This document shows, piece after piece, positions 1 to 64,000 of a stretch of 64,000 nt of DNA. How positions within the stretch are numbered: the first letter of the stretch is position 1; each line of letters opens with the position of its first letter. The notes below the pieces were generated by a model, which had not been told where the DNA came from, ran no database searches, and saw nothing but the letters and a program-made list of their open reading frames with translations. Source of the DNA: Halichondria panicea (taxonomy: Eukaryota; Porifera; Demospongiae; Suberitida; Halichondriidae); contig NC_087380.1 in NCBI RefSeq assembly GCF_963675165.1, positions 946,303 to 1,010,302 of the forward strand, written 5' to 3'. Position numbers and translations under genes: made by a program.

Positions 1-1050
1 TCTCCATCATCCCATCTCTCAACCAAGACACTCTGATCTTCTCCATCTCTGCTGGAGTCCCTATTCACTCGGGGGTGTTCATCCCAGCTGAAGAAGGCTT
101 CGGCCTCGCAGCTGAGTCCCCTGTCCATGCACTCATGGCAGGGGCAGGCTCTGTTCACTCCCAAAAGCTTCGGCCCGGAGGCACTGTTCTCTCATGTTCA
201 CCTGCCCTGAAGGGGTATGTGTTAATCTCATTGTGTACATTCACTCCCAAAGGCTTCGGCCTGAAGGCTCTGATCTCTGCTGGATTCCCTATCCACTCGG
301 GGGTGTTCATCCCAGCTGAAGAAGGCTTCGGCCTCGCAGCTGAGTCCCCTGTCCATGCACTCATGGCAGGGGCAGGCTCTGTTCACTCCCAAAGGCTTCG
401 GCCCGGAAGCACTGATTCTCTCATGTTCACCGGCCCTGAAGGGGTATGTTAATCTCATTGTGTACATTCACTCCCAAAAGCTTCAGCCTGAAGGCTCTCA
501 TGTTCACCGGCCTCTCTGATCTCTGCTGGAGTCCCTATCCACTTGGGGGTGTTCATCCCAGCTGAAGAAGGCTTCGCCCTCGCAGCTGAGTCCCCTGTCC
601 ATGCACTCATGGCAGGGGCAGGCTCTGTTCACCCCGATCTGAAGAAGGCGGCCAGCATGCAGACCATCGGCCCCACAGCAGAAGACGGACCACTGATCTG
701 CCTCTAACTCTGCTGGAGTTCCTGTCCACTCGTGCTCGTGTTCACCCCAGCTGAAGAAGGCTTCGGCCTCGCAGCTGAGTCCCCTGTCCATGCACTCATG
801 GCAGGGGCAGGCTCTGTTCACCCCGATCTGAAGAAGGCGGCCAGACCATCGGCCCCACAGCAGAAGACGGACCACTGATCTGCCTCTAACTATGCTGGAG
901 TTCCTGTCCACTCGTGCTCGTGTTCATCCCAGCTGAAGAAGGCTTCGGCCTCGCAGCTGAGTCCCCTGTCCATGCACTCATGGCAGGGGCAGGCTCTGTT
1001 CACCCCGATCTGAAGGCGGCCAAACCATCGGCCCCACAGCAGAAGGTGGA
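1..1050. repeat. Tandem repeat, about 180-250 bp units
   Basis: Five copies of a GC-rich unit begin at about 77, 305, 551, 740 and 922, each opening with GTTCA(T/C)CCCAGCTGAAGAAG and running through a CTGTCCATGCACTCATGGC core. Spacing is 228, 246, 189 and 182 bases. The last three copies carry an extra insert with a run like ATCGGCCCCACAGCAG. Open frames occur on both strands across the copies. The minus-strand reading gives Cys-rich repeats (ACPCHECMDRGLSCEAEAFF), but there are no splice signals or a start that would make a gene convincing. It may be satellite DNA or the 3' part of a repetitive gene lying left of the window. Confidence 0.75.
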
Positions 1051-2900
1051 CTTAGCCATGGGTTCTACAGACGGGGAAAGGGAATTGTTCGTATGGTATA
1101 GCTGTTGGTGTACACAGCGATTATGTAATAACACAATGCTTAACCGTCTTCTTCTTCTGTCCCCAGGAAATTTTAATGCTAATGAGCGGGCTGATCATAT
1201 ATGGACTGGTATAAAGAGTTACTTCATTAACGCCTGGTACTATAATTATGTGCGCATATTATAATAATATGTGATTACCTTCCGATGGCTACAAGTCATT
1301 TCTGTTATCACTACAAGATCTCTTAATTTGTAGCTGTGTAATAGCCCCATTAATGATACGTTTGGCTTATTATTTCATGTGTAACCAAATGTTCATACAT
1401 TTAGGTCATGTGCAACATCCCACTCATGTTATATATAGCTTATAGGCCATATTAGATTATATATAGCTACACAGTGTGTATACTAGGAATGCTGCACAGG
1501 CTCTGACTCTATTTATGCAGACAGATCTGATCTGAAGCAGCTCTAAAGACGATCGAGACAACACAATCATGGTGGGTATATGGAGTCACTGGCACAACCT
1601 GTGCTGATCGACCAAAAACTAAATTGTGAGACAAAAAAAAAACGGTTCTATATGTTTAGGCCCGTACCGACACAAGGGCCGGGGTAAGATTCCATAAGTT
1701 GAACTCACCATAATTATATTTATCGTTGCAATCAATTATATACACTAGAATCTACATAGGATGTCCCCTTCATTTATCTGGTGCTTTGATCTTTATTTCT
1801 TTTTTCTAGAAGTTGAAGTATATAGACGAAACCATGACGTTATCATGCAGATCTCTATACGTATACGTTTATACCTTGTGGTAGAATACAAAAAGGTATT
1901 CGGTACAAAAAGATTGCCGATGTATGTAAGTGTATGTTGTATGTGGGGTATGGTTAAAACTAACTAATTAAGTGGTGTTGCATCGGAGTAAATCGAATAT
2001 CCTTCTGTAATAACAAAATGCTTAACTGTTTCTTCTAGCTACCCCCATGCAGAAAATGGATCTTCCTAATGAGCGGACTGATGGACTGGTAATTAAAGAG
2101 TTACCTTTTTTTACTTCATTAAACGCCTGCATGATGACATGTGCATACTGGTATGGGATTGCCTTTATAAGTATCTCTTAATTTGTAGCTCCGTTTTAGC
2201 CTCGTTATAATTATGTTCCCAGGCCAATTTTTCTTGATCAATAAAGTGTGACCAGAGTGGTGTGACATTGATGCAAATACTTTAGCATTTATTATGTGTA
2301 CTGGTAACTGCATAATAATTAATGATCTAGGGACGTCACAGTTTACTGAAGTATATCGCTATAATTGAATATTGCAATCTGTGCTGTGCTAATGCCTCTC
2401 AGCATGTTTTGTTTCGCTCAAAAAGTATGTGTGTTTAGAAAACAATTATTTAATTAATGATTGTGTTTGAATTCCATGCATAGATACAAGACGAGCGTAT
2501 GGAACAGATGGATGGTGGATGCTTTAAGGGATAGAAGCAGTATATATTTTGCATTTCTTGTCAATGAATAATTAAAAAGGGTGGGTGTACGGTCGGGTAC
2601 AAATGAATCAAGAGTTCACCAGAGAGTTCACAATGAAAGGACAGCCACCGTGACAGCTTGGTTGAACTCGCTACCCTGTGGTTAAGGCATTATGACAATG
2701 ATGAGATGGTTGCATGCATATATGAATTGCTGAAATTTTGTATGAATGTGGTCTCAAACCATAGCTCAAATAAGCTACTAGCCTCGATCCCACCCCTCTC
2801 CACTTGAAAGCGGCCTGGAATCGAGGCTAACAACCTACTAAATAGATGGGCGTGGCCATCATTCGTATGAAGGTCACGCCCCCATCATGCCGAATCAGTG
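1051..2900. other. Gene-poor stretch with a diverged direct repeat
   Basis: No convincing gene is seen. A segment at about 1,126-1,236 (around CACAATGCTTAACCGTC and GAGCGGGCTGATCATATATG) recurs in diverged form at about 2,009-2,127, roughly 880 bases away in the same orientation, which points to an old duplication or two element copies. An imperfect inverted repeat TAGCCTCGAT / ATCGAGGCTA at 2,779-2,829 resembles the ends of the MULE-like elements nearby but shows no clear target duplication. Confidence 0.5.
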
Positions 2901-2917
2901 GAGTTCAGGGCATCTCT

Positions 2918-2975
2918 TAGTCTCGAATACCCGCCTCAACCTTGAGCTTTAGGTTGAGGCGGGTATTCGAGACTA
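2918..2975. mobile_element. 58-bp hairpin, minimal MULE-like element
   Basis: The element is almost a pure palindrome: a 25-base arm starting TAGTCTCGAATACCCGCC, an 8-base loop, and the exact inverse arm ending GGGTATTCGAGACTA. It is flanked by perfect 9-base direct repeats GGCATCTCT at 2,909-2,917 and 2,976-2,984. The same arm forms the ends of the 1.38-kb element at 4,599-5,982. A 9-base target duplication with these ends suggests a Mutator-like family; the family name is inference. Confidence 0.8.
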
Positions 2976-3019
2976 GGCATCTCTGCCATAAAATTTACTG
3001 TCTGCACTTCACTCTGTTT

Positions 3020-3334
3020 TCCAACAGTCTCTTCTTCATGCATTGGACCTTGTGGACAAGAATCATGTGATTGTGTTTTTGTGTGTCTTGCTGGAAGAGA
3101 GCTATTCTAAGTTCAAGCAAGTGCTGGGAACAGAGTCTACACTTGTCAGGTGTCCAGTAACTGCAATTTCCCCTCATGTGTGTACAGTGTGGTTCTGAAG
3201 GAAGACGCTCTCATGTTGCAAGCATCTCCTGGCTGTACAGTTGGGACGTGCACTGGATCGTGTCAAAACAAAGGACATTTCGATCAGGAGAAGAATTTGC
3301 CAAACTCCTTTCTGCAGACACAGAAACGTTATTA
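3020..3334 (+). CDS. Possible last exon(s) of an unrecognised gene
   Basis: An AG acceptor (TTTTCCAACAG) precedes a frame reading SLLHALDLVDKNHVIVFL. A possible very short intron (GTGTCC...GTACAG, about 39 bases) would lead to a frame that includes SWLYSWDVHWIVSK and EEFAKLLSADTETLLA followed by a stop near 3,334. The composition looks protein-like, but I recognise no family and the intron is unusually short even here. It could be an old gene fragment. Confidence 0.25.
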
Positions 3335-3337
3335 GCT

Positions 3338-3405
3338 TAGGATATTGATTCTAGGATATTGTATCATTATTCAGGATATTGATTCTAGGATATTGTATCA
3401 TTATT
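3338..3405. repeat. Short tandem duplication
   Basis: The phrase AGGATATTGATTCTAGGATA followed by TTGTATCATTATTC is present twice head to tail. No gene is seen between here and 3,645. Confidence 0.7.
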
Positions 3406-3645
3406 CCTTAATCAGACAATGTGATTTTATATATACTATAATCAAATTATTATTATGTAATATATACAACTACAATTGATGTGACCAAACATACAGCATA
3501 TCTTTATAGCATGAAGTAATGAAAATTGCAAAACACACATGCATGCTTAAAATATTCTTTCTGATAGTCAATAGTTTGTGTCTGTACAATCGCATGTACA
3601 CATACACTATATTTATAAGATAGAGCTAATAACTGTCCCAAGTAT

Positions 3646-3847
3646 CTATGTGGCCACGAGAGGTTGCAGGTCCTTCAGTTGATCCATGAAGCGAGTGGGA
3701 GTGACAATGTGGGTGGAGCCAATGATGACCTCACAGTTGGTGGCAGCGGAGGCCTCGTGCCGCCCTCATCTCAGAGTAGGTCATCCCTCCCACTACGAAT
3801 ATGATGATAGTTGGTTCACCTCTCTTGACAGGGGCAGAAGCTGTTGC
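3646..3847 (-). pseudogene. Orphan last exon of a Sec1/Munc18 (STXBP-like) gene
   Basis: Read on the minus strand, the exon follows an acceptor (CTGTGCACAG) and gives ATASAPVKRGEPTIIIFVV, then GGMTYSEMRAAR, then EVIIGSTHIVTPTRFMDQLK, and a TAG stop at 3,648-3,646. This matches the conserved C-terminus of syntaxin-binding Sec1/Munc18 proteins (human forms have IIF..GG...EMR and IGSTHILTP), which control SNARE assembly in vesicle fusion. About two bases are missing between MRAAR and EVIIG, shifting the frame. No other Munc18 exon is seen in the window, so this is either a decayed fragment or the end of a gene whose upstream exons were displaced, for example by the transposons to its right. Confidence 0.7.
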
Positions 3848-3859
3848 CTGTGCACAGAC

Positions 3860-4590
3860 GAGATGAAAAAAACATTATGGCTTTATATACATGTAGCTAT
3901 ACCGTCCAACACAGTGTGTACCTATAGGTATATGCATATAAAAGCTGACTTGCCTACAGTATATGTAAGCATGGAAAGAACACAGCACACACTTCTACAG
4001 TGAAATTACTCTAGAGTAAACCCCACAGCGACTGTCAAAGAGGTTACCTACTACTTCAACACACGTTTAATACACAAGCTAAGAAGAGGCCAATTAACTT
4101 TATTATACATAATAGACAGGTTTAGGGACTCACTAGCTCCTAAGAAGTACTTGCTTTAAAGCTGCAAACTTTGTTGCCTTTGTTTCTTAGATCCGAGTGA
4201 ATGGCTGCTGCATGGGTTCAATGGCAACACCAAATGATGGAAAGTATGAACTCATGTACATGAATGTGTGCTGGACAGCCCACTTTGCGTACGTGTGTAC
4301 CTTGGAGACGTGTTTGACTACATGTTGAAGTTTGTCCCTTAGTGCCGATCAAACTATACTGCTTTTGAATGCTCAAAACAATAAATCAGTGGGATGCCAT
4401 CGAAGGATTCCAAAACACCGTTAACGATACATAATTTTAACTTACTGTCATTACTTACTTTGGTAACAATGGGAGTCTGTTGAATGTCCATGCACCTGTA
4501 CGGTGAGCAAGGTGCAGGTAGTACCTGCACCTTGCTCACTGAAGTCCTGGTACCAATATACTCATAGTACAGTATAGAGCTGTGCAGCTC
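3860..4590. other. No gene recognised
   Basis: A short frame around 4,190-4,325 follows a TTAG acceptor but matches nothing I know. At about 4,502-4,540 there is a tight palindrome around GTGAGCAAGGTGCAGGTA and its inverse, which could be a small hairpin element. Confidence 0.4.
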
Positions 4591-4598
4591 TAGGAGGC

Positions 4599-5982
4599 TA
4601 GTCTCGAATACCCGCCTCAACCTAAGTCTGGTCAAACTCACATATGAACTTTGTTCTGCACAGTCAGCAAAGTCAAGTGGACTACACGCCCACAAGCATA
4701 GTGATAAAGCCACAAGCCATCGCATGTACATGTTTAGACTCGCAAGCCACTCCCTTTTCTCTGATTGGACGGGGGCGGGAGAAAAGGGACTGGTGACTCT
4801 GGGACACATTTTGTGTCTCTACCAGAATTTGGGTAGAGATTATTCATTGATTTTTCCACGTGATCCAAAAATTGCGTGAGGTTAAGTAGAATTGCGTAGC
4901 CTGCAAAAGTGATCGCAGGCTTCTTAGCTACAGTTTAAGAATGGATGCTAGTGCTAGAAAAGAGAAGATGATGGAGTAATAACATCATCAGGCATTCAGC
5001 TAGGATATAGTCATCTAAGACACCAGCAGAGATTAGCTTGTTTTAGTTTTACGTGATGAGAACTGGCAGCCGAAAGTCATTGGTTGCCTAAAGCTTTTAA
5101 TAACCTGTACAATACAAGACAGATAATGGCAGACGGCAGCAGTTGAATTGAGAGTAGTCAGACTTGTACAAGCTGTCTTAAATCGCTGCCACTCCTCGGT
5201 TCAAAGAAGGACTGCCAAGATTTCTATGTTCATCAGCTGTTCCATGCTAATCCACAAGTTGTGGCACAACAGACACTGGTACAAGGATCTATAAAATCAA
5301 AAGGCTGGCTAGATAGATCTGTATACTTGTCTTCTGTGTGTCTTTAACTTTTGACGCATCAGAATAAATTGGATAATTTGCACGTGACATTAATATTTAA
5401 TAGCATTCCTGATTTACACAAGCTGTAGCCCAGAGTCACCAGTCCCTTTTCTCCCGCCCCCGTCCAATCAGAGAAAAGGGAGTGGCTTGCGAGTCTAGTA
5501 CATGTTAGGGACAGAACATACACAGAGGGCTATATCAGACAGTGTATCAATTAAGGCTAGGAGTTGAAAGCCTACGAGAAAAACACTGAGCTTGAAGCCA
5601 TCATTGCACAGAGCTAGAGGGCCATGAAACCATGGTCGACGGTCACATTCACATAAATGAGCATTTAGGCTGTTAATTTCGACAAGGTGTTCCAAAGGTC
5701 CTGTTGCTAGTCTGGAGAGTTCTAGTATCACATCCTTACAACTCTCTCCATGATTTTCCTACGTCGCCTTCTGTCAGGGGCTAATTCTTTCTACTAGTAA
5801 CAATCCATGCTGCTGCGGCGGTTAGCTATAATGATATTCATGTAGACTATAACTTTATTCATGTTTCACACCCACTTGTGGTCAATTAAATGTCCAAGAA
5901 ATTCCTGGACACACTTGAACCAAACCTCAATGTGAGTTTGACCAGACTCAAGCTTTTAGGTTGAGGCGGGTATTCGAGACTA
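4599..5982. mobile_element. MULE-like non-autonomous DNA transposon, 1.38 kb
   Basis: The ends are inverted copies of TAGTCTCGAATACCCGCC. Perfect 9-base target duplications CTAGGAGGC lie at 4,590-4,598 and 5,983-5,991. A subterminal inverted match (GTCAAACTCACA / TGTGAGTTTGAC) extends the ends. No transposase frame is visible. It is interrupted by a second element at 4,735-5,497, so it is the older of the two. Confidence 0.85.
4735..5497. mobile_element. Second MULE-like element nested in the first
   Basis: The long terminal inverted repeats (60 or more bases) begin TAGACTCGCAAGCCACTCCC and end with the exact inverse. Direct 9-base duplications GTACATGTT flank it at 4,726-4,734 and 5,498-5,506. 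No coding frame is seen. The same type of end (TAGACTCGC...GCGAGTCTA) recurs in the hairpin at 31,286-31,433 inside a STELLO fragment, again with a 9-base duplication, so this family has been active near the receptor array too. Confidence 0.85.
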
Positions 5983-5989
5983 CTAGGAG

Positions 5990-6259
5990 GCATTCAACAT
6001 CATCCCTCCATAATTATAATATAATTATGTTGACCTATTGTTGTGCCCAGTTTGCCTTCCCTGCAACTGCTGAAGAATTCGAGGGGTGTGTTGTGGTTAA
6101 ATTTAACTTCCGTTCCTGACATCGCTAATCAGCCGCCATTCCTTTGGAATCACCAAGGAAAGGCGGCTGATTAGCTATTTTCGAGGCTAGTGACTGTAAA
6201 AAATACTGTGGAAAGTCATGTAGCTAGTAGGTAGATCTATATCTAACAGTACTGCAGTC
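5990..6259. other. Upstream region of the GT92 gene with a hairpin
   Basis: A near-perfect palindrome at about 6,124-6,175 (GCTAATCAGCCGCC ... GGCGGCTGATTAGC) is probably another short inverted-repeat element. It lies about 85 bases upstream of the GT92 start codon. No clear TATA box is seen. Confidence 0.5.
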
Positions 6260-7813
6260 ATGAGAACAAGATCTGTTGCCAAGATAGTTGCACCATTTAT
6301 TTTAATTATAATGATAATATTATATTATATTCAGTTTTCTAACTTCAGGGGTACAACATTAACACTCAGGAAGACATGGATGAAGAATGACGACAAGTCC
6401 TCCTCTTCTGAACTAGTTCACCCTCCTACTAGGACTCCTAGTAGAACTGTCTTTGCTCAAAAAACCGTTGAATCAATATCTATTTCTAAAGACTCTGATA
6501 AATCTGCATCGTCATTTGTCACGGCCTCTACAGCTTCTGAGTCTCAGCAGTCAAGCAGTGTGCACGTTTCTCAATCTGCCATCTTTGAAGAAGACAGTTC
6601 TCCCCACCACATTTTGACAAATCAAGACACAGAGTATCACAAACTCTCCAATATTGAATCATCTAGACTGATTAAGACTCAGTGGACCTCACTCATTGGC
6701 AGTGGAAAACATGAACACCATTTTTTCTCTGCTTATTTCGATGGACGATCATCTACACAATTGCCCAGACCAGCTGTGATTGTGATGGGATATGTGGACA
6801 AAAAAGCATTGGAACAACATTTTTATTGCTTGTTTAGATACTTGAATGCTTCAAGTACATGTTCCACCAAGCCAGCCGTTCGTAGACATGTGTCTGCATG
6901 TTGGCAAGTGAATCATGTTGCAATGCCTTTACACTACTTGTGTGAGGTGGAAAGTGAAGTACCTGTAACAGTGCGATTGAGTACCTCACAGAATTGCCAG
7001 TTGGAGATGAGCTCAGCTGAAATCCAAGTTGGGAACAGAGACGTTGAAGTGAGAGAAAGAGCTCCTAAAAAGTTTGGAATATGTATTGGAGGTCCATTGA
7101 TTCAAGAAGACAAACACTTTTTGGAGGATGTTATTGAATTTGTTGAAATGAGTAAAGTAATGGGAGCTGAACTAATTGTGTTTTATGTGAATGAGACTCA
7201 AGTGGATAAGGAAGTGTTAGAATATCTGTGGAAACATTATCCAGACACTGTTAAGACAATTGGTTGGAGAAAGTTTGAGAAATGGGAACCCTTTCATTAT
7301 TACGGACAACTGCTAATAATCAGTGATTGTTTCTACAGGCTTATGTATGAAGTGGAGTACATAGCTATGATCGATTTGGATGAGATGATTCTACCAGTAC
7401 AGCAAAACAGTTGGACAGATATGGTTGACGCTTTCAAGAGCCCAGAAGATGTATCTGAATTCATATTTCAAAATAGTTTCTTTGTGTCTTCAGAAAAAAC
7501 ACAGCAATTACAAAACTGTTCGAACAAACCTGTACCAAAATACTTTGCAAGAACACAACGAATCACATGCTTCCCGGGCTATACTTACAGGCCGAAGCTT
7601 ATGTCTCGACCAAGATTCATCTTTGAGCCTAGTGTGCATTGGAGCTGTGCAAAGGTAGCTGGTCACAACAAAACCTATAATGTTCCTCCAGAACAGGGTA
7701 TACTAGGCCACTATCGACCAGTTATCCCAAATGATTGTCTACATAAACCAAAGCGTTCTGACGAACTAGCCAAGAGATTTGAAACTGAAGTAGTTAAGGC
7801 TATTTGCACATAG
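6260..7813 (+). CDS. GT92-family (DUF23) glycosyltransferase, single exon
   Basis: 517 residues from one uninterrupted frame. Residues 9-27 are a hydrophobic signal anchor after a basic start (MRTRSVAK), giving a type II Golgi membrane topology. A Ser/Thr-rich stem covers about residues 45-125. The catalytic part begins near residue 273 (KKFGICIGGPL) and contains EFVEMSKVMGAELIVFYVNE, a WEPFHYYGQ stretch and AMIDLDEMILP, in which the DxD-type acidic motif is expected to bind the metal and nucleotide sugar. HWSC and GHYRP follow near the C-terminus as in family 92. The family transfers sugars such as galactose onto glycans in the secretory pathway; the exact substrate here is unknown. A degraded copy of its last 47 codons lies downstream at 8,280. 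Confidence 0.85.
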   Translation: MRTRSVAKIVAPFILIIMIILYYIQFSNFRGTTLTLRKTWMKNDDKSSSSELVHPPTRTPSRTVFAQKTVESISISKDSDKSASSFVTASTASESQQSSSVHVSQSAIFEEDSSPHHILTNQDTEYHKLSNIESSRLIKTQWTSLIGSGKHEHHFFSAYFDGRSSTQLPRPAVIVMGYVDKKALEQHFYCLFRYLNASSTCSTKPAVRRHVSACWQVNHVAMPLHYLCEVESEVPVTVRLSTSQNCQLEMSSAEIQVGNRDVEVRERAPKKFGICIGGPLIQEDKHFLEDVIEFVEMSKVMGAELIVFYVNETQVDKEVLEYLWKHYPDTVKTIGWRKFEKWEPFHYYGQLLIISDCFYRLMYEVEYIAMIDLDEMILPVQQNSWTDMVDAFKSPEDVSEFIFQNSFFVSSEKTQQLQNCSNKPVPKYFARTQRITCFPGYTYRPKLMSRPRFIFEPSVHWSCAKVAGHNKTYNVPPEQGILGHYRPVIPNDCLHKPKRSDELAKRFETEVVKAICT

Positions 7814-8279
7814 AGTACAAGAGAGTATTGTGAGACGGAACCAATTTTGAGACAGCTGATTAAAACAGGAGTCTTTCAGCTGTTCTTTCTGCAATTAATT
7901 AAAGTAATAGCACTACTTCTCTAGTATTTTTCCAAAAGAAATTTGAGTTGTATGCTTGTGTTGACAGATACCACAAAACATTTTAATTTACCATGCATGC
8001 TTATGTGGGTGTGAAATAATTTATGTATCTGTTACCACAAGAAGTAACTGTTTTTATACTGTCCTTCAATATAAGATATGCCAGACGTAGTCAATTAGTG
8101 TTAGAATTACAATGGTGTCTCGTAATACCTCCCTGTCTCAACATAATCATCACAATCACAAGCATTTAGATCTAGCTGCAAACAAAGCACTTTCACTCTA
8201 AATTTTTTGCTTTCATGCAAAGCCTATTGACCATGCATGGTTGTTAGTGAAGAGCCTATTTTGCTTCCTTAGGACCAAG

Positions 8280-8421
8280 ACCTATAATATTCCTCCAGAA
8301 CAGGGTATATTGGGCCACTAATCGACCAGTTATCCCAAATGAGTGTCTACATAAACCAAAGCGTTCTGACGAACTAGCCAAGAGATTTGAAAGTGAAGTA
8401 GTTAAAGCAATTTGCAAATAA
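8280..8421 (+). pseudogene. Duplicated 3' end of the GT92 gene
   Basis: The sequence from ACCTATAATATTCCTCCAGA to a TAA at 8,419-8,421 repeats the last coding stretch of the upstream GT92 gene (residues about NVPPEQGILGHYRP to the C-terminus). An inserted base after GGCCAC puts a stop in frame, so it is not a usable alternative last exon. The gap from 7,814 to 8,279 holds only 3' untranslated-like AT-rich DNA. Confidence 0.8.
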
Positions 8422-8514
8422 TCATTATTTTTAACTTTTACCATAATATTTATTATAAACATGTTATACACTTGAATGGCAACAAAAGAATAATTATGGC
8501 ACATATTGACATAA

Positions 8515-8665
8515 AGAGAGTTTTCTCATAGTTTTGTTGCTACTGTGACAGGAAGCATTTAAAGTGTTCATAGTTTTGTTGCTATGATGAATACAGTAGA
8601 GCAGGAATCAAAGTGCATGTGTAACATTATAAATAGTTTTGTTGCTACGATGAATTCAATCGAGT
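8515..8665. repeat. Short dispersed repeat, three copies
   Basis: The phrase CATAGTTTTGTTGCTA with variants is found three times at about 8,527, 8,567 and 8,630, each followed by related sequence (TGATGAAT). No gene is seen between the GT92 fragment and the stop codon of the next gene at 8,768. Confidence 0.6.
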
Positions 8666-8767
8666 CATCCGTCCGTCATCCAGGAACCCTGTAAAGTGTG
8701 CATAAGTGGTATGTCATAAGTGGAATGTTTAAAATTACAATTACGTGAAATCCACAAAAAAAGGAAC

Positions 8768-11460
8768 TCACTTCACTAGGTAAAGAGGGGTTGGTGGCTT
8801 GGGCTTAATGTGAGGCAAATCCAAATTCTTAGAGGAAGGCCTCACTCCCACAGAAATATCCTCTACATTTCGTCCCAAAATATTCTGCAAGCCGAAATAA
8901 TACTTCGCCAAAAACGCTCGAGCTATTCCTTCCAAACTGGGTATAGGTGTCGCATCATCGCTAAACATTGTTCGAATTAGCTTCTTACTTTTTTCTTTCA
9001 GTCTGGGTGGTACATAAGATGGCAAACAGACAATGAAATCCGTTAACACAAAGAATGTAACTTCTCGCAAAACTTCGCTTGAGCTAACTCGCAGAAGCAC
9101 TTGTAAAAGAAATATAACGGATTCCATACTCGACTCTCGAAGACGGTCCAACATCGGGATGTCGTCTTTGTAGTGTTTCTTGTCCACGTTTTCGTCCTGA
9201 TAAGGGTAGAGAAGCTTGAGGGCGTTCTTGATAGGGTAGAGACCAAGAGGGGACCCGTTGAATAAGTCTCTATCTGAGATCACGTCAGTTGGGGCGACTT
9301 GAGCGAGGAAACCTTTCAAGTGGTGCAACAGTTTGTCGTACAAGCGACGGGATATTTGAAATGTGGCGGTGAGTACTACTGACGATAGGAGGGTCTGCAC
9401 CAAGAACCTGTGTGGGGGGTGGGTGTGTGTGTGTGGGTGTGTGGGGGGTGGGTGTGTGGGGGGTGGTGTGTGTGTGTGGGTGTGTGGAGGGTGGTGTTGG
9501 TATTGAACTAACTCACTCAAACAAAATAAGCTCTTTCTCGTTGTCAGTGTCAATCTTCCTGCGAGCCTTTACTGCCTCCGATATCCACTCAAGTATATAA
9601 GATTTGTTAGTGATCCATCTGCACAAGATTGTATGTTACGCTTAAATTGTATGTTGATTCAGCACAACAATTAAATGCTAGTTGTTGGACCTCCTCTGGA
9701 TTAGACCCAAAACAGATACTAAACTGTCTTCATTTGACTTTGGAAATTAGATAATAATTAATAATTATGCTCTGATAATAATTATGCTCCGACAAAGAGT
9801 TTTGAAACTCAGCCCTACTGATAAAAAAATATCTTCACCTTCTACCATCACTAAACCAGAGGGCACCCCCAATAACACAGATGATGTTCTGAGCCTCGAC
9901 CGTTGTAATGGAGGGAGAGTGAAGGAGATTAATCAACTGCTCCAGGAACACAGAGTTGGAGACCACCTCTTCCTGTAGTGGCTTCCGATCTTGAATCCTT
10001 TGAGGGTAGGCAAACAAATCTCACGTCTACAGCAAGTAAAATATGACTTACCCTATCATAAACTTAAGGCTAGCCTTGACCAGTTCCGTCACTAGAAAAT
10101 CCTTGTGTTCTTGGTTTCCTTGACCTCCGCTGGCGTCTGTCACCTTTGACCCCCGTCTGACCTTAGCACGCATGAGTGAGCGTACCACAAAGCCGACAAT
10201 ATCGAGTCGAGCAAGACAAGTGTTAACGGTGAAGCCACGAGTCATGGCTGCTAGAACTTGCACACATCCGACCTCCACCATTTTGAGGGACATGGGCAGA
10301 CAACGCCAATCATCCAAACACAACGTCTCATGAACTAGGTGAACAGTTCTGTGAGAGAGAATTTAGATTAATCCTAGCTCATTCGACCAAATTTAGCTAG
10401 TGCAAAAAAATTTTCACCCCTCAAAAAATTTTCCCCACCTTGTTCCATCGATTTGTTCAAAGTATTCCCTATTGGCCACGCAGCGTCGTTGCTCCCCACG
10501 TAGCATGCCAGCCAGTTTGTGTGGGAGGTCCTCCCTCAGTCCAGATGTTATGATATATTCCATCTCGGCAGGAAGACCTACCCAGACAGAGCATCGCCTC
10601 CCCGTGCTGAGTCTGTGGATGTAATCGAACCAACGATAACCAGCATATACCTCCTCGATGTCCGCCTCTGAGTCGTACTGGACCTGCAACAACAGGGTAA
10701 TTAAACAACATAATTATATCACCATTATACTGCACTGTATAATATACTAGGTCTATATACTGATTTGTATTAAGTATACCGATGCTTTTTTGTATGTACT
10801 GATTCTGTTGCAACTGATCACTCAGTTCTTGCAGCAGTATGTAGATTTAGTCTTACCTCGATAGTGTCTTTGTTTGTGACACCCACAAAAGTCAGCAGTG
10901 TAGGGTCAAGGATGAGCTTGCCATTGTAGCGAAGGGTGATGGTGGAGACTGGAATATTCAGTATCAGCTGAATCTGTTGTTTCACGTCTATCCCAATTTT
11001 AGGTTCTTTCCAGAAGTGAATAAGCTCCATGCGAGGTTCACAGCCGGGTGAAACTAGTTGGGCAGTGTAGGTGGCGACTGGAGGGGCGATGGGGTCTATC
11101 TGTACTGGAGTGGCTCCCTCCGACATGTGCCTGACGGAGCTGAACTTGCCATCCTGTAGATGATCCTTGGAACATTCTCTGAAGTTGTACCCAAAGAAAG
11201 TGCTCTGTGCAAGTGTGTGGTGGAGTATACATTGTTCGCATATCAAGCAGAGGTCGAGCAGAGGTTAACACAAGATAGACAGTGTGTACGTGTACGTGGT
11301 CGTGGATGCTGCACACTGTAACAGTATATACCTTCTTCTTCACTAGCTCCTCATGTACGAAGAGGTGGTTGTGTCTGATCGCTTCACACAGTTCTCTGGT
11401 CACAATGTCAGCCATTCTCTTAGCTAGCTCACCATTGTAGCTGAGGTTGAGTAGCCCCAC
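8768..11460 (-). CDS. Seven-exon gene with a ubiquitin-like domain, unrecognised
   Basis: Predicted exons on the minus strand are 11,460-11,332, 11,214-10,857, 10,683-10,439, 10,348-10,052, 10,019-9,846, 9,618-9,517 and 9,407-8,768, all with GT-AG borders; edges may be off by a base. The product is about 645 residues. Exon 2 contains IDVKQQIQLILNIPVSTITL followed by RYNGKLILDPTLL and VTNKDTIEV, which fits the beta-grasp pattern of ubiquitin-like domains (residue about 105-160). The remainder is helical and leucine-rich (LVHETLCLDDW, FLVQTLLSSVVLTATF, LLQVLLRV), suggestive of ARM/HEAT-type helices. There is no signal peptide or membrane span. I do not recognise the family. Its start lies about 130 bases from the divergent STELLO-like gene, so the two may share a promoter region. 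Confidence 0.6.
9411..9485. repeat. GT/GGGT-rich simple repeat in an intron
   Basis: A run of GTGTGTGTGGGTGTG and GGGGGGTGGGTGTGT lies in the intron before the last exon of the minus-strand gene. It produces meaningless Pro/His-rich frames. Confidence 0.8.
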
Positions 11461-11588
11461 CCCTTTCCTGTTCCACCCACGGCCACATAGCTAGCTAGCT
11501 CTGTGTACGTACGTGTTGCCACGACACACACCGTACCCGGCCAGCTAGCTAGCTAGATAATATACGCCTCTTATTAGTTAACGAGACC

Positions 11589-12928
11589 ATGGCTATGTCA
11601 GCACCCAGTAACAAGAAAACTCTGTACACATTTTCTGCTGTCGTACTAGTAGGAGGCTTTCTAATAGTATCGTTGTGGTATTTCAGAGCCTATACCCCTG
11701 GGAACAAACTCCTAGAAACACCACCCTCATGGTACCATGTCATCTCTGGAAATGTTGGAGCCACTACTGGATTCAAGGTGGATCTGCACCCCTTTAGAAA
11801 ATACAACGGAGATGTAACGTTGAAAAATCGACCTAGCGAACCACAAAAGACTGGACTTGTATCGGACAAATGTGGCGGACTTACAAAATGGGCAGTAATA
11901 ACTACGATTGCCCCAGACACGACTGAAACGATGACCGTACTCTTGGAGAAGGCACCAGAGTTTTGTTTGCTAGTGGTTGGAGACAGGAAGAGCCCAGACA
12001 CGTACCCCCTCAAGTCACATCAAGACCGTTGCATCTACCTCACTATTGATACCAACTAACGCTTTCATTGGACATTATATCATTGACTCCTGAAAACTCG
12101 TTTAGCAGAAAAAACATTGGATTTTTATACGCTATTGCGAACGGTGCAAAGGTCATTCTGGATATGGACGATGACAATGTTCCCATCGAACTAGGCGGTA
12201 AATTTTTCCCGATGATTGAGGAAGTTGGCACTTTCACATCTCCAGTAGTGGATGTGAAGAAGGAGGGGCACGTTTGGAACCCCTACCCTCACTATGGTGC
12301 TGCTCAGGCCTGGCCTCGAGGGTTTCCACTCGATCGAATCGTACCATTAGAGCGAAAACTATCAACTCAACAAGTCAAGTGCCTACCTATTGTTCAACAG
12401 TACATGGCCAATCGTGATCCTGACGTCGATGCCATCTACCGTCTCTCACACTCCTTACCCATGGACTATATCAGTGACAAGAAGCGAATGGTCCTACCTC
12501 ATGGTGTGTTCTGCCCTTATAATGCACAGGCTACAATGCATCTGTACAAAGCTTTCTGGTCGATGCTCCTCCCCAAAACTGTTAGTGGTCGCGTCTCAGA
12601 CATTTGGCGATCGTACATCTCCGAGTATGTCATGTCCTACATTCCTGACGTGTGTATGATGTTTGCCCCACCAGCTGTTCGTCACGAGCGCAACTCTCAC
12701 GACTATATGAGGGACTTCTACAGTGAGCTGCCTCTCTACATGATGGCCTCTCAGCTTGTGGAGACGTTGGCTACTCACCCCCCACAGTTAGCTCCTCTGC
12801 AAGAGGTCCTACGAAACACCTACCTCATGCTATACGAGATGGGAGTTCTGGAGGAAGATGATATCAAGTATGTCGTTGCTTGGATTAATGACCTGAACAA
12901 AATTGGTTATGAATTTCCATCGCTTTAA
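11589..12928 (+). pseudogene. STELLO/DUF288-type glycosyltransferase, full length but frameshifted
   Basis: Single exon. Residues about 9-32 form a signal anchor (KKTLYTFSAVVLVGGFLIVS). The frame runs through KWAVITTIAPD, LLVVGDRKSPDTYPLKSHQD and CIYLTID, then breaks at about 12,051-12,059: GATACCAACTAA here against GATAACCAACTAA in the copy at 41,692. The second frame continues SRKNIGFLYAIANGAKVILD, MDDDN (acidic motif), NPYPHYGAAQAWPRGFPLDR, GVFCPYNAQATMHL and ends VVAWINDLNKIGYEFPSL. Gene order of motifs matches plant STELLO (KW.V...P, YLFAIQHGAK, D-D-, NPY.HFG, WPRG, W..DL...GY), a Golgi family. Everything else is conserved, so the single missing base may be a recent allele or an assembly error. 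It is the parent-type copy of three fragments in the array. Confidence 0.8.
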
Positions 12929-12929
12929 T

Positions 12930-13110
12930 TTTTGGCTTAAAAACTTTTATATATTGTGTTGCGATACATATAGACTATTCTGTATTGCTAGAATGTGCAG
13001 AAAATGGCTATTAATTTTCTTATTGATTTTTGAGTTCATTTGATGCTCGCAAACAATTTCTAGTACTCTCCCATGTGCCACTACTCATCTACTAAGGCGG
13101 CTTAATATTA
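12930..13110. other. Intergenic, shared with the later STELLO copies
   Basis: The region after the stop (AATTTTTGGCTTAAAAAC, then GCTCGCAAACAATTTCTAGTACTC near 13,050) is repeated after the STELLO copies at 27,862 and, less fully, at 31,500 and 42,566. This shows that gene and flank were duplicated together. Confidence 0.6.
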
Positions 13111-13112
13111 TC

Positions 13113-13150
13113 GAGTGGGCGTAGCTACTAAAATAAGGTGGGGGTGTGGC
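13113..13150 (+). promoter_or_regulatory. Shared upstream box, REC1
   Basis: GAGTGGGCGTAGCTACTAAA followed by GGTGGGGGTGTGG, about 115-150 bases before the start codon. It is the REC1 version of a box found before nearly all receptors. The GGGCG/GGGGGTG cores resemble KLF/Sp-type sites (inference). Confidence 0.55.
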
Positions 13151-13262
13151 CGGTACTGCAGTGTTGCATGGCTTCTACTTGCCTTGTGGTTGTTGTCCTG
13201 CAGGCATCATAATATAAGCAAAAGGCTGAGAATTATCATAACTCATCATATGCAGGGTGAGA

Positions 13263-15645
13263 ATGGCTCTATATCTCTGCTGTCTGCTGGGAAGTGTTTC
13301 TCTTGTGTATAGGCAGCCATTGTGTGAGTTGATATGCAGTGCTTTACTGTATTAAATACTGCAAACTTAATTAACTAGTTTATAGGTTTGCTGCTGTTTG
13401 CTGATCCTGTGTTACTGTTGTAGTAGATGAAACTAGTACAGTAATGTATAGATTTGGTATCAGAGCATCAATTATTGCATACAACATCACCAACTGAGCC
13501 CTCTGACACTGACCACACTGGAGAGATCATCTCGTTCTCTGATGTAGGATCAGGAGTTGGTACTAATCCACGAGCCTGGTATTGCTACACCAATCCTAGG
13601 GGTGCAGTATGGCGGGATTCTGGTGGGAGTGAATTGCCCATAGTTTGCGACAGGACTGCAGTTGGGGATGAACTGTTCATCAGTGGTGTCGATCCTGATG
13701 CCGTTGTTCTGCATCGTGGTCCCACACACTTCAGTCCTGATGGAGAATACTGCTGTGTGAGGGTTGATGGTGACTCTGCACCAAGTAAATGTGTCACCTT
13801 CAGTGAGTGCTGTCTATATTGTCTATATGTCCAATACTAACACACACCCCCCACAGCTCCCTGCCCCACACTGAGTCCACTGTCTAATATGACCCAACAA
13901 CCAACATGGCCAACTACACCTGTAACACTGGGTACACCACCAGTGGAGCTACTCAGATAACTTGTATGAGTGATGGTACTAGCTGGTACCTGGTCTCCAT
14001 CACCATCAGTCATTTGTACAAGTAAGACCAGAGCTATAGTAAGTATATATAGTTAGTGTGCATGTGTTTATATTTCCCAATACAGTCGTCACCTGCCCTG
14101 TCCTCACCCCCCCCTACCAATGGAAACGTGGCCTCCCTTATATAGCCTCAACTACCAAGGAATTGCTACATACAGCTGTGATACTGGCTACGTCCTCACT
14201 GGTACTGCATGCTGCTAGACAATGTCTTGCTACTGCTCAGTGGTCAGGAGAGGCACCAACTTGCCCACGTGAGTTAGCAATGGTGGGTTGGAAGTAATGG
14301 TGACAAGTATCTCTCCACAGCTGTTGACTGTGGACCTCTGACTATTGCCAATGGAGCAGTGCATGGACACATCCACTGGAACCACCTTCATGATGACTGC
14401 TACCTACACCTGTAACACTGGATACAACATTGTTGGTAGTGAGAGCAGAACTTGTGGAGCAAGTGGAACAAGTGGAGCAACTACACTAAGTGATGGAGTT
14501 TGGAGTCCAGCTTCACCAGTTTGTGAAAGTATGTGTTATACCATGCAATGTGCTGTTGTGGGCTCCCATCATTTCCTACTTACTTGTCTGTTATGTTACA
14601 GTTGTCAACTGTGGTTCTCTGAGTTACCCCTCCAATGGAGCAGTGGACACATCCGCTGGAACCACTTACCTCCAAAGAGCTACCTACACCTGTAACCCTG
14701 GATACACTCTGACTGGTGGAGGTATGACCAGAACATGTCAAGCTACTGGACTGTGGAGCTCTAGTGAACCTGCCTGTGAATGTGAGTGTGACCTACACAG
14801 CTTCAATACTACTCATTGCTCCCCTGCAGTCATTGTCCTGTCCATTGGAGGCACTGTCTACACTAACAACACAGCTCTGTCCTTCTCCCTCATTGGAGAG
14901 GGCTCCTCTGCCCTCACCTGTCACACTGAGCTATCCACCTGCTGCAGGGAACAAGACAACCCCAATGGAGGGGCTCTCGGAGGTTGGAGAGGACCAGATG
15001 GGAACAGTATTCCTGAAGCAAGGAATACTTGTTCTTCAGAAGGATTTTATGTCACCAGAGGCATCAGCACTATCAGCCTGAATCGTCATGGCACTGAAAC
15101 TAATGCAGGAGGTGTCTACTGCTGCACTATTCCCAGAGCTGGTGGTGTCACTCAATCATTCTGTGTGGACATGCAGTGTGAGTTGATATTGCTTTGACTG
15201 TGCAAACTTTGGTTACTATACAATGTGAGAGTGTTTTGAATTCCTTTCAGATCCTATACCAGCAACTGAGCCAGCAAGTACATGTACTGATGGACCTACA
15301 GTTGCACTGGGAGTGTTGCTAGCAGGCTCTGTTGTTGGGAATATTGTGTTCATAACTTTACTCACTATAAAGACAAAGAAACGTACACAAGCAAGGTGAG
15401 CGTGTAGGAATCATTTGACAACTCTATACAGAAGTGAGCTCAGTCATCATGAGATCTACAGGAAAAAACAACAACCAGTTTACGAAGCACCAGACCAGGT
15501 CACAGTGGCCTTTTATGAAGATATAAGCAAGCTGGGTGTGGGTAGCCCCCCCACAGCTATTGAGCTGAGTGAGTGTCCAGCGTACGCACCCACTGAGTCA
15601 GGGGGTGGGCAGAGGAGAGAGGAAGATTGTATCTATGACAATTAA
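13263..15645 (+). pseudogene. REC1: class A Ig/CCP receptor, degraded
   Basis: Exon remnants: signal peptide 13,263-13,323; Ig1 about 13,481-13,802; CCP1 13,857-14,019; CCP2 14,086-14,270; CCP3 14,321-14,528; CCP4 14,602-14,781; Ig2 14,830-15,177; transmembrane 15,251-15,395; tail 15,432-15,645. The Ig1 acceptor AG has been lost in a small deletion. CCP1 has two deletions (13 and 2 bases) with a stop between them, CCP2 has an extra C in a run of eight, and CCP3 has a four-base CATG insertion. From CCP4 onward it is intact: TVALGVLLAGSVVGNIVFIT membrane span and a tail with EIYRKK, VYEAP, FYEDIS, AYAPT and a final IYDN. A transcript from an internal promoter, or one skipping exons, could still make a CCP4-Ig2 protein, but I score it as a pseudogene. 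Confidence 0.75.
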
Positions 15646-15830
15646 CACTCGTTATTACCCATTTTTATATCTTTGTATTACTAGTAAGTATGTATATGTG
15701 CCCTTTCGTTTGTTTTACAAAGACTGACATTAAAATTAATTTGTTTACGTGTCTTTTGTTTTGCTCAAAGACTACATTGTTGAAAATTTGTATTTACTGT
15801 AATTAATTGCATTCACAATGATTGAGTGGG

Positions 15831-15842
15831 CGTAGCTCCTCT
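15831..15842 (+). promoter_or_regulatory. Shared upstream box, REC2
   Basis: ATTGAGTGGGCGTAGCTCCT about 60 bases before the ATG. The second, GGGGGCGT half of the box is missing here, so expression may differ. Confidence 0.5.
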
Positions 15843-15893
15843 GCATGTAATGCATGTAATCATGCATAACTTCTAGTGAAGTGAACAGAGAGA

Positions 15894-18226
15894 ATGGCTA
15901 CTGTAACTCTATTCCTCTGCTGTCTGCTGGGAAGTATTTCTCTTGTGTATGGACAAACTTTGTGTGAGTTGATATACATGTAATACTGCAAACTAGTTTA
16001 GCTCTAAATCTAGTATAAAGTAGTAAAATATATTTGGTATCAGAGCATCAATTATTACATTAATGGCATACAGTTCGACTGGCAGCACCCAATGAGCCCG
16101 ATGGTACTGACCACACTGGAGAGATCATCTCATTCTCTGATGTTGGATATGGAACTGTTGACTTGCCACAAGCGTTGTATTGCTACACCGACAAACCTAG
16201 TGGTGTGAAGTGGCTGTTCCCTAATGGTGGTGATGTGCCCTTTGTTATGGGTGGGGGTAGGGATGCAGTTGGGGACGAAATGTTCATTAGTGGTGTTCCT
16301 AGTTCAATCGCCACTGTTTTGCAATGTGGTCCCACACACTTCAGTCCTGATGGAGAACACTGCTGTGTGAGGAATGACTTTACACATAGGATATGTGTCA
16401 CCTTCAGTGAGTGCTGACTATAATTATTGTCTATGTCCAATACTAACCCCCACCCCCCACAGCTCCCTGCCCCACACTGAGTCCACTGTCTAATGGAATG
16501 ATCTCATACAATGCAGACACCAACATGGCCACCTACACCTGTAACACTGGGTACACCATCAATGGAGCTACTCCGATAACTTGTATGAGTGATGGTACTA
16601 GTGCTGGTACCTGGTCTGCAACACCACCCACTTGTACAAGTAAGACTAGAACTAGTAAGTAGTTAGTGTGTGTTTATTTTCCCCAACACAGTCGTCACCT
16701 GCCCTGTCCTAACCTCCCCTACCAATGGAGCCTTGTCCACCACTAGTCGGGACTACCTCACTGTTATTACATACAGCTGTGATACCGGCTACGTCCTCAC
16801 TGGTAATAGTGATAGTGCTGTTAGACAATGTTTTGTTACTGGTGTATGGTCAGGAGTGGCACCAACTTGTCCACGTGAGTTAGCAATGGTGGGTTGGAAA
16901 TAATTGTGCATTATCAAGCATCTCCCCACAGCTATTGACTGTGGTTCCCTGGACGCCCCCTCCAATGGAGCAGTGAACACATCCTCTGGAACCACCTTCA
17001 TGATGACTGCTACCTACACCTGTAACACTGGATACCTTATTTTTGGTAGTGAGAGCAGAACTTGTGTAGCAAGTGGAACAAGTGCAGTTTGGAGTACAAC
17101 AGCACCAGTTTGTGAACGTATGTTATGATATGTTGTTGCCTCCCATTATTTCCTACAGTCTTATTACGTTATCAGTGAGCGTTGGTTAATTATGTTCCTC
17201 TGTTACAGTTATCAACTGTGGTTCCCTGGACGCCCCCTCCAATGGAGCGGTGGACACATCTTCTGGAATTACTTACCTCCGAAGAGCTAACTATACCTGT
17301 AACCCTGGATACACTCTGACTGGTGGAGAAGGGACTAGAACATGTCAAGCTAATGGAATGTGGAGCTCTAGTCAACCTGCCTGTGAATGTGAGTGTGACC
17401 TACACAGCTTCAATACTACTCATTGCTCCCCTGCAGTCATTGTCCTGTCCATTAGAGGCACTGTCTACACTAACAACACAGCTCTGTCGTTCTCCCTCAT
17501 TGGAGAGGGCTCTTCTGCCCTCACCTGTCACACTGAGCTATCCACTTGCTGCAGGGAACAAGACAAACTCAATGGAGGGGCTCTCGGAGGGTGGAGAGGA
17601 CCAGATGGGGTCAGTGTACCTTCAGAGGCTGCTATTGGAACTACCGCTGAGGGATTCTACGTTACCAGAGGCATCAGCACTATCAGCCTGAATCGCCGTT
17701 GCAGTGAAACAAATGCAGGAGGTGTCTACTGCTGCACTATTCCCAGAGCTAGTGGTATCACTCAAACATTGTGTGTGAACGTGCAGGGTGAGTTGATATA
17801 AAATAATTGTGTTTATGTTTACTTTGACCGTGCAAACATTGAGAGTGGTTTATAATTAATCCTTTCAGTTCTTCCATCAGCAAGTACATGCACTGATGCA
17901 CCTGCAGTTGCACTGGGAGTGTTGCTAGCTTTATCTTTTGTTGGGAATATTGTGTTCATAGCTTTACTGATACTCATAGTTGGAAGAAAACTTATACCAG
18001 AAAGGTGAGTATATATGAATTATTTGCATTCGTTTGAGAATACCTCTACAGAAGTTATCATGAGACCTACAGGAAAAAACAACAGCCAGTTGTTTACAAA
18101 GCACCCAACCAGGTGGCCTGTTATGAAGATGTGAGCAAGCTGGGTGTGAGTGAGTGTCCAGCGTACGCACCCACTGAGTCAGGGGGTGGGCAGAGGAGAG
18201 AGGAAGATCGTATCTATGACAATTAA
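15894..18226 (+). CDS. REC2: class A Ig/CCP receptor, intact, short tail
   Basis: Nine exons (15,894-15,963; 16,074-16,406; 16,463-16,639; 16,692-16,874; 16,932-17,117; 17,209-17,388; 17,437-17,787; 17,869-18,004; 18,052-18,226) join into 596 residues with no break. Order: signal peptide (MATVTLFLCCLLGSISLVYG), Ig-like 1 (about 24-134; LYCYT, then THFSPDGEHCCVR), CCP1-4 (about 135-376; four Cys and a Trp each), Ig-like 2 (about 377-493; STCC, GWRGPDG, GGVYCC), transmembrane exon (VALGVLLALSFVGNIVFIAL) and tail (539-596). All introns are phase 1 except the last (phase 2). The tail lacks the GGPPTAIEL stretch of its relatives but keeps VYKAP, CYEDV, AYAPT and a C-terminal IYDN; YDN fits a Grb2-type pYxN site. 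Likely a surface recognition receptor; ligand unknown. Closest copies are REC7 and REC10. Confidence 0.85.
17389..17436 (+). other. 48-base intron 6 that is also open (exitron-like)
   Basis: The segment GTGAGTGTGACCTACACAGC...CCCCTGCAG has a donor and acceptor, is 48 bases, has no stop and keeps frame. Retained, it adds 16 residues including CECDLHSFNTTHC with extra Cys and an N-glycosylation site. The same segment is present before Ig2 in every receptor. Its length is 47 in REC3, 46 in REC11 and 52 in REC14, which argues that it is normally spliced out. Confidence 0.7.
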
Positions 18227-18321
18227 CACTATAATTACCATGTTTGTTTACGTGTCCTTTGTTTTGCTCAAAAACTGAATACTTTGTTGAAATTTTGATA
18301 TTAAATTTTAATCATCAAGAA

Positions 18322-18371
18322 TGATTGAGTGGGTGTCAGCTCCTCTATTAGAGTGTGAATGGGGGCGTTTC
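18322..18371 (+). promoter_or_regulatory. Shared upstream box, REC3
   Basis: ATTGAGTGGGTGTCAGCTCC, then GAGTGTGAATGGGGGCGTTT, ending about 70 bases before the ATG. Same version as before REC8 and REC11, which supports these three being one lineage. Confidence 0.55.
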
Positions 18372-18442
18372 TTTTGATACTTATATACAGTCGTGCATGT
18401 ATATTGTATCTTCTAGTTAGTGTACTGGACTGCATAGAGAGA

Positions 18443-20642
18443 ATGGCTACTGTAACTCTATTTCTTTGCTGTCTGCTGGGAAGTGTTTGTCTTGTGAATG
18501 GACAGACTTTGTGTGAGTTGACATAATGCAGTGCAGTGGCTTACCTTCCCCTAGCTAGCTATAGTCTATATACCATTGTTTCTTGCTCAATATATTAATG
18601 CACTGCATGAGGGTAGTAGCTAAATACAGTGTACATGCAGGTTCTATGCTTGAGAATATCATAGACATGCATCTTATAATAATATTATGAGCTGTTGTCA
18701 ATTTGTGCTAATATGCATGCATGTTTGACATATCCAGCAGCACCCAATGAACATAGCTATGTCCAATACACTAACCCTCACCCCCCACAGCTCCCTGTCC
18801 CACACTGAGTCCCCTGTCTAATGGAATGATCGCAACCACCAACATGGCCACCTACACCTGTAACACTGGGTACACCATCAGTGGAACCATAGATAGAAGA
18901 GCAACTACTGCAATAACTTGTATAAGTGATGGTACCTGGTCTCCAACACCTCCCACTTGTACAAGTAAGACCTGAATTTATATAGGTACACATGCATGGT
19001 GCAAGTGCAAAGTCCTCGCTCAAAGTCCATTTGCATGGCTAATGACGTCATTTATTTGTACGACTATCCTTTAATCTAATGATCGGCACTTAAGAAAGCT
19101 AGGTTGTTGTATTCAAAGATTGGTAGTTAGTGTGTGTTTATTTTCCCCAACACAGTCGTCACCTGCCCTGTCCTAACCTCCCCTACCAATGGAGGTGTGT
19201 CCACCACCACTAGTCGGAACTACCTCACCATTGCTGCATACAGCTGTGACCCTGGCTACTTCCTCACTGGTAGTGCTACTAGACAATGTGAAGCTACTGG
19301 TCAGTGGTCAGGAGTGGCACCAACTTGTTCACGTGAGTTAGCAATGGTGGGTTGGAAGTAATGGTGATCAAGCATCTCCCCACAGCTGTTGACTGTGGTT
19401 CCCTGACTGACCCCTCCAATGGAGCAGTGGACACATCCTCTGGAACCACCTTCATGATGACTGCTACCTACACCTGTGTCACTGGATACAACATTGTTGG
19501 TAGTGAGATCAGAACTTGTGGAGGAAGTATAACAAGTGGACCAACTGGAGTTTGGAGTCCAGCTGCACCAGTTTGTGAAAGTATGTTATACCAATGTGTT
19601 GTGGCCTCACGTGATTTCCTATGATCTTATTACTGAACACTTTGTCAGTGAGCGTTGGTTAAATATGTTACTTGTCTGTTACAGTTGTCAACTGTGATTC
19701 CCTGGACGACCCCTCCAATGGAACAGTGGGCACATCCTCTGGAACCACCTTTAGGGACACTGCTACCTACACCTGTAACCCTGGATACACTCTGACTGGA
19801 GATATGACCAGAACTTGTCAAGCTAATGGAAATTGGAGCTCTAGTGAACCTGCCTGTGAATGTGAGTGTGGCCTACACAGCTTCAATACTACTCATTGCT
19901 CCCTGCAGTCATTGTCCTGTCCATTGGAGGCACTGTCTACACTAACAACACAGCTCTGTCCTTCTCCCTCATTGGAGAGGGCTCCTCTGCCCTCACCTGT
20001 CACACTGAGCTATCCACCTGCTGCAGAGGAGTGGACAATAACGGCAATGCTCTCGGAGGGTGGAGAGGACCAGATGGGGACATTCCTGAAACAATAGGTG
20101 ATGGATTCTACGTCACTAGAAATGTCAGCACTATTAGCCTGAATCGCCATGGCACTGAAACGTTGGCTGGTGTCTACTGCTGCACTATCCCCAGAGCTGG
20201 TGGTATCACTCAAATATTCTGTGCAGAGGTGCAAGGTACAACATTCGTGTGTGTGTGTGTGTGTTGTGTATCTTATATAGCTGATTCATCTTCTATTCTA
20301 TAGCTCCTACTTCTTCACCAGGGCCTGGTGGTGATGTTGGGGCTATAGTCGGTGGTGTCATTGTTGCTGTGATAGACATTGTGGGGTTAGTAGTGGGTAT
20401 CATTGTGGCAGTCATTATAAGGACAAAGAAACTTACACAAGCAAGGTGAATGTTCATGTGGAATGATAATAGTAAAGTTTATATTACTATACAGAAGTCA
20501 ACTCAGACAGTATCAAAACAAACAAGAGCCAGTTTATGAAGATGTGAGCAAGTTGGGTGTGGGTGGCCCCCCCACAGCTATTGAGCTGAGTGAGTGTCCA
20601 GCATACGCACCCACTGTGTCAGGGGGTGGGCAGAGGAGATAA
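18443..20642 (+). CDS. REC3: class B CCP/Ig receptor, intact
   Basis: Eight exons (18,443-18,512; 18,791-18,964; 19,156-19,332; 19,386-19,580; 19,685-19,861; 19,909-20,235; 20,304-20,445; 20,495-20,642) give 469 residues. Ig1 is absent: where its exon should lie (about 18,735-18,755) only the phrase CAGCACCCAATGA remains. Order: signal peptide, CCP1 (24-81), CCP2 (82-140), CCP3 (141-205), CCP4 (206-264), Ig2 (265-373), membrane exon, tail (421-469). The membrane exon is of a second type (GAIVGGVIVAVIDIVGLVVG) and has an Asp within the helix where REC8 and REC11 have Ala. The tail keeps VYEDVSKL and AYAPT but stops at GGGQRR, so the C-terminal IYDN is lost. Intron 6 is 47 bases, so its retention would break the frame. 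Confidence 0.85.
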
Positions 20643-20950
20643 GAAGATCATAATGATAATACAAACCCTTTATTTATTGATTTGTGCTGTATTTTAGTAG
20701 CGTTATACAATTGTTTTCATTGCACAATCATTATAGTACGTATAATTACAGCAACTCAGATTGTATTCACTTCATCATTAGCCATAGCTTGTGCATCATT
20801 GTTTGGATGGTGTCTTTCCACGTTTACAGTTGATCATTGTATAAGAGAATGTAAAGTTGTTTGTTCAACACGAAGACGTATAAACAACAAATCACAAAAC
20901 GTGTGTTTACGTAGTTCTGTGTGTGCATGAACAAAGAGACGGCTAGTGAG

Positions 20951-21060
20951 TCAGTGTGACAGGTCGTTGGCATCAAACTTCTCCTGATCATAAAGCTCCG
21001 CCTTTATCATCCGTCCTTCAAACCATCGACCATTGAGAGATTTAGCAGCTGCTACAGCCT
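20951..21060 (-). pseudogene. PUF60-type last exon, orphan copy 1
   Basis: Minus-strand frame after an acceptor (CCCCTACAG) reads [20 protein letters not shown] then [16 protein letters not shown] and stop at 20,953-20,951. This matches the C-terminal RRM (UHM) of PUF60/half-pint splicing factor (NGRWFAGR...EVYDQERFDNSDLSA). No other PUF60 exon is in the window. Further copies lie at 40,989, 50,834 and 61,198, always behind a receptor, so it travelled with the duplicated block. Confidence 0.75.
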
Positions 21061-21230
21061 CTGTAGGGGCAGAGGAGGACAGTATACAGGTCGAACAATT
21101 AATTATCAACTTTTATAGTGTGGGGGAATTAGGGTAGGATAGCGGGACTAGAGTGTGGGGGTGGGGGTGGAGGTTGATTGGCTAAGATAAAAATAATTAT
21201 AATAATCAACATTATTCATAGCTTACATTC

Positions 21231-21275
21231 AATGATTGAGTGGGTGTAGCTCCCTCTAGTGGAGTGTGGGGGCGG
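21231..21275 (+). promoter_or_regulatory. Shared upstream box at the orphan signal exon
   Basis: GATTGAGTGGGTGTAGCTCC then GAGTGTGGGGGCGG, about 20 bases before the orphan signal exon. It is an apparently complete promoter box without an intact gene directly behind it. Confidence 0.5.
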
Positions 21276-21292
21276 TTATAAACACAGAGAGA

Positions 21293-21364
21293 ATGGCTAC
21301 TGTAACCTATTTCTCTGCTGTCTGCTGGGAAGTGTTCTCTTATGTATGGACAGTTGGCTCTGAG
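21293..21364 (+). pseudogene. Orphan receptor signal-peptide exon
   Basis: ATGGCTACTGTAACCTATTT matches exon 1 of the receptors but lacks one base after GTAAC, so the leader reads MATVTYFSAV instead of MATVTLFLCC. A donor (GTGAGTTG) follows. The next receptor exon is 2 kb away and has its own leader. The same broken exon recurs at 51,168. Confidence 0.75.
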
Positions 21365-21475
21365 TGAGTTGATTTAATATGCAGCAAGTATTGCAAACTT
21401 ATTTATTTAGCTAGACCATTATAATTATAGTTTAAAAGGGAATGGCTGCCCACTCTACTTCGATATTCCCGATAC

Positions 21476-22141
21476 CTGTCACTATCCTCATCACACACAT
21501 ACGCTTGTCCTCGTTAAAACCAAGTGTTCCCATGGCATCCTACGTAGATGCAAAATAACAGGTGAAAATGGCTAATTATTACCGATTAATCAATAGCTTA
21601 ATTACCTGTGTACTCTTGAACTTCGAAAATTTCTGCATGAATTCACAGATTACTAGAAATGCATATAATATTATAAGAATATACAAGTATAGTATAAACA
21701 TTATTTTGATTACTGCATGTACATAGCGAGTGATTTTCGTGAGTAAAAATTTCGTTTGACTTCATTGCCTGTACTGCATTGCATGTGTGTTCCGGTAAAC
21801 CACGCCTACGTTTTCATGGGGGAAAATTTGCCCACGAAAAGAACAAATATTTTATTCCACAAAAATTACCCGCTATACGGTACTATAGAATGGCCTTAAA
21901 AAGCATTCTCAATCTCTCCAGCTATAGCTGAATTAGCAGGCAAGTTATACTCACAGTGTCTGCTCCGGTAATCTTGCCCTGGTTCCCAAAATGGCCCTGA
22001 AGAGTACATATACAAACAAGTTGTTCATTACAGACTGACTCACAAAACGAGACGAGTTATTGTTTCTGATTGTCCTTGCATTTCCGAATACTTCCAAAAC
22101 GGGTTGGCCTGGATCACCTGCTCCTCGAGGTTACCACGCGC
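21476..22141 (-). pseudogene. Myosin II heavy-chain motor exons, fragment (copy 1)
   Basis: Four minus-strand pieces in gene order. 22,141-22,044 reads RGNLEEQVIQAN, then GNARTIRNNNSSRF before a GTGAG donor. 21,996-21,955 reads GHFGNQGKITGADT. About 21,635-21,607 has a damaged short exon, and 21,540-21,476 reads DAMGTLGFNEDKRMCVMRIV. These fit the myosin motor stretch LE.QI..ANP.LEAFGNAKT.RN.NSSRFGK and the later DAM..LGF region. The exon for YLLEKSRV is missing, and one base is lost after CAGGCCAACC. Introns are kept, so this is a genomic fragment and not a retrocopy. Confidence 0.65.
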
Positions 22142-22480
22142 CTGTGCATGACATGACATAACATATTTAAATAGTGACAATAACAATGGACACTTGTAGA
22201 AAGCTCTACCCAGCACACAATGAACAGTGCTATAATTATTTCTTAGTTTGGGTGTACAAATTCTTTATAATTATGTCTAAAACTACACAAAATTATAATT
22301 TTGTGGTATCAATTAACATGAGCTGCTCTCAGTGTCATAGAAAGTGAGGGATGACATTCCAATTTAATTGAGCCGTAATAATATTACATAATTATTATTA
22401 ATAAATATATTATGTCATGTCATGCACAGGTGCGTGGTAACCTTGAGGAACAGGTGATCCAGGCCAACCCCGTTCCGTTG
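22080..22480. repeat. Inverted repeat built on a myosin exon
   Basis: The phrase GGTTGGCCTGGATCACCTGC at 22,100 and its inverse GCAGGTGATCCAGGCC-like stretch at 22,449 face each other about 250 bases apart; the arms also share CATGACATGACATA / TATGTCATGTCATG. The plus-strand arm therefore carries a second, inverted partial copy of the same myosin exon (GTGCGTGGTAACCTTGAGGA). Confidence 0.65.
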
Positions 22481-22481
22481 C

Positions 22482-23155
22482 CTATATAATTATGGCATAT
22501 ACCCGTACTACCACATGCACAAGACCACTATTGATTGCGGAATTCTTGATATTTTCTTAATGCTTGTCAAATTTAACAATTTTGTTGCGGATATCTTGTT
22601 AATATGTAAATCCTCCTCCTCCAGTATCACACACATGCACCCACATGTTATACATGTTATACATGCATTATGTTCATACAACCACAAACAAAATTCCGTA
22701 CATTGAGCTCGATTATGAGTAATTATAGTTGCTATGTCTAGATTGTTTTAAGCATAATTATACCTAACAGAGGTATATACATTGAGTTGGAGACAATGGC
22801 CAAAGCCATGCAGTAACATCACTAACAGACTATCTCAAGGTGCTGGGTTCAGCCCCTCCCTTCTCACTGACGAGTTCATCAATTGTTTTGACGGCTCCTC
22901 TAGTCATGTGACCTACAGAGCTGTGCACACTGGAACAGAAACTGTATCTGCTGTGGAATTCATTAATTGCACTCATAGTACAAATACCTGAGTTTGTTTG
23001 ACTGCAATGAAGGCAGGTCATGTGCACACTTCCTTGACATGACTTTTATTATTACCATTGGATGCAGTGTGCTTTCAGTATCATAAGTAGACTATCAAGT
23101 GCTACAAGCTATAATTATTAGCTACATTAGGTATATGATATATATATAGCTATAA
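22482..23155. other. Conserved segment of unknown content upstream of REC4
   Basis: Contains ACTATTGATTGCGGAATTCT and a stretch reading LTDEFINCFDGSSSHVTYRA then VHTGTETVSAVEF (about 22,862-22,990). The same stretch recurs at about 52,716-52,850 and, diverged, at 57,789-57,880. I recognise no family; it could be an exon of a captured gene or regulatory DNA of this receptor subgroup. Confidence 0.4.
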
Positions 23156-23160
23156 GGAGA

Positions 23161-26100
23161 ATGTTTCCTTCAAGGTTATTTCTCTGTTGTCTGCTGGGAA
23201 GTGCTCCCCTAGTGTATGGACAGCCAGCTTTAGGTGAGTTGAAATTATGCAGTGCAGCTAGCTAAATAAGCTAAGTATATAGCTATATGGAGAATGTTCC
23301 CTTCAAGGTTATTTCTGTAACTTGTGCTAGATCTAATTGCTGGTAAATATATAGTACTATAGATGAAACAAGTAGATCTAGGCTTGGTATCAGAGCATCA
23401 ATTATGGCATACAGTTCGACTGGCAGCATCCAATGAGCCCGATGGCACTGACCACACTGGAGAGATCATCTCGTTCTCTGATGTTGGATCAGGAGTTGGT
23501 ACTGATCCACCAGCCTGGTATTGCTACACCTACCCTGGTGGTGCAGTGTGGCAGGGTCCTGGTGGGAGTGAATTGCCCATAGTTCAGGGCAGGGCTGCAG
23601 TTAGGGATGAACTGTTCATCAGTGGTACTTTTAATCCTGATGCCGTTGTTCTGCATCGTGGTCCCACACACTTCAGTCCTGATGGAGAACACTGCTGTGT
23701 GAGGATTGCCACCAATGAGAGGAGATGTGTCACCTTCAGTGAGTGCTGACTATATTGTCTATGCATGTCCAATACTAACCTCCACCCCACAGCTCCCTGC
23801 CCCACACTGAGTCCCCTGTCTAATGGAAGGATCTCATATGATGCAACCACCAGCATGGCCACCTACACCTGTGACACTGGGTACACCATCAGTGGAGCTA
23901 CTCCGATAACTTGTATGAGTGATGGTACTAGTGCTGGTACCTGGTCTCCAACACCTCCCACTTGTACAAGTAAGACCATCATATAAAACTACTATAAAAC
24001 GACGAAATTTGGCGAGCGTTTTAATTTGGCAAATTTACATTAGTTTGCTAGTGGGTGAAACGTTATTGCCGTATATAGTAGCCACGCCTGAGACGTCAAT
24101 CCAATTTGGTTCAAATGGCTCATTTACCAAATATAGTACCAAGAGTGCATAAGAAGAGAAGAGTGTCGAACTACGAGTAAAGAGTGCAAGTGAAGAGGAT
24201 CAACTCGACTATTGTCTCTATTGATTTTTGTGAACAGATTGTCTCCTATCAGTGTGCAGTGAGCAGCTCTACTAGCTCTGAACGTTGAATGCGAACAATT
24301 TAGCTAGAATTGTTCGATTACCACACCCCTAAAAACGTCACGGTTAACATTTACTAGGAGATTACTATTAAATTTACAATACTTTATCACGTGCTAGTCA
24401 TGTTACTTTGCGCACAGTGTTTGTGGTGTTTGTGTAGAAGTATCAGTAGTTCGACACTCTTCTCTTCTTATGCACTCATGATAATACTTGCCAAATTTTC
24501 AACTGGTACCCGGACCTTTATAGAGAACTATAGTTAGTGTGTGTTTATTTTCCCCAACACAGTCGTCACCTGCCCTGTCCTAACCTCCCCTACCAATGGA
24601 GCCTTGTCCACCCCTAACCTCAACTACCTCACCATTGCTACATACAGCTGTGATACTGGCTACTTCCTCACTGGTAATGCTGCTAGACAATGTCAAGCTA
24701 CTGGTGAATGGTCAGGAGTGGCACCAACTTGTTCACGTGAGTTAGCAATGGTGGGTTGGAAGTAATGGTGATCAAGCATTTCCCACAGCTGTTGACTGTG
24801 GTTCCCTGGACGCCCCCTCCAATGGAGCAGTGGACACATCCTCTGGAACCACCTTCATGATGACTGCTACCTACACCTGTAACACTGGATACAACATTGT
24901 TGGTAGTGAGAGCAGAACTTGTGGAGCAAGTATAACAAGTGGACCAACTGGAGTTTGGAGTCCAGCTGCACCAGTTTGTGAACGTATGTTATACCATAGA
25001 TAGAGTAGAAGAGGGATTGGAAACGGAAGTGATTCACGTGATGTTTTACAATGAAGTCTACGTAGTGGCTCTGGTATCTCCTCATAACTCCCGCAAAATC
25101 CCGGGAAACTTATTGTGTCCAAAGCATACATCTCAGAGCTACCCCCATTACTGATCACATGCCCCCTGATAGTAGGTATCAATTGGAAACAAAGAAAATA
25201 TAATCTCGATTGTCGTGAAGTAGCTAGAGGTACACAGAGCGCTTTTTCATGCTTGTGTTCCTATAGTACCTTTGATTAGCTAAGGCTTTGTAACTAAATA
25301 GTGTCCTGTGTCCCAAATGGCCTCAAGTATTTGATGTTTAGCAGCAGAACTGCTCGTGGACTTCTTACAGAGAGCAAAACAATTCTCTTGAATTATTCAT
25401 GTTTAGCCCTCGTGTTAAAAAGTAAGCCTCAATTAAAACCGCGGAGATACACGGATGGTACTTCGAGGGTACTACCGACCAATGTCTGTGGCCTCACATG
25501 ATTTCTTAATACTGAACCTCTCCGGTAAGCATTGGTTAAATGTGTAGTTATCAACTGTGGTTCCCTGGATGCCCCCTCCAATGGAGCAGTGGACACATCC
25601 TCTGGAACCACTTACCTCCAAAGAGCTACCTACACCTGTAACCCTGGATACACTCTGACTGGTGGAGATATGACCAGAACTTGTCAAGTTAATGGAATGT
25701 GGAGCTCTAGTGCCTGTGAATGTGAGTGTGACCTACACAGCTTCAATACTACTCATTGCTCCCCTGCAGTCATTGTCCTGTCCATTGGAGGCACTGTCTT
25801 CACTAACAACACAGCTCTGTCCTTCTCCCTCATTGGAGAGAGCTCTTCTGCCCTCACCTGTCACACTGAGCTATCCACCTGCTGCAGGGAACAAGACAAC
25901 CTCAATGGAGGGGCTCTAGGAGGGTGGAGAGGACCAGATGGGAACAGTATTCCTGAAGCAAGTGATACCTGTCCTTCAGAGGGATTCTACATAATCAGAG
26001 GCATTAGTACTATTAGCCTGAATCGCTGTAGCAATGAATCGTTGGTAGGAGGCGTCTACTGCTGCACTATTCCCAAAGCTAGTGGCATTATCCAAACGTT

Positions 26101-26562
26101 CTGTGTGAACGTGCTGTGTAAGTTGATGATATATAATTATAGGCTGCTGTGTATATACTCTATGTAAGTGTTATGTAGTGTTCTATATTGCTTTCAGTTT
26201 CTACAACTGAGCCAGCAATAGAACCATTCACTGAGCCAGCAACTGAGCCAGCAACTGATAAGCCATCCACTGAGCCATCCACTGAGCCATCCTGTTCCAC
26301 TGAGCCAGCAAGTACATGTACTGATGGACCTACAGTTGCACTGGGAGTGTTGCTAGCAGGCTCTGTTGTTGGGAATATTGTGTTCATAACTTTACTGATA
26401 CTCATAGTTGGAAGAAGACGTACACAAGCAAGGTGAGTGTGTAGGAATATTATGATTATATTGCATTGACAATACCTCTACAGAAGTGAGCTCAGTGATC
26501 ATGAGACTTACAGGAAAGAACAAATCCAGTTTACAAAGCACCAGACCAGGTGGCCTTTATGA
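23161..26562 (+). CDS. REC4: class A Ig/CCP receptor with truncated tail
   Basis: Exons 23,161-23,233; 23,415-23,738; 23,793-23,969; 24,563-24,736; 24,789-24,983; 25,548-25,721; 25,770-26,117; 26,198-26,432; 26,484-26,562 join in frame to 592 residues. The leader differs from the rest (MFPSRLFLCCLLGSAPLVYG). Ig1, CCP1-4 and Ig2 are intact; CCP4 lacks two residues before its last Cys. The stalk before the membrane has repeated TEP(S/A) units. In the tail, two one-base deletions shift the frame, so it ends RWPL with a stop at 26,560. YEDV, AYAPT and IYDN are then out of frame although still encoded to 26,689. It could act as a signalling-poor or decoy form, or be a young pseudogene. Introns 3 and 5 are enlarged by transposons. 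Confidence 0.7.
24143..24477. mobile_element. MITE with 32-bp terminal inverted repeats, REC4 intron 3
   Basis: The ends are GAGTGCATAAGAAGAGAAGA (continuing GTGTCGAACTAC) and its exact inverse. Length 335 bases, no coding frame. A relative lies in REC14 intron 3 (58,962-59,300); the near-identical REC12 intron 3 lacks it. Confidence 0.85.
24994..25480. mobile_element. Inverted-repeat element in REC4 intron 5, one end lost
   Basis: It starts CCATAGATAGAGTAGAAGAG as in the complete copy at 54,524-55,037, but the right end is deleted just after GAGGGTACTACCG. No coding capacity. Confidence 0.75.
26200..26325 (+). repeat. 12-bp minisatellite encoding a TEPS/TEPA stalk
   Basis: ACTGAGCCATCC / ACTGAGCCAGCA units within REC4 exon 8 encode Thr-Glu-Pro-Ser/Ala repeats just outside the membrane. 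Unit number differs among REC1, REC5, REC4, REC12 and REC14, so stalk length varies between paralogs. Confidence 0.8.
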
Positions 26563-26749
26563 AGATGTGAGCAAGCTGGGCATGGGTGGCCCCCCCACAG
26601 CTATTGAGCTGAGAGAGTGTCCAGCGTACGCACCCACTGTGTCAGGGGGTGGGCAGAGGAGAGAGGAAGATTGTATCTATGACAATTAACACAACGAGTA
26701 CTCATGTTTGTAGTGTGCCTTTGTATTTAATAGCTGCCAATGTTGCATT

Positions 26750-26955
26750 CAGTGGGCGTAGCTCCTCTAGAGTGTGGGGGTGTTTCTTTTTGCATGTACT
26801 GTGTAATGTACTGTGGGCAGAGGAGAGAGGAACATTGTATCTATGATAACTAACACAACTATATATTTTGAGTACTTACGTTTATACCTTTAATCAAATT
26901 CATAGATGCAAATGTTGCATTCAGTGGGTGTAGCTCCTCTAGAGTGTGGGGGCGT
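26750..26955 (+). promoter_or_regulatory. Two tandem upstream boxes
   Basis: CAGTGGGCGTAGCTCCTCTA with GTGTGGGGGTGTTTC at 26,752-26,790, and CAGTGGGTGTAGCTCCTCTA with GTGTGGGGGCGTTTT at 26,921-26,957. They lie in a direct duplication of about 170 bases that also repeats part of a receptor 3' end (AGAGGAGAGAGGAA at 26,818). Confidence 0.55.
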
Positions 26956-27023
26956 TTTTTTGCATGTAAACTGCATGCGTAATGAGTAATGTACTGTGTC
27001 TACTGGACATAGAGAGACACGTG

Positions 27024-27862
27024 AATGGCTGCTGTAACTCTTTTTCTCTGCTGTTTGCTTCGGAAGTGTTACTCTTGTGTATGGGCAAACTTTGTGTGAG
27101 TTGATGGAACAATTTTCCCATCGAATTAGGCAGCAAATTTTCCCCATGATTGAGGAAGTCGGCACTTTCTCATCTCCAGTAGTGGATGTGAAGAAGGAGG
27201 GGCATGTTTGGAATCCCTACCCTTACTATGGTGCTGCTCAGGCCTGGCCTCGAGGGTTTCCACTCGATCGAATCGTACCATTAGAGAGAAAACTATCAAC
27301 TCAACAAGTCAAGTGCCTACCTATTGTTCAACAGTACATGGCCAATCGTGATCCTGACGTCGATGCTATCTACCGTCTCTCACACTCCCTACCCATGGAC
27401 TATATCAGTGACAAGAAGCGAATGGTCCTACCTCATGGTGTGTTCTGCCCTTATAATGCACAGGCTACAATGCATCTGCACAAAGCTTTCTTGTCGATGC
27501 TCCTCCCCAAAACTGTTAGTGGTCGCGTCTCGGACATTTGGCGATCGTACATCTCCGAGTATGTCATGTCCTACATTCCTGACGTGTGTATGATGTTTGC
27601 CCCACCAGCTGTTCGTCACGAGCGCAACTCTCACGACTATATGAGGGACTTCTACAGTGAGCTGCCTCTCTACATGATGGCCTCTCAGCTTGTGGAGACG
27701 TTGGCTACTCACCCCCCACAGTTGGCTCCTCTGCAGGAGGTCCTACGAAACACCTACCTCATGCTGTACGAGATGGGAGTTCTGGAGGAAGATGATGTCA
27801 AGTATGTCGTTGCTTGGATTAATGACCTGAACAAAATTGGTTATGAATTTCCATCGCTTTAA
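27024..27862 (+). pseudogene. Receptor leader joined to a 5'-truncated STELLO copy
   Basis: A receptor signal exon (ATGGCTGCTGTAACTCTTTT, with one extra base) runs through its donor site GTGAGTTG straight into STELLO sequence from the DDDNVPIELGG region. From 27,077 an ATG opens a frame of 261 codons whose last about 240 match the STELLO C-terminal half (FPMIEEVGTF ... DLNKIGYEFPSL). Two compensating one-base shifts lie at the joint. The nucleotide-sugar half is missing, so catalysis is unlikely. The join shows one breakpoint of the block duplication. Confidence 0.8.
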
Positions 27863-28031
27863 TTTTTGGCTTAAAAACTTTATGTATTATGTTTCGATAC
27901 AATATAATTATATAGACTATTCCGTATTGCTAAAATGTGCAGAAAATGATTTTGTTATTGATTTTTGAGTTCTTTAATGCTCGCAAACAATTTCTAGTAC
28001 TCTCTCGTGTGCCACTCTATCTACTAAGGCA

Positions 28032-28070
28032 TGAGTGGGCGTAGCTACTAAAATAAGGTGGGGCGTGTCT
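28032..28070 (+). promoter_or_regulatory. Shared upstream box, REC5
   Basis: GAGTGGGCGTAGCTACTAAA then GGTGGGGCGTGTC. Same version as REC1, including the TTGCATGGCTTCTACCTGCC that follows it. Confidence 0.55.
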
Positions 28071-28174
28071 GTTCCTGCAGTGTTGCATGGCTTCTACCTG
28101 CCTTAATTGTGGTTGTTGTCTTGCAGGCATCATATAAACAGCAAAAGGCTGAGAATTATCATAACTCATGCAGG

Positions 28175-30713
28175 ATGAGAATGGCTCTATTTCTCTGCTG
28201 TCTGCTGGGAAGTGTTTCCCTTGTGTATGGGCAGCCATTGAGTGAGTTGATATGCAGTGCAACTAGCTTTACTGTATTAAATACTGCAAAGTCGATTAAC
28301 TAGTTTATAGGTTTGCTGTCTGCTGAATAATTAGATCCTGCATGTGTTACTGTTGCAGTAGATGAAACTAGTACAGTAATGTATAGGTTTGGTATCAGAG
28401 CATCAATTATTGTCATACAGCTCGACTGGCATCACCCACTGAGCCCGATGGCACTGATCACACTGGAGAGATCATCTCATTCTCTGATGTTGGATCTGGA
28501 CCAGGATTTGGTACTAATCCACGAGCCTGGTATTGCTACAGTGGTGCATTTTGGCAGGGTCCTGATGGGAGTGACGTGCCCATAGTTCGCGACAGGGATG
28601 CAGTTGATGAGGAACTGTTCAGCAGTAGTGTTGCTGAAGCCGTTGTTCTGCATCGTGGTCCTACACACTTCAGTCCTGATGGAGAACACTGCTGTGTGAG
28701 TTATAGCACCAATGAGAGGAGATGTGTCACCTTCAGTGAGTGCTGACTATATTGTCTATGTCCAATACTAACCCCCACCCTCCACAGCTCCCTGCCCCAC
28801 ACTGAGTCCCCTGTATAATGGAATGATCTCATACGATGCAGCCACCAACATGGCCACCTACACCTGTGACACTGGGTACACCATCAGTGGAGCTACTCCG
28901 ATAACTTGTATGAGTACTGGTACTAGTGCGGGTACCTGGTCTCCAACACCTGCAGTCATCTGTACAAGTAAGACCAGAACTAGTAACTACACTGTAAAAA
29001 ATGATTAAAAAAAAGTGTGCTATATGCGACGGTTTTAGTGTGCTCACCGCACTTTTTTTTTTACAGTGTATAGTTAGTGTGTGTTTATTTTCCCGAACAC
29101 AGTCATCACCTGCCCTGTCCTAACCTCCCCTACCAATGGAGCCTTGTCCACCACTAGTCGGCACTACCTCACTGTTGTTACATACAGCTGTGATACTGGC
29201 TACTTCCGCACTGGTAATGGTGGTGCTGTTAGACAATGTCTTGCTACTGGTCTGTGGTCAGCAGTGGCACCAACATTTACTTGTCCACGTGAGTTAGCAA
29301 AGGTGGGTTGGAAATAATGGTGATCAAGCAACTCCCCACAGCTGTTGACTGTGGTTCCCTGGACACCCCCTCCAATGGAATAGTGGACACATCCTCTGGG
29401 ACCACCTTCATGATGACTGCTACCTACACCTGTAACACTGGATACAACATTGTTGGTAGTGAGAGCAGAACTTGTGGAGTAAGTGGAACAAGTGGAGCAA
29501 CTACACTAACTGATGGAGTTTGGAGTCCAGCTGAACCAGTTTGTGAAAGTATGTTATCCCACCCAATGTCTGTGGCCTCACATGATTTCTTATTACTGAA
29601 CCCTTTGTCAGTGAGCATTAGTTAACTATATTCTTTGTCTGTTAAAGTTGTCAACTGTGGTTCCCTGGACGCCCCCTCTAATGGAGCAGTGGACACATTC
29701 TCTGGAACCACTTTCCTCCAAAGAACTACCTACACATGTAACCCTGGATACACTCTGACTGGTGGAGATATGACCAGAACTTGTCAAGCTAATGGAATGT
29801 GGAGCTCCAGTGACCCTGCCTGTGAATGTGAGTGTGACCCACACAGCTTCAATACTACTCATTGCTCCCCTGCAGTCATTGTCCTGTCCATTGGAGGCAC
29901 TGCATACACTAACAACACAGCTCTGTCCTTCTCTCTCATTGGAGAGGGATCCTCTGCCCTCACCTGTCACAGTGAGCTATCCACCTGCTGCAGGGAACAA
30001 GACAACCTCAATGGAGGGGCTCTCGGAGGTTGGAGAGGACCAGATGGGGTCAGTATTCCCGAAGCAAGCAATGCTTGTTCTTCAGAAGGATTTTACGTCA
30101 CTAGAGGCATCAGCACTATCAGCCTGAATCGCTGTGGCACTGAAATGCTGGCAGGAGGTGTCTACTGCTGCACTATTCCCAGAGCTGGTGGTATCACTCA
30201 AACATTCTGTGTGGACGTGCAGGGTGAGTTGACAATGAGTTGTTTATGTTTACTTTGACTGTGCAAACATTGATTACTACAATGTGAGAGTGATTTTAAT
30301 TCCTTTCAGTTCCTATACCAGCAACTGAGCCAGCCAGTACATACACTGATGGACCTACAGTTGCAATGGGAGTGTTGCTAGCAGTTGCCGTGGCAGGAAA
30401 TATTGTGTTCATAACTTTACTGATATATGTAGTTGGAAGAAAACATACACAAGCAAGGTGAGCGTGTAGGAATTATATACCATTGCATTGACAATATCTC
30501 TACAGATGTCAGCTCAGTGATCATGAGACCTACAAGAAAAAACAACAGCCAGTTTATGAAGCTCCAGACCAGGTGGCCTGTTATGAAGATGTGAGCAAGC
30601 TGGGTGTGGGTGGCCCCCTCACAGCTATTGAGCTGAGTGAGTGTCCAGCGTATGCACCCACTGAGTCAAGGGGTGGGCAGAAGAGAGAGGAAGATTGTAT
30701 CTATGACAATTAA
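28175..30713 (+). CDS. REC5: class A Ig/CCP receptor, intact
   Basis: Exons 28,181-28,241 (an in-frame ATG also at 28,175); 28,421-28,735; 28,788-28,967; 29,103-29,288; 29,342-29,548; 29,648-29,827; 29,876-30,223; 30,310-30,457; 30,506-30,713. They give 610 residues from the second ATG: leader (MALFLCCLLGSVSLVYGQPL), Ig1 (21-125; WYCYSGAFWQGPDG, HFSPDGEHCCV), CCP1-4 (126-376), Ig2 (377-492), membrane (VAMGVLLAVAVAGNIVFIT) and the longest standard tail (542-610) with TYKKK, VYEAP, CYEDVSKL, GGPLTAIEL, AYAPT and IYDN. YEAP fits a Crk-type pYxxP and IYDN a Grb2-type pYxN; neither is proven here. The acceptor of CCP4 is TTAAAG, weaker than in the paralogs. Confidence 0.85.
28986..29070. mobile_element. 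Small hairpin in REC5 intron 3
   Basis: Ends CACTGTAAAAAA and TTTTTTTACAGTG are inverse of each other around an 85-base core; it is absent from intron 3 of the paralogs. Probably a miniature element. Confidence 0.6.
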
Positions 30714-30899
30714 CACAACTATATTTGAGTACTCATGTTTATACCTTTTTGTAGTTAATCAATTCATAGCTGCCAATGTTGCATTCACTGAGTGTGGGGG
30801 TGTTTCTTTTTTGCATGTAATGTGTAATGTACTCATTTAGTACTGTGTCTACAATGCACATCTGCACAAAGCTTTCTGGTCGAGTGCAACTCTCACGAC

Positions 30900-31122
30900 T
30901 ACCGTATAGCGCGAAATTTTCGAGGGGCTTAATTTTCGCGGATTTCGTGGGTTAGAATTCTACACAAAAATAAGTCCACGAAAATTGTTAAATTACCTGC
31001 TATAACGTGCAAAGATTTAAGGCGTGGCTTCCGGTTAGCAGTCATTCCGCAAACATTGTGCAACGAAATGGCTTTTAGAGGCCAATCCACGAAATATAAG
31101 TGCCTCGGAAATTTCGCGCTAT
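30900..31122. mobile_element. MITE, ends TACCGTATAGCGCGAAATTT
   Basis: Inverse end is AAATTTCGCGCTAT. It sits in the STELLO fragment at GACTATATGAGGG, leaving a TA/TAT at both sides, consistent with a short TA-type duplication. Related end sequences (ACCCGCTATACGG) occur at about 21,870 and 51,750. Confidence 0.7.
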
Positions 31123-31285
31123 GAGGGACTTCTACAGTGAGCTGCCTCTCTACATGATGGCCTCTCAGCTTGTGGAGACGTTGGCTACTCCCCCCCCACA
31201 GTTGGCTCCTCTGCAGGAGGTCCTACAAAACACCTACCTCATGCTGTACGAGATGGGAGTTCTGGAGGAAGATGATGTCAAGTAT

Positions 31286-31433
31286 TAGACTCGCTGGCCA
31301 CTCCCATCATCACTATCTTGAGGATTGGTCATTACCGATTTTCGGTAATGAGAACAACTCGCAGATTGGCAGTTGACCAGTCCCAATCCTCAAGATAGTG
31401 ATGAAGTGATGATGGGAGTGGCCAGCGAGTCTA
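31286..31433. mobile_element. MULE-like hairpin, 148 bp, 9-bp target duplication
   Basis: Starts TAGACTCGCTGGCCACTCCC and ends with the inverse, with arms of about 55 bases. The duplication GTCAAGTAT lies at 31,277-31,285 and 31,434-31,442, and the empty site is seen intact in the other STELLO copies. Same family as the element at 4,735. Confidence 0.85.
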
Positions 31434-31607
31434 GTCAAGTATGTCGTTGCTTGGATTAATGACCTGAACAAAATTGGTTATGAATTTCCATCGCTTTAAT
31501 TTTTGGCTTAAAACTTTATGTATTCGTATATAGCGTATTGCTAGAATGTGCAGAAAATGGCAATTAATTTTGTTATTGAGTATTTGATTGCAGGCATACT
31601 AATTATT

Positions 31608-31646
31608 ATTGAGTGGGTGTAGCTAACTTATCGTGGGGGCGTGTCT
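31608..31646 (+). promoter_or_regulatory. Shared upstream box, REC6
   Basis: TTGAGTGGGTGTAGCTAACT then CGTGGGGGCGTGTC. Same version as before REC9. Confidence 0.5.
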
Positions 31647-31727
31647 GCTGTAGTGTTGCATGGCTTCTGCCTGATGTGGCATAACAACAAAAAGCTCAGG
31701 ATGAGAATTATCCACATTAAAGAAAGA

Positions 31728-33806
31728 ATGGCTACTGTAACTCTATTTTTCTGCTGTCTGCTGGGAAGTGTTTCTCTTGTGTATGGACAGCCTTTGAGTG
31801 AGTTGATATGCAGTGCAACTAGATCTACTGTATAAATACTGCGAACTAGTTTGTAGCTCTAAATCTTTATTGTGCTACTGGTGTAATCTGGATTTAGTAG
31901 ATGAAAAACTAGTATAGAAATTTGGTATCAGAGCATCAATTATTACATTAATGGCATACAGCTCGACTGGCAGCATCCAATGAGCTCTCTAACACTGACC
32001 ACACTGGAGAGATCATCTCATTCTCTGATGTTGGATCAGGAGTTGCTACTAATCCACGAGCCTGGTCAATCTACACCGACGACATTGGTGGTGTAGTGTG
32101 GCAGGATCCTGGTGGGAGTACATTGCCCATAGTACTAGTTCAGGGCGGGACTGCAGCTGGAGACGCACTGTTCATCAGTGGTGTTCCTGGAGCTGTTGTT
32201 CTGCATCGTGGTCCCACACACTTTAGTCCTGATGGAGAACACTGCTGTGTGAGGCTTTAACACAAATGAGAGGAGATGTGTCACCTTCAGTGAGTGCTAA
32301 CTATATTGTCTATGTCCAATACTAACCCCCACCCCCCACAGCTCCCTGCCCCACACTGAGTCCACTGTCTAATGGAATGATCTCATACAATGCAGCCAAA
32401 AATATGGTCGCCTACACATGTGTCACTGGGTACTTCATCAGTGGAACCATGGATAGAAGAACAACTACTGCAATAACTTGTATGAGTGATGGTACTACTT
32501 GGTCCCACTTGTACAAGTAAGACCAGAACTAGGAAGTAGTTAGTGTGTGTTTATTTTCCCCAACACAGTCGTCACCTGCCCTGTCCTAACCTCCCCTACC
32601 AATGGAGCCTTGTCCACCCCTAACCTCAACTACCTCACTGTTGTTACATACAGCTGTGATACTGGCTACTTCCTCACTGGTAGTGCTGCTAGAATATGTC
32701 AAGCTGACGGTGTGTGGTCAGGAGTGGCACCATGCAACTTGTCCACGTGAGTTAGCAATGGTGGGTTGGAAGTAATGGTGATCTCAAGCATCTCCCCACA
32801 GCTGTTGACTGTGGTTCCCTGGCCCTCCCCTCCAATGGAGCAGTGGACACATCCTCTGGAACCACCTTCATGATGACTGCTATACCTACACCTGTAACAC
32901 TGGATACAACATTGTTGGTAGTCAGAACAGATTTTGTGGAGCAACTGGAACAAGTGGAGCAACTACACTAAGTGATGGAGTTTGGAGTCTAGCTGCACCA
33001 GTTTGTGAAAGTATGTTAAACCAATGTGTTGTGGCTTCGCATTTTTTCATATAAACATTGATCTTATTACTGAACCTTTTGTGAGTGAGCGTTGGTTTTG
33101 ATCTGTTGCAGTTGTCAACTGTGGAGCATTTGCTGACCCTTCCAATGGAGCAGTGGACATATCCTCTGGAACCACCTACCTCCAAAGAGCTACCTACACC
33201 TGTAACACTGGACACACTCTGACTGGTGTAGATATGACTAGAACTTGTCAAGTTAATGGAATATGGAGCTCCAGTGAACCTACCTGTGAATGTGAGTGTG
33301 ACCTACACAGCTTCAATACTACTCATTGCTCCCCTGCAGTCATTGTCTTGTCCATTGGAGGCACTGCATACACTAACAACACAGCTCTGTCCTTCTCCCT
33401 CATTGAAGAGGGCTCCTCTGCCCTCACCTGTCACACTGAGCTATCCACCTGCTGCAGGGAACAAGACAACCTCAATGGAGGGGCTCTCGGAGGGTGGAGA
33501 GGACCAGATGGGAACAGTATTCCCAAAGCAAGCAATGCTTGTTCTTCAGAAGGATTATATGTCACTAGAGGCATCAGCACTATCAGCCTGAATCTTCGTG
33601 GCACTGAAATACTGGCAGGAGGTGTCTACTGCTGCACTATTCCCAGAGCTGGTGGTATCACTCAAACATTCTGTGTGAACGTGCAGTGTGAGTTGATATT
33701 GTTATGTTTACTTTGACTGTGCAAACATTGAACAATGTGAGAGTGTTTTTAATTCCTTTCAGTTCCTATACCAGCAACTGAGCCAGCCAGTACATACATT
33801 GATGGA
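31728..33806 (+). pseudogene. REC6: class A receptor, broken and cut off by a foldback
   Basis: Leader 31,728-31,797 is intact. In Ig1 (31,962-about 32,292) the core WYC Cys is replaced (WSIY) and a TAA appears just after HCCVR. CCP1 (32,342-32,516) is frame-damaged near its end, CCP2 has a four-base insertion (CCATGCAAC), and CCP3 a two-base insertion. CCP4 (33,112-33,291) and Ig2 (33,340-33,687) are intact. The membrane exon starts at 33,763 and stops being receptor sequence at 33,806, where the palindrome begins; membrane span, tail and 3' end are gone. Confidence 0.8.
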
Positions 33807-35568
33807 CGATCAGTGGACCAAAGTGGCCAACTTGAATTTAGCACTGTGACCACAGAATCTGAAATTAGCTTTTGGCTATCAGCTCAGCTTTCACCTATCA
33901 GCTATCAGCTTTCAGTCAGTATACAGTGGACCTAAGTGGCCAAGTTGAATTTAGCACTGTGACCACAGAATCTAATGCGTATGAAATTAGATTTTGACTA
34001 TCAGCTCAGCATTCAGCTTTTGGCTTATCAGCTATCAGTGAACCAGATCAGATCATCACGCTGAATTTTGCATAGAAATAAACTTTTCGCAAGCAGCAAA
34101 TTAAATCAGCTAAGGCTGTAGCTAGCTATCAGCTCTAGCTATCCAGAGGAGGTACGACATCCGCGTGTCTTTAACACACACATTCCGAACTTTGACCTAA
34201 GGAATGTGTGTCTGAAACGTTTCCTTTGACACGCGGATGTCGTACCTCCTCTGCTAGCTATCGGCTCTCTGCATGGCCAGTCCCACATCTAGTCTGGCCA
34301 CGCCCCCCAATTAAATCAAAACGAGGCTGCTAACATTACTACTAGGATTTTAACCTAACCATGTGACTTTCAATTTTTTATGCATCCATGACATATCAAA
34401 AATCAATCCATAACTCGATAAATTTATTACCAAGTATCGTAATCTAGGGCGATAGGTTCTTAGTGAATCTGGATAAAGTTAAGTATGGCATCTTGAAGGG
34501 ATATTGTCACACATCAGTTTGGTGTATATAGATATCTTCCAACATAATGATTAATACTCAACCTGCAACTGTTCAATGTTTGTTGTTTGTTTGACCACCT
34601 TAAGGTTGTTCCTGGGAAATAAGGGCGTGTACAGGGTGAATGTGCTCCACCACACTGCACGTCACAGTCTCAATCAAGCAATACTCGACAGTGGCGACAG
34701 GAGGAGCCTAAATCAAACCACCTATGGATTATATTATGTGTGACCTGCGGCGATAGGTGATTTGATTTAGGCTCCTCATGTCCCCATGTCGAGTATTGCT
34801 TGATTGAGACTGGAACGTACAGTGTGGTGGAGCAAATTCACCCTTTACACGCCCTTATTTCCCAGGAACAACCTTAAGGTGATCAAACAAACACTGAACA
34901 TTTGCAGGTTGAACTAGCTGAGTATTAATCATTATGTTGGAAGCATATACACCAAACTGATGTGTGACAATAAGCATTCCCTTCAAGATGCCATACTTAA
35001 CTTTATCCAGATTCACTAAGAACCTAGCTGTCTGCCCTAGATTACGATACTTGGTAATTACTATTAATAAGTTATGGATTGATTTTTGATATAATTATTA
35101 TGTCATGGATGCATAAAAAAATTAGAAAATCCTAGCAGTAATGTTAGCAGCCTCATTAATTTGGGAGGGCGTGGTCAAACTAGATGTGGAACTGGCCAGC
35201 GAGATATATAGCTATGCAGAGAGCTGATAGCTAGCTAGCTACAGCCTTAGCTGATTTAATTTGCTGCTTGCGAAAAGTTTATTTCTATGCAAAATTCAGC
35301 GTGATGATCTGATCTGGTTCACTGATAGCTGATAAGCCAAAAGCTGAATGCTGAGCTGATAGTCAAAATCTAATTTCATACGCATTAGATTCTGTGGTCA
35401 CAGTGCTAAATTCAACTTGGCCACTTAGGTCCACTGTATGCTGACTGAAAGCTGATAGCTGATAGGTGAAAGCTGAGCTGATAAGCCAAAAGCTGAAAGC
35501 CAAAAGCTAATTTCAGATTCTGTGGTCACAGTGCTAAATTCAAGTTGGCCACTTTGGTCCACTGATCG
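33807..35568. mobile_element. 1.76-kb foldback (palindromic) element
   Basis: The outer ends CGATCAGTGGACCAAAGTGG and its inverse bound two arms of about 0.8-0.9 kb that mirror each other around a short loop near 34,735. Subterminal zones are rich in (T)ATCAGCT repeats, and the phrase CAGTGGACC(A/T)AAGTGGCC is repeated inside each arm. No coding frame is seen. The left flank is REC6 exon 8 and the right flank is the 5' leader of REC7 with no target duplication, so the insertion, or a later deletion, removed the REC6 3' end and REC7 promoter. Confidence 0.85.
34144..34253. mobile_element. 110-bp hairpin nested in the left foldback arm
   Basis: Ends CAGAGGAGGTACGACATCCG and inverse. A 9-base duplication CTAGCTATC lies at 34,135-34,143 and 34,254-34,262. 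It is absent from the right arm, so it inserted after the palindrome formed. Shares its CAGAGGAGG end with the element at 61,563. Confidence 0.85.
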
Positions 35569-35597
35569 TAGAGCTTCTAGTGAAGTAAACAGAGAGA

Positions 35598-38112
35598 ATG
35601 GCTACTGTAACTCTATTTCTCTGCTATCTGTTGGGAAGTGTGTATGGACAAACTTTGTGTGAGTTGATATGCAGTGCAGTGGCTTAATACCTTCCACTAG
35701 CTAGTCGATCTATAGCTATTGTTGCTTGCTTAAATGCATTGCATAATAAAGTCAGGGTAATGTTCTGTGCTTGAGAAGATCATGATTATAGGCTATAGCT
35801 ACTAAGTCTAAGACATCAGGTATTATTATGAGCTGTTGTGCAGCTAATAATTATGTAAGCATGTTTGACATGTCCAGTTCGATTGGCGTCACCCACTGAG
35901 CCTCCTGATACTGACCACACTGGAGAGATTATCTCATTCTCTGATGTTGGATCAGGAGTTGCTACTAACCCACCAGCCTGGTATTGCTACACCAACCCTG
36001 GTGGTGCAGCGTGGAAGCTCCCTAATGGGGATTCATTGCCCGTAGTTGGCGACAGGGCTGCAGTTGGGAATGAACTATTCATCAATGGTGTTACTAATCC
36101 TGATGCAGTTGTTCTGCATCGTGGTCCCACACACTTCAGTCCTGATGGAGAACACTGCTGTGTGAGGATTTCTCAAGGCCCTGCACAGAGGCTGCATGTG
36201 TGTCACCTTCAGTGAGTGCTGACTATATTGTCTATGTCCAATACTAACCCCCACTCCCCACAGCTCCCTGCCCCACACTGAGTCCACTGTCTAATGGAAT
36301 GATCTCATACAATGCAGCCACCAACATGGCCACCTACACTTGTGACACTGGGTACACCATCAGTGGAGCTACTCTGATAACTTGTATGAGTGATGGTACT
36401 AGTGCTGGTACCTGGTCTCCAACACCACCCACTTGTACAAGTAAGACCTTATATATATTTAGTGTGTGTTTATTTTCCCCAACACAGTCGTCACCTGCCC
36501 TGCCCTAACCTCCCCTACCAATGGAGCCTTGTCCACCACTAGTCGGGACTACCTCACTGTTGTTACATACAGCTGCGATACTGGCTACGTCCTCACTGGT
36601 AATAGTGGTAGTACTGCTAGACAATGTTTTGTTACTGGTCAGTGGTCAGGAGTGGCACCAACTTGTCCACGTGAGTTAGCAATGGTGGGTTGGAAGTAAT
36701 GGTGACCAATATCCCCACAGCTGTTGACTGTGGACCTCTGACTATTGCCAATGGAGCAGTGGACACATCCTTTGGAACCACCTTCATGATAACTGCTACC
36801 TACACCTGTAACACTGGATACAACATTGTTGGTAGTGAGAGCAGAACTTGTGTAGCAAGTGGAACAAGTGGAGTTTGGAGTTCAACTGCACCAACTTGTG
36901 AAAGTATGTTATCATATATTGTGGCCTCCCATTATTTCCTACATGCAGTCTTATTACGTTGTCAGTGAGCGTTGGTTAGATATGTTCCTCTGTTACAGTT
37001 GTCAACTGTGGTTACCTGGACGCCCCCTCTAATGGAGCAGTGGACACATCCTCTGGAAGCACTTACCTCCAAAGAGCTACCTACACCTGTAACCATGGGT
37101 ACAATCTGACTGGTGGAGATATGACCAGACTTTGCCAAATTAATGGACTGTGGAGCTCCAGTGAACCTGCCTGTGAATGTGAGTGTGACCTACACAGCTT
37201 CAATACTACTCATTGCTCCCCTGCAGTCATTGTCCTGTCCATTGGAGGCACTGTCTACACTAACAACACAGCTCTGTCCTTCTCCCTCATTGGAGAGGGC
37301 TCTTCTGCCCTCACCTGTCACACTGAGCTATCCACTTGCTGCAGGGAACAAGACAAACTTAATGGAGGGGCTCTCGGAGGGTGGAGAGGACCAGATGGGG
37401 TCAGTGTACCTTCAGAGGCTGCTATTGGAACTACCGCTGAGGGATTCTACGTTACCAGAGGCATCAGCACTATCAGCCTGAATCGCCGTTGCAGTGAAAC
37501 GAATGCAGGAGGTGTCTACTGCTGCACTATTCCCAGAGCTAGTGGTATCACTCAAACATTGTGTGTGAACGTGCAGGGTGAGTTGATATAAAATAATTGT
37601 GTTTATGTTTACTTTGACCGTGCAAACATTGAGAGTGGTTTATAATTAATCCTTTCAGTTCTGCCATCAGCAAGTACATGCACTGATGGACCTGCAATTG
37701 CACTGGGAGTGTTGCTAGCTTTCTCTGTTGTTGGGAATATTGTGTTCATAGCTTTACTGATACTCATAGTTGGAAGAAAACTTATACCAGAAAGGTGAGT
37801 ATATATGAATTATTTGGATTCGTTTGAGAATACCTCTACAGAAGTTATCATGAGACCTACAGGAAAAAACAACAGCCAGTTGTTTACAAAGCACCCGACA
37901 AGGTGGCCTGTTATGAAGATGTGAGCGAGCTGGGTGTGAGTGAGTGTCCAGCGTACGCACCCACTGAGTCAGGGGGTGGGCAAAGGAGAGAAGAAGATCG
38001 TATCTATGACAATTATTATAATTACCATGTTTGTTTACGTGTCCTTTGTTTTACTCAAAAACTGAATACTTTTTTGAAAATTTTGATATCAAATTTTAAT
38101 CAGCAAGAATGA
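35598..38112 (+). pseudogene. REC7: class A receptor, Ig1 frameshift, tail extended
   Basis: Exons: 35,598-35,658 (leader three residues shorter); 35,878-36,211; 36,264-36,440; 36,488-36,670; 36,721-36,903; 36,999-37,178; 37,227-37,577; 37,659-37,794; 37,842-38,112. A CATG insertion at 36,194 just before the end of Ig1 makes that exon 334 bases and shifts the frame; all other exons are open. Skipping exon 2 would restore a class-B-like protein. The usual stop after IYDN is lost through a small deletion, so the tail runs on 26 residues (YYNYHVCLRV...) to TGA at 38,110. The shared upstream box is gone because of the foldback. Otherwise nearly identical to REC2. Confidence 0.75.
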
Positions 38113-38160
38113 TTGAGTGGGTGTCAGCTCCTCTATTAGAGTGTGAATGGGGGCGTTTCT
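38110..38160 (+). promoter_or_regulatory. Shared upstream box, REC8
   Basis: ATTGAGTGGGTGTCAGCTCC then GAATGGGGGCGTTTC. It overlaps the extended end of the REC7 frame, whose stop is at 38,110-38,112. Confidence 0.55.
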
Positions 38161-38174
38161 TTATACAGTCATGC

Positions 38175-40687
<2,513 letters not shown>

Positions 40688-40988
40688 GAAGATCATAATG
40701 ATAATAATTATAAACCCTTTATTTATTGTATTTTAGTAGCGTTATACAATTGTTTTCATTGTGCAATCATTATAGCACGTACAATTACAGCAACTCAGAT
40801 TGTGTTCACTTCATCATTAGTCATAGCTTAATTGTGCATCATTGTTTGGATGGTGTCTTTCCACGTTTACAGTTGATCATTGTATAAGAGAATGTAAAGT
40901 TGTTTCTTCAACACGAAGACGTATAAACAACAAATTACAAAACGTGTGTTTACGTAGTTCTGTGTGCATGAACAAAGAGACGGCTAGT

Positions 40989-41115
40989 GAGTCAGTGTGA
41001 CAGATCGTTGGCATCAAACTTCTCCTGATCGTAAAGCTCCGCCTTTATCATCCTCCCTTCAAACCATCGACCATTGAGAGATTTATTATAGCAGCTGCTA
41101 CAGCCTCTGTAGAGG
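40989..41115 (-). pseudogene. PUF60-type last exon, orphan copy 2
   Basis: Same reading as copy 1 ([20 protein letters not shown], then DANDLSH and stop), with an insertion (ATTATA) ahead of the AAK region that disturbs the upstream part. The acceptor phrase is altered (CCTCTACAG). Confidence 0.65.
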
Positions 41116-41239
41116 TGGAGGAAGAAACACTAATGACACAGGCTGTTTATAGCCTGTGAGATAGAGGGGAATTTAGGGGGAAAGAGGACTAGAGTGTGGG
41201 TGTGTGGGAGGTTGTATAGAGAGAACTGTATGCATTCCA

Positions 41240-41273
41240 ATGATTGAGTGGGCGTATATCAAAGTGAGGGCGA
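41240..41273 (+). promoter_or_regulatory. Shared upstream box before the chimeric STELLO copy
   Basis: GATTGAGTGGGCGTATATCA then GTGAGGGCG, a weaker match than elsewhere, 25-60 bases before the chimeric exon. Confidence 0.4.
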
Positions 41274-41299
41274 TTCTCACTGCACTGGACACAGAGAGA

Positions 41300-42566
41300 A
41301 TGGCTACTGTAACTCTATTTCTCTGTTGTCTGCCGGAAAGTTTTTCTCTTGTGTATGCATGGACAGCCTACTTTGTGTGAGTGCAATGCAGTTGCAACCC
41401 CTAGGCCTAGAGTGTATCTACTCTAGTCTGCACCGCTTTAGAAAATTCAACGGAGATGTAACGTTGAAAAATCGACCTAGCGAACCACAAAAGACTGGAC
41501 TTGTATCGGACAAATGTGGCGGACTTACAAAATGGGCAGTAATAACTACGATTGCCCCAGACACGACTGAAACGATGACCGTACTCTTGGAGAAGGCACC
41601 AGAGTTTTGTCTGCTAGTGGTTGGAGACAGAAAGAGCCCGGACACATACCCCCTCAAGTCACACCAAGACCGTTGCATCTACCTCACTATTGATAACCAA
41701 CTAACGCTTTCCTTGGACATTATATCATTGACTCCTGAAAACTCGTTTAGCAGAAAAAACATTGGATTCTTATACGCTATTGCGAACGGTGCAAAGGTCA
41801 TTCTGGATATGGACGATGACAATGTTCCCATCGAACTAGGCGGTAAATTTTTCCCGATGATTGAGGAAGTTGGCACCTTCACATCGTGGATGTGAAGAAG
41901 GAAGGGCACGTTTGGAACCCCTACCCTTACTATGGTGCTGCTCAGGCCTGGCCTCGAGGGTTTCCACTCGATCGAATCGTACCATTAGAGCGAAAACTAC
42001 CAACTCAACAAGTCAAGTGCCTACCTATTGTTCAACAGTACATGGCCAATCGTGATCCTGACGTCGATGCCATCTACCGTCTCTCACACTCCTTACCCAT
42101 GGACTATATCAGTGACAAGAAGCGAATGGTCCTACCTCATGGTGTGTTCTGCCCTTATAATGCACAGGCTACAATGCATCTGCACAAAGCTTTCTGGTCC
42201 ATGCTCCTCCCCAAAACTGTTAGTGGTCGCGTCTCAGACATTTGGCGATCGTACATCTCCGAGTATGTCATGTCCTACATTCCTGACGTGTGTATGATGT
42301 TTGCCCCACCAGCTGTTCGTCACGAGCGCAACTCTCACGACTATATGAGGGACTTCTACAGTGAGCTGCCTCTCTACATGATGGCCTCTCAGCTTGTGGA
42401 GACGTTGGCTATTCACCCCCCACAGTTGGCTCCTCTGCAGGAGGTCCTACGAAACACCTACCTCATGCTATACGAGATGGAAGTTCTGGAGGAAGATGAT
42501 GTCAAGTATGTCGTTGCTTGGATTAATGACCTGAACAAAATTGGTTATGAATTTCCATCGCTTTAA
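41300..42566 (+). pseudogene. Receptor leader joined to STELLO copy 4
   Basis: A damaged receptor leader (ATGGCTACTGTAACTCTATT, TGCCGGAAAG, and a CATG insertion in TGTATGCATGGACAG) is joined to STELLO at HRFRKFNGDVTLKNRPSEP; the membrane anchor is missing. This copy keeps the base lost in the 11.6-kb gene (YLTIDNQLTLSLDIISLTP) and is open to GTFTS. An 8-base deletion (TCCAGTAG) at about 41,885 then shifts the frame; the rest to the stop at 42,566 is open and near-identical. Confidence 0.8.
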
Positions 42567-42698
42567 TTTTTGGCTTAAAACTTTATGTATTATATTACGT
42601 TATAATTATCCGTATCGCTAGATTGTGCAGAATATGGCAATTAATTTTGTTATTGAGTTTTTGAGTTCAAAAAATTAACTATCAAACGGTATTCTTTT

Positions 42699-42734
42699 AT
42701 TGAGTGGGTGTAGCTATATCGTGGGGGCGTGTCT
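42699..42734 (+). promoter_or_regulatory. Shared upstream box, REC9
   Basis: TTGAGTGGGTGTAGCTATAT then CGTGGGGGCGTGTC, about 100-130 bases before the ATG. Confidence 0.55.
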
Positions 42735-42830
42735 GTTTCTGCAGTGTTGCATGGCTTCTGCCTGATGTGGCTGGATATGGATAGGTAACAGGATGAGAAT
42801 TATCCACATTAATTAATTAAAAGAATCTGA

Positions 42831-45293
42831 ATGGCTACTGTAACTTTATTTCTCTGCTCTCTGCTGGGAAGTGTTTCTCTTGTGTATGGACAAACTTCGA
42901 ACTTGAGTGAGTTGATATGCAGTGCAACTAGATCTAATGTATAAATACTGTGAACTAGTTTATAGCTCTAAATCTAAATCTTGTGCTATACTGTAGATTT
43001 AGTAGATCAACTAGTATATAGATTTGGTATCAGAGCATCAATTAATGGCATACAGTTCGACTGGCATCACCCACTGAGCCCTCTGGCACTGACCACACTG
43101 GAGAGATCATCTCGTTCTCTGATGTTGGATCAGGAGTTGGTACTAATCCACGAGCCTGGTATTGCTACACTGACCCTGCTGGTGTAGTGTGGCAGGGTCC
43201 TGGTGGGAGTACATTGCCCATAGTTCTGGGCAGGGCTGCAGTTGATGATGAACTGTTCATCAGTGGTATTAATATTCCTGGAGCCGTTGTTCTGCATCGT
43301 GGTCCCATGCATTTCAGTCCTGATGGAGAATATTGCTGTGTGAGGAGTGCTCAAGACCCTGCACAGAGGAGATGTGTCACCTTCAGTGAGTGCTGACTAT
43401 ATTGTCTATGTCCAATATTAACCCCCACCCCCCACAGCTCCCTGCCCCACACTGAGTCCACTGTCTAATGGAAGGATCTCATACAATGCAACCACCAACA
43501 TGGCCACCTACACCTGTGATACTGGGTACACCATCAGTGGAGCTACTCCGATAACTTGTATGAGTGATGGTACTAGTGCTGGTACCTGGTCTCCATCACC
43601 ACCTGCAGTTACTTGTACAAGTAAGACCTTATATATATTTAGTGTGTGTTTATTTTCCCCAACGCAGTCGTCACCTGCCCTGTCCTAACTTCCCCTACCA
43701 ATGGAGCCTTGTCCACTACTAGTCGGGACTACCTCACTGTTGTTACATACAGCTGTGATACTGGCTACGTCCTCACTGGTAATAGTGGTAGTGCTAGAAC
43801 ATGTCAAGCTACTGGTCAGTGGTCAGGAGTGGCACCAACATTTACTTGTCCACGTGAGTTAGCAATGGAGGGTTGGAAGTAATGGTGATCCTGAAGCATC
43901 TCCCCACAGCTGTTGACTGTGGTTCCCTAGCCACCCTCTTCAATGGAGTAGTGGACACATCCTCTGGAACCACCTTCATGATGACTGCTACCTACACCTG
44001 TAACACTGGATACAACATTGTTGGCAGTGAGAGCAGAACTTGTGGAGCAAGTGGAACAAGTGGAGCAACTACACCAAGTGATGGAGTTTGGAGTCCAGCT
44101 GCACCAGTTTTTTGTGAAAGTATGTTATCCCAATGTCTGTGTCCTTGCATGATTTCCTACAGTCTTATTACTGAACGCTTTGTGAGTGAGAACTTAATTG
44201 ATCTGTTACAGTTGTCAACTGTGGTTCCCTGGACGACCCGTCCAATGGAGCAGTGGACACATCCTCTGGAACCGCTTTCCTCCAAAGAGCTACCTACACC
44301 TGTAACCCTGGATACACTCTGACTGGCGGAGATATGACCAGAACATGTCAAGTTAATGGAATGTGGAGCTCTAGCGAACCTGCCTGTGAATGTGAGTGTG
44401 ACCTACACAGCTTCAATACTACTCATTGCTCCCCTGCAGTCATTGTCCTGTCCATTGGAGGCACTGTCTACAACACTAACAACACAGCTCTGTCCTTCTC
44501 CCTCATTGGAGAGGGCTCCTCTGCCCTCACCTGTCACACTGAGCTATCCACCTGCTGCAGGGAACAAGACAACCCCAATGGAGGGACTCTCGGAGGTTGG
44601 AGAGGACCAGATGGGGTCAGTTTACCTTCAGAGGCTGACTTTGGAGCAACAGCTGAGGGAGGATTCTACGTCACCAGAGGTGTCAGCACTATCAGCCTGA
44701 ATCGACGAGGCACTGTTACTTTTGCAGGAGGTCTCTATTGCTGCACTATTCCCAGAGCTAGTGGTGCCAATCAAACATTCTGTGTGGACGTGCAGGGTGA
44801 GTTGATATTGTTATGTTTAGTTTGACTGTTTACTTTGACTGTGCAAACGTTGATTACTACTATGTGAGAGTGTTTTAAATTCCTTTCAGTTCCTATATCA
44901 GCAACTGAGCCAGCAAGTACATACACTGATGGACCTACAGTTGCACTGGGAGTGTTGCTAGCTTTCTCTTTTGTTGGGAATATTGTGTTCATAGCTTTAC
45001 TGATAGTTGGAAGAAAACGTACACAAACAAGGTGAGCGTGTAGGAAGTATATGATTATATTGCATTGACAATACCTCTACAGAAGTGAGCTCAGTGATCA
45101 TGAGACCTACAGGAAAGAACAACAACAGCCAGTTTACGAAGCACCAGACCAGGTGGCCTTTTATGAAGATGTGAGCAAGCTGAGTGTGAGTGGCCCCCCC
45201 ACAGCTATTGAGCTGAGTGAGTGTCCAGCGTACGCATCCACTGAGTCAGGGGGTGGGCAGAGGAGAGAGGAACATTGTGTCTATGACAATTAA
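42831..45293 (+). CDS. REC9: class A Ig/CCP receptor, intact, longest
   Basis: Exons 42,831-42,906; 43,056-43,385; 43,438-43,620; 43,668-43,853; 43,910-44,119; 44,212-44,391; 44,440-44,796; 44,890-45,031; 45,083-45,293 give 624 residues. Leader MATVTLFLCSLLGSVSLVYG; Ig1 26-135 (AWYCYT, VWQGPGGS, HFSPDGEYCCVR); CCP1 136-196; CCP2 197-258; CCP3 259-328 (one extra Phe before its last Cys); CCP4 329-388; Ig2 389-507; membrane 508-554 (VALGVLLAFSFVGNIVFIAL); tail 555-624 with ETYRKE, VYEAP, FYEDVSKL, SGPPTAIEL, AYAST and VYDN. Together with REC5 it is the best model of a complete class A receptor. Confidence 0.85.
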
Positions 45294-45453
45294 CACTTGT
45301 TATTATATCTTTGTATTACTAGTAAGTATGTATATGTGCCCTTTCGTTTTTTTTGCACAAAGACTGATATTAAAGTTTGTTTACATGTCTTTTGTATTGC
45401 TCAGACACTACTTGTTGAAAATTTGTATTTAATCATCATTATCCGCATTCACA

Positions 45454-45480
45454 ATGATTGAGTGGGCGTAGCTCCTGCAT
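45454..45480 (+). promoter_or_regulatory. Shared upstream box, REC10
   Basis: ATGATTGAGTGGGCGTAGCT, first half only, as before REC2. Confidence 0.5.
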
Positions 45481-45528
45481 GTGTATATAATATAATCATG
45501 CATAGCTTCTAGTGAAGTGAACAAAGAG

Positions 45529-47998
45529 ATGGCTACTGTAACTCTATTTCTCTGCTGTCTGCTGGGAAGTGTTTCTCTTGTGTATGGACAAACTTTGGCT
45601 TTGGGTGAGTTGAAGATCTAATGCAGTGCAGTGACTTACCTTCCATGCACTAGCTAGTCTATATAGCTATTGTTGTTTGCTCAATATTGATGCACTGCAT
45701 GATGGTATATAGTAGTATAGGTTCTGTATACTAGCATAATTATAGGATATAATTATATATAACATCAGGTGTTATTATATATGTGAGCTGTTGTGCAGCT
45801 AATAATTAGTTATAATTATGTAAGCATGTTTGACATGTCCAGTTCGATTGGCATCACCCAATGAGTCCCCTGACACTGATCACACTGGAGAGATCATCTC
45901 ATTCTCTGATGTTGGATCAGGAGTTGGTACTGACCCACGAGCCTGGTATTGCTACACCAGAGTCGATGCCACTGGTGGTGTAGTGTGGCTGTTCCCTAAT
46001 GGAGTTCATTGCCTATAGTTACTGGCAGGAATGCAGTTAAGGAAGAACTGTTCATCAGTGGTGTTCCTGATGCCGTTGTCCTGCATCGTGGTCCCACACA
46101 CTTCAGTCCTGATGGAGAACACTGCTGTGCGAGGGTTGCTATAGATGGTGTCACTGTGCCGGTTATGGAGGTTGTAAGGAGATGTGTCACCTTCAGTGAG
46201 TGCTGACTATAATTATTGTCCATGTCCAATACTAACCCCCACCCCCACAGCTCCCTGCCCCACACTGAGTCCCCTGTCTGATGGAATGATCTCATACAAC
46301 CCAGCCAACAGCATGGCCACCTACACCTGTGACACTGGGTACACCATCAGTGGAGCTACTCCGATAACTTGTATGAGTGATGGCACTAGTGCTGGTACCT
46401 GGTCTCCAACACCTCCCACTTGTACAAGTAAGACCTAATTATAGTGTGTGTTTATTTTTCCTAACACAGTCGTCACCTGCCCTGTCCTAACCTCCCCTAC
46501 CAATGGAGCCTTGTCCACCACTAGTCGGGACTACCTCACTATTGCTGCATACAGCTGTGATACTGGCTATATCCTCACTGGTAATAGTGGTAGTACTGCT
46601 AGACAATGTTTTGTTACTGGTCAGTGGTCAGGAGTGGCACCAACTTGTCTACGTGAGTTAGCAATAGTGGGTTGGAAGTAATGGTGATCAAGCATCTCCC
46701 CACAGCTGTTGACTGTGGACCTCTGACTATCGCCAATGGAGCAGTAGACACATCCTCTGGAACCACCTTCATGATGACTGCTACCTACACCTGTAACACT
46801 GGATACAACATTGTTGGTAGTGTGAGCAGAACTTGTGTAGCAAGTGGAACAAGTGGAGTTTGGAGTTCAACTGCACCAACTTGTGAAAGTATATGTTATG
46901 ATATGTTGTGGCCTCCCATTATTTCCTAAATGCAGTCTTATTACGGTCAGTGAGCGTTGGTTAGATATGTTCCTCTGTTACAGTTGTCAACTGTGGTTAC
47001 CTGGACGCCCCCTCTAATGGAGCTGTGGACACATCCTCTGGAAGCACTTACCTCCAAAGAGCTACCTACACATGTAGCCCTGGATACACTCTGACTGGTG
47101 GAGATATGACCAGGACTTGTCAAGTTAATGGAATGTGGAGCTCTAGTGAACCTGCCTGTGAATGTGAGTGTGACCTACACAGCTTCAATACTACTCATTG
47201 CTCCCCTGCAGTCATTGTCCTGTCCATTGGAGGCACTGTCTACACTAACAACACAGCTCTGTCCTTCTCCCTCGTTGGAGAGGGCTCCTCTGCCCTCACC
47301 TGTCATACTGAACTATCCACCTGCTGCAGGGAACAAGACAACCCTAATGGAGGGGCTCTCGGAGGATGGAGAGGACCAGATGGGGTCAGTGTACCTTCAG
47401 AGGCTGCTATTGAAACTACCGCTGAGGGATTCTACGTCACCAGAGGCATCAGCACTATCAGCCTGAATCGCCGTTGCAGTGAAACGAATGCAGGTGTCTA
47501 CTGCTGCACTATTCCCAGAGCTGATGGTGTCACTCAAACATTGTGTGTGAACGTGCAGGGTGAGTTGATATAAAATAATTGTGTTTATGTTTACTTTGAC
47601 CGTGCAAACATTGAGAGTAGTTTATAATTAATCCTTTCAGTTCTGCCATCAGCAAGTACATGCACTGATGGACATGCAGTTGCACTGGGAGTGTTGCTAG
47701 CTTTCTCTGTTGTTGGGAATATTGTGTTCATAGCTTTACTGATACTCATAGTTGGAAGAAAACTTATACCAGAAAGGTGAGTATATATGAATTATTTGCA
47801 TTCGTTTGAGAATACCTCTACAGAAGTTATCATGAGACCTACAGGAAAAAACAACAGCCAGTTGTTTACAAAGCACCCAACCAGGTGGCCTGTTATGAAG
47901 ATGTGAGCAAGCTGGGTGTGAGTGAGTGTCCAGCGTACGCACCCACTGAGTCAGGGGGTGGGCAGAGGAGAGAGGAAGATCGTATCTATGACAATTAA
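45529..47998 (+). pseudogene. REC10: class A short-tail receptor, Ig1 frameshift
   Basis: Exons: 45,529-45,604; 45,843-46,195; 46,251-46,427; 46,470-46,652; 46,706-46,888; 46,984-47,163; 47,212-47,559; 47,641-47,776; 47,824-47,998. One base is missing in Ig1 after CTGTTCCCTAATGGAG (about 46,003), giving a stop at 46,018, while the remainder of the exon is open in the next frame up to HCCARV. Everything downstream is intact, including the short tail with VYKAP, CYEDV, AYAPT and IYDN. As in REC7, the only lesion lies in the skippable Ig1 exon. Confidence 0.75.
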
Positions 47999-48089
47999 CA
48001 CTATAATTACCATGTTTGTTTACGTGTCCTTTGTTTTGCTCAAAAACTGAATACTTTATTGAAAATGTTGATACTTAATCATCAAGAAT

Positions 48090-48138
48090 GATTGAGTGGG
48101 TGTCAGCTCCTCTATTAGAGTGTGAATGGGGGCGTTTC
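48090..48138 (+). promoter_or_regulatory. Shared upstream box, REC11
   Basis: GATTGAGTGGGTGTCAGCTC then GAATGGGGGCGTTTC, as before REC3 and REC8. Confidence 0.55.
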
Positions 48139-48214
48139 TTTTGCTTATATATTTATATGCAGTCGTGCATGTATATTGTATCTTCTAGTTAGTGTACTGG
48201 ACTGCATAGAGAGA

Positions 48215-50521
48215 ATGGCTACTGTAACTCTATTTCTCTGCTGTCTGCTGGGAAGTGTTTCTCTTGTGTATGGACAAACTTTGTGTGAGTTGATATAATT
48301 ATGCAGTGCAGTGGCTTACCTTCCCCTAGCTATAGTCTATATACCATTGTTTCTTGCTCAATATTAATGCACTGCATGAGGGTAGTAGCTAAACACAGTG
48401 TACATGCCGGTTCTATGCTTGAGAATATCATAGACATGCATCTTATAATAATATTATGAGCTGTTGTCAATTTGTGCTAATAATTATGCATGCATGTTTG
48501 ACATATCCAGCAGCACCCAATGAGCATAGCTATGTCCAATACTAACCCTCACCCCCACAGCTCCCTGCCCCACATTGAGTCCACTGTCTAATGGAAGGGT
48601 CTCATACGATGCAGTCGCCAACATGGCCACCTACACCTGTGACACTGGGTACACCATCAGTGGAACCATAGATAGAAGAGCAACTACTGCAATAACTTGT
48701 ACCTGGTCTCCAACACCACCCACTTGTACAAGTAAGACCTGAATTTATATAGGTACACATGCATGGAAGTGCAAAGTCCTCGCTCAAAGTCCATTTACAT
48801 GGCTAATGACGTCATTTATTTGTACGACTATCCTTTAATCTAATGATCGGCACTTAAGAAAGCTAGGTTGTTGTATTCAAAGATTGGTAGTAGTTAGTGT
48901 GCGTTCATTTTTCCCAACACAGTCTTCACCTGCCCTGTCCTAACTCCCCCTACCAATGGAGGCGTAGCCACCCCTAACCTCAACTACCAAGGCATTGCTA
49001 CATACAGCTGTGAACCTGGCTACGTCCTCACTGGTACTGCTGCTAGACAATGTCTTGCTACTGGTGAATGGTCAGGAGTGGCACCAACTTGTTCACGTGA
49101 GTTAGCAATGGTGGGTTGGAAGTAATGGTGATCAAGCATTTCCCCACAGCTGTTGACTGTGGTTCCCTGGACGCCCCCTCCAATGGAACAGTGGACACAT
49201 CCTCTGGAACCACCTTCATGATGACTGCTACCTACACCTGTGTCACTGGATACAACATTGTTGGTAGTGAAAGCAGAACTTGTGGAGCAAGTGGAACAAG
49301 TGGAGCAACTACACTAACTGATGGAGTTTGGAGTCCAGCTGCACCAGTTTGTGAAAGTATGTTATCCCAATGTCTGTGGCCTCCCATGATTTTCTTATTA
49401 CTGAACCCTCTGTCATTGAGCGTTGGTTTATGTTAATTGATCTGTTACAGTTGTCAACTGTGGAGCACTTGCCAACCCCTCCAATGGAGCAGTGGACACA
49501 TTCTCTGGAACCACTTACCTCCAAAGAGCTACCTACACCTGCGACACTGGATACACTCTCATTGGAGGCAACACTCGAACTTGTGGGGCTAATGGAATGT
49601 GGAGCTCTAGTGAACCTGCCTGTGAATGTGAGTGTGACCTACAGCTTCAATACTACTCATTGCTCCCCTGCAGTCATTGTCCTGTCCATTGGAGGCACTG
49701 TCTACAACACTAACAACACAGCTCTGTCCTTCTCCCTCATTGGAGAGGGCTCCTCTGCCCTCACCTGTCACACTTAGCTATCCACCTGCTGCAGGGAACA
49801 AGACAACCTCAATGGAGGGGCTCTCGGAGGGTGGAGAGGACCAGATGGGGTCAGTGTACCTTCAGAGGCTGACTTTGGAGCAACAGCTGAGGGATTCTAC
49901 GTCACCAGAAATGTCAGCACTATCAGCTTGAATCGAAGAGGCAGTATTACGTTGTCAGGAGGTGTCTACTGCTGCACTATTCCCAGAGCTGGTGGTGCCA
50001 ATCAAATATTCTGTGTGAATGTGCAAGGTACAGCATTCGTGTGTGTGTGTGCGTGTGTGCGTGCATGTGTGTGTGTGTGTGTGTGTGTGCGTGTGTGTGT
50101 GTGTGTGTGCGTGCGTGCGTGCGTGGGTGCGTGCGTGCATGGGTGTGTCTCTCTTATCCACTCTTCTGTTCTGTAGCTCCTACTCCTCCAACAGTGGCTG
50201 GCACTGATGTTGGGCCTATAGTCGGTGGTGTCATTGTTGCTGTGATAGCCATTGTGTGGTTAGTAGTGGGCATCATTGTGGCAGTTATCATAAGGACAAA
50301 GCAACTCACACACGTGCAAGCAAGGTGAATGTTCATGTGGAATGATAATAGTAAAGTTTATATTACTATACAGAAATCAACTCAGGCAGTATCAAAACAA
50401 ACAAGAGCCAGTTTACGAAGATGTGAGCAAGCTAGGTGTGGGTGGCCCCCCCACAGCTATTGAGCTGAGGGAGTGTCCAGCATACGCACCCACTGTGTCA
50501 GGGGGTGGGCAGAGGAGATAA
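48215..50521 (+). pseudogene. REC11: class B CCP/Ig receptor, nonsense in Ig2
   Basis: Exons: 48,215-48,284; 48,561-48,731; 48,923-49,096; 49,150-49,356; 49,451-49,627; 49,674-50,027; 50,177-50,324; 50,374-50,521. All are open except that the Ig2 codon for HTE is TAG (49,775-49,777). CCP1 lacks the MSDG stretch. Intron 6 is 46 bases. The membrane exon reads GPIVGGVIVAVIAIVWLVVG, with an added HVQAR at the end, and the tail keeps VYEDVSKL and AYAPT. A protein stopping in Ig2 would be a secreted CCP1-4 product, so a soluble form is possible. Confidence 0.75.
50040..50150. repeat. Mixed TG/CG simple repeat, REC11 intron 7
   Basis: GTGTGTGTGTGCGTGTGTGC and GTGCGTGCGTGC runs; the interrupted counterpart of the pure TG run in REC8. 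Confidence 0.9.
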
Positions 50522-50833
50522 GAAGATCATAATGATAATACAAACCCTTTATTTATTGATGTGTGCTGTATTTTAGTAGCGTTATACAATTGTTTTCATT
50601 GCGCAATCATTATAGTACGTATAATTACAGCAACTCAGATTGTGTTCACTTCATCATTAGCCATAGCTTGTGCATCATTGTTTGGATGGTGTCTTTCCAC
50701 GTTTACAGTTGATCATTGTATAAGAGAATGTAAAGTTGTTTCTTTAACACGAAGACGTATAAACAACAAATTACAAAACGTGTGTTTACGTAGTTCTGTG
50801 TGCATGAACAAAGAGACGGCTAGTGAGTCAGTG

Positions 50834-50944
50834 TGACAGATCGTTGGCATCAAACTTCTCCTGATCATAAAGCTCCGCCTTTATCATCCGTCCTTCAAAC
50901 CATCGACCATTGAGAGATTTAGCAGCTGCTACAGCCTCTGTAGG
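50834..50944 (-). pseudogene. PUF60-type last exon, orphan copy 3
   Basis: Same as copy 1, with acceptor CCCCTACAG and frame [20 protein letters not shown] onward to DLSH and stop. Confidence 0.7.
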
Positions 50945-51109
50945 GGCAGAGGAGGACAGTATACAGGTCGAACAATTAATTATCAACTTTTATAGTGTGG
51001 GGGAATTAGGGTAGGATAGCGGGACTAGAGTGTGGGGGTGGGGGTGGAGGTTGATTGGCTAAGATAAAAATAATTATAATAATCAACATTATTCATAGCT
51101 TACATTCAA

Positions 51110-51155
51110 TGATTGAGTGGGTGTAGCTCCCTCTAGTGGAGTGTGGGGGCGGTTA
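51110..51155 (+). promoter_or_regulatory. Shared upstream box at orphan leader, copy 2
   Basis: GATTGAGTGGGTGTAGCTCC then GAGTGTGGGGGCGG, identical in layout to 21,231. Confidence 0.5.
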
Positions 51156-51167
51156 TAAACACAGAGA

Positions 51168-51241
51168 GAATGGCTACTGTAACCTATTTCTCTGCTGTCT
51201 GCTGGGAAGTGTTTCTCTTATGTATGGACAGTTGGCTCTGA
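51168..51241 (+). pseudogene. Orphan receptor leader exon, copy 2
   Basis: ATGGCTACTGTAACCTATTT with the same missing base as at 21,293, then a donor. The next coding exon of a receptor is far downstream and has its own leader. Confidence 0.75.
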
Positions 51242-51352
51242 GTGAGTTGATTTAATATGCAGCAAGTATTGCAAACTTATTTATTTAGCTAGACCATTAT
51301 AATTATAGTTTAAAAGGGAATGGCTGCCCACTCTACTTCGATATTCCCGATA

Positions 51353-52021
51353 CCTGTCACTATCCTCATCACACACATACGCTTGTCCTCGTTAAAACCA
51401 AGTGTTCCCATGGCATCCTACGTAGATGCAAAATAACAGGTGAAAATGGCTAATTATTACCGATTAATCAATAGCTTAATTACCTGTGTACTCTTGAACT
51501 TCGAAAATTTCTGCATGAATTCACAGATTACTAGAAATGCATATATAATTATAAGAATATACAAGTATAGTATAAACATTATTTTGATTACTGCATGTAC
51601 ATAGCGAGTGATTTTCGTGAGTAAAAATTTCGTTTGACTTCATTGCCTGCACTGCATTGCATGTGTGTTCCGGTAAACCACGCCTACGTTTTCATGGGGG
51701 AAAATTTGCCCACGAAAAGAACAAATATTTTATTCCACAAAAATTACCCGCTATACGGTACTATAGAATGGCCTTAAAAAGCATTCTCAATCTCTCCAGC
51801 TATAGCTGAATTAGCAGGCAAGTTATACTCACAGTGTCTGCTCCGGTAATCTTGCCCTGGTTCCCAAAATGGCCCTGAAGAGTACATATACAAACAAGTT
51901 GTTCATTACAGACTGACTCACAAAACGAGACGAGTTATTGTTTCTGATTGTCCTTGCATTTCCGAATACTTCCAAAACGGGTTGGCCTGGATCACCTGCT
52001 CCTCAAGATTACCACGCGCCT
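51353..52021 (-). pseudogene. Myosin II motor exons, fragment (copy 2)
   Basis: Same four pieces as at 21,476-22,141, in the same order and orientation, with the same base missing in the RGNLEEQVIQAN exon. An inverted partial copy of that exon again lies on the plus strand at about 52,300-52,350. Confidence 0.65.
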
Positions 52022-54523
52022 GTGCATGACATTACATAACATATTTAAATAGTGACAATAACAATGGACACTTGTAGAAAGCTCTACCCAGCACACAATG
52101 AACAGTGCTATAATTATTTCTTAGTTTGGGTGTACAAATTCTTTATAATTATGTCTAAAACTACACAAAATTATAATTTTGCGGTATCAATTAACATGAG
52201 CTGCTCTCAGTGTCATAGAAAGTGGGGGATGACATTCCAATTTAATTGAGCTATAATAATATTACATATTATATAATATGTTATGTCATGTCATGCATAG
52301 GCGCGTGGTAACCTTGAGGAGCAGGTGATCCAGGCCAACCCCGTTTGTTGCCTAAAATTATGGCATATATACCCGTACTACCACATGCACAAGACCACTA
52401 TTGATTGCGGAATTCTTGATAATTATTTTCTTAATGCTTGTCAAATTAACAATTTTGTTGCGGATATCTTGTTAATATGTAATTCATCCTCATGCACCCA
52501 CATGTTATACATGTTATACATGCATTATGTTCATACAACCACAACAAAATTCCGTACATTGAGCTCGATTATGAGTAATTAGTTGCTATGTCTAGATTGT
52601 TTTAAGTATAATTATACTTAACAGACGTATATACATTGAGTTGGAGACAATGGCCAAAGCCGGTGACATTACTAACAGACTATCTCAAGGTGCTGGGTTC
52701 AGCCCCTCACTTAATTCTCACTGACGAGTTCATCAATTGTTTTGACGGCTCCTCTAGTCATGTGACCTACAGAGCTGTGCACACTGGAACAGAAACTGTA
52801 TCTGCTGTGGAATTCATTAATTGCACTCATAGTACAAATACCTGAGTTTGTTTGACTGCAATGAAGGCAGGTCATGTGCACACTTCCTTGACATGACTTT
52901 TGTTATTACCATTGGATGCAGTGTGCTTTCAGTATCATAAGTAGACTATCAAGTGCTACAAGCTATAATTATTAGCTACATTAGGTATATGATATATATA
53001 TAGCTATAAGGAGAATGTTTCCTTCAAGGTTATTTCTCTGTTGTCTGCTGGGAAGTGCTCCCCTAGTGTATGGACAGCCAGCTTTAGGTGAGTTGAAATT
53101 ATGCAGTGCAGCTAGCTAAATAAACTAAGTATATAGCTATATGGAGAATGTTCCCTTCAAGGTTATTTCTGTAACTTGTGCTAGATCTAATTGCTGGTAA
53201 ATATATAGTACTATAGATGAAACAAGTAGATCTAGGCTTGGTATCAGAGCATCAATTATGGCATACAGTTCGACTGGCAGCATCCAATGAGCCCGATGGC
53301 ACTGACCACACTGGAGAAATCATCTCGTTCTCTGATGTTGGATCAGGAGTTGGTACTGATCCACCAGCCTGGTATTGCTACACCTACCCTGGTGGTGCAG
53401 TGTGGCAGGGTCCTGGTGGGAGTGAATTGCCCATAGTTCAGGGCAGGGCTGCAGTTAGGGATGAACTGTTCATCAGTGGTACTTTTAATCCTGATGCCGT
53501 TGTTCTGCATCGTGGTCCCACACACTTCAGTCCTGATGGAGAACACTGCTGTGTGAGGATTGCTGATGGCCCTGCACAGAGGCTGTGTGTCACCTTTAGT
53601 GAGTGCTGACTATATTATTGTCTATGTCCAATACTAACCCCCACCCCCCACAGCTCCCTGTCCCACACTGATTCCTCTGTCTAATGGAAGGATCTCATAT
53701 GATGCAACCACCAACATGGCCACCTACACCTGCATGTGACACTGGGTACACCACCAGTGGAGCTACTCCGATAACCTGTATGAGTGATGGTACTAGTGCT
53801 GGTACCTGGTCTCCAACACCTCCCACTTGTACAAGTAAGACCATCATATAAAACTACTATAAAACGACGAAATTTGGCGAGCGTTTTAATTTGGCAAATT
53901 TACATTAGTTTGCTAGTGGATGCAACGTTATATTGCCGTAATATAGTAGCCACGCCTCAGACGTCAATTTAAAAAACACCAATTTGATTCAAATGGCTCA
54001 TTCGCCAAATATAATACTTGCTAAATTTTCAACTGGTACCCAGACCTTTATAGAGAACTATAGTTAGTCTGTGTTTATTTTTCCCAACACAGTCGTCACC
54101 TGCCCTGTCCTAACCCCCCCTACCAATGGAGCCTTGTTCATCCCTAGTCTCAACTACCTCACCATTGCTGCATACAGCTGTGATACTGGCTACGTCCTCA
54201 CTGGTAATGCTGCTAGACAATGTCAAGCTACTGGTGAATGGTCAGGAGTGGCACCAACTTGTTCACGTGAGTTAGCAATGGTGGGTTGGAAGTAATGGTG
54301 ATCAAGCATTTCCCACAGCTGTTGACTGTGGTTCCCTGGACGCCCCCTCCAATGGAGCAGTGGACACATCCTCTGGAACCACCTTCATGATGACTGCTAC
54401 CTACACCTGTAACACTGGATACAACATTGTTGGTAGTGAGAGCAGAACTTGTGGAGCAAGTATAACAAGTGGACCAACTGGAGTTTGGAGTCCAGCTGCA
54501 CCAGTTTGTGAACGTATGTTATA

Positions 54524-55037
54524 CCATAGATAGAGTAGAAGAGGGATTGGAAACGGAAGTGATTCACGTGATGTTTTACAATGAAGTCTACGTAGTGGCT
54601 CTGGTATCTCCTCATAACTCCAGCAAAAGCCCGGGAAACTTATTGTGTCCAAAGCATACATCTCAGAGCTACCCCCATTACTAATCACATGCCCCCTGAT
54701 AGTAGGTATCAATTGGAAACAAAGAAAATATAATCTCGATTGTCGTGAAGTAGCTAGAGGTACACAGAGCGCTTTTTCATGCTTGTGTTCCTATAGTACC
54801 TTTGATTAGCTAAAGCTTTGTAACTAAATAGTGTCCTGTGTCCCAAATGGCCTCAAGTATTTGATGTTTAGCAGCAGAACTGCTCGTGGACTTCTTACAG
54901 AGAGCAAAACAATTCTCATGAATTATTCATGTTTAACCCTCGTGTTAAAAAGTAAGCCTCAATTAAAACCGCGGAGATACACGGATGGTACTTCGAGGGT
55001 ACTACCGTTTCCAATCCCTCTTCTACTCTATCTATGG
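54524..55037. mobile_element. Complete inverted-repeat element, REC12 intron 5
   Basis: 514 bases, with ends CCATAGATAGAGTAGAAGAG (33-base inverted repeat) and its inverse, flanked by TTATA at 54,519-54,523 and 55,038-55,042. No transposase frame. The copy in REC4 has lost its right end. Confidence 0.8.
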
Positions 55038-55759
55038 TTATACCAATGTCTGTGGCCTCACATGATTTCTTAATACTGAACCTCTCCGGTAAGCATTGGT
55101 TAAATGTGTAGTTATCAACTGTGGTTCCCTGGACGCCCCCTCCAATGGAGCAGTGGACACATCCTCTGGAACCACTTACCTCCAAAGAGCTACCTACACC
55201 TGTAACCCTGGATACACTCTGACTGGTGGAGATATGACCAGAACTTGTCAAGTTAATGGAATGTGGAGCTCTAGTGCCTGTGAATGTGAGTGTGACCTAC
55301 ACAGCTTCAATACTACTCATTGCTCCCCTGCAGTCATTGTCCTGTCCATTGGAGGCACTGTCTTCACTAACAACACAGCTCTGTCCTTCTCCCTCATTGG
55401 AGAGAGCTCTTCTGCCCTCACCTGTCACACTGAGCTATCCACCTGCTGCAGGGAACAAGACAACCTCAATGGAGGGGCTCTAGGAGGGTGGAGAGGACCA
55501 GATGGGAACAGTATTCCTGAAGCAAGTGATACCTGTCCTTCAGAGGGATTCTACATAATCAGAGGCATTAGTACTATTAGCCTGAATCGCTGTAGCAATG
55601 AATCGTTGGTAGGAGGCGTCTACTGCTGCACTATTCCCAAAGCTAGTGGCATTATCCAAACGTTCTGTGTGAACGTGCTGTGTAAGTTGATGATATATAG
55701 GCTGCTGTGTATATACTCTATGTAAGTGTTATGTAGTGTTCTATATTGCTTTCAGTTTC

Positions 55760-55865
55760 TACAACTGAGCCAGCAATAGAACCAGCAACTGAGCCATCCA
55801 CTGAGCCAGCAACTGATAAGCCATCCACTGAGCCATCCACTGAGCCATCCACTGAGCCAGCAAGT
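55760..55865 (+). repeat. 12-bp stalk minisatellite, REC12
   Basis: ACTGAGCCATCC/ACTGAGCCAGCA units in exon 8. Order and number differ from REC4 although the surrounding DNA is nearly identical, so the repeat is changing faster than its flanks. Confidence 0.75.
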
Positions 55866-56348
55866 ACAGACATTGATGGACCTACAGTTGCACTGGGAGT
55901 GTTGCTAACAGGCTCTGTTGTTGGGAATATTGTGTTCATAACTTTACTCACTATAAAGACAAAGAAACATACACAAGCAAGGTGAATTATGTACATGTGT
56001 GATATTAAACAGTAAAGTTTACATTGAAAATATACTTCCACAGAAGTCGACTCAGTCACACTTATTCAAACAAACAAGAGCCAGTTTATGAAGTCCCCAG
56101 CAAGGTGGAAGATGTGAACAAGCTGGGTGTGGGTGGCCCCCCCACAGCTATTGAGCTGAGGGAGTGTCCAGCGTACGGCACCCACTGAGTCAGGGGGTGG
56201 GCAGAGGAAAGAGGAAGATCGTATCTATGACAATTAACACAACTATTATTATGTGCCCTACATGTGCATGTATGTAGGCCTTTGTTCCCAACCCCCCCCG
56301 ATATAATTAATTAAATTCATAGCTACCAATGTTGCGCATGCACAATTA

Positions 56349-56390
56349 TTGAGTGGGCGTAGTTCCTATGTAAGAGTGTGGGGGCGTGTG
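56349..56390 (+). promoter_or_regulatory. Shared upstream box, REC13
   Basis: TTGAGTGGGCGTAGTTCCTA then GAGTGTGGGGGCGTGTG. It lies about 530 bases before the leader exon because inverted-repeat DNA has entered between them. Confidence 0.5.
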
Positions 56391-56411
56391 TCGTTGCATT
56401 TGACTAAGTGG

Positions 56412-56578
56412 TTACCAGAGGAGGTACGAAAACATCACGTGCGTGGACAATGGAATGTCAATTAACATGCAGCATAAGATGCTGATGATGGAGGGGGCGT
56501 ATATTGAGACCACCCACACTATTTTGCTGCTGTTGATTGAAATTCCATTGTCCACACACGTGATGTTGATGACGTATC
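56412..56578. mobile_element. Imperfect inverted-repeat element
   Basis: Arms around ACATCACGTGCGTGGACAAT (left) and ATTGTCCACACACGTGATGT (right) mirror each other over roughly 45 bases; the left end begins CAGAGGAGG like the hairpins at 34,144 and 61,563. No clear target duplication. Confidence 0.6.
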
Positions 56579-56579
56579 T

Positions 56580-56850
56580 GACTAGTTATTGACTCGTTCA
56601 TTAATGAGCCACGCCTTCAGCACTTCTTTGAACCTGATTGGGCTGCAAAATTTCTGCAGCAGGAACAAAACCTTACATTGCAGTGGTGCCCAGCCCCACA
56701 CAGTTGGTTGGACTGTATCGCTCGACACCGGCTTGAGTGCCATTCACTTTTTGACAACGAAATCATTTTTGGATTCCTTAAAATGTAATTTTTTTTCACT
56801 TGAGTGGCTTCTATCTAAATTCTAGCAGTTGTACTGAATATTAACTTATT
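56580..56850. repeat. Segment repeated upstream of REC15
   Basis: ATTGGGCTGCAAAATTTCTG, GGTGCCCAGCCCCACACAG and TTTTTGACAACGAAATCAT recur at 62,031-62,230. In the REC15 copy the last part is itself tandemly doubled (62,147-62,230). Confidence 0.75.
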
Positions 56851-56923
56851 GTGCCTAGATATAGATCTACCTGTACTGGACTGGACAGAGGGAATAGAGA
56901 ATAATTATAGAGAGTCTGAGAGA

Positions 56924-57195
56924 ATGGCTACTGTAACTCTATTTCTCTGCTGTCTGCTGGAAAGTGTTTCTCTTGTGTATGGGCAACCTTTGAGTGAGTA
57001 CATAACAACTGAGTTGATATGCACTGCACAGTTGCTTAGAGTTGGTGTATAGCTAATGTTTACATGGAGGGTGGTGTTCTGCACTATAATTTCCTGGTAT
57101 TGCTTCACCCAGAAAACTACTAATGTGGAGTGGCAGCTTCCTAATGGGACTGCAGTGGTAGCAAGAGTATAGGGGTTCCAGTTGGGGACGACCAT
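56924..57195 (+). pseudogene. REC13: receptor fragment (leader and part of Ig1)
   Basis: A leader exon at 56,924-56,993 (open, donor GTGAGTAC) is followed at about 57,090-57,195 by a piece of an Ig1 exon of the REC15 type (WYCFTQKTTNVEWQLPNG, with an extra base after GCAAGAGTA). It then breaks off into the ACCATTGACTGTGGGATTC segment otherwise found upstream of REC4 and REC12. No CCP or membrane exon follows. Confidence 0.75.
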
Positions 57196-57426
57196 TGACT
57201 GTGGGATTCTTGATGTTTTCATATTGCTTGTCAAATTAACGGCAAGATAATTTTGTTGTGGACATCTTAATGATATGTACACTATCCTCAGTGTCACACA
57301 CACACACACCCACACCCACACCTACACGGTATGTTATACATACACTATGTTCATACAACCACTTCTTAGAATATCAATGACAAACAAAATTCCGTACAGC
57401 ATTGAGTTTGATCATGAGTAAGTTGC

Positions 57427-57646
57427 TACCGTATTACTAGAATATTTACGGATGAAAACCTTTGCGAATGAGCCAAATCAGCAGAAAATTTGACCCTTTG
57501 CGATCTAACTATTGCGTTCTGGCAAGGATCGTGTGTATATTTACTAGTAATAATTTAGGTTTTGCAGATTTTATTGTTGCGAATTGATCAACCATCGCAA
57601 AGATCGCAAATGTTTGATGCTCGCAAAACATTCTAGTAGTATGGTA
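57427..57646. mobile_element. MITE-like inverted-repeat element
   Basis: Ends TACCGTATTACTAGAAT and, inverted, ATACCATACTACTAGAATG, with GCGAATGAGCC and GATCGCAAATG inside. Fragments like its right end (GATGCTCGCAAACAATTTCT) lie after two STELLO copies at about 13,043 and 27,977. The sequence from 57,650 to 58,090 repeats the conserved segment upstream of REC4 and REC12. Confidence 0.55.
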
Positions 57647-58094
57647 TGTCTAGACATTTTCCATTGTTTTAAGCATAAATTATACCTATAACAGAGGTAT
57701 ATACATTGAGTCAGAGACAATGGCCAAAGCCGGTGACATCACTAACGGACTATGTCATTGTCAATGTGTTGGGTTCAGCCCCTCCCCACTGACGAGTTCA
57801 TCAATTATTTTGACGGATCCTCTAGTCATGTGACCTATAGAGCTGTGTTGACTAGAACAGAAACTGTATCTGCTGTGGATATTGAACAATGGGAAGGACA
57901 CTCAAAGCATCATACTGATAGAAAATACATACTGATAGAAATACCTGAGTTTGTTTGACTGCAATGTAGGCAGGTCATGAGCACATGCACTTCCTTGTCT
58001 TTGTTACCATTGGATACGGTGTGGTTTCAGTATCATGAGTAGACTATCAAGTGCTACAAGCTGTAATTATTAGCTACAGGTAGCTATAAGGAGA

Positions 58095-60956
58095 ATGTTC
58101 CCCTCAATGTTATTGCTCTGCTGTCTGCTGGGAAGTGCTTCCCTAGTGTATGGACAGCCGTTGAGTGAGTTGATATAATAAATCTAGTTTAGATTATGCA
58201 GCCTAGCTAAGTTAATACTAATTAACTTGTGCTACTGGCTGGTAAATAGTAGTAGATCTAGGTTTGGTATCAGAGCATCAATTATACATTAATGGCATAC
58301 AGTTCGACTGGCAGCATCCAATGAGCCCCCTGGCACTGACCACACTGGAGAGATCATCTCGTTCTCTGATGTTGGATCAGGAGTTGGTACTGATCCACGA
58401 GCCTGGTATTGCTACACCAACCCTACTGGTGCAGTGTGGCAGGGTCCTGGTGGGAGTACATTGCCCATAGTTCTGGGCAGGGCTGCAGTTAGGAATGAAC
58501 TGTTCATCAGTGGTATTATTAATCCTGATGCCGTTGTTCTGCATCGTGGTCCCACACACTTCAGTCCTGATGGAGAACACTGCTGTGTGAGGATTGCCAC
58601 CAATGAGAGGAGATGTGTCACCTTCAGTGAGTGCTGACTATATTGTCTATGCATGTCCAATACTAACCTCCACCCCCCACAGCTCCCTGCCCCACACTGA
58701 GTCCCCTGTCTAATGGAAGGATCTCATATGATGCAACCACCAACATGGCCACCTACACCTGTGACACTGGGTACACCACCAGTGGAGCTACTCCGATAAC
58801 TTGTATGAGTGATGATACTAGTGCTGGTACCTGGTCTCCATCACCTCCCACTTGTACAAGTAAGACCATTATATATAGAACTACCATACAACAGGGAAAT
58901 TTGGCTAGCATTTTAATTTGGCAAATTTACATTAGTTTATATACTGGTGGATGCAATAATAAATGCATAAGAAGAGAAGAGTGTCGAACTACGAGTAAAG
59001 AGTGCAAGTGAAGAGGATCAACTCGACTATTGTCTCTATTTAGATGATTTTTGTGAAGAGATCGTCTCCTATCAGTGTGCAGTGAGCAGCTCCACTAGCT
59101 CTGAACGTTGAATGCGAACAATTTAGCTAGAATTGTTCGATTACCACACCCCTAAAAACGTAACGGTTAACATTTACTAGGAGATTACTATTAAATTTAC
59201 AATACTTTATCACGTGCTAGTCATGTTACTTTGTGCACAGTGTTTGTGGTGTTTGTGTAGAAGTATCAGTAGTTCGACACTCTTCTCTTTTTATGCACTC
59301 ATGATATAATACTTGCCAAATTTTCAACTGGTACCCGGACCTTTATAGAGAACTATAGTTAGTGTGTGTTTATTTTCTCCAACATAGTCGTCACCTGCCC
59401 TGTCCTAACCTCCCCTACTAATGGAGCCTTGTTCACCCCTAACCTCAACTACCTCACCATTGCTACATACAGCTGTGATACTGGCTACGTCCTCACTGGT
59501 AGTGCTGCTAGAAGATGTCAAGCTGACGGTGTATGGTCAGGAGTGGCACCAACTTGTCCACGTGAGTTAGCAATGGTGGGTTGAAAGTAATGGTGATCAA
59601 GGATCTCCCCACAGCTGTTGACTGTGGACCTCTGGCTATTATCAATGGAGCAGTGGACACATCCTCTGGAACCACCTTCATGATGACTGCTACTTACACC
59701 TGTAACACTGGATACAATATTGTTGGTAGTGAGAGCAGAACTTGTGGACAAACTGGATTTTGGAGTTCAACTGCACCAATTTGTGAAAGTATGTTACCAA
59801 TGTCTGTGGCCTCACATGATTTCTTATTACTAACCTTTGTCAGTGAGTTAGTATGTAAATTGATCTGTTACAGTTGTCAACTGTGGTTCCCTGGACGCCC
59901 CCTCTAATGGAGCAGTGGACACATCCTCTGGAACTACCTTTAATATGACTGCTACCTACACCTGTAACCCTGGATACACTCTGACTGGTGCAGAAGGGAC
60001 CAGAACATGTCAAGCTAATGGAATATGGAGCTCTAGTCAACCTGCCTGTGAATGTGAGTGTGACCTACACAGCTTCAATACTATATACTCATTGCTCCCC
60101 TGCAGTCATTGTCCTGTCCATTGGAGGCACTGTCTACACTAACAACACAGCTCTGTCCTTCTCCCTCATTGGAGAGGGCTCCTCTGCCTTCACCTGTCAC
60201 ACTGAGCTATCCACCTGCTGCAGGGAACAAGACAACCCCAATGGAGGAGGGCTCTAGGAGAGTGGAGAGGACCAGATGGGGTCAGTATACCTTCAGAGGC
60301 TGCTTTTGGAACTATCGTTGAGGGATTCTACATCACCAGAGGCATTAGCACTATCAGCGTGAATCGCCGTTGCAGTGAAACGAATGCAGGAGGTGTCTAC
60401 TGCTGCACTATTCCCAGAGCTGGTGGTTCCACTCAAACATTGTGTGTGAACGTGCAGGGTGAGTTGATATAAAATAATTGTGCAAACATTGAACAATGTG
60501 AGAGTGTTTTTAATTCTTTTCAGTTCCTATACCAGCAACTGAGCCATCTACTGAGCCATCCACTGAGCCATCCACTGAGCCAGCCAGTAAGCCAGCCAGT
60601 ACATGTACTGATGGACCTACAGTTGCACTGGGAGTGTTGCTAACAGGCTCTGTTGTTGGGAATATTGTGTTCATAACTTTACTGATAGTTGGAAGAAAAC
60701 TTATACCAGAAAGGTGAGTATATATGAATTCATTTGACAATACCTCTACAAAATTTATCATGAGACTTACAGGAAAAAACAGCAGCCAGTTTACAAAGCA
60801 CCCGACCAGGTCACAGTGGCCTATTATGAAGATGTGAGCAAGCTGGGTGTGGGTGGCCCCCCCACAACTATTGAGCTGAGTGAGTGTCCGGCGTACGCAT
60901 CCACTGAGTCAGGGGGTGGGAAGAAGAGAGAGGAAGATTGTATCTATGACAATTAA
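58095..60956 (+). pseudogene. REC14: class A receptor, Ig2 frameshift, lost acceptor
   Basis: Exons: 58,095-58,164; 58,303-58,626; 58,683-58,859; 59,388-59,561; 59,615-59,788; 59,874-60,053; 60,106-60,458; 60,524-60,713; tail about 60,752-60,956. Leader (MFPSMLLLCCLLGSASLVYG), Ig1 and CCP1-4 are intact. Intron 6 is 52 bases (TATA added). Ig2 has two extra bases at about 60,247 (GGAGGAGGGCTCTAG), giving a stop. The acceptor of the tail exon is TACAAA instead of TACAGA, so normal splicing is lost although the tail still encodes VYKAP, YYEDVSKL, GGPPTTIEL, AYAST and IYDN. Upstream exons could give a secreted Ig1-CCP1-4 form. Confidence 0.75.
58962..59300. mobile_element. MITE, second copy, REC14 intron 3
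   Basis: Same element as at 24,143 (ATGCATAAGAAGAGAAGAGT ... CTCTTTTTATGCACTC) at the same intron position. Its left end is slightly altered. Confidence 0.8.
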
Positions 60957-61197
60957 CACAAACCCTACTCAAGCTAATACTGTACATACAGCAATTCAGC
61001 ATCATGTCATGCTTCACCTAACTAATTGTTTGTTATAGTTGCCTTTCCATGTTTAACGTGCTTGTTGATTGTATGAATGTACAGTTGTTTGTCAACATCA
61101 ATTATACACTAAAAGACAAAACGAGAAAGTGAAACTGTGTTCATTATAATTATATATACGTAGTTCTGTGTGCATGAACAAAGAGACGGCTAGTGAG

Positions 61198-61300
61198 TCA
61201 GTGTGACAGGTTGTTGGCATCAAACTTCTCCTGATCGTAAAGCTCCGCCTTTATCATCCGTCCTCCAAACCATCGACCATTGAGAGATTTAGTAGCTGCT
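61198..61300 (-). pseudogene. PUF60-type last exon, orphan copy 4
   Basis: Frame [20 protein letters not shown] to DANNLSH and stop; the upstream end is cut off at AATCTCTCAATGG and joined to other DNA, with no acceptor. Confidence 0.65.
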
Positions 61301-61304
61301 TAAA

Positions 61305-61440
61305 AAATGAAAATAACAGCCAGTTTACGAAGGTGGCCTTTTATGAAGATGTGAGCAAGCTGGTTGTGGTTGCCCCCCCCCCCCCCCACAGCTATTGAGC
61401 TGAGTGAGTGTCCAGCGGCAGAAGAGAGAGGAAGAGACTG
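61305..61440 (+). pseudogene. Detached receptor tail exon fragment
   Basis: AACAGCCAGTTTACGAAGGT, TTTTATGAAGATGTGAGCAA, a run of about 17 C, then GCTATTGAGCTGAGTGAGTG and AGAGAGAGGAAGAGACTG match receptor exon 9, with deletions. It has no membrane exon before it. The poly-C run replaces the seven C of the functional tails. Confidence 0.75.
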
Positions 61441-61517
61441 TATCTTTACAACTATATTTGATGGAACATGTTTCTTTGTTAACATAGCTGCCGCGCCAAT
61501 GTTGCGCATGCACAATA

Positions 61518-61552
61518 ATTGAGTGGGCGTAGCTCCTCGTAAGAATGGGCAC
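61518..61552 (+). promoter_or_regulatory. Shared upstream box, REC15
   Basis: ATTGAGTGGGCGTAGCTCCT; the following half is cut by the transposon that starts at 61,563, which moves the box about 780 bases from the REC15 start. Confidence 0.5.
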
Positions 61553-61562
61553 ACTACAGTAG

Positions 61563-62014
61563 CAGAGGAGGAATGCCAGTGTCAAAAGGTCACTAATTAA
61601 AACACCACGTGGCCCAATGTTTTACATGTAAAACTGAGTTTACCCTCGCGCCCCTGAGTTTATACACCACCAATAGCTTGATCCTCTTTATAATCACAAC
61701 AGAAATCGGCTGAGCTATCGCGCCCCAGAGGAATCAGCTTGAGAGAGGAGATCCAGGATTTAATTGCAACCTTTGATCTTTTATTGCATTCTTCTAAACC
61801 ACAAGATATGGAAAATAGCCTGCCATGGCTAGAGAACAAATTTTGATATACTAGCTTGCTGCACTGGATAGATCTAGGTATAATAGCTTTCCAAGCAGGC
61901 AAATAAAGAACAGAAGCGCTAAGCTGCTATATGCAGCAAAGGTCAAGAACCCAGAACAAGAATGTTTAATCCTTCATTAAACGTGACCCTATTGACCCTG
62001 GCGTTTCTCCTCTG
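61563..62014. mobile_element. MULE-like element with CAGAGGAGG ends, 452 bp
   Basis: Ends CAGAGGAGGAATGCCAGTGT and inverse (ACCCTGGCGTTTCTCCTCTG), with 9-base duplications CTACAGTAG at 61,554-61,562 and 62,015-62,023. Short frames inside match nothing known. Confidence 0.8.
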
Positions 62015-62326
62015 CTACAGTAGTGCATTACTCGTTCATTAATGAGCCACGCCTTCAGCACTTGAACTCTGCAATATGATTGGGCTGCAAAATTTCTGCA
62101 GCAGGAACAAAACCTTACATTGCAGTGGTGCCCAGCCCCACACAGGCTTGAGTGGCATTCACTTTTTTGACAACGAAATCATCGGATTCTTGAGTGGCAT
62201 TCACTTTTTTGACAACGAAATCATCGGATTCCTTAGATTCTACTTGAGTGGCTTCCATCTTCTAGCAGCTGTACTGAATACACTGGACTGGACAGAGAGA
62301 ATAGAGAATATAGAGAGTCTGAGAGA

Positions 62327-64000
62327 ATGGCTACCGTAACTCTATTTTTTTGCTGTCTGCTGGGAAGTGTTTCTCTTGTGTATGGGCAGGCTCCTTTGAG
62401 TGAGTTGATATGCAGTGCAGTGCACAGTTGCTTATAAGAGTTAGAGTATAATTTATCTCTATTGTATAGCTTTTTCAATTAATGTTTACATGCATGGAGG
62501 GTGGTTTTCTGTACTACAATAATAGACAATATCATATATATAGCTATCTATATAGCTATAGACATCAGGTGTTATATGTTGTATAACATGTACAGCCCAC
62601 CTGGCAGCAGGCAATGAGCCCCTTCCCATTGACCACACTGGAGAGATCATCTCATTCTCTGATATTGGAACAGGAACTAATGAACCATTTCCCTGGTATT
62701 GCTTCACCCAGAACACTACTAATGTGGAGTGGCAGCTTCCTAATGGGACTGCAGTGGTAGCAAGAGTAGGGGTTCCAGTTGGGGACGAACTGATCACTAG
62801 AGCTGTTAATGGAGGCCTTTTTCTGCTTCGTGGTACCACACACTTCAGTCCTGATGGAGAACACTGCTGTGTGAGGATTGGCACTACACAGAGGCTGTGT
62901 GTCACCTTCAGTGAGTGCTGACTATATAATTATTGTTTATGTCCAATACTAACTCCCACCCCCCACAGCTCCCTGCCCCACACTGAGCCCCCTCACTGAC
63001 ACTAATGGAACGATATCATACAATGCAACCAACAACATGGCCACCTACACCTGTGACACTGGGTACACCATCAGTGGAGCTACTCCGATAACTTGTATGA
63101 GTGATGGTACTAGTGCTGGTACCTGGTCTCCACCACCACCTACTTGTACAAGTAACTATATATAGTAGGTAGTTAGTGTGTGTTTATTTTTCCCAACACA
63201 GTCGTCACCTGCCCTGTCCTAACCTCCCCTACCAATGGAGTCTTGTCCACCACTAGTCGGGACTACCTCACCATTGCTGCATACAGCTGTGATACTGGCT
63301 ACATCCTCACTGGTACTGCTGCTAGAACATGTCAAGCTACTGGTGAATGGTCAAGAGTGGCACCATTTTGCTCACGTGAGTTAGACTAAAGGAATGGTGG
63401 GTTGGGAGTAATGCTGACTGAGCATCTCCCTACAGCTGTTGACTGTGGTCCCCCGACTAACCCCTCCAACGGAGCAGTGGACAAATCCACTGGAACGACC
63501 TTTATGATGACTGCTACCTACACCTGTAACACTGGATACAACATTGTTGGCAGTGAGAGCAGAACTTGTGGAGTAAATGGAACAAGTGGAGCAACTACAC
63601 TAACTGATGGAGTTTGGAGTCCAGCTGCACCAACTTGTGAAAGTATGTTATACCAATGTGTTGTGGCCTCACATGATTTCGAACAGCCTTAATACTGAAC
63701 CTCTCCAGTAAGTGTTGGTTAATGTGTTATTTTATAGTTGTCAACTGTGGTTCCCTGGACGCCCCCTCCAATGGAACAGTGGACACATCCTCTGGAACCA
63801 CTTACCTCCGAAGAGCTAACTACACCTGTAACCCTGGATACACTCTGACTGGTGGAGAAGGGACTAGAACATGTCAAGCTAATGGAATGTGGAGCTCTAG
63901 TGACCCTGCCTGTGAATGTGAGTGTGACCTACACAGCTTCAATACTACTCATTGCTCCCCTGCAGTCATTGTCCTGTCCATTGGAGGCACTGTCTACACT
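62327..64000 (+). CDS. REC15: class A Ig/CCP receptor, partial at window edge
   Basis: Exons 62,327-62,399; 62,596-62,910; 62,969-63,151; 63,202-63,375; 63,436-63,642; 63,738-63,917; 63,966 onward, all in frame to the edge within Ig2. Leader MATVTLFFCCLLGSVSLVYG. Ig1 is the most diverged in the array (FPWYCFTQNTTNVEWQLPNG, an N-glycosylation site in the C-C' region, then LRGTTHFSPDGEHCCVR). Intron 6 is the standard 48 bases and open. The tail lies outside the window. Confidence 0.8.

Follow-up and report, generated by a model that had tools for sequence, protein, structure and literature searches.

To our knowledge, the polymorphic receptors behind graft discrimination in sponges are not settled. 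Sponges distinguish their own tissue from foreign grafts in a remarkably specific way (PMC5450542). The closest described systems are the FcoR proteins of Botryllus schlosseri, encoded at the fuhc locus and portrayed in the available sections of PMC12065747 as type I proteins, 520-610 aa in length, that combine Ig, sushi and Ig domains with a transmembrane (TM) segment and a YxxI/L/V tail, and the Alr genes of Hydractinia, which the excerpted text of PMC11067881 places, as tens of loci with many pseudogenes, in a few clusters. The locus described here lies on a reference chromosome (C4) of the breadcrumb sponge Halichondria panicea and consists of 14 same-strand near-copies of one cell-surface receptor, running from position 13263 to the end of the window (the whole 64,000-nt stretch analysed). 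No published description of it was apparent in a listing-level search of the open-licence literature.

The first-pass annotation had proposed a tandem same-strand array of 15 receptor copies. The array is real, and the 3.9-4.7 kb stretches copied within it, which are 84-96% identical, are beyond chance, but the number was not upheld: 14 copies were counted, accompanied by three orphan leader exons and one tail remnant (Table 1). The common exon set was recognised correctly: the order is leader, Ig-like, four CCP, Ig-like, stalk/TM and Tyr tail, and the splice sites agree between copies. The introns of the open copies are of phase 1 internally, the TM-to-tail intron being the exception with phase 2, and the open full-length copies encode about 590-670 aa. 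The apparent single long CCP4+Ig2 reading frame is actually split by a mini-intron of 46-52 nt, exactly 48 nt long in 11 of the 14 copies, with a mean identity of 97% over all 14. The stalk is TEPST-rich, and the TM segments were read directly from the sequence.

The frames, followed copy by copy, also bear out a mixture of dead, complete, truncated and 'class-switched' copies, the last carrying an alternative TM exon. The frame is open in six of the 14 copies (2, 3, 4, 5, 9 and 14) and broken in eight (1, 6, 7, 8, 10, 11, 12 and 13), which means that some of the array is in decay. The distal Ig exon is absent from three copies (3, 8 and 11). One NCBI protein, P0007, gives the same reading as CCP3-CCP4-Ig2-TM of copy 1 (59/59 residues of one part); orthology was viewed through the names of the two named NCBI proteins, 'SVEP1-like' and 'uncharacterized'. 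A 253-bp TG repeat occupies the intron preceding the TM exon of copy 8.

Table 1. Features of the receptor array and its flank (window positions; C4, the array's chromosome).
Feature	Position	Strand	Remarks
Block A: GT-1-2-3-4	11783..26695	+	matches block B piecewise at 84-96% identity
Block B: GT-9-10-11-12	41427..56243	+	counterpart of block A
STELLO-type glycosyltransferase-like gene	11589..12928	+	heads block A; two ORFs in different frames; PF03385 above cut-off in C-terminal ORF
Partial copy of STELLO-type gene	27140..27859	+	heads middle block
Small fragment of STELLO-type gene	31121..31496	+	
Partial copy of STELLO-type gene	41428..42563	+	two reading frames; heads block B
Copy 1	13263..15645	+	broken: CCP exons frameshifted; acceptor of distal Ig lost
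Copy 2	15894..18226	+	open; leader-Ig1-CCP1-4-Ig2-TM-tail (YKAP, YEDV, YDN)
Distal Ig-like exon (Ig1), copy 2	16074..16406	+	example of diversifying domain
CCP4/Ig2 mini-intron, copy 2	17389..17436	+	48 nt
Membrane-proximal Ig-like exon (Ig2), copy 2	17437..17787	+	example of constrained domain
Copy 3	18443..20642	+	open; deletion of distal Ig exon; tail stops short of YDN; TM type b
Orphan leader exon	21307..21342	+	twin of orphan leader at 51184
Copy 4	23161..26689	+	open; tail frameshifted and truncated (frame stop 26562); close twin of copy 12
Copy 5	28181..30713	+	open; full architecture
Copy 6	31728..33815	+	dead: several exons frameshifted; other sequence in place of TM and tail
Copy 7	35598..38013	+	frame breaks at end of distal Ig exon
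Copy 8	38223..40687	+	broken: start codon lost, without distal Ig, TM type b
Copy 9	42831..45293	+	open; full architecture; four Sushi stretches by Pfam
Copy 10	45529..47998	+	broken: frameshift in distal Ig exon
Copy 11	48215..50521	+	broken: without distal Ig, TM type b, single stop codon in Ig2
Orphan leader exon	51184..51252	+	
Copy 12	53015..56243	+	broken: CCP1 frameshift; twin of copy 4
Orphan leader exon	56933..57004	+	
Copy 13	58095..60956	+	broken: Ig2 frameshift; original tail acceptor lost
Tail exon remnant	61333..61447	+	
Copy 14	62327..64000	+	open; runs past window to about C4:1011243

The copies spread in blocks of ~15 kb and are mosaics of exons. This locus changes by duplication of ~15-kb blocks, deletion of exons, swaps of TM exons and exchange of sequence between copies.

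The CCP modules are recognised by the Sushi model PF00084, which scored 113.1 bits in spliced copy 9 against a cut-off of 20.7, whereas Pfam Ig-family models matched none of 100 distal (Ig1) and none of 38 proximal (Ig2) members at E 0.1. The label 'Ig-like' stands all the same, since the predicted folds of both domains match Ig domains best, and with moderate confidence they are taken as Ig-like. Screens with domain libraries miss the Ig domains of this receptor family.

The distal Ig gave a dN/dS of ~1.3 over 58 exons drawn from 70 genome matches (bootstrap 1.01–1.70) and the proximal Ig 0.44 over the array copies, both values being uncorrected for recombination. For the per-domain values of the array, frame-broken or absent exons were dropped copy by copy, which left Ig1 with seven of the 14 copies; within the array alone, the Ig1 bootstrap of 0.96-1.90 (five open copies) is borderline, and CCP2 and CCP3 are likewise near 1. 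Variation seems to be favoured in the outermost domain, with the membrane-near parts held more constant. A CDR-like loop pattern in the distal Ig was unsupported: dN/dS was 1.65 in the predicted strands and helix against 1.17 at the other positions.

The array belongs to a larger family, of which it forms one sub-cluster. Of 71 distal-Ig genome matches, 64 lie on C4, which makes up 5.9% of the assembly, and the distal-Ig genes extend over C4:0.54-1.80 Mb; the counts are of match rows, at least four distal-Ig exons and several tail exons being split over two rows. The whole-genome counts are lower bounds for Ig2 (150 scored of 295 candidates) and for Sushi (150 of 4112). Kinase-tailed family members were considered and rejected: the kinase cluster at C4:2.52-2.76 Mb was without a family ectodomain in the one 7-kb stretch examined.

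A YxxI/L/V core motif occurs in five of the six open-frame array tails, though roughly every second array tail would also have one after shuffling; three of the six additionally carry YxxP and a terminal YDN, and the tail of copy 14 has three 120-nt tandem repeats with YE[DN]V in each. The strict ITAM, Yxx[LI]-x6-12-Yxx[LI], and the ITIM pattern were found in none of the six open tails, and the relaxed ITAM (V allowed) was absent from all five tested. Homologous tail exons lie mostly on the same chromosome (47 of 51 matches), in the same stretches as the other distal-Ig genes. Twenty tail stretches were extracted from these matches and 14 full tails compared: all 14 have an ITAM-like pair, YE[GE]L-x8-YE[VM]V, in the relaxed form (V allowed), and none has the strict consensus. 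Since dS of the ITAM-like tail exon is low (0.028) and the bootstrap of its dN/dS of 0.80 is wide (0.31-2.88), this conservation may be the result of recent homogenisation and not of constraint. From gene order and apparent splice phase, we infer that these tail exons are joined to distal-Ig genes.

The genome contains an SH2–ankyrin–SH2–kinase gene, located on C9, and the available part of PMC9601881 reports Syk-family kinases in sponges. The ITAM-like tails of neighbouring family members could recruit a tandem-SH2 kinase of this SH2-ankyrin-SH2-kinase type. The array tail is homologous but has YxxV without ITAM spacing, and so its output is likely to differ (docking, modulation or decoy).

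Distal diversification, block duplication, mosaic exons and conserved tail motifs are as expected of a recognition locus, and the first-pass picture, a cluster in turnover whose Ig/CCP receptors have Tyr tails, holds good. We consider it probable that the products of the array are type I recognition receptors at the cell surface, of the innate immune or historecognition kind, a reading that takes in both microbe recognition and allorecognition. A varying outer domain above steadier membrane-near parts is what one expects of receptors that distinguish foreign from self. In an expressed receptor, ligand binding would fall to the distal Ig-like domain as the variable head, the four CCP modules would form a rod, and the proximal Ig-like domain and TM would anchor the molecule, while tail tyrosines, when phosphorylated, would dock SH2 proteins.

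The receptors may bind bacterial or symbiont surface molecules, the microbes driving the diversification, which we regard as well possible without expecting it. In H. panicea, 62% of the catalogued recognition receptors are individual-specific in expression and the LPS-responsive genes include Sushi- and Ig-domain genes (PMC8242945); Sushi genes of Aplysina aerophoba respond as well, as the accessible portion of PMC6208332 has it. However, the receptor catalogues were built on Pfam domains, to which both Ig-like domains of the array are invisible, and therefore they do not show array genes responding.

Allorecognition proper, with the region as a sponge histocompatibility complex and distal-Ig matching between individuals deciding fusion or rejection, is a more tentative reading that we judge somewhat unlikely. 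The diversifying distal domain suits it, as do the likeness to FcoR (Ig, sushi, Ig, TM, YxxI/L/V tail, gene-content variation; PMC12065747) and to the Alr clusters with their many pseudogenes (PMC11067881), so far as the accessible parts of both papers go. Strong gene-content variation would also fit the distal-Ig cores of public proteins: of 112 cores, taken from 120 proteins among the matches listed (169 found) and compared with 70 genome matches, 15 are identical to a genome exon, 97 are below 95% to all of them and 93 below 90%. However, the database was clustered at 90% identity with species unstated and the cores may be other species', so they were ruled out as evidence of allelic diversity. 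In this genome, protein P0011 finds no full match above 59% (a single short piece reaches 67%) and protein P0127 none above 68%, so some public proteins come from other sponges or represent absent alleles. A flanking GT92 gene, used as a species control, belongs to a multigene family and gave one 96% match among 32, the others being 72% or less. Against this reading, the main text of a graft transcriptome paper on Amphimedon, a different sponge, contains none of the terms sushi, CCP, immunoglobulin, Ig-like and receptor.

We also put forward, as a speculation that is rather unlikely, that C4:0.54-1.80 Mb as a whole is a sponge histocompatibility-like complex of about 60 receptors with hypervariable, Pfam-invisible heads and at least two output classes, the ITAM-like tails read by the SH2-ankyrin-SH2-kinase and the array's YxxV tails without the ITAM-like pair. 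If true, paired-receptor recognition of the ITAM type would exist in a sponge.

Matrix proteins commonly contain CCP modules, and the array might be a cell-adhesion or matrix family with a role in cell sorting or tissue architecture, its variation being neutral or due to relaxed constraint. NCAM-type adhesion domains are the top structural matches of the predicted Ig-like folds and the eight broken copies agree with this explanation, which we nevertheless hold to be unlikely. Complement-regulator-like receptors of the CD46 kind are very improbable: the four CCP modules and the TEPST-rich stalk would suit them and a thioester-protein locus seems present (two partial TED_complement matches above cut-off, 57 and 50 of 312 positions), but both matches share a single location, C13:577-580 kb, which suggests a small ligand family, and flanking Ig-like domains and Tyr tails of the array's kind are not known as CD46 features.

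For recognition receptors, the preferred reading, the locus provides a cluster of candidate genes in which the head diversifies and the tyrosine tail is conserved. H. panicea is already used in immune challenge experiments (PMC8242945). With such a candidate locus in this sponge, the question of self/non-self receptors can be put to a direct test through haplotype sequencing and graft genetics.

Among the known systems, CD46 has four CCP modules, a Ser/Thr/Pro-rich stalk, a TM and a short tail; the array differs from regulators of this type in that an Ig-like domain stands at either end and the tail is rich in Tyr. Sponge aggregation factors are built on Calx-beta and related domains. They are a polymorphic sponge gene family, tied to species-specific adhesion by earlier studies, but copy 9 has Sushi matches only, and linkage of the receptor family to aggregation-factor-like genes was not seen, none of the Calx-beta matches listed being on C4. 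Alr proteins are not known to have CCP modules. The array shares with them clustered single-pass genes mixed with pseudogenes and Ig-like domains, confirmed for Alr by structure prediction (PMC11067881, available sections), while polymorphism and graft genetics are known on the Hydractinia side. Fester and uncle fester of Botryllus likewise combine Ig and sushi in the ectodomain and reside in an allorecognition locus, but have one sushi, three TM segments and no known signalling domains, in the excerpted text of PMC12065747. FcoR, in the same text, is a large clustered family with gene-content variation; it has a signal, a V Ig, one sushi and two C2 Ig domains where the array has four CCP and one proximal Ig, and may carry an ITIM or hemITAM, whereas no open array tail fits the patterns applied here for ITIM and ITAM. 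This tunicate family and the sponge array are likened by architecture, not by sequence homology. The analogies drawn by the first-pass annotation with Alr and with the Botryllus CCP genes are apt, and the FcoR family, so far as its published description is accessible, is closer still.

Exon-by-exon tblastn followed by splice-site joining resolved an array of 14 copies of one receptor gene, numbered here from left to right. The first-pass annotation had counted 15 same-strand copies with a shared exon set; the common strand and exon order were borne out, but exon mapping reduced the count by one. The order in the copies is leader, Ig1 (the distal Ig-like domain), four CCP, Ig2 (the proximal one), stalk/TM and tail, with consistent splice donors and acceptors and introns in phase 1 except the last one, which is in phase 2. 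By-eye comparison matched the NCBI protein P0007 (Halichondria panicea) to copy 1 from CCP3 to TM, with 59 of 59 identical residues in the CCP3 part, and a second public protein, P0010, to joined parts of copies 6 and 7. Where CCP4 meets Ig2, P0007 omits a short segment, which revealed a mini-intron there; in 11 of the 14 copies it is exactly 48 nt long and can be read through in frame (46, 47 and 52 nt in the others). If retained, it would add 16 residues including an N-T-T glycosylation sequon.

The reading frame is open in six copies (2, 3, 5, 9, 14 and also 4, its tail short through a frameshift) and broken in eight (1, 6, 7, 8, 10, 11, 12 and 13), copy 8 being lost through its start codon. 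The Ig1 exon is missing from copies 3, 8 and 11, apparently through internal deletion, and these copies use another TM exon; the leader-to-CCP1 frame can remain open without Ig1 because both introns are in phase 1. Copy 14 extends beyond the window and its tail exon carries three 120-nt repeats with one YE[DN]V motif in each. Three orphan leaders and one tail remnant make up the array leftovers.

Positions of the array and of other features in the window
Feature	Position	Strand	Remarks
Tandem repeat	524-1045		182-nt unit, 2.9 copies, 93% matches
GT92-family glycosyltransferase ORF	6257-7813		open; beside the array; 96% relative in a public contig
Long ORFs	8768-11264	minus	perhaps exons of one gene; one ubiquitin-like, yet under Pfam's cut-off
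Block GT-1-2-3-4	11.8-26.7 kb		
Receptor array	13263 to end		all copies on the same strand
Mini-intron, CCP4/Ig2 boundary	14782-14829		copy 1; equivalent place in other copies
Palindrome-like stretch	34249-35221		between copies 6 and 7; ~1 kb self-aligns with its reverse complement, 80% identity; possibly a mobile-element remnant
Perfect TG repeat	40023-40275		~126 units; copy 8, intron before the TM exon
Block GT-9-10-11-12	41.4-56.2 kb		

Self-comparison of the window paired the two blocks listed, in pieces 84-96% identical, and showed a third block, in rearranged form, in the region of copies 5-8; GT denotes a STELLO-type glycosyltransferase-like gene, partial copies of which lie within the array. 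The nearest relative differs exon by exon within copies in most cases, and copies 4 and 12 are mutual nearest relatives in most exons. The mean identity of the mini-intron is 97% over the 14 copies, against averages of 51-89% for four other short introns compared, and synonymous differences among the copies of Ig2 increase from 0.03 where the domain begins to 0.5 midway through it. Both the high identity of the mini-intron and the Ig2 gradient point to exchange of sequence among the array copies.

Pairwise dN/dS, calculated for array copies with readable exons only, was 1.25 for Ig1 (7 copies), 1.04 for CCP2, 1.00 for CCP3, 0.49 for CCP1 and CCP4, 0.50 for TM, 0.47 for the tail and 0.44 for Ig2, where dN exceeded dS in 0 of 55 pairs; these and all further dN/dS figures are indicative since they were computed without a recombination model. 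For five open copies the values were 1.33 for Ig1 (bootstrap 0.96-1.90) and 0.42 for Ig2 (0.28-0.61). Ig1 gave 1.30 (bootstrap 1.01-1.70) over 58 exons of the genome, 1.64 (1.23-2.28) over 22 exons of the neighbouring cluster and 1.32 in a tree-based count, which had 13 of 110 codons leaning towards dN>dS and 11 the opposite way (uncorrected p<0.05). When dN/dS was split by position class, the Ig1 dN excess was not restricted to loops.

The array is one sub-cluster of a larger family. The genome search with Ig1 returned 71 matches (rows, some exons giving two), 64 of them on C4, the window's own chromosome, which makes up 5.9% of the assembly; for Ig2, 139 of the 150 scored matches (the best of 295 candidates) fall within C4:0.11-4.10 Mb. 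The interval C4:530-710 kb contains 25 Ig1 matches, every one on the minus strand; in units delimited by the analyst from one Ig1 to the next, so that neighbours may be merged, CCP modules (1-16) come next in 23 of 25 and an Ig2-like domain is found in 7. Three stretches at C4:533, 544 and 574 kb (L009, L010 and L013) have a third tail type after the alternative TM exon, type b, and, downstream of their genes, sequence that by eye resembles an ordinary Ig domain. Other dense Sushi clusters were seen at C9:5.62-5.68 Mb, C2:6.45-6.48 Mb and C15:3.86 Mb, among 150 scored of 4112 candidates. The public proteins P0011-P0014, P0018 and P0020 hold CCP4+Ig2 cassettes 51-54% identical to the array and have common contig sizes (179,179 or 424,598), which suggest similar arrays in another sponge, P0011 being the one compared with the Halichondria panicea genome.

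The YxxV core motif occurs in five of the six open-frame array tails, and three of the six additionally have YxxP and a terminal YDN; ITIM and ITAM patterns are absent from all six. Another TM and tail exon lies downstream of Ig1-CCP genes of the neighbouring cluster in three places read. This tail exon has 51 genome matches, 47 of them on C4, where they share their stretches with matches of Ig1, and reads YE[GE]L-x8-YE[VM]V in all 14 full tails compared; the strict ITAM fails in each because the last position is V, and a relaxed ITAM-like pair arises in 2.5% of shuffles. From order and splice phase we infer that the ITAM-like tail exon is joined to Ig1 genes. In a pairwise BLAST between two sequences (E 1e-7) it looks homologous to the array tail. 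Its dS is low (0.028; dN/dS 0.80, bootstrap 0.31-2.88), so these tails may owe their likeness to homogenisation rather than constraint.

The genome has 71 SH2 matches. On one strand at C9:5.255-5.259 Mb, exons encode in order SH2, ankyrin repeats, SH2 and tyrosine kinase, the layout of Shark-type kinases, and this gene is a possible candidate reader of the receptor tails. Among SH2-containing PDB entries its first SH2 exon best matches ZAP-70, then SYK, and its kinase exon best matches EGFR-, ErbB- and ABL-type kinases. Sponges have Syk-family kinases, according to PMC9601881. Further SH2-domain exons lie at C1:8613183 and C1:8635968, near the stretches L029 and L030 and ~7-8 kb from two C1 receptor genes with the array's tail exon. 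A cluster of tyrosine kinase matches lies at C4:2.52-2.76 Mb, on the same chromosome as the array; the ectodomain there, as read in the stretch L065, is a different one.

The proposal of the first-pass annotation that this is a candidate recognition locus held up as a likely reading: the array is probably a recognition receptor cluster, which may serve allorecognition or microbe sensing. The clustering, the way Ig1 and Ig2 differ and the tails with their tyrosines are the strongest points of this reading, and the inferred joins of tail exons are among the weakest. No paper on the locus stood out in the openly licensed literature searched. PMC8242945 describes individual-specific expression in Halichondria panicea for most catalogued recognition receptors, but in a catalogue built on Pfam domains. 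Among known systems, the closest architecture is that of the Botryllus FcoR family, as presented in PMC12065747, and the Hydractinia Alr clusters, according to PMC11067881, have genes mixed with pseudogenes, as does the array.
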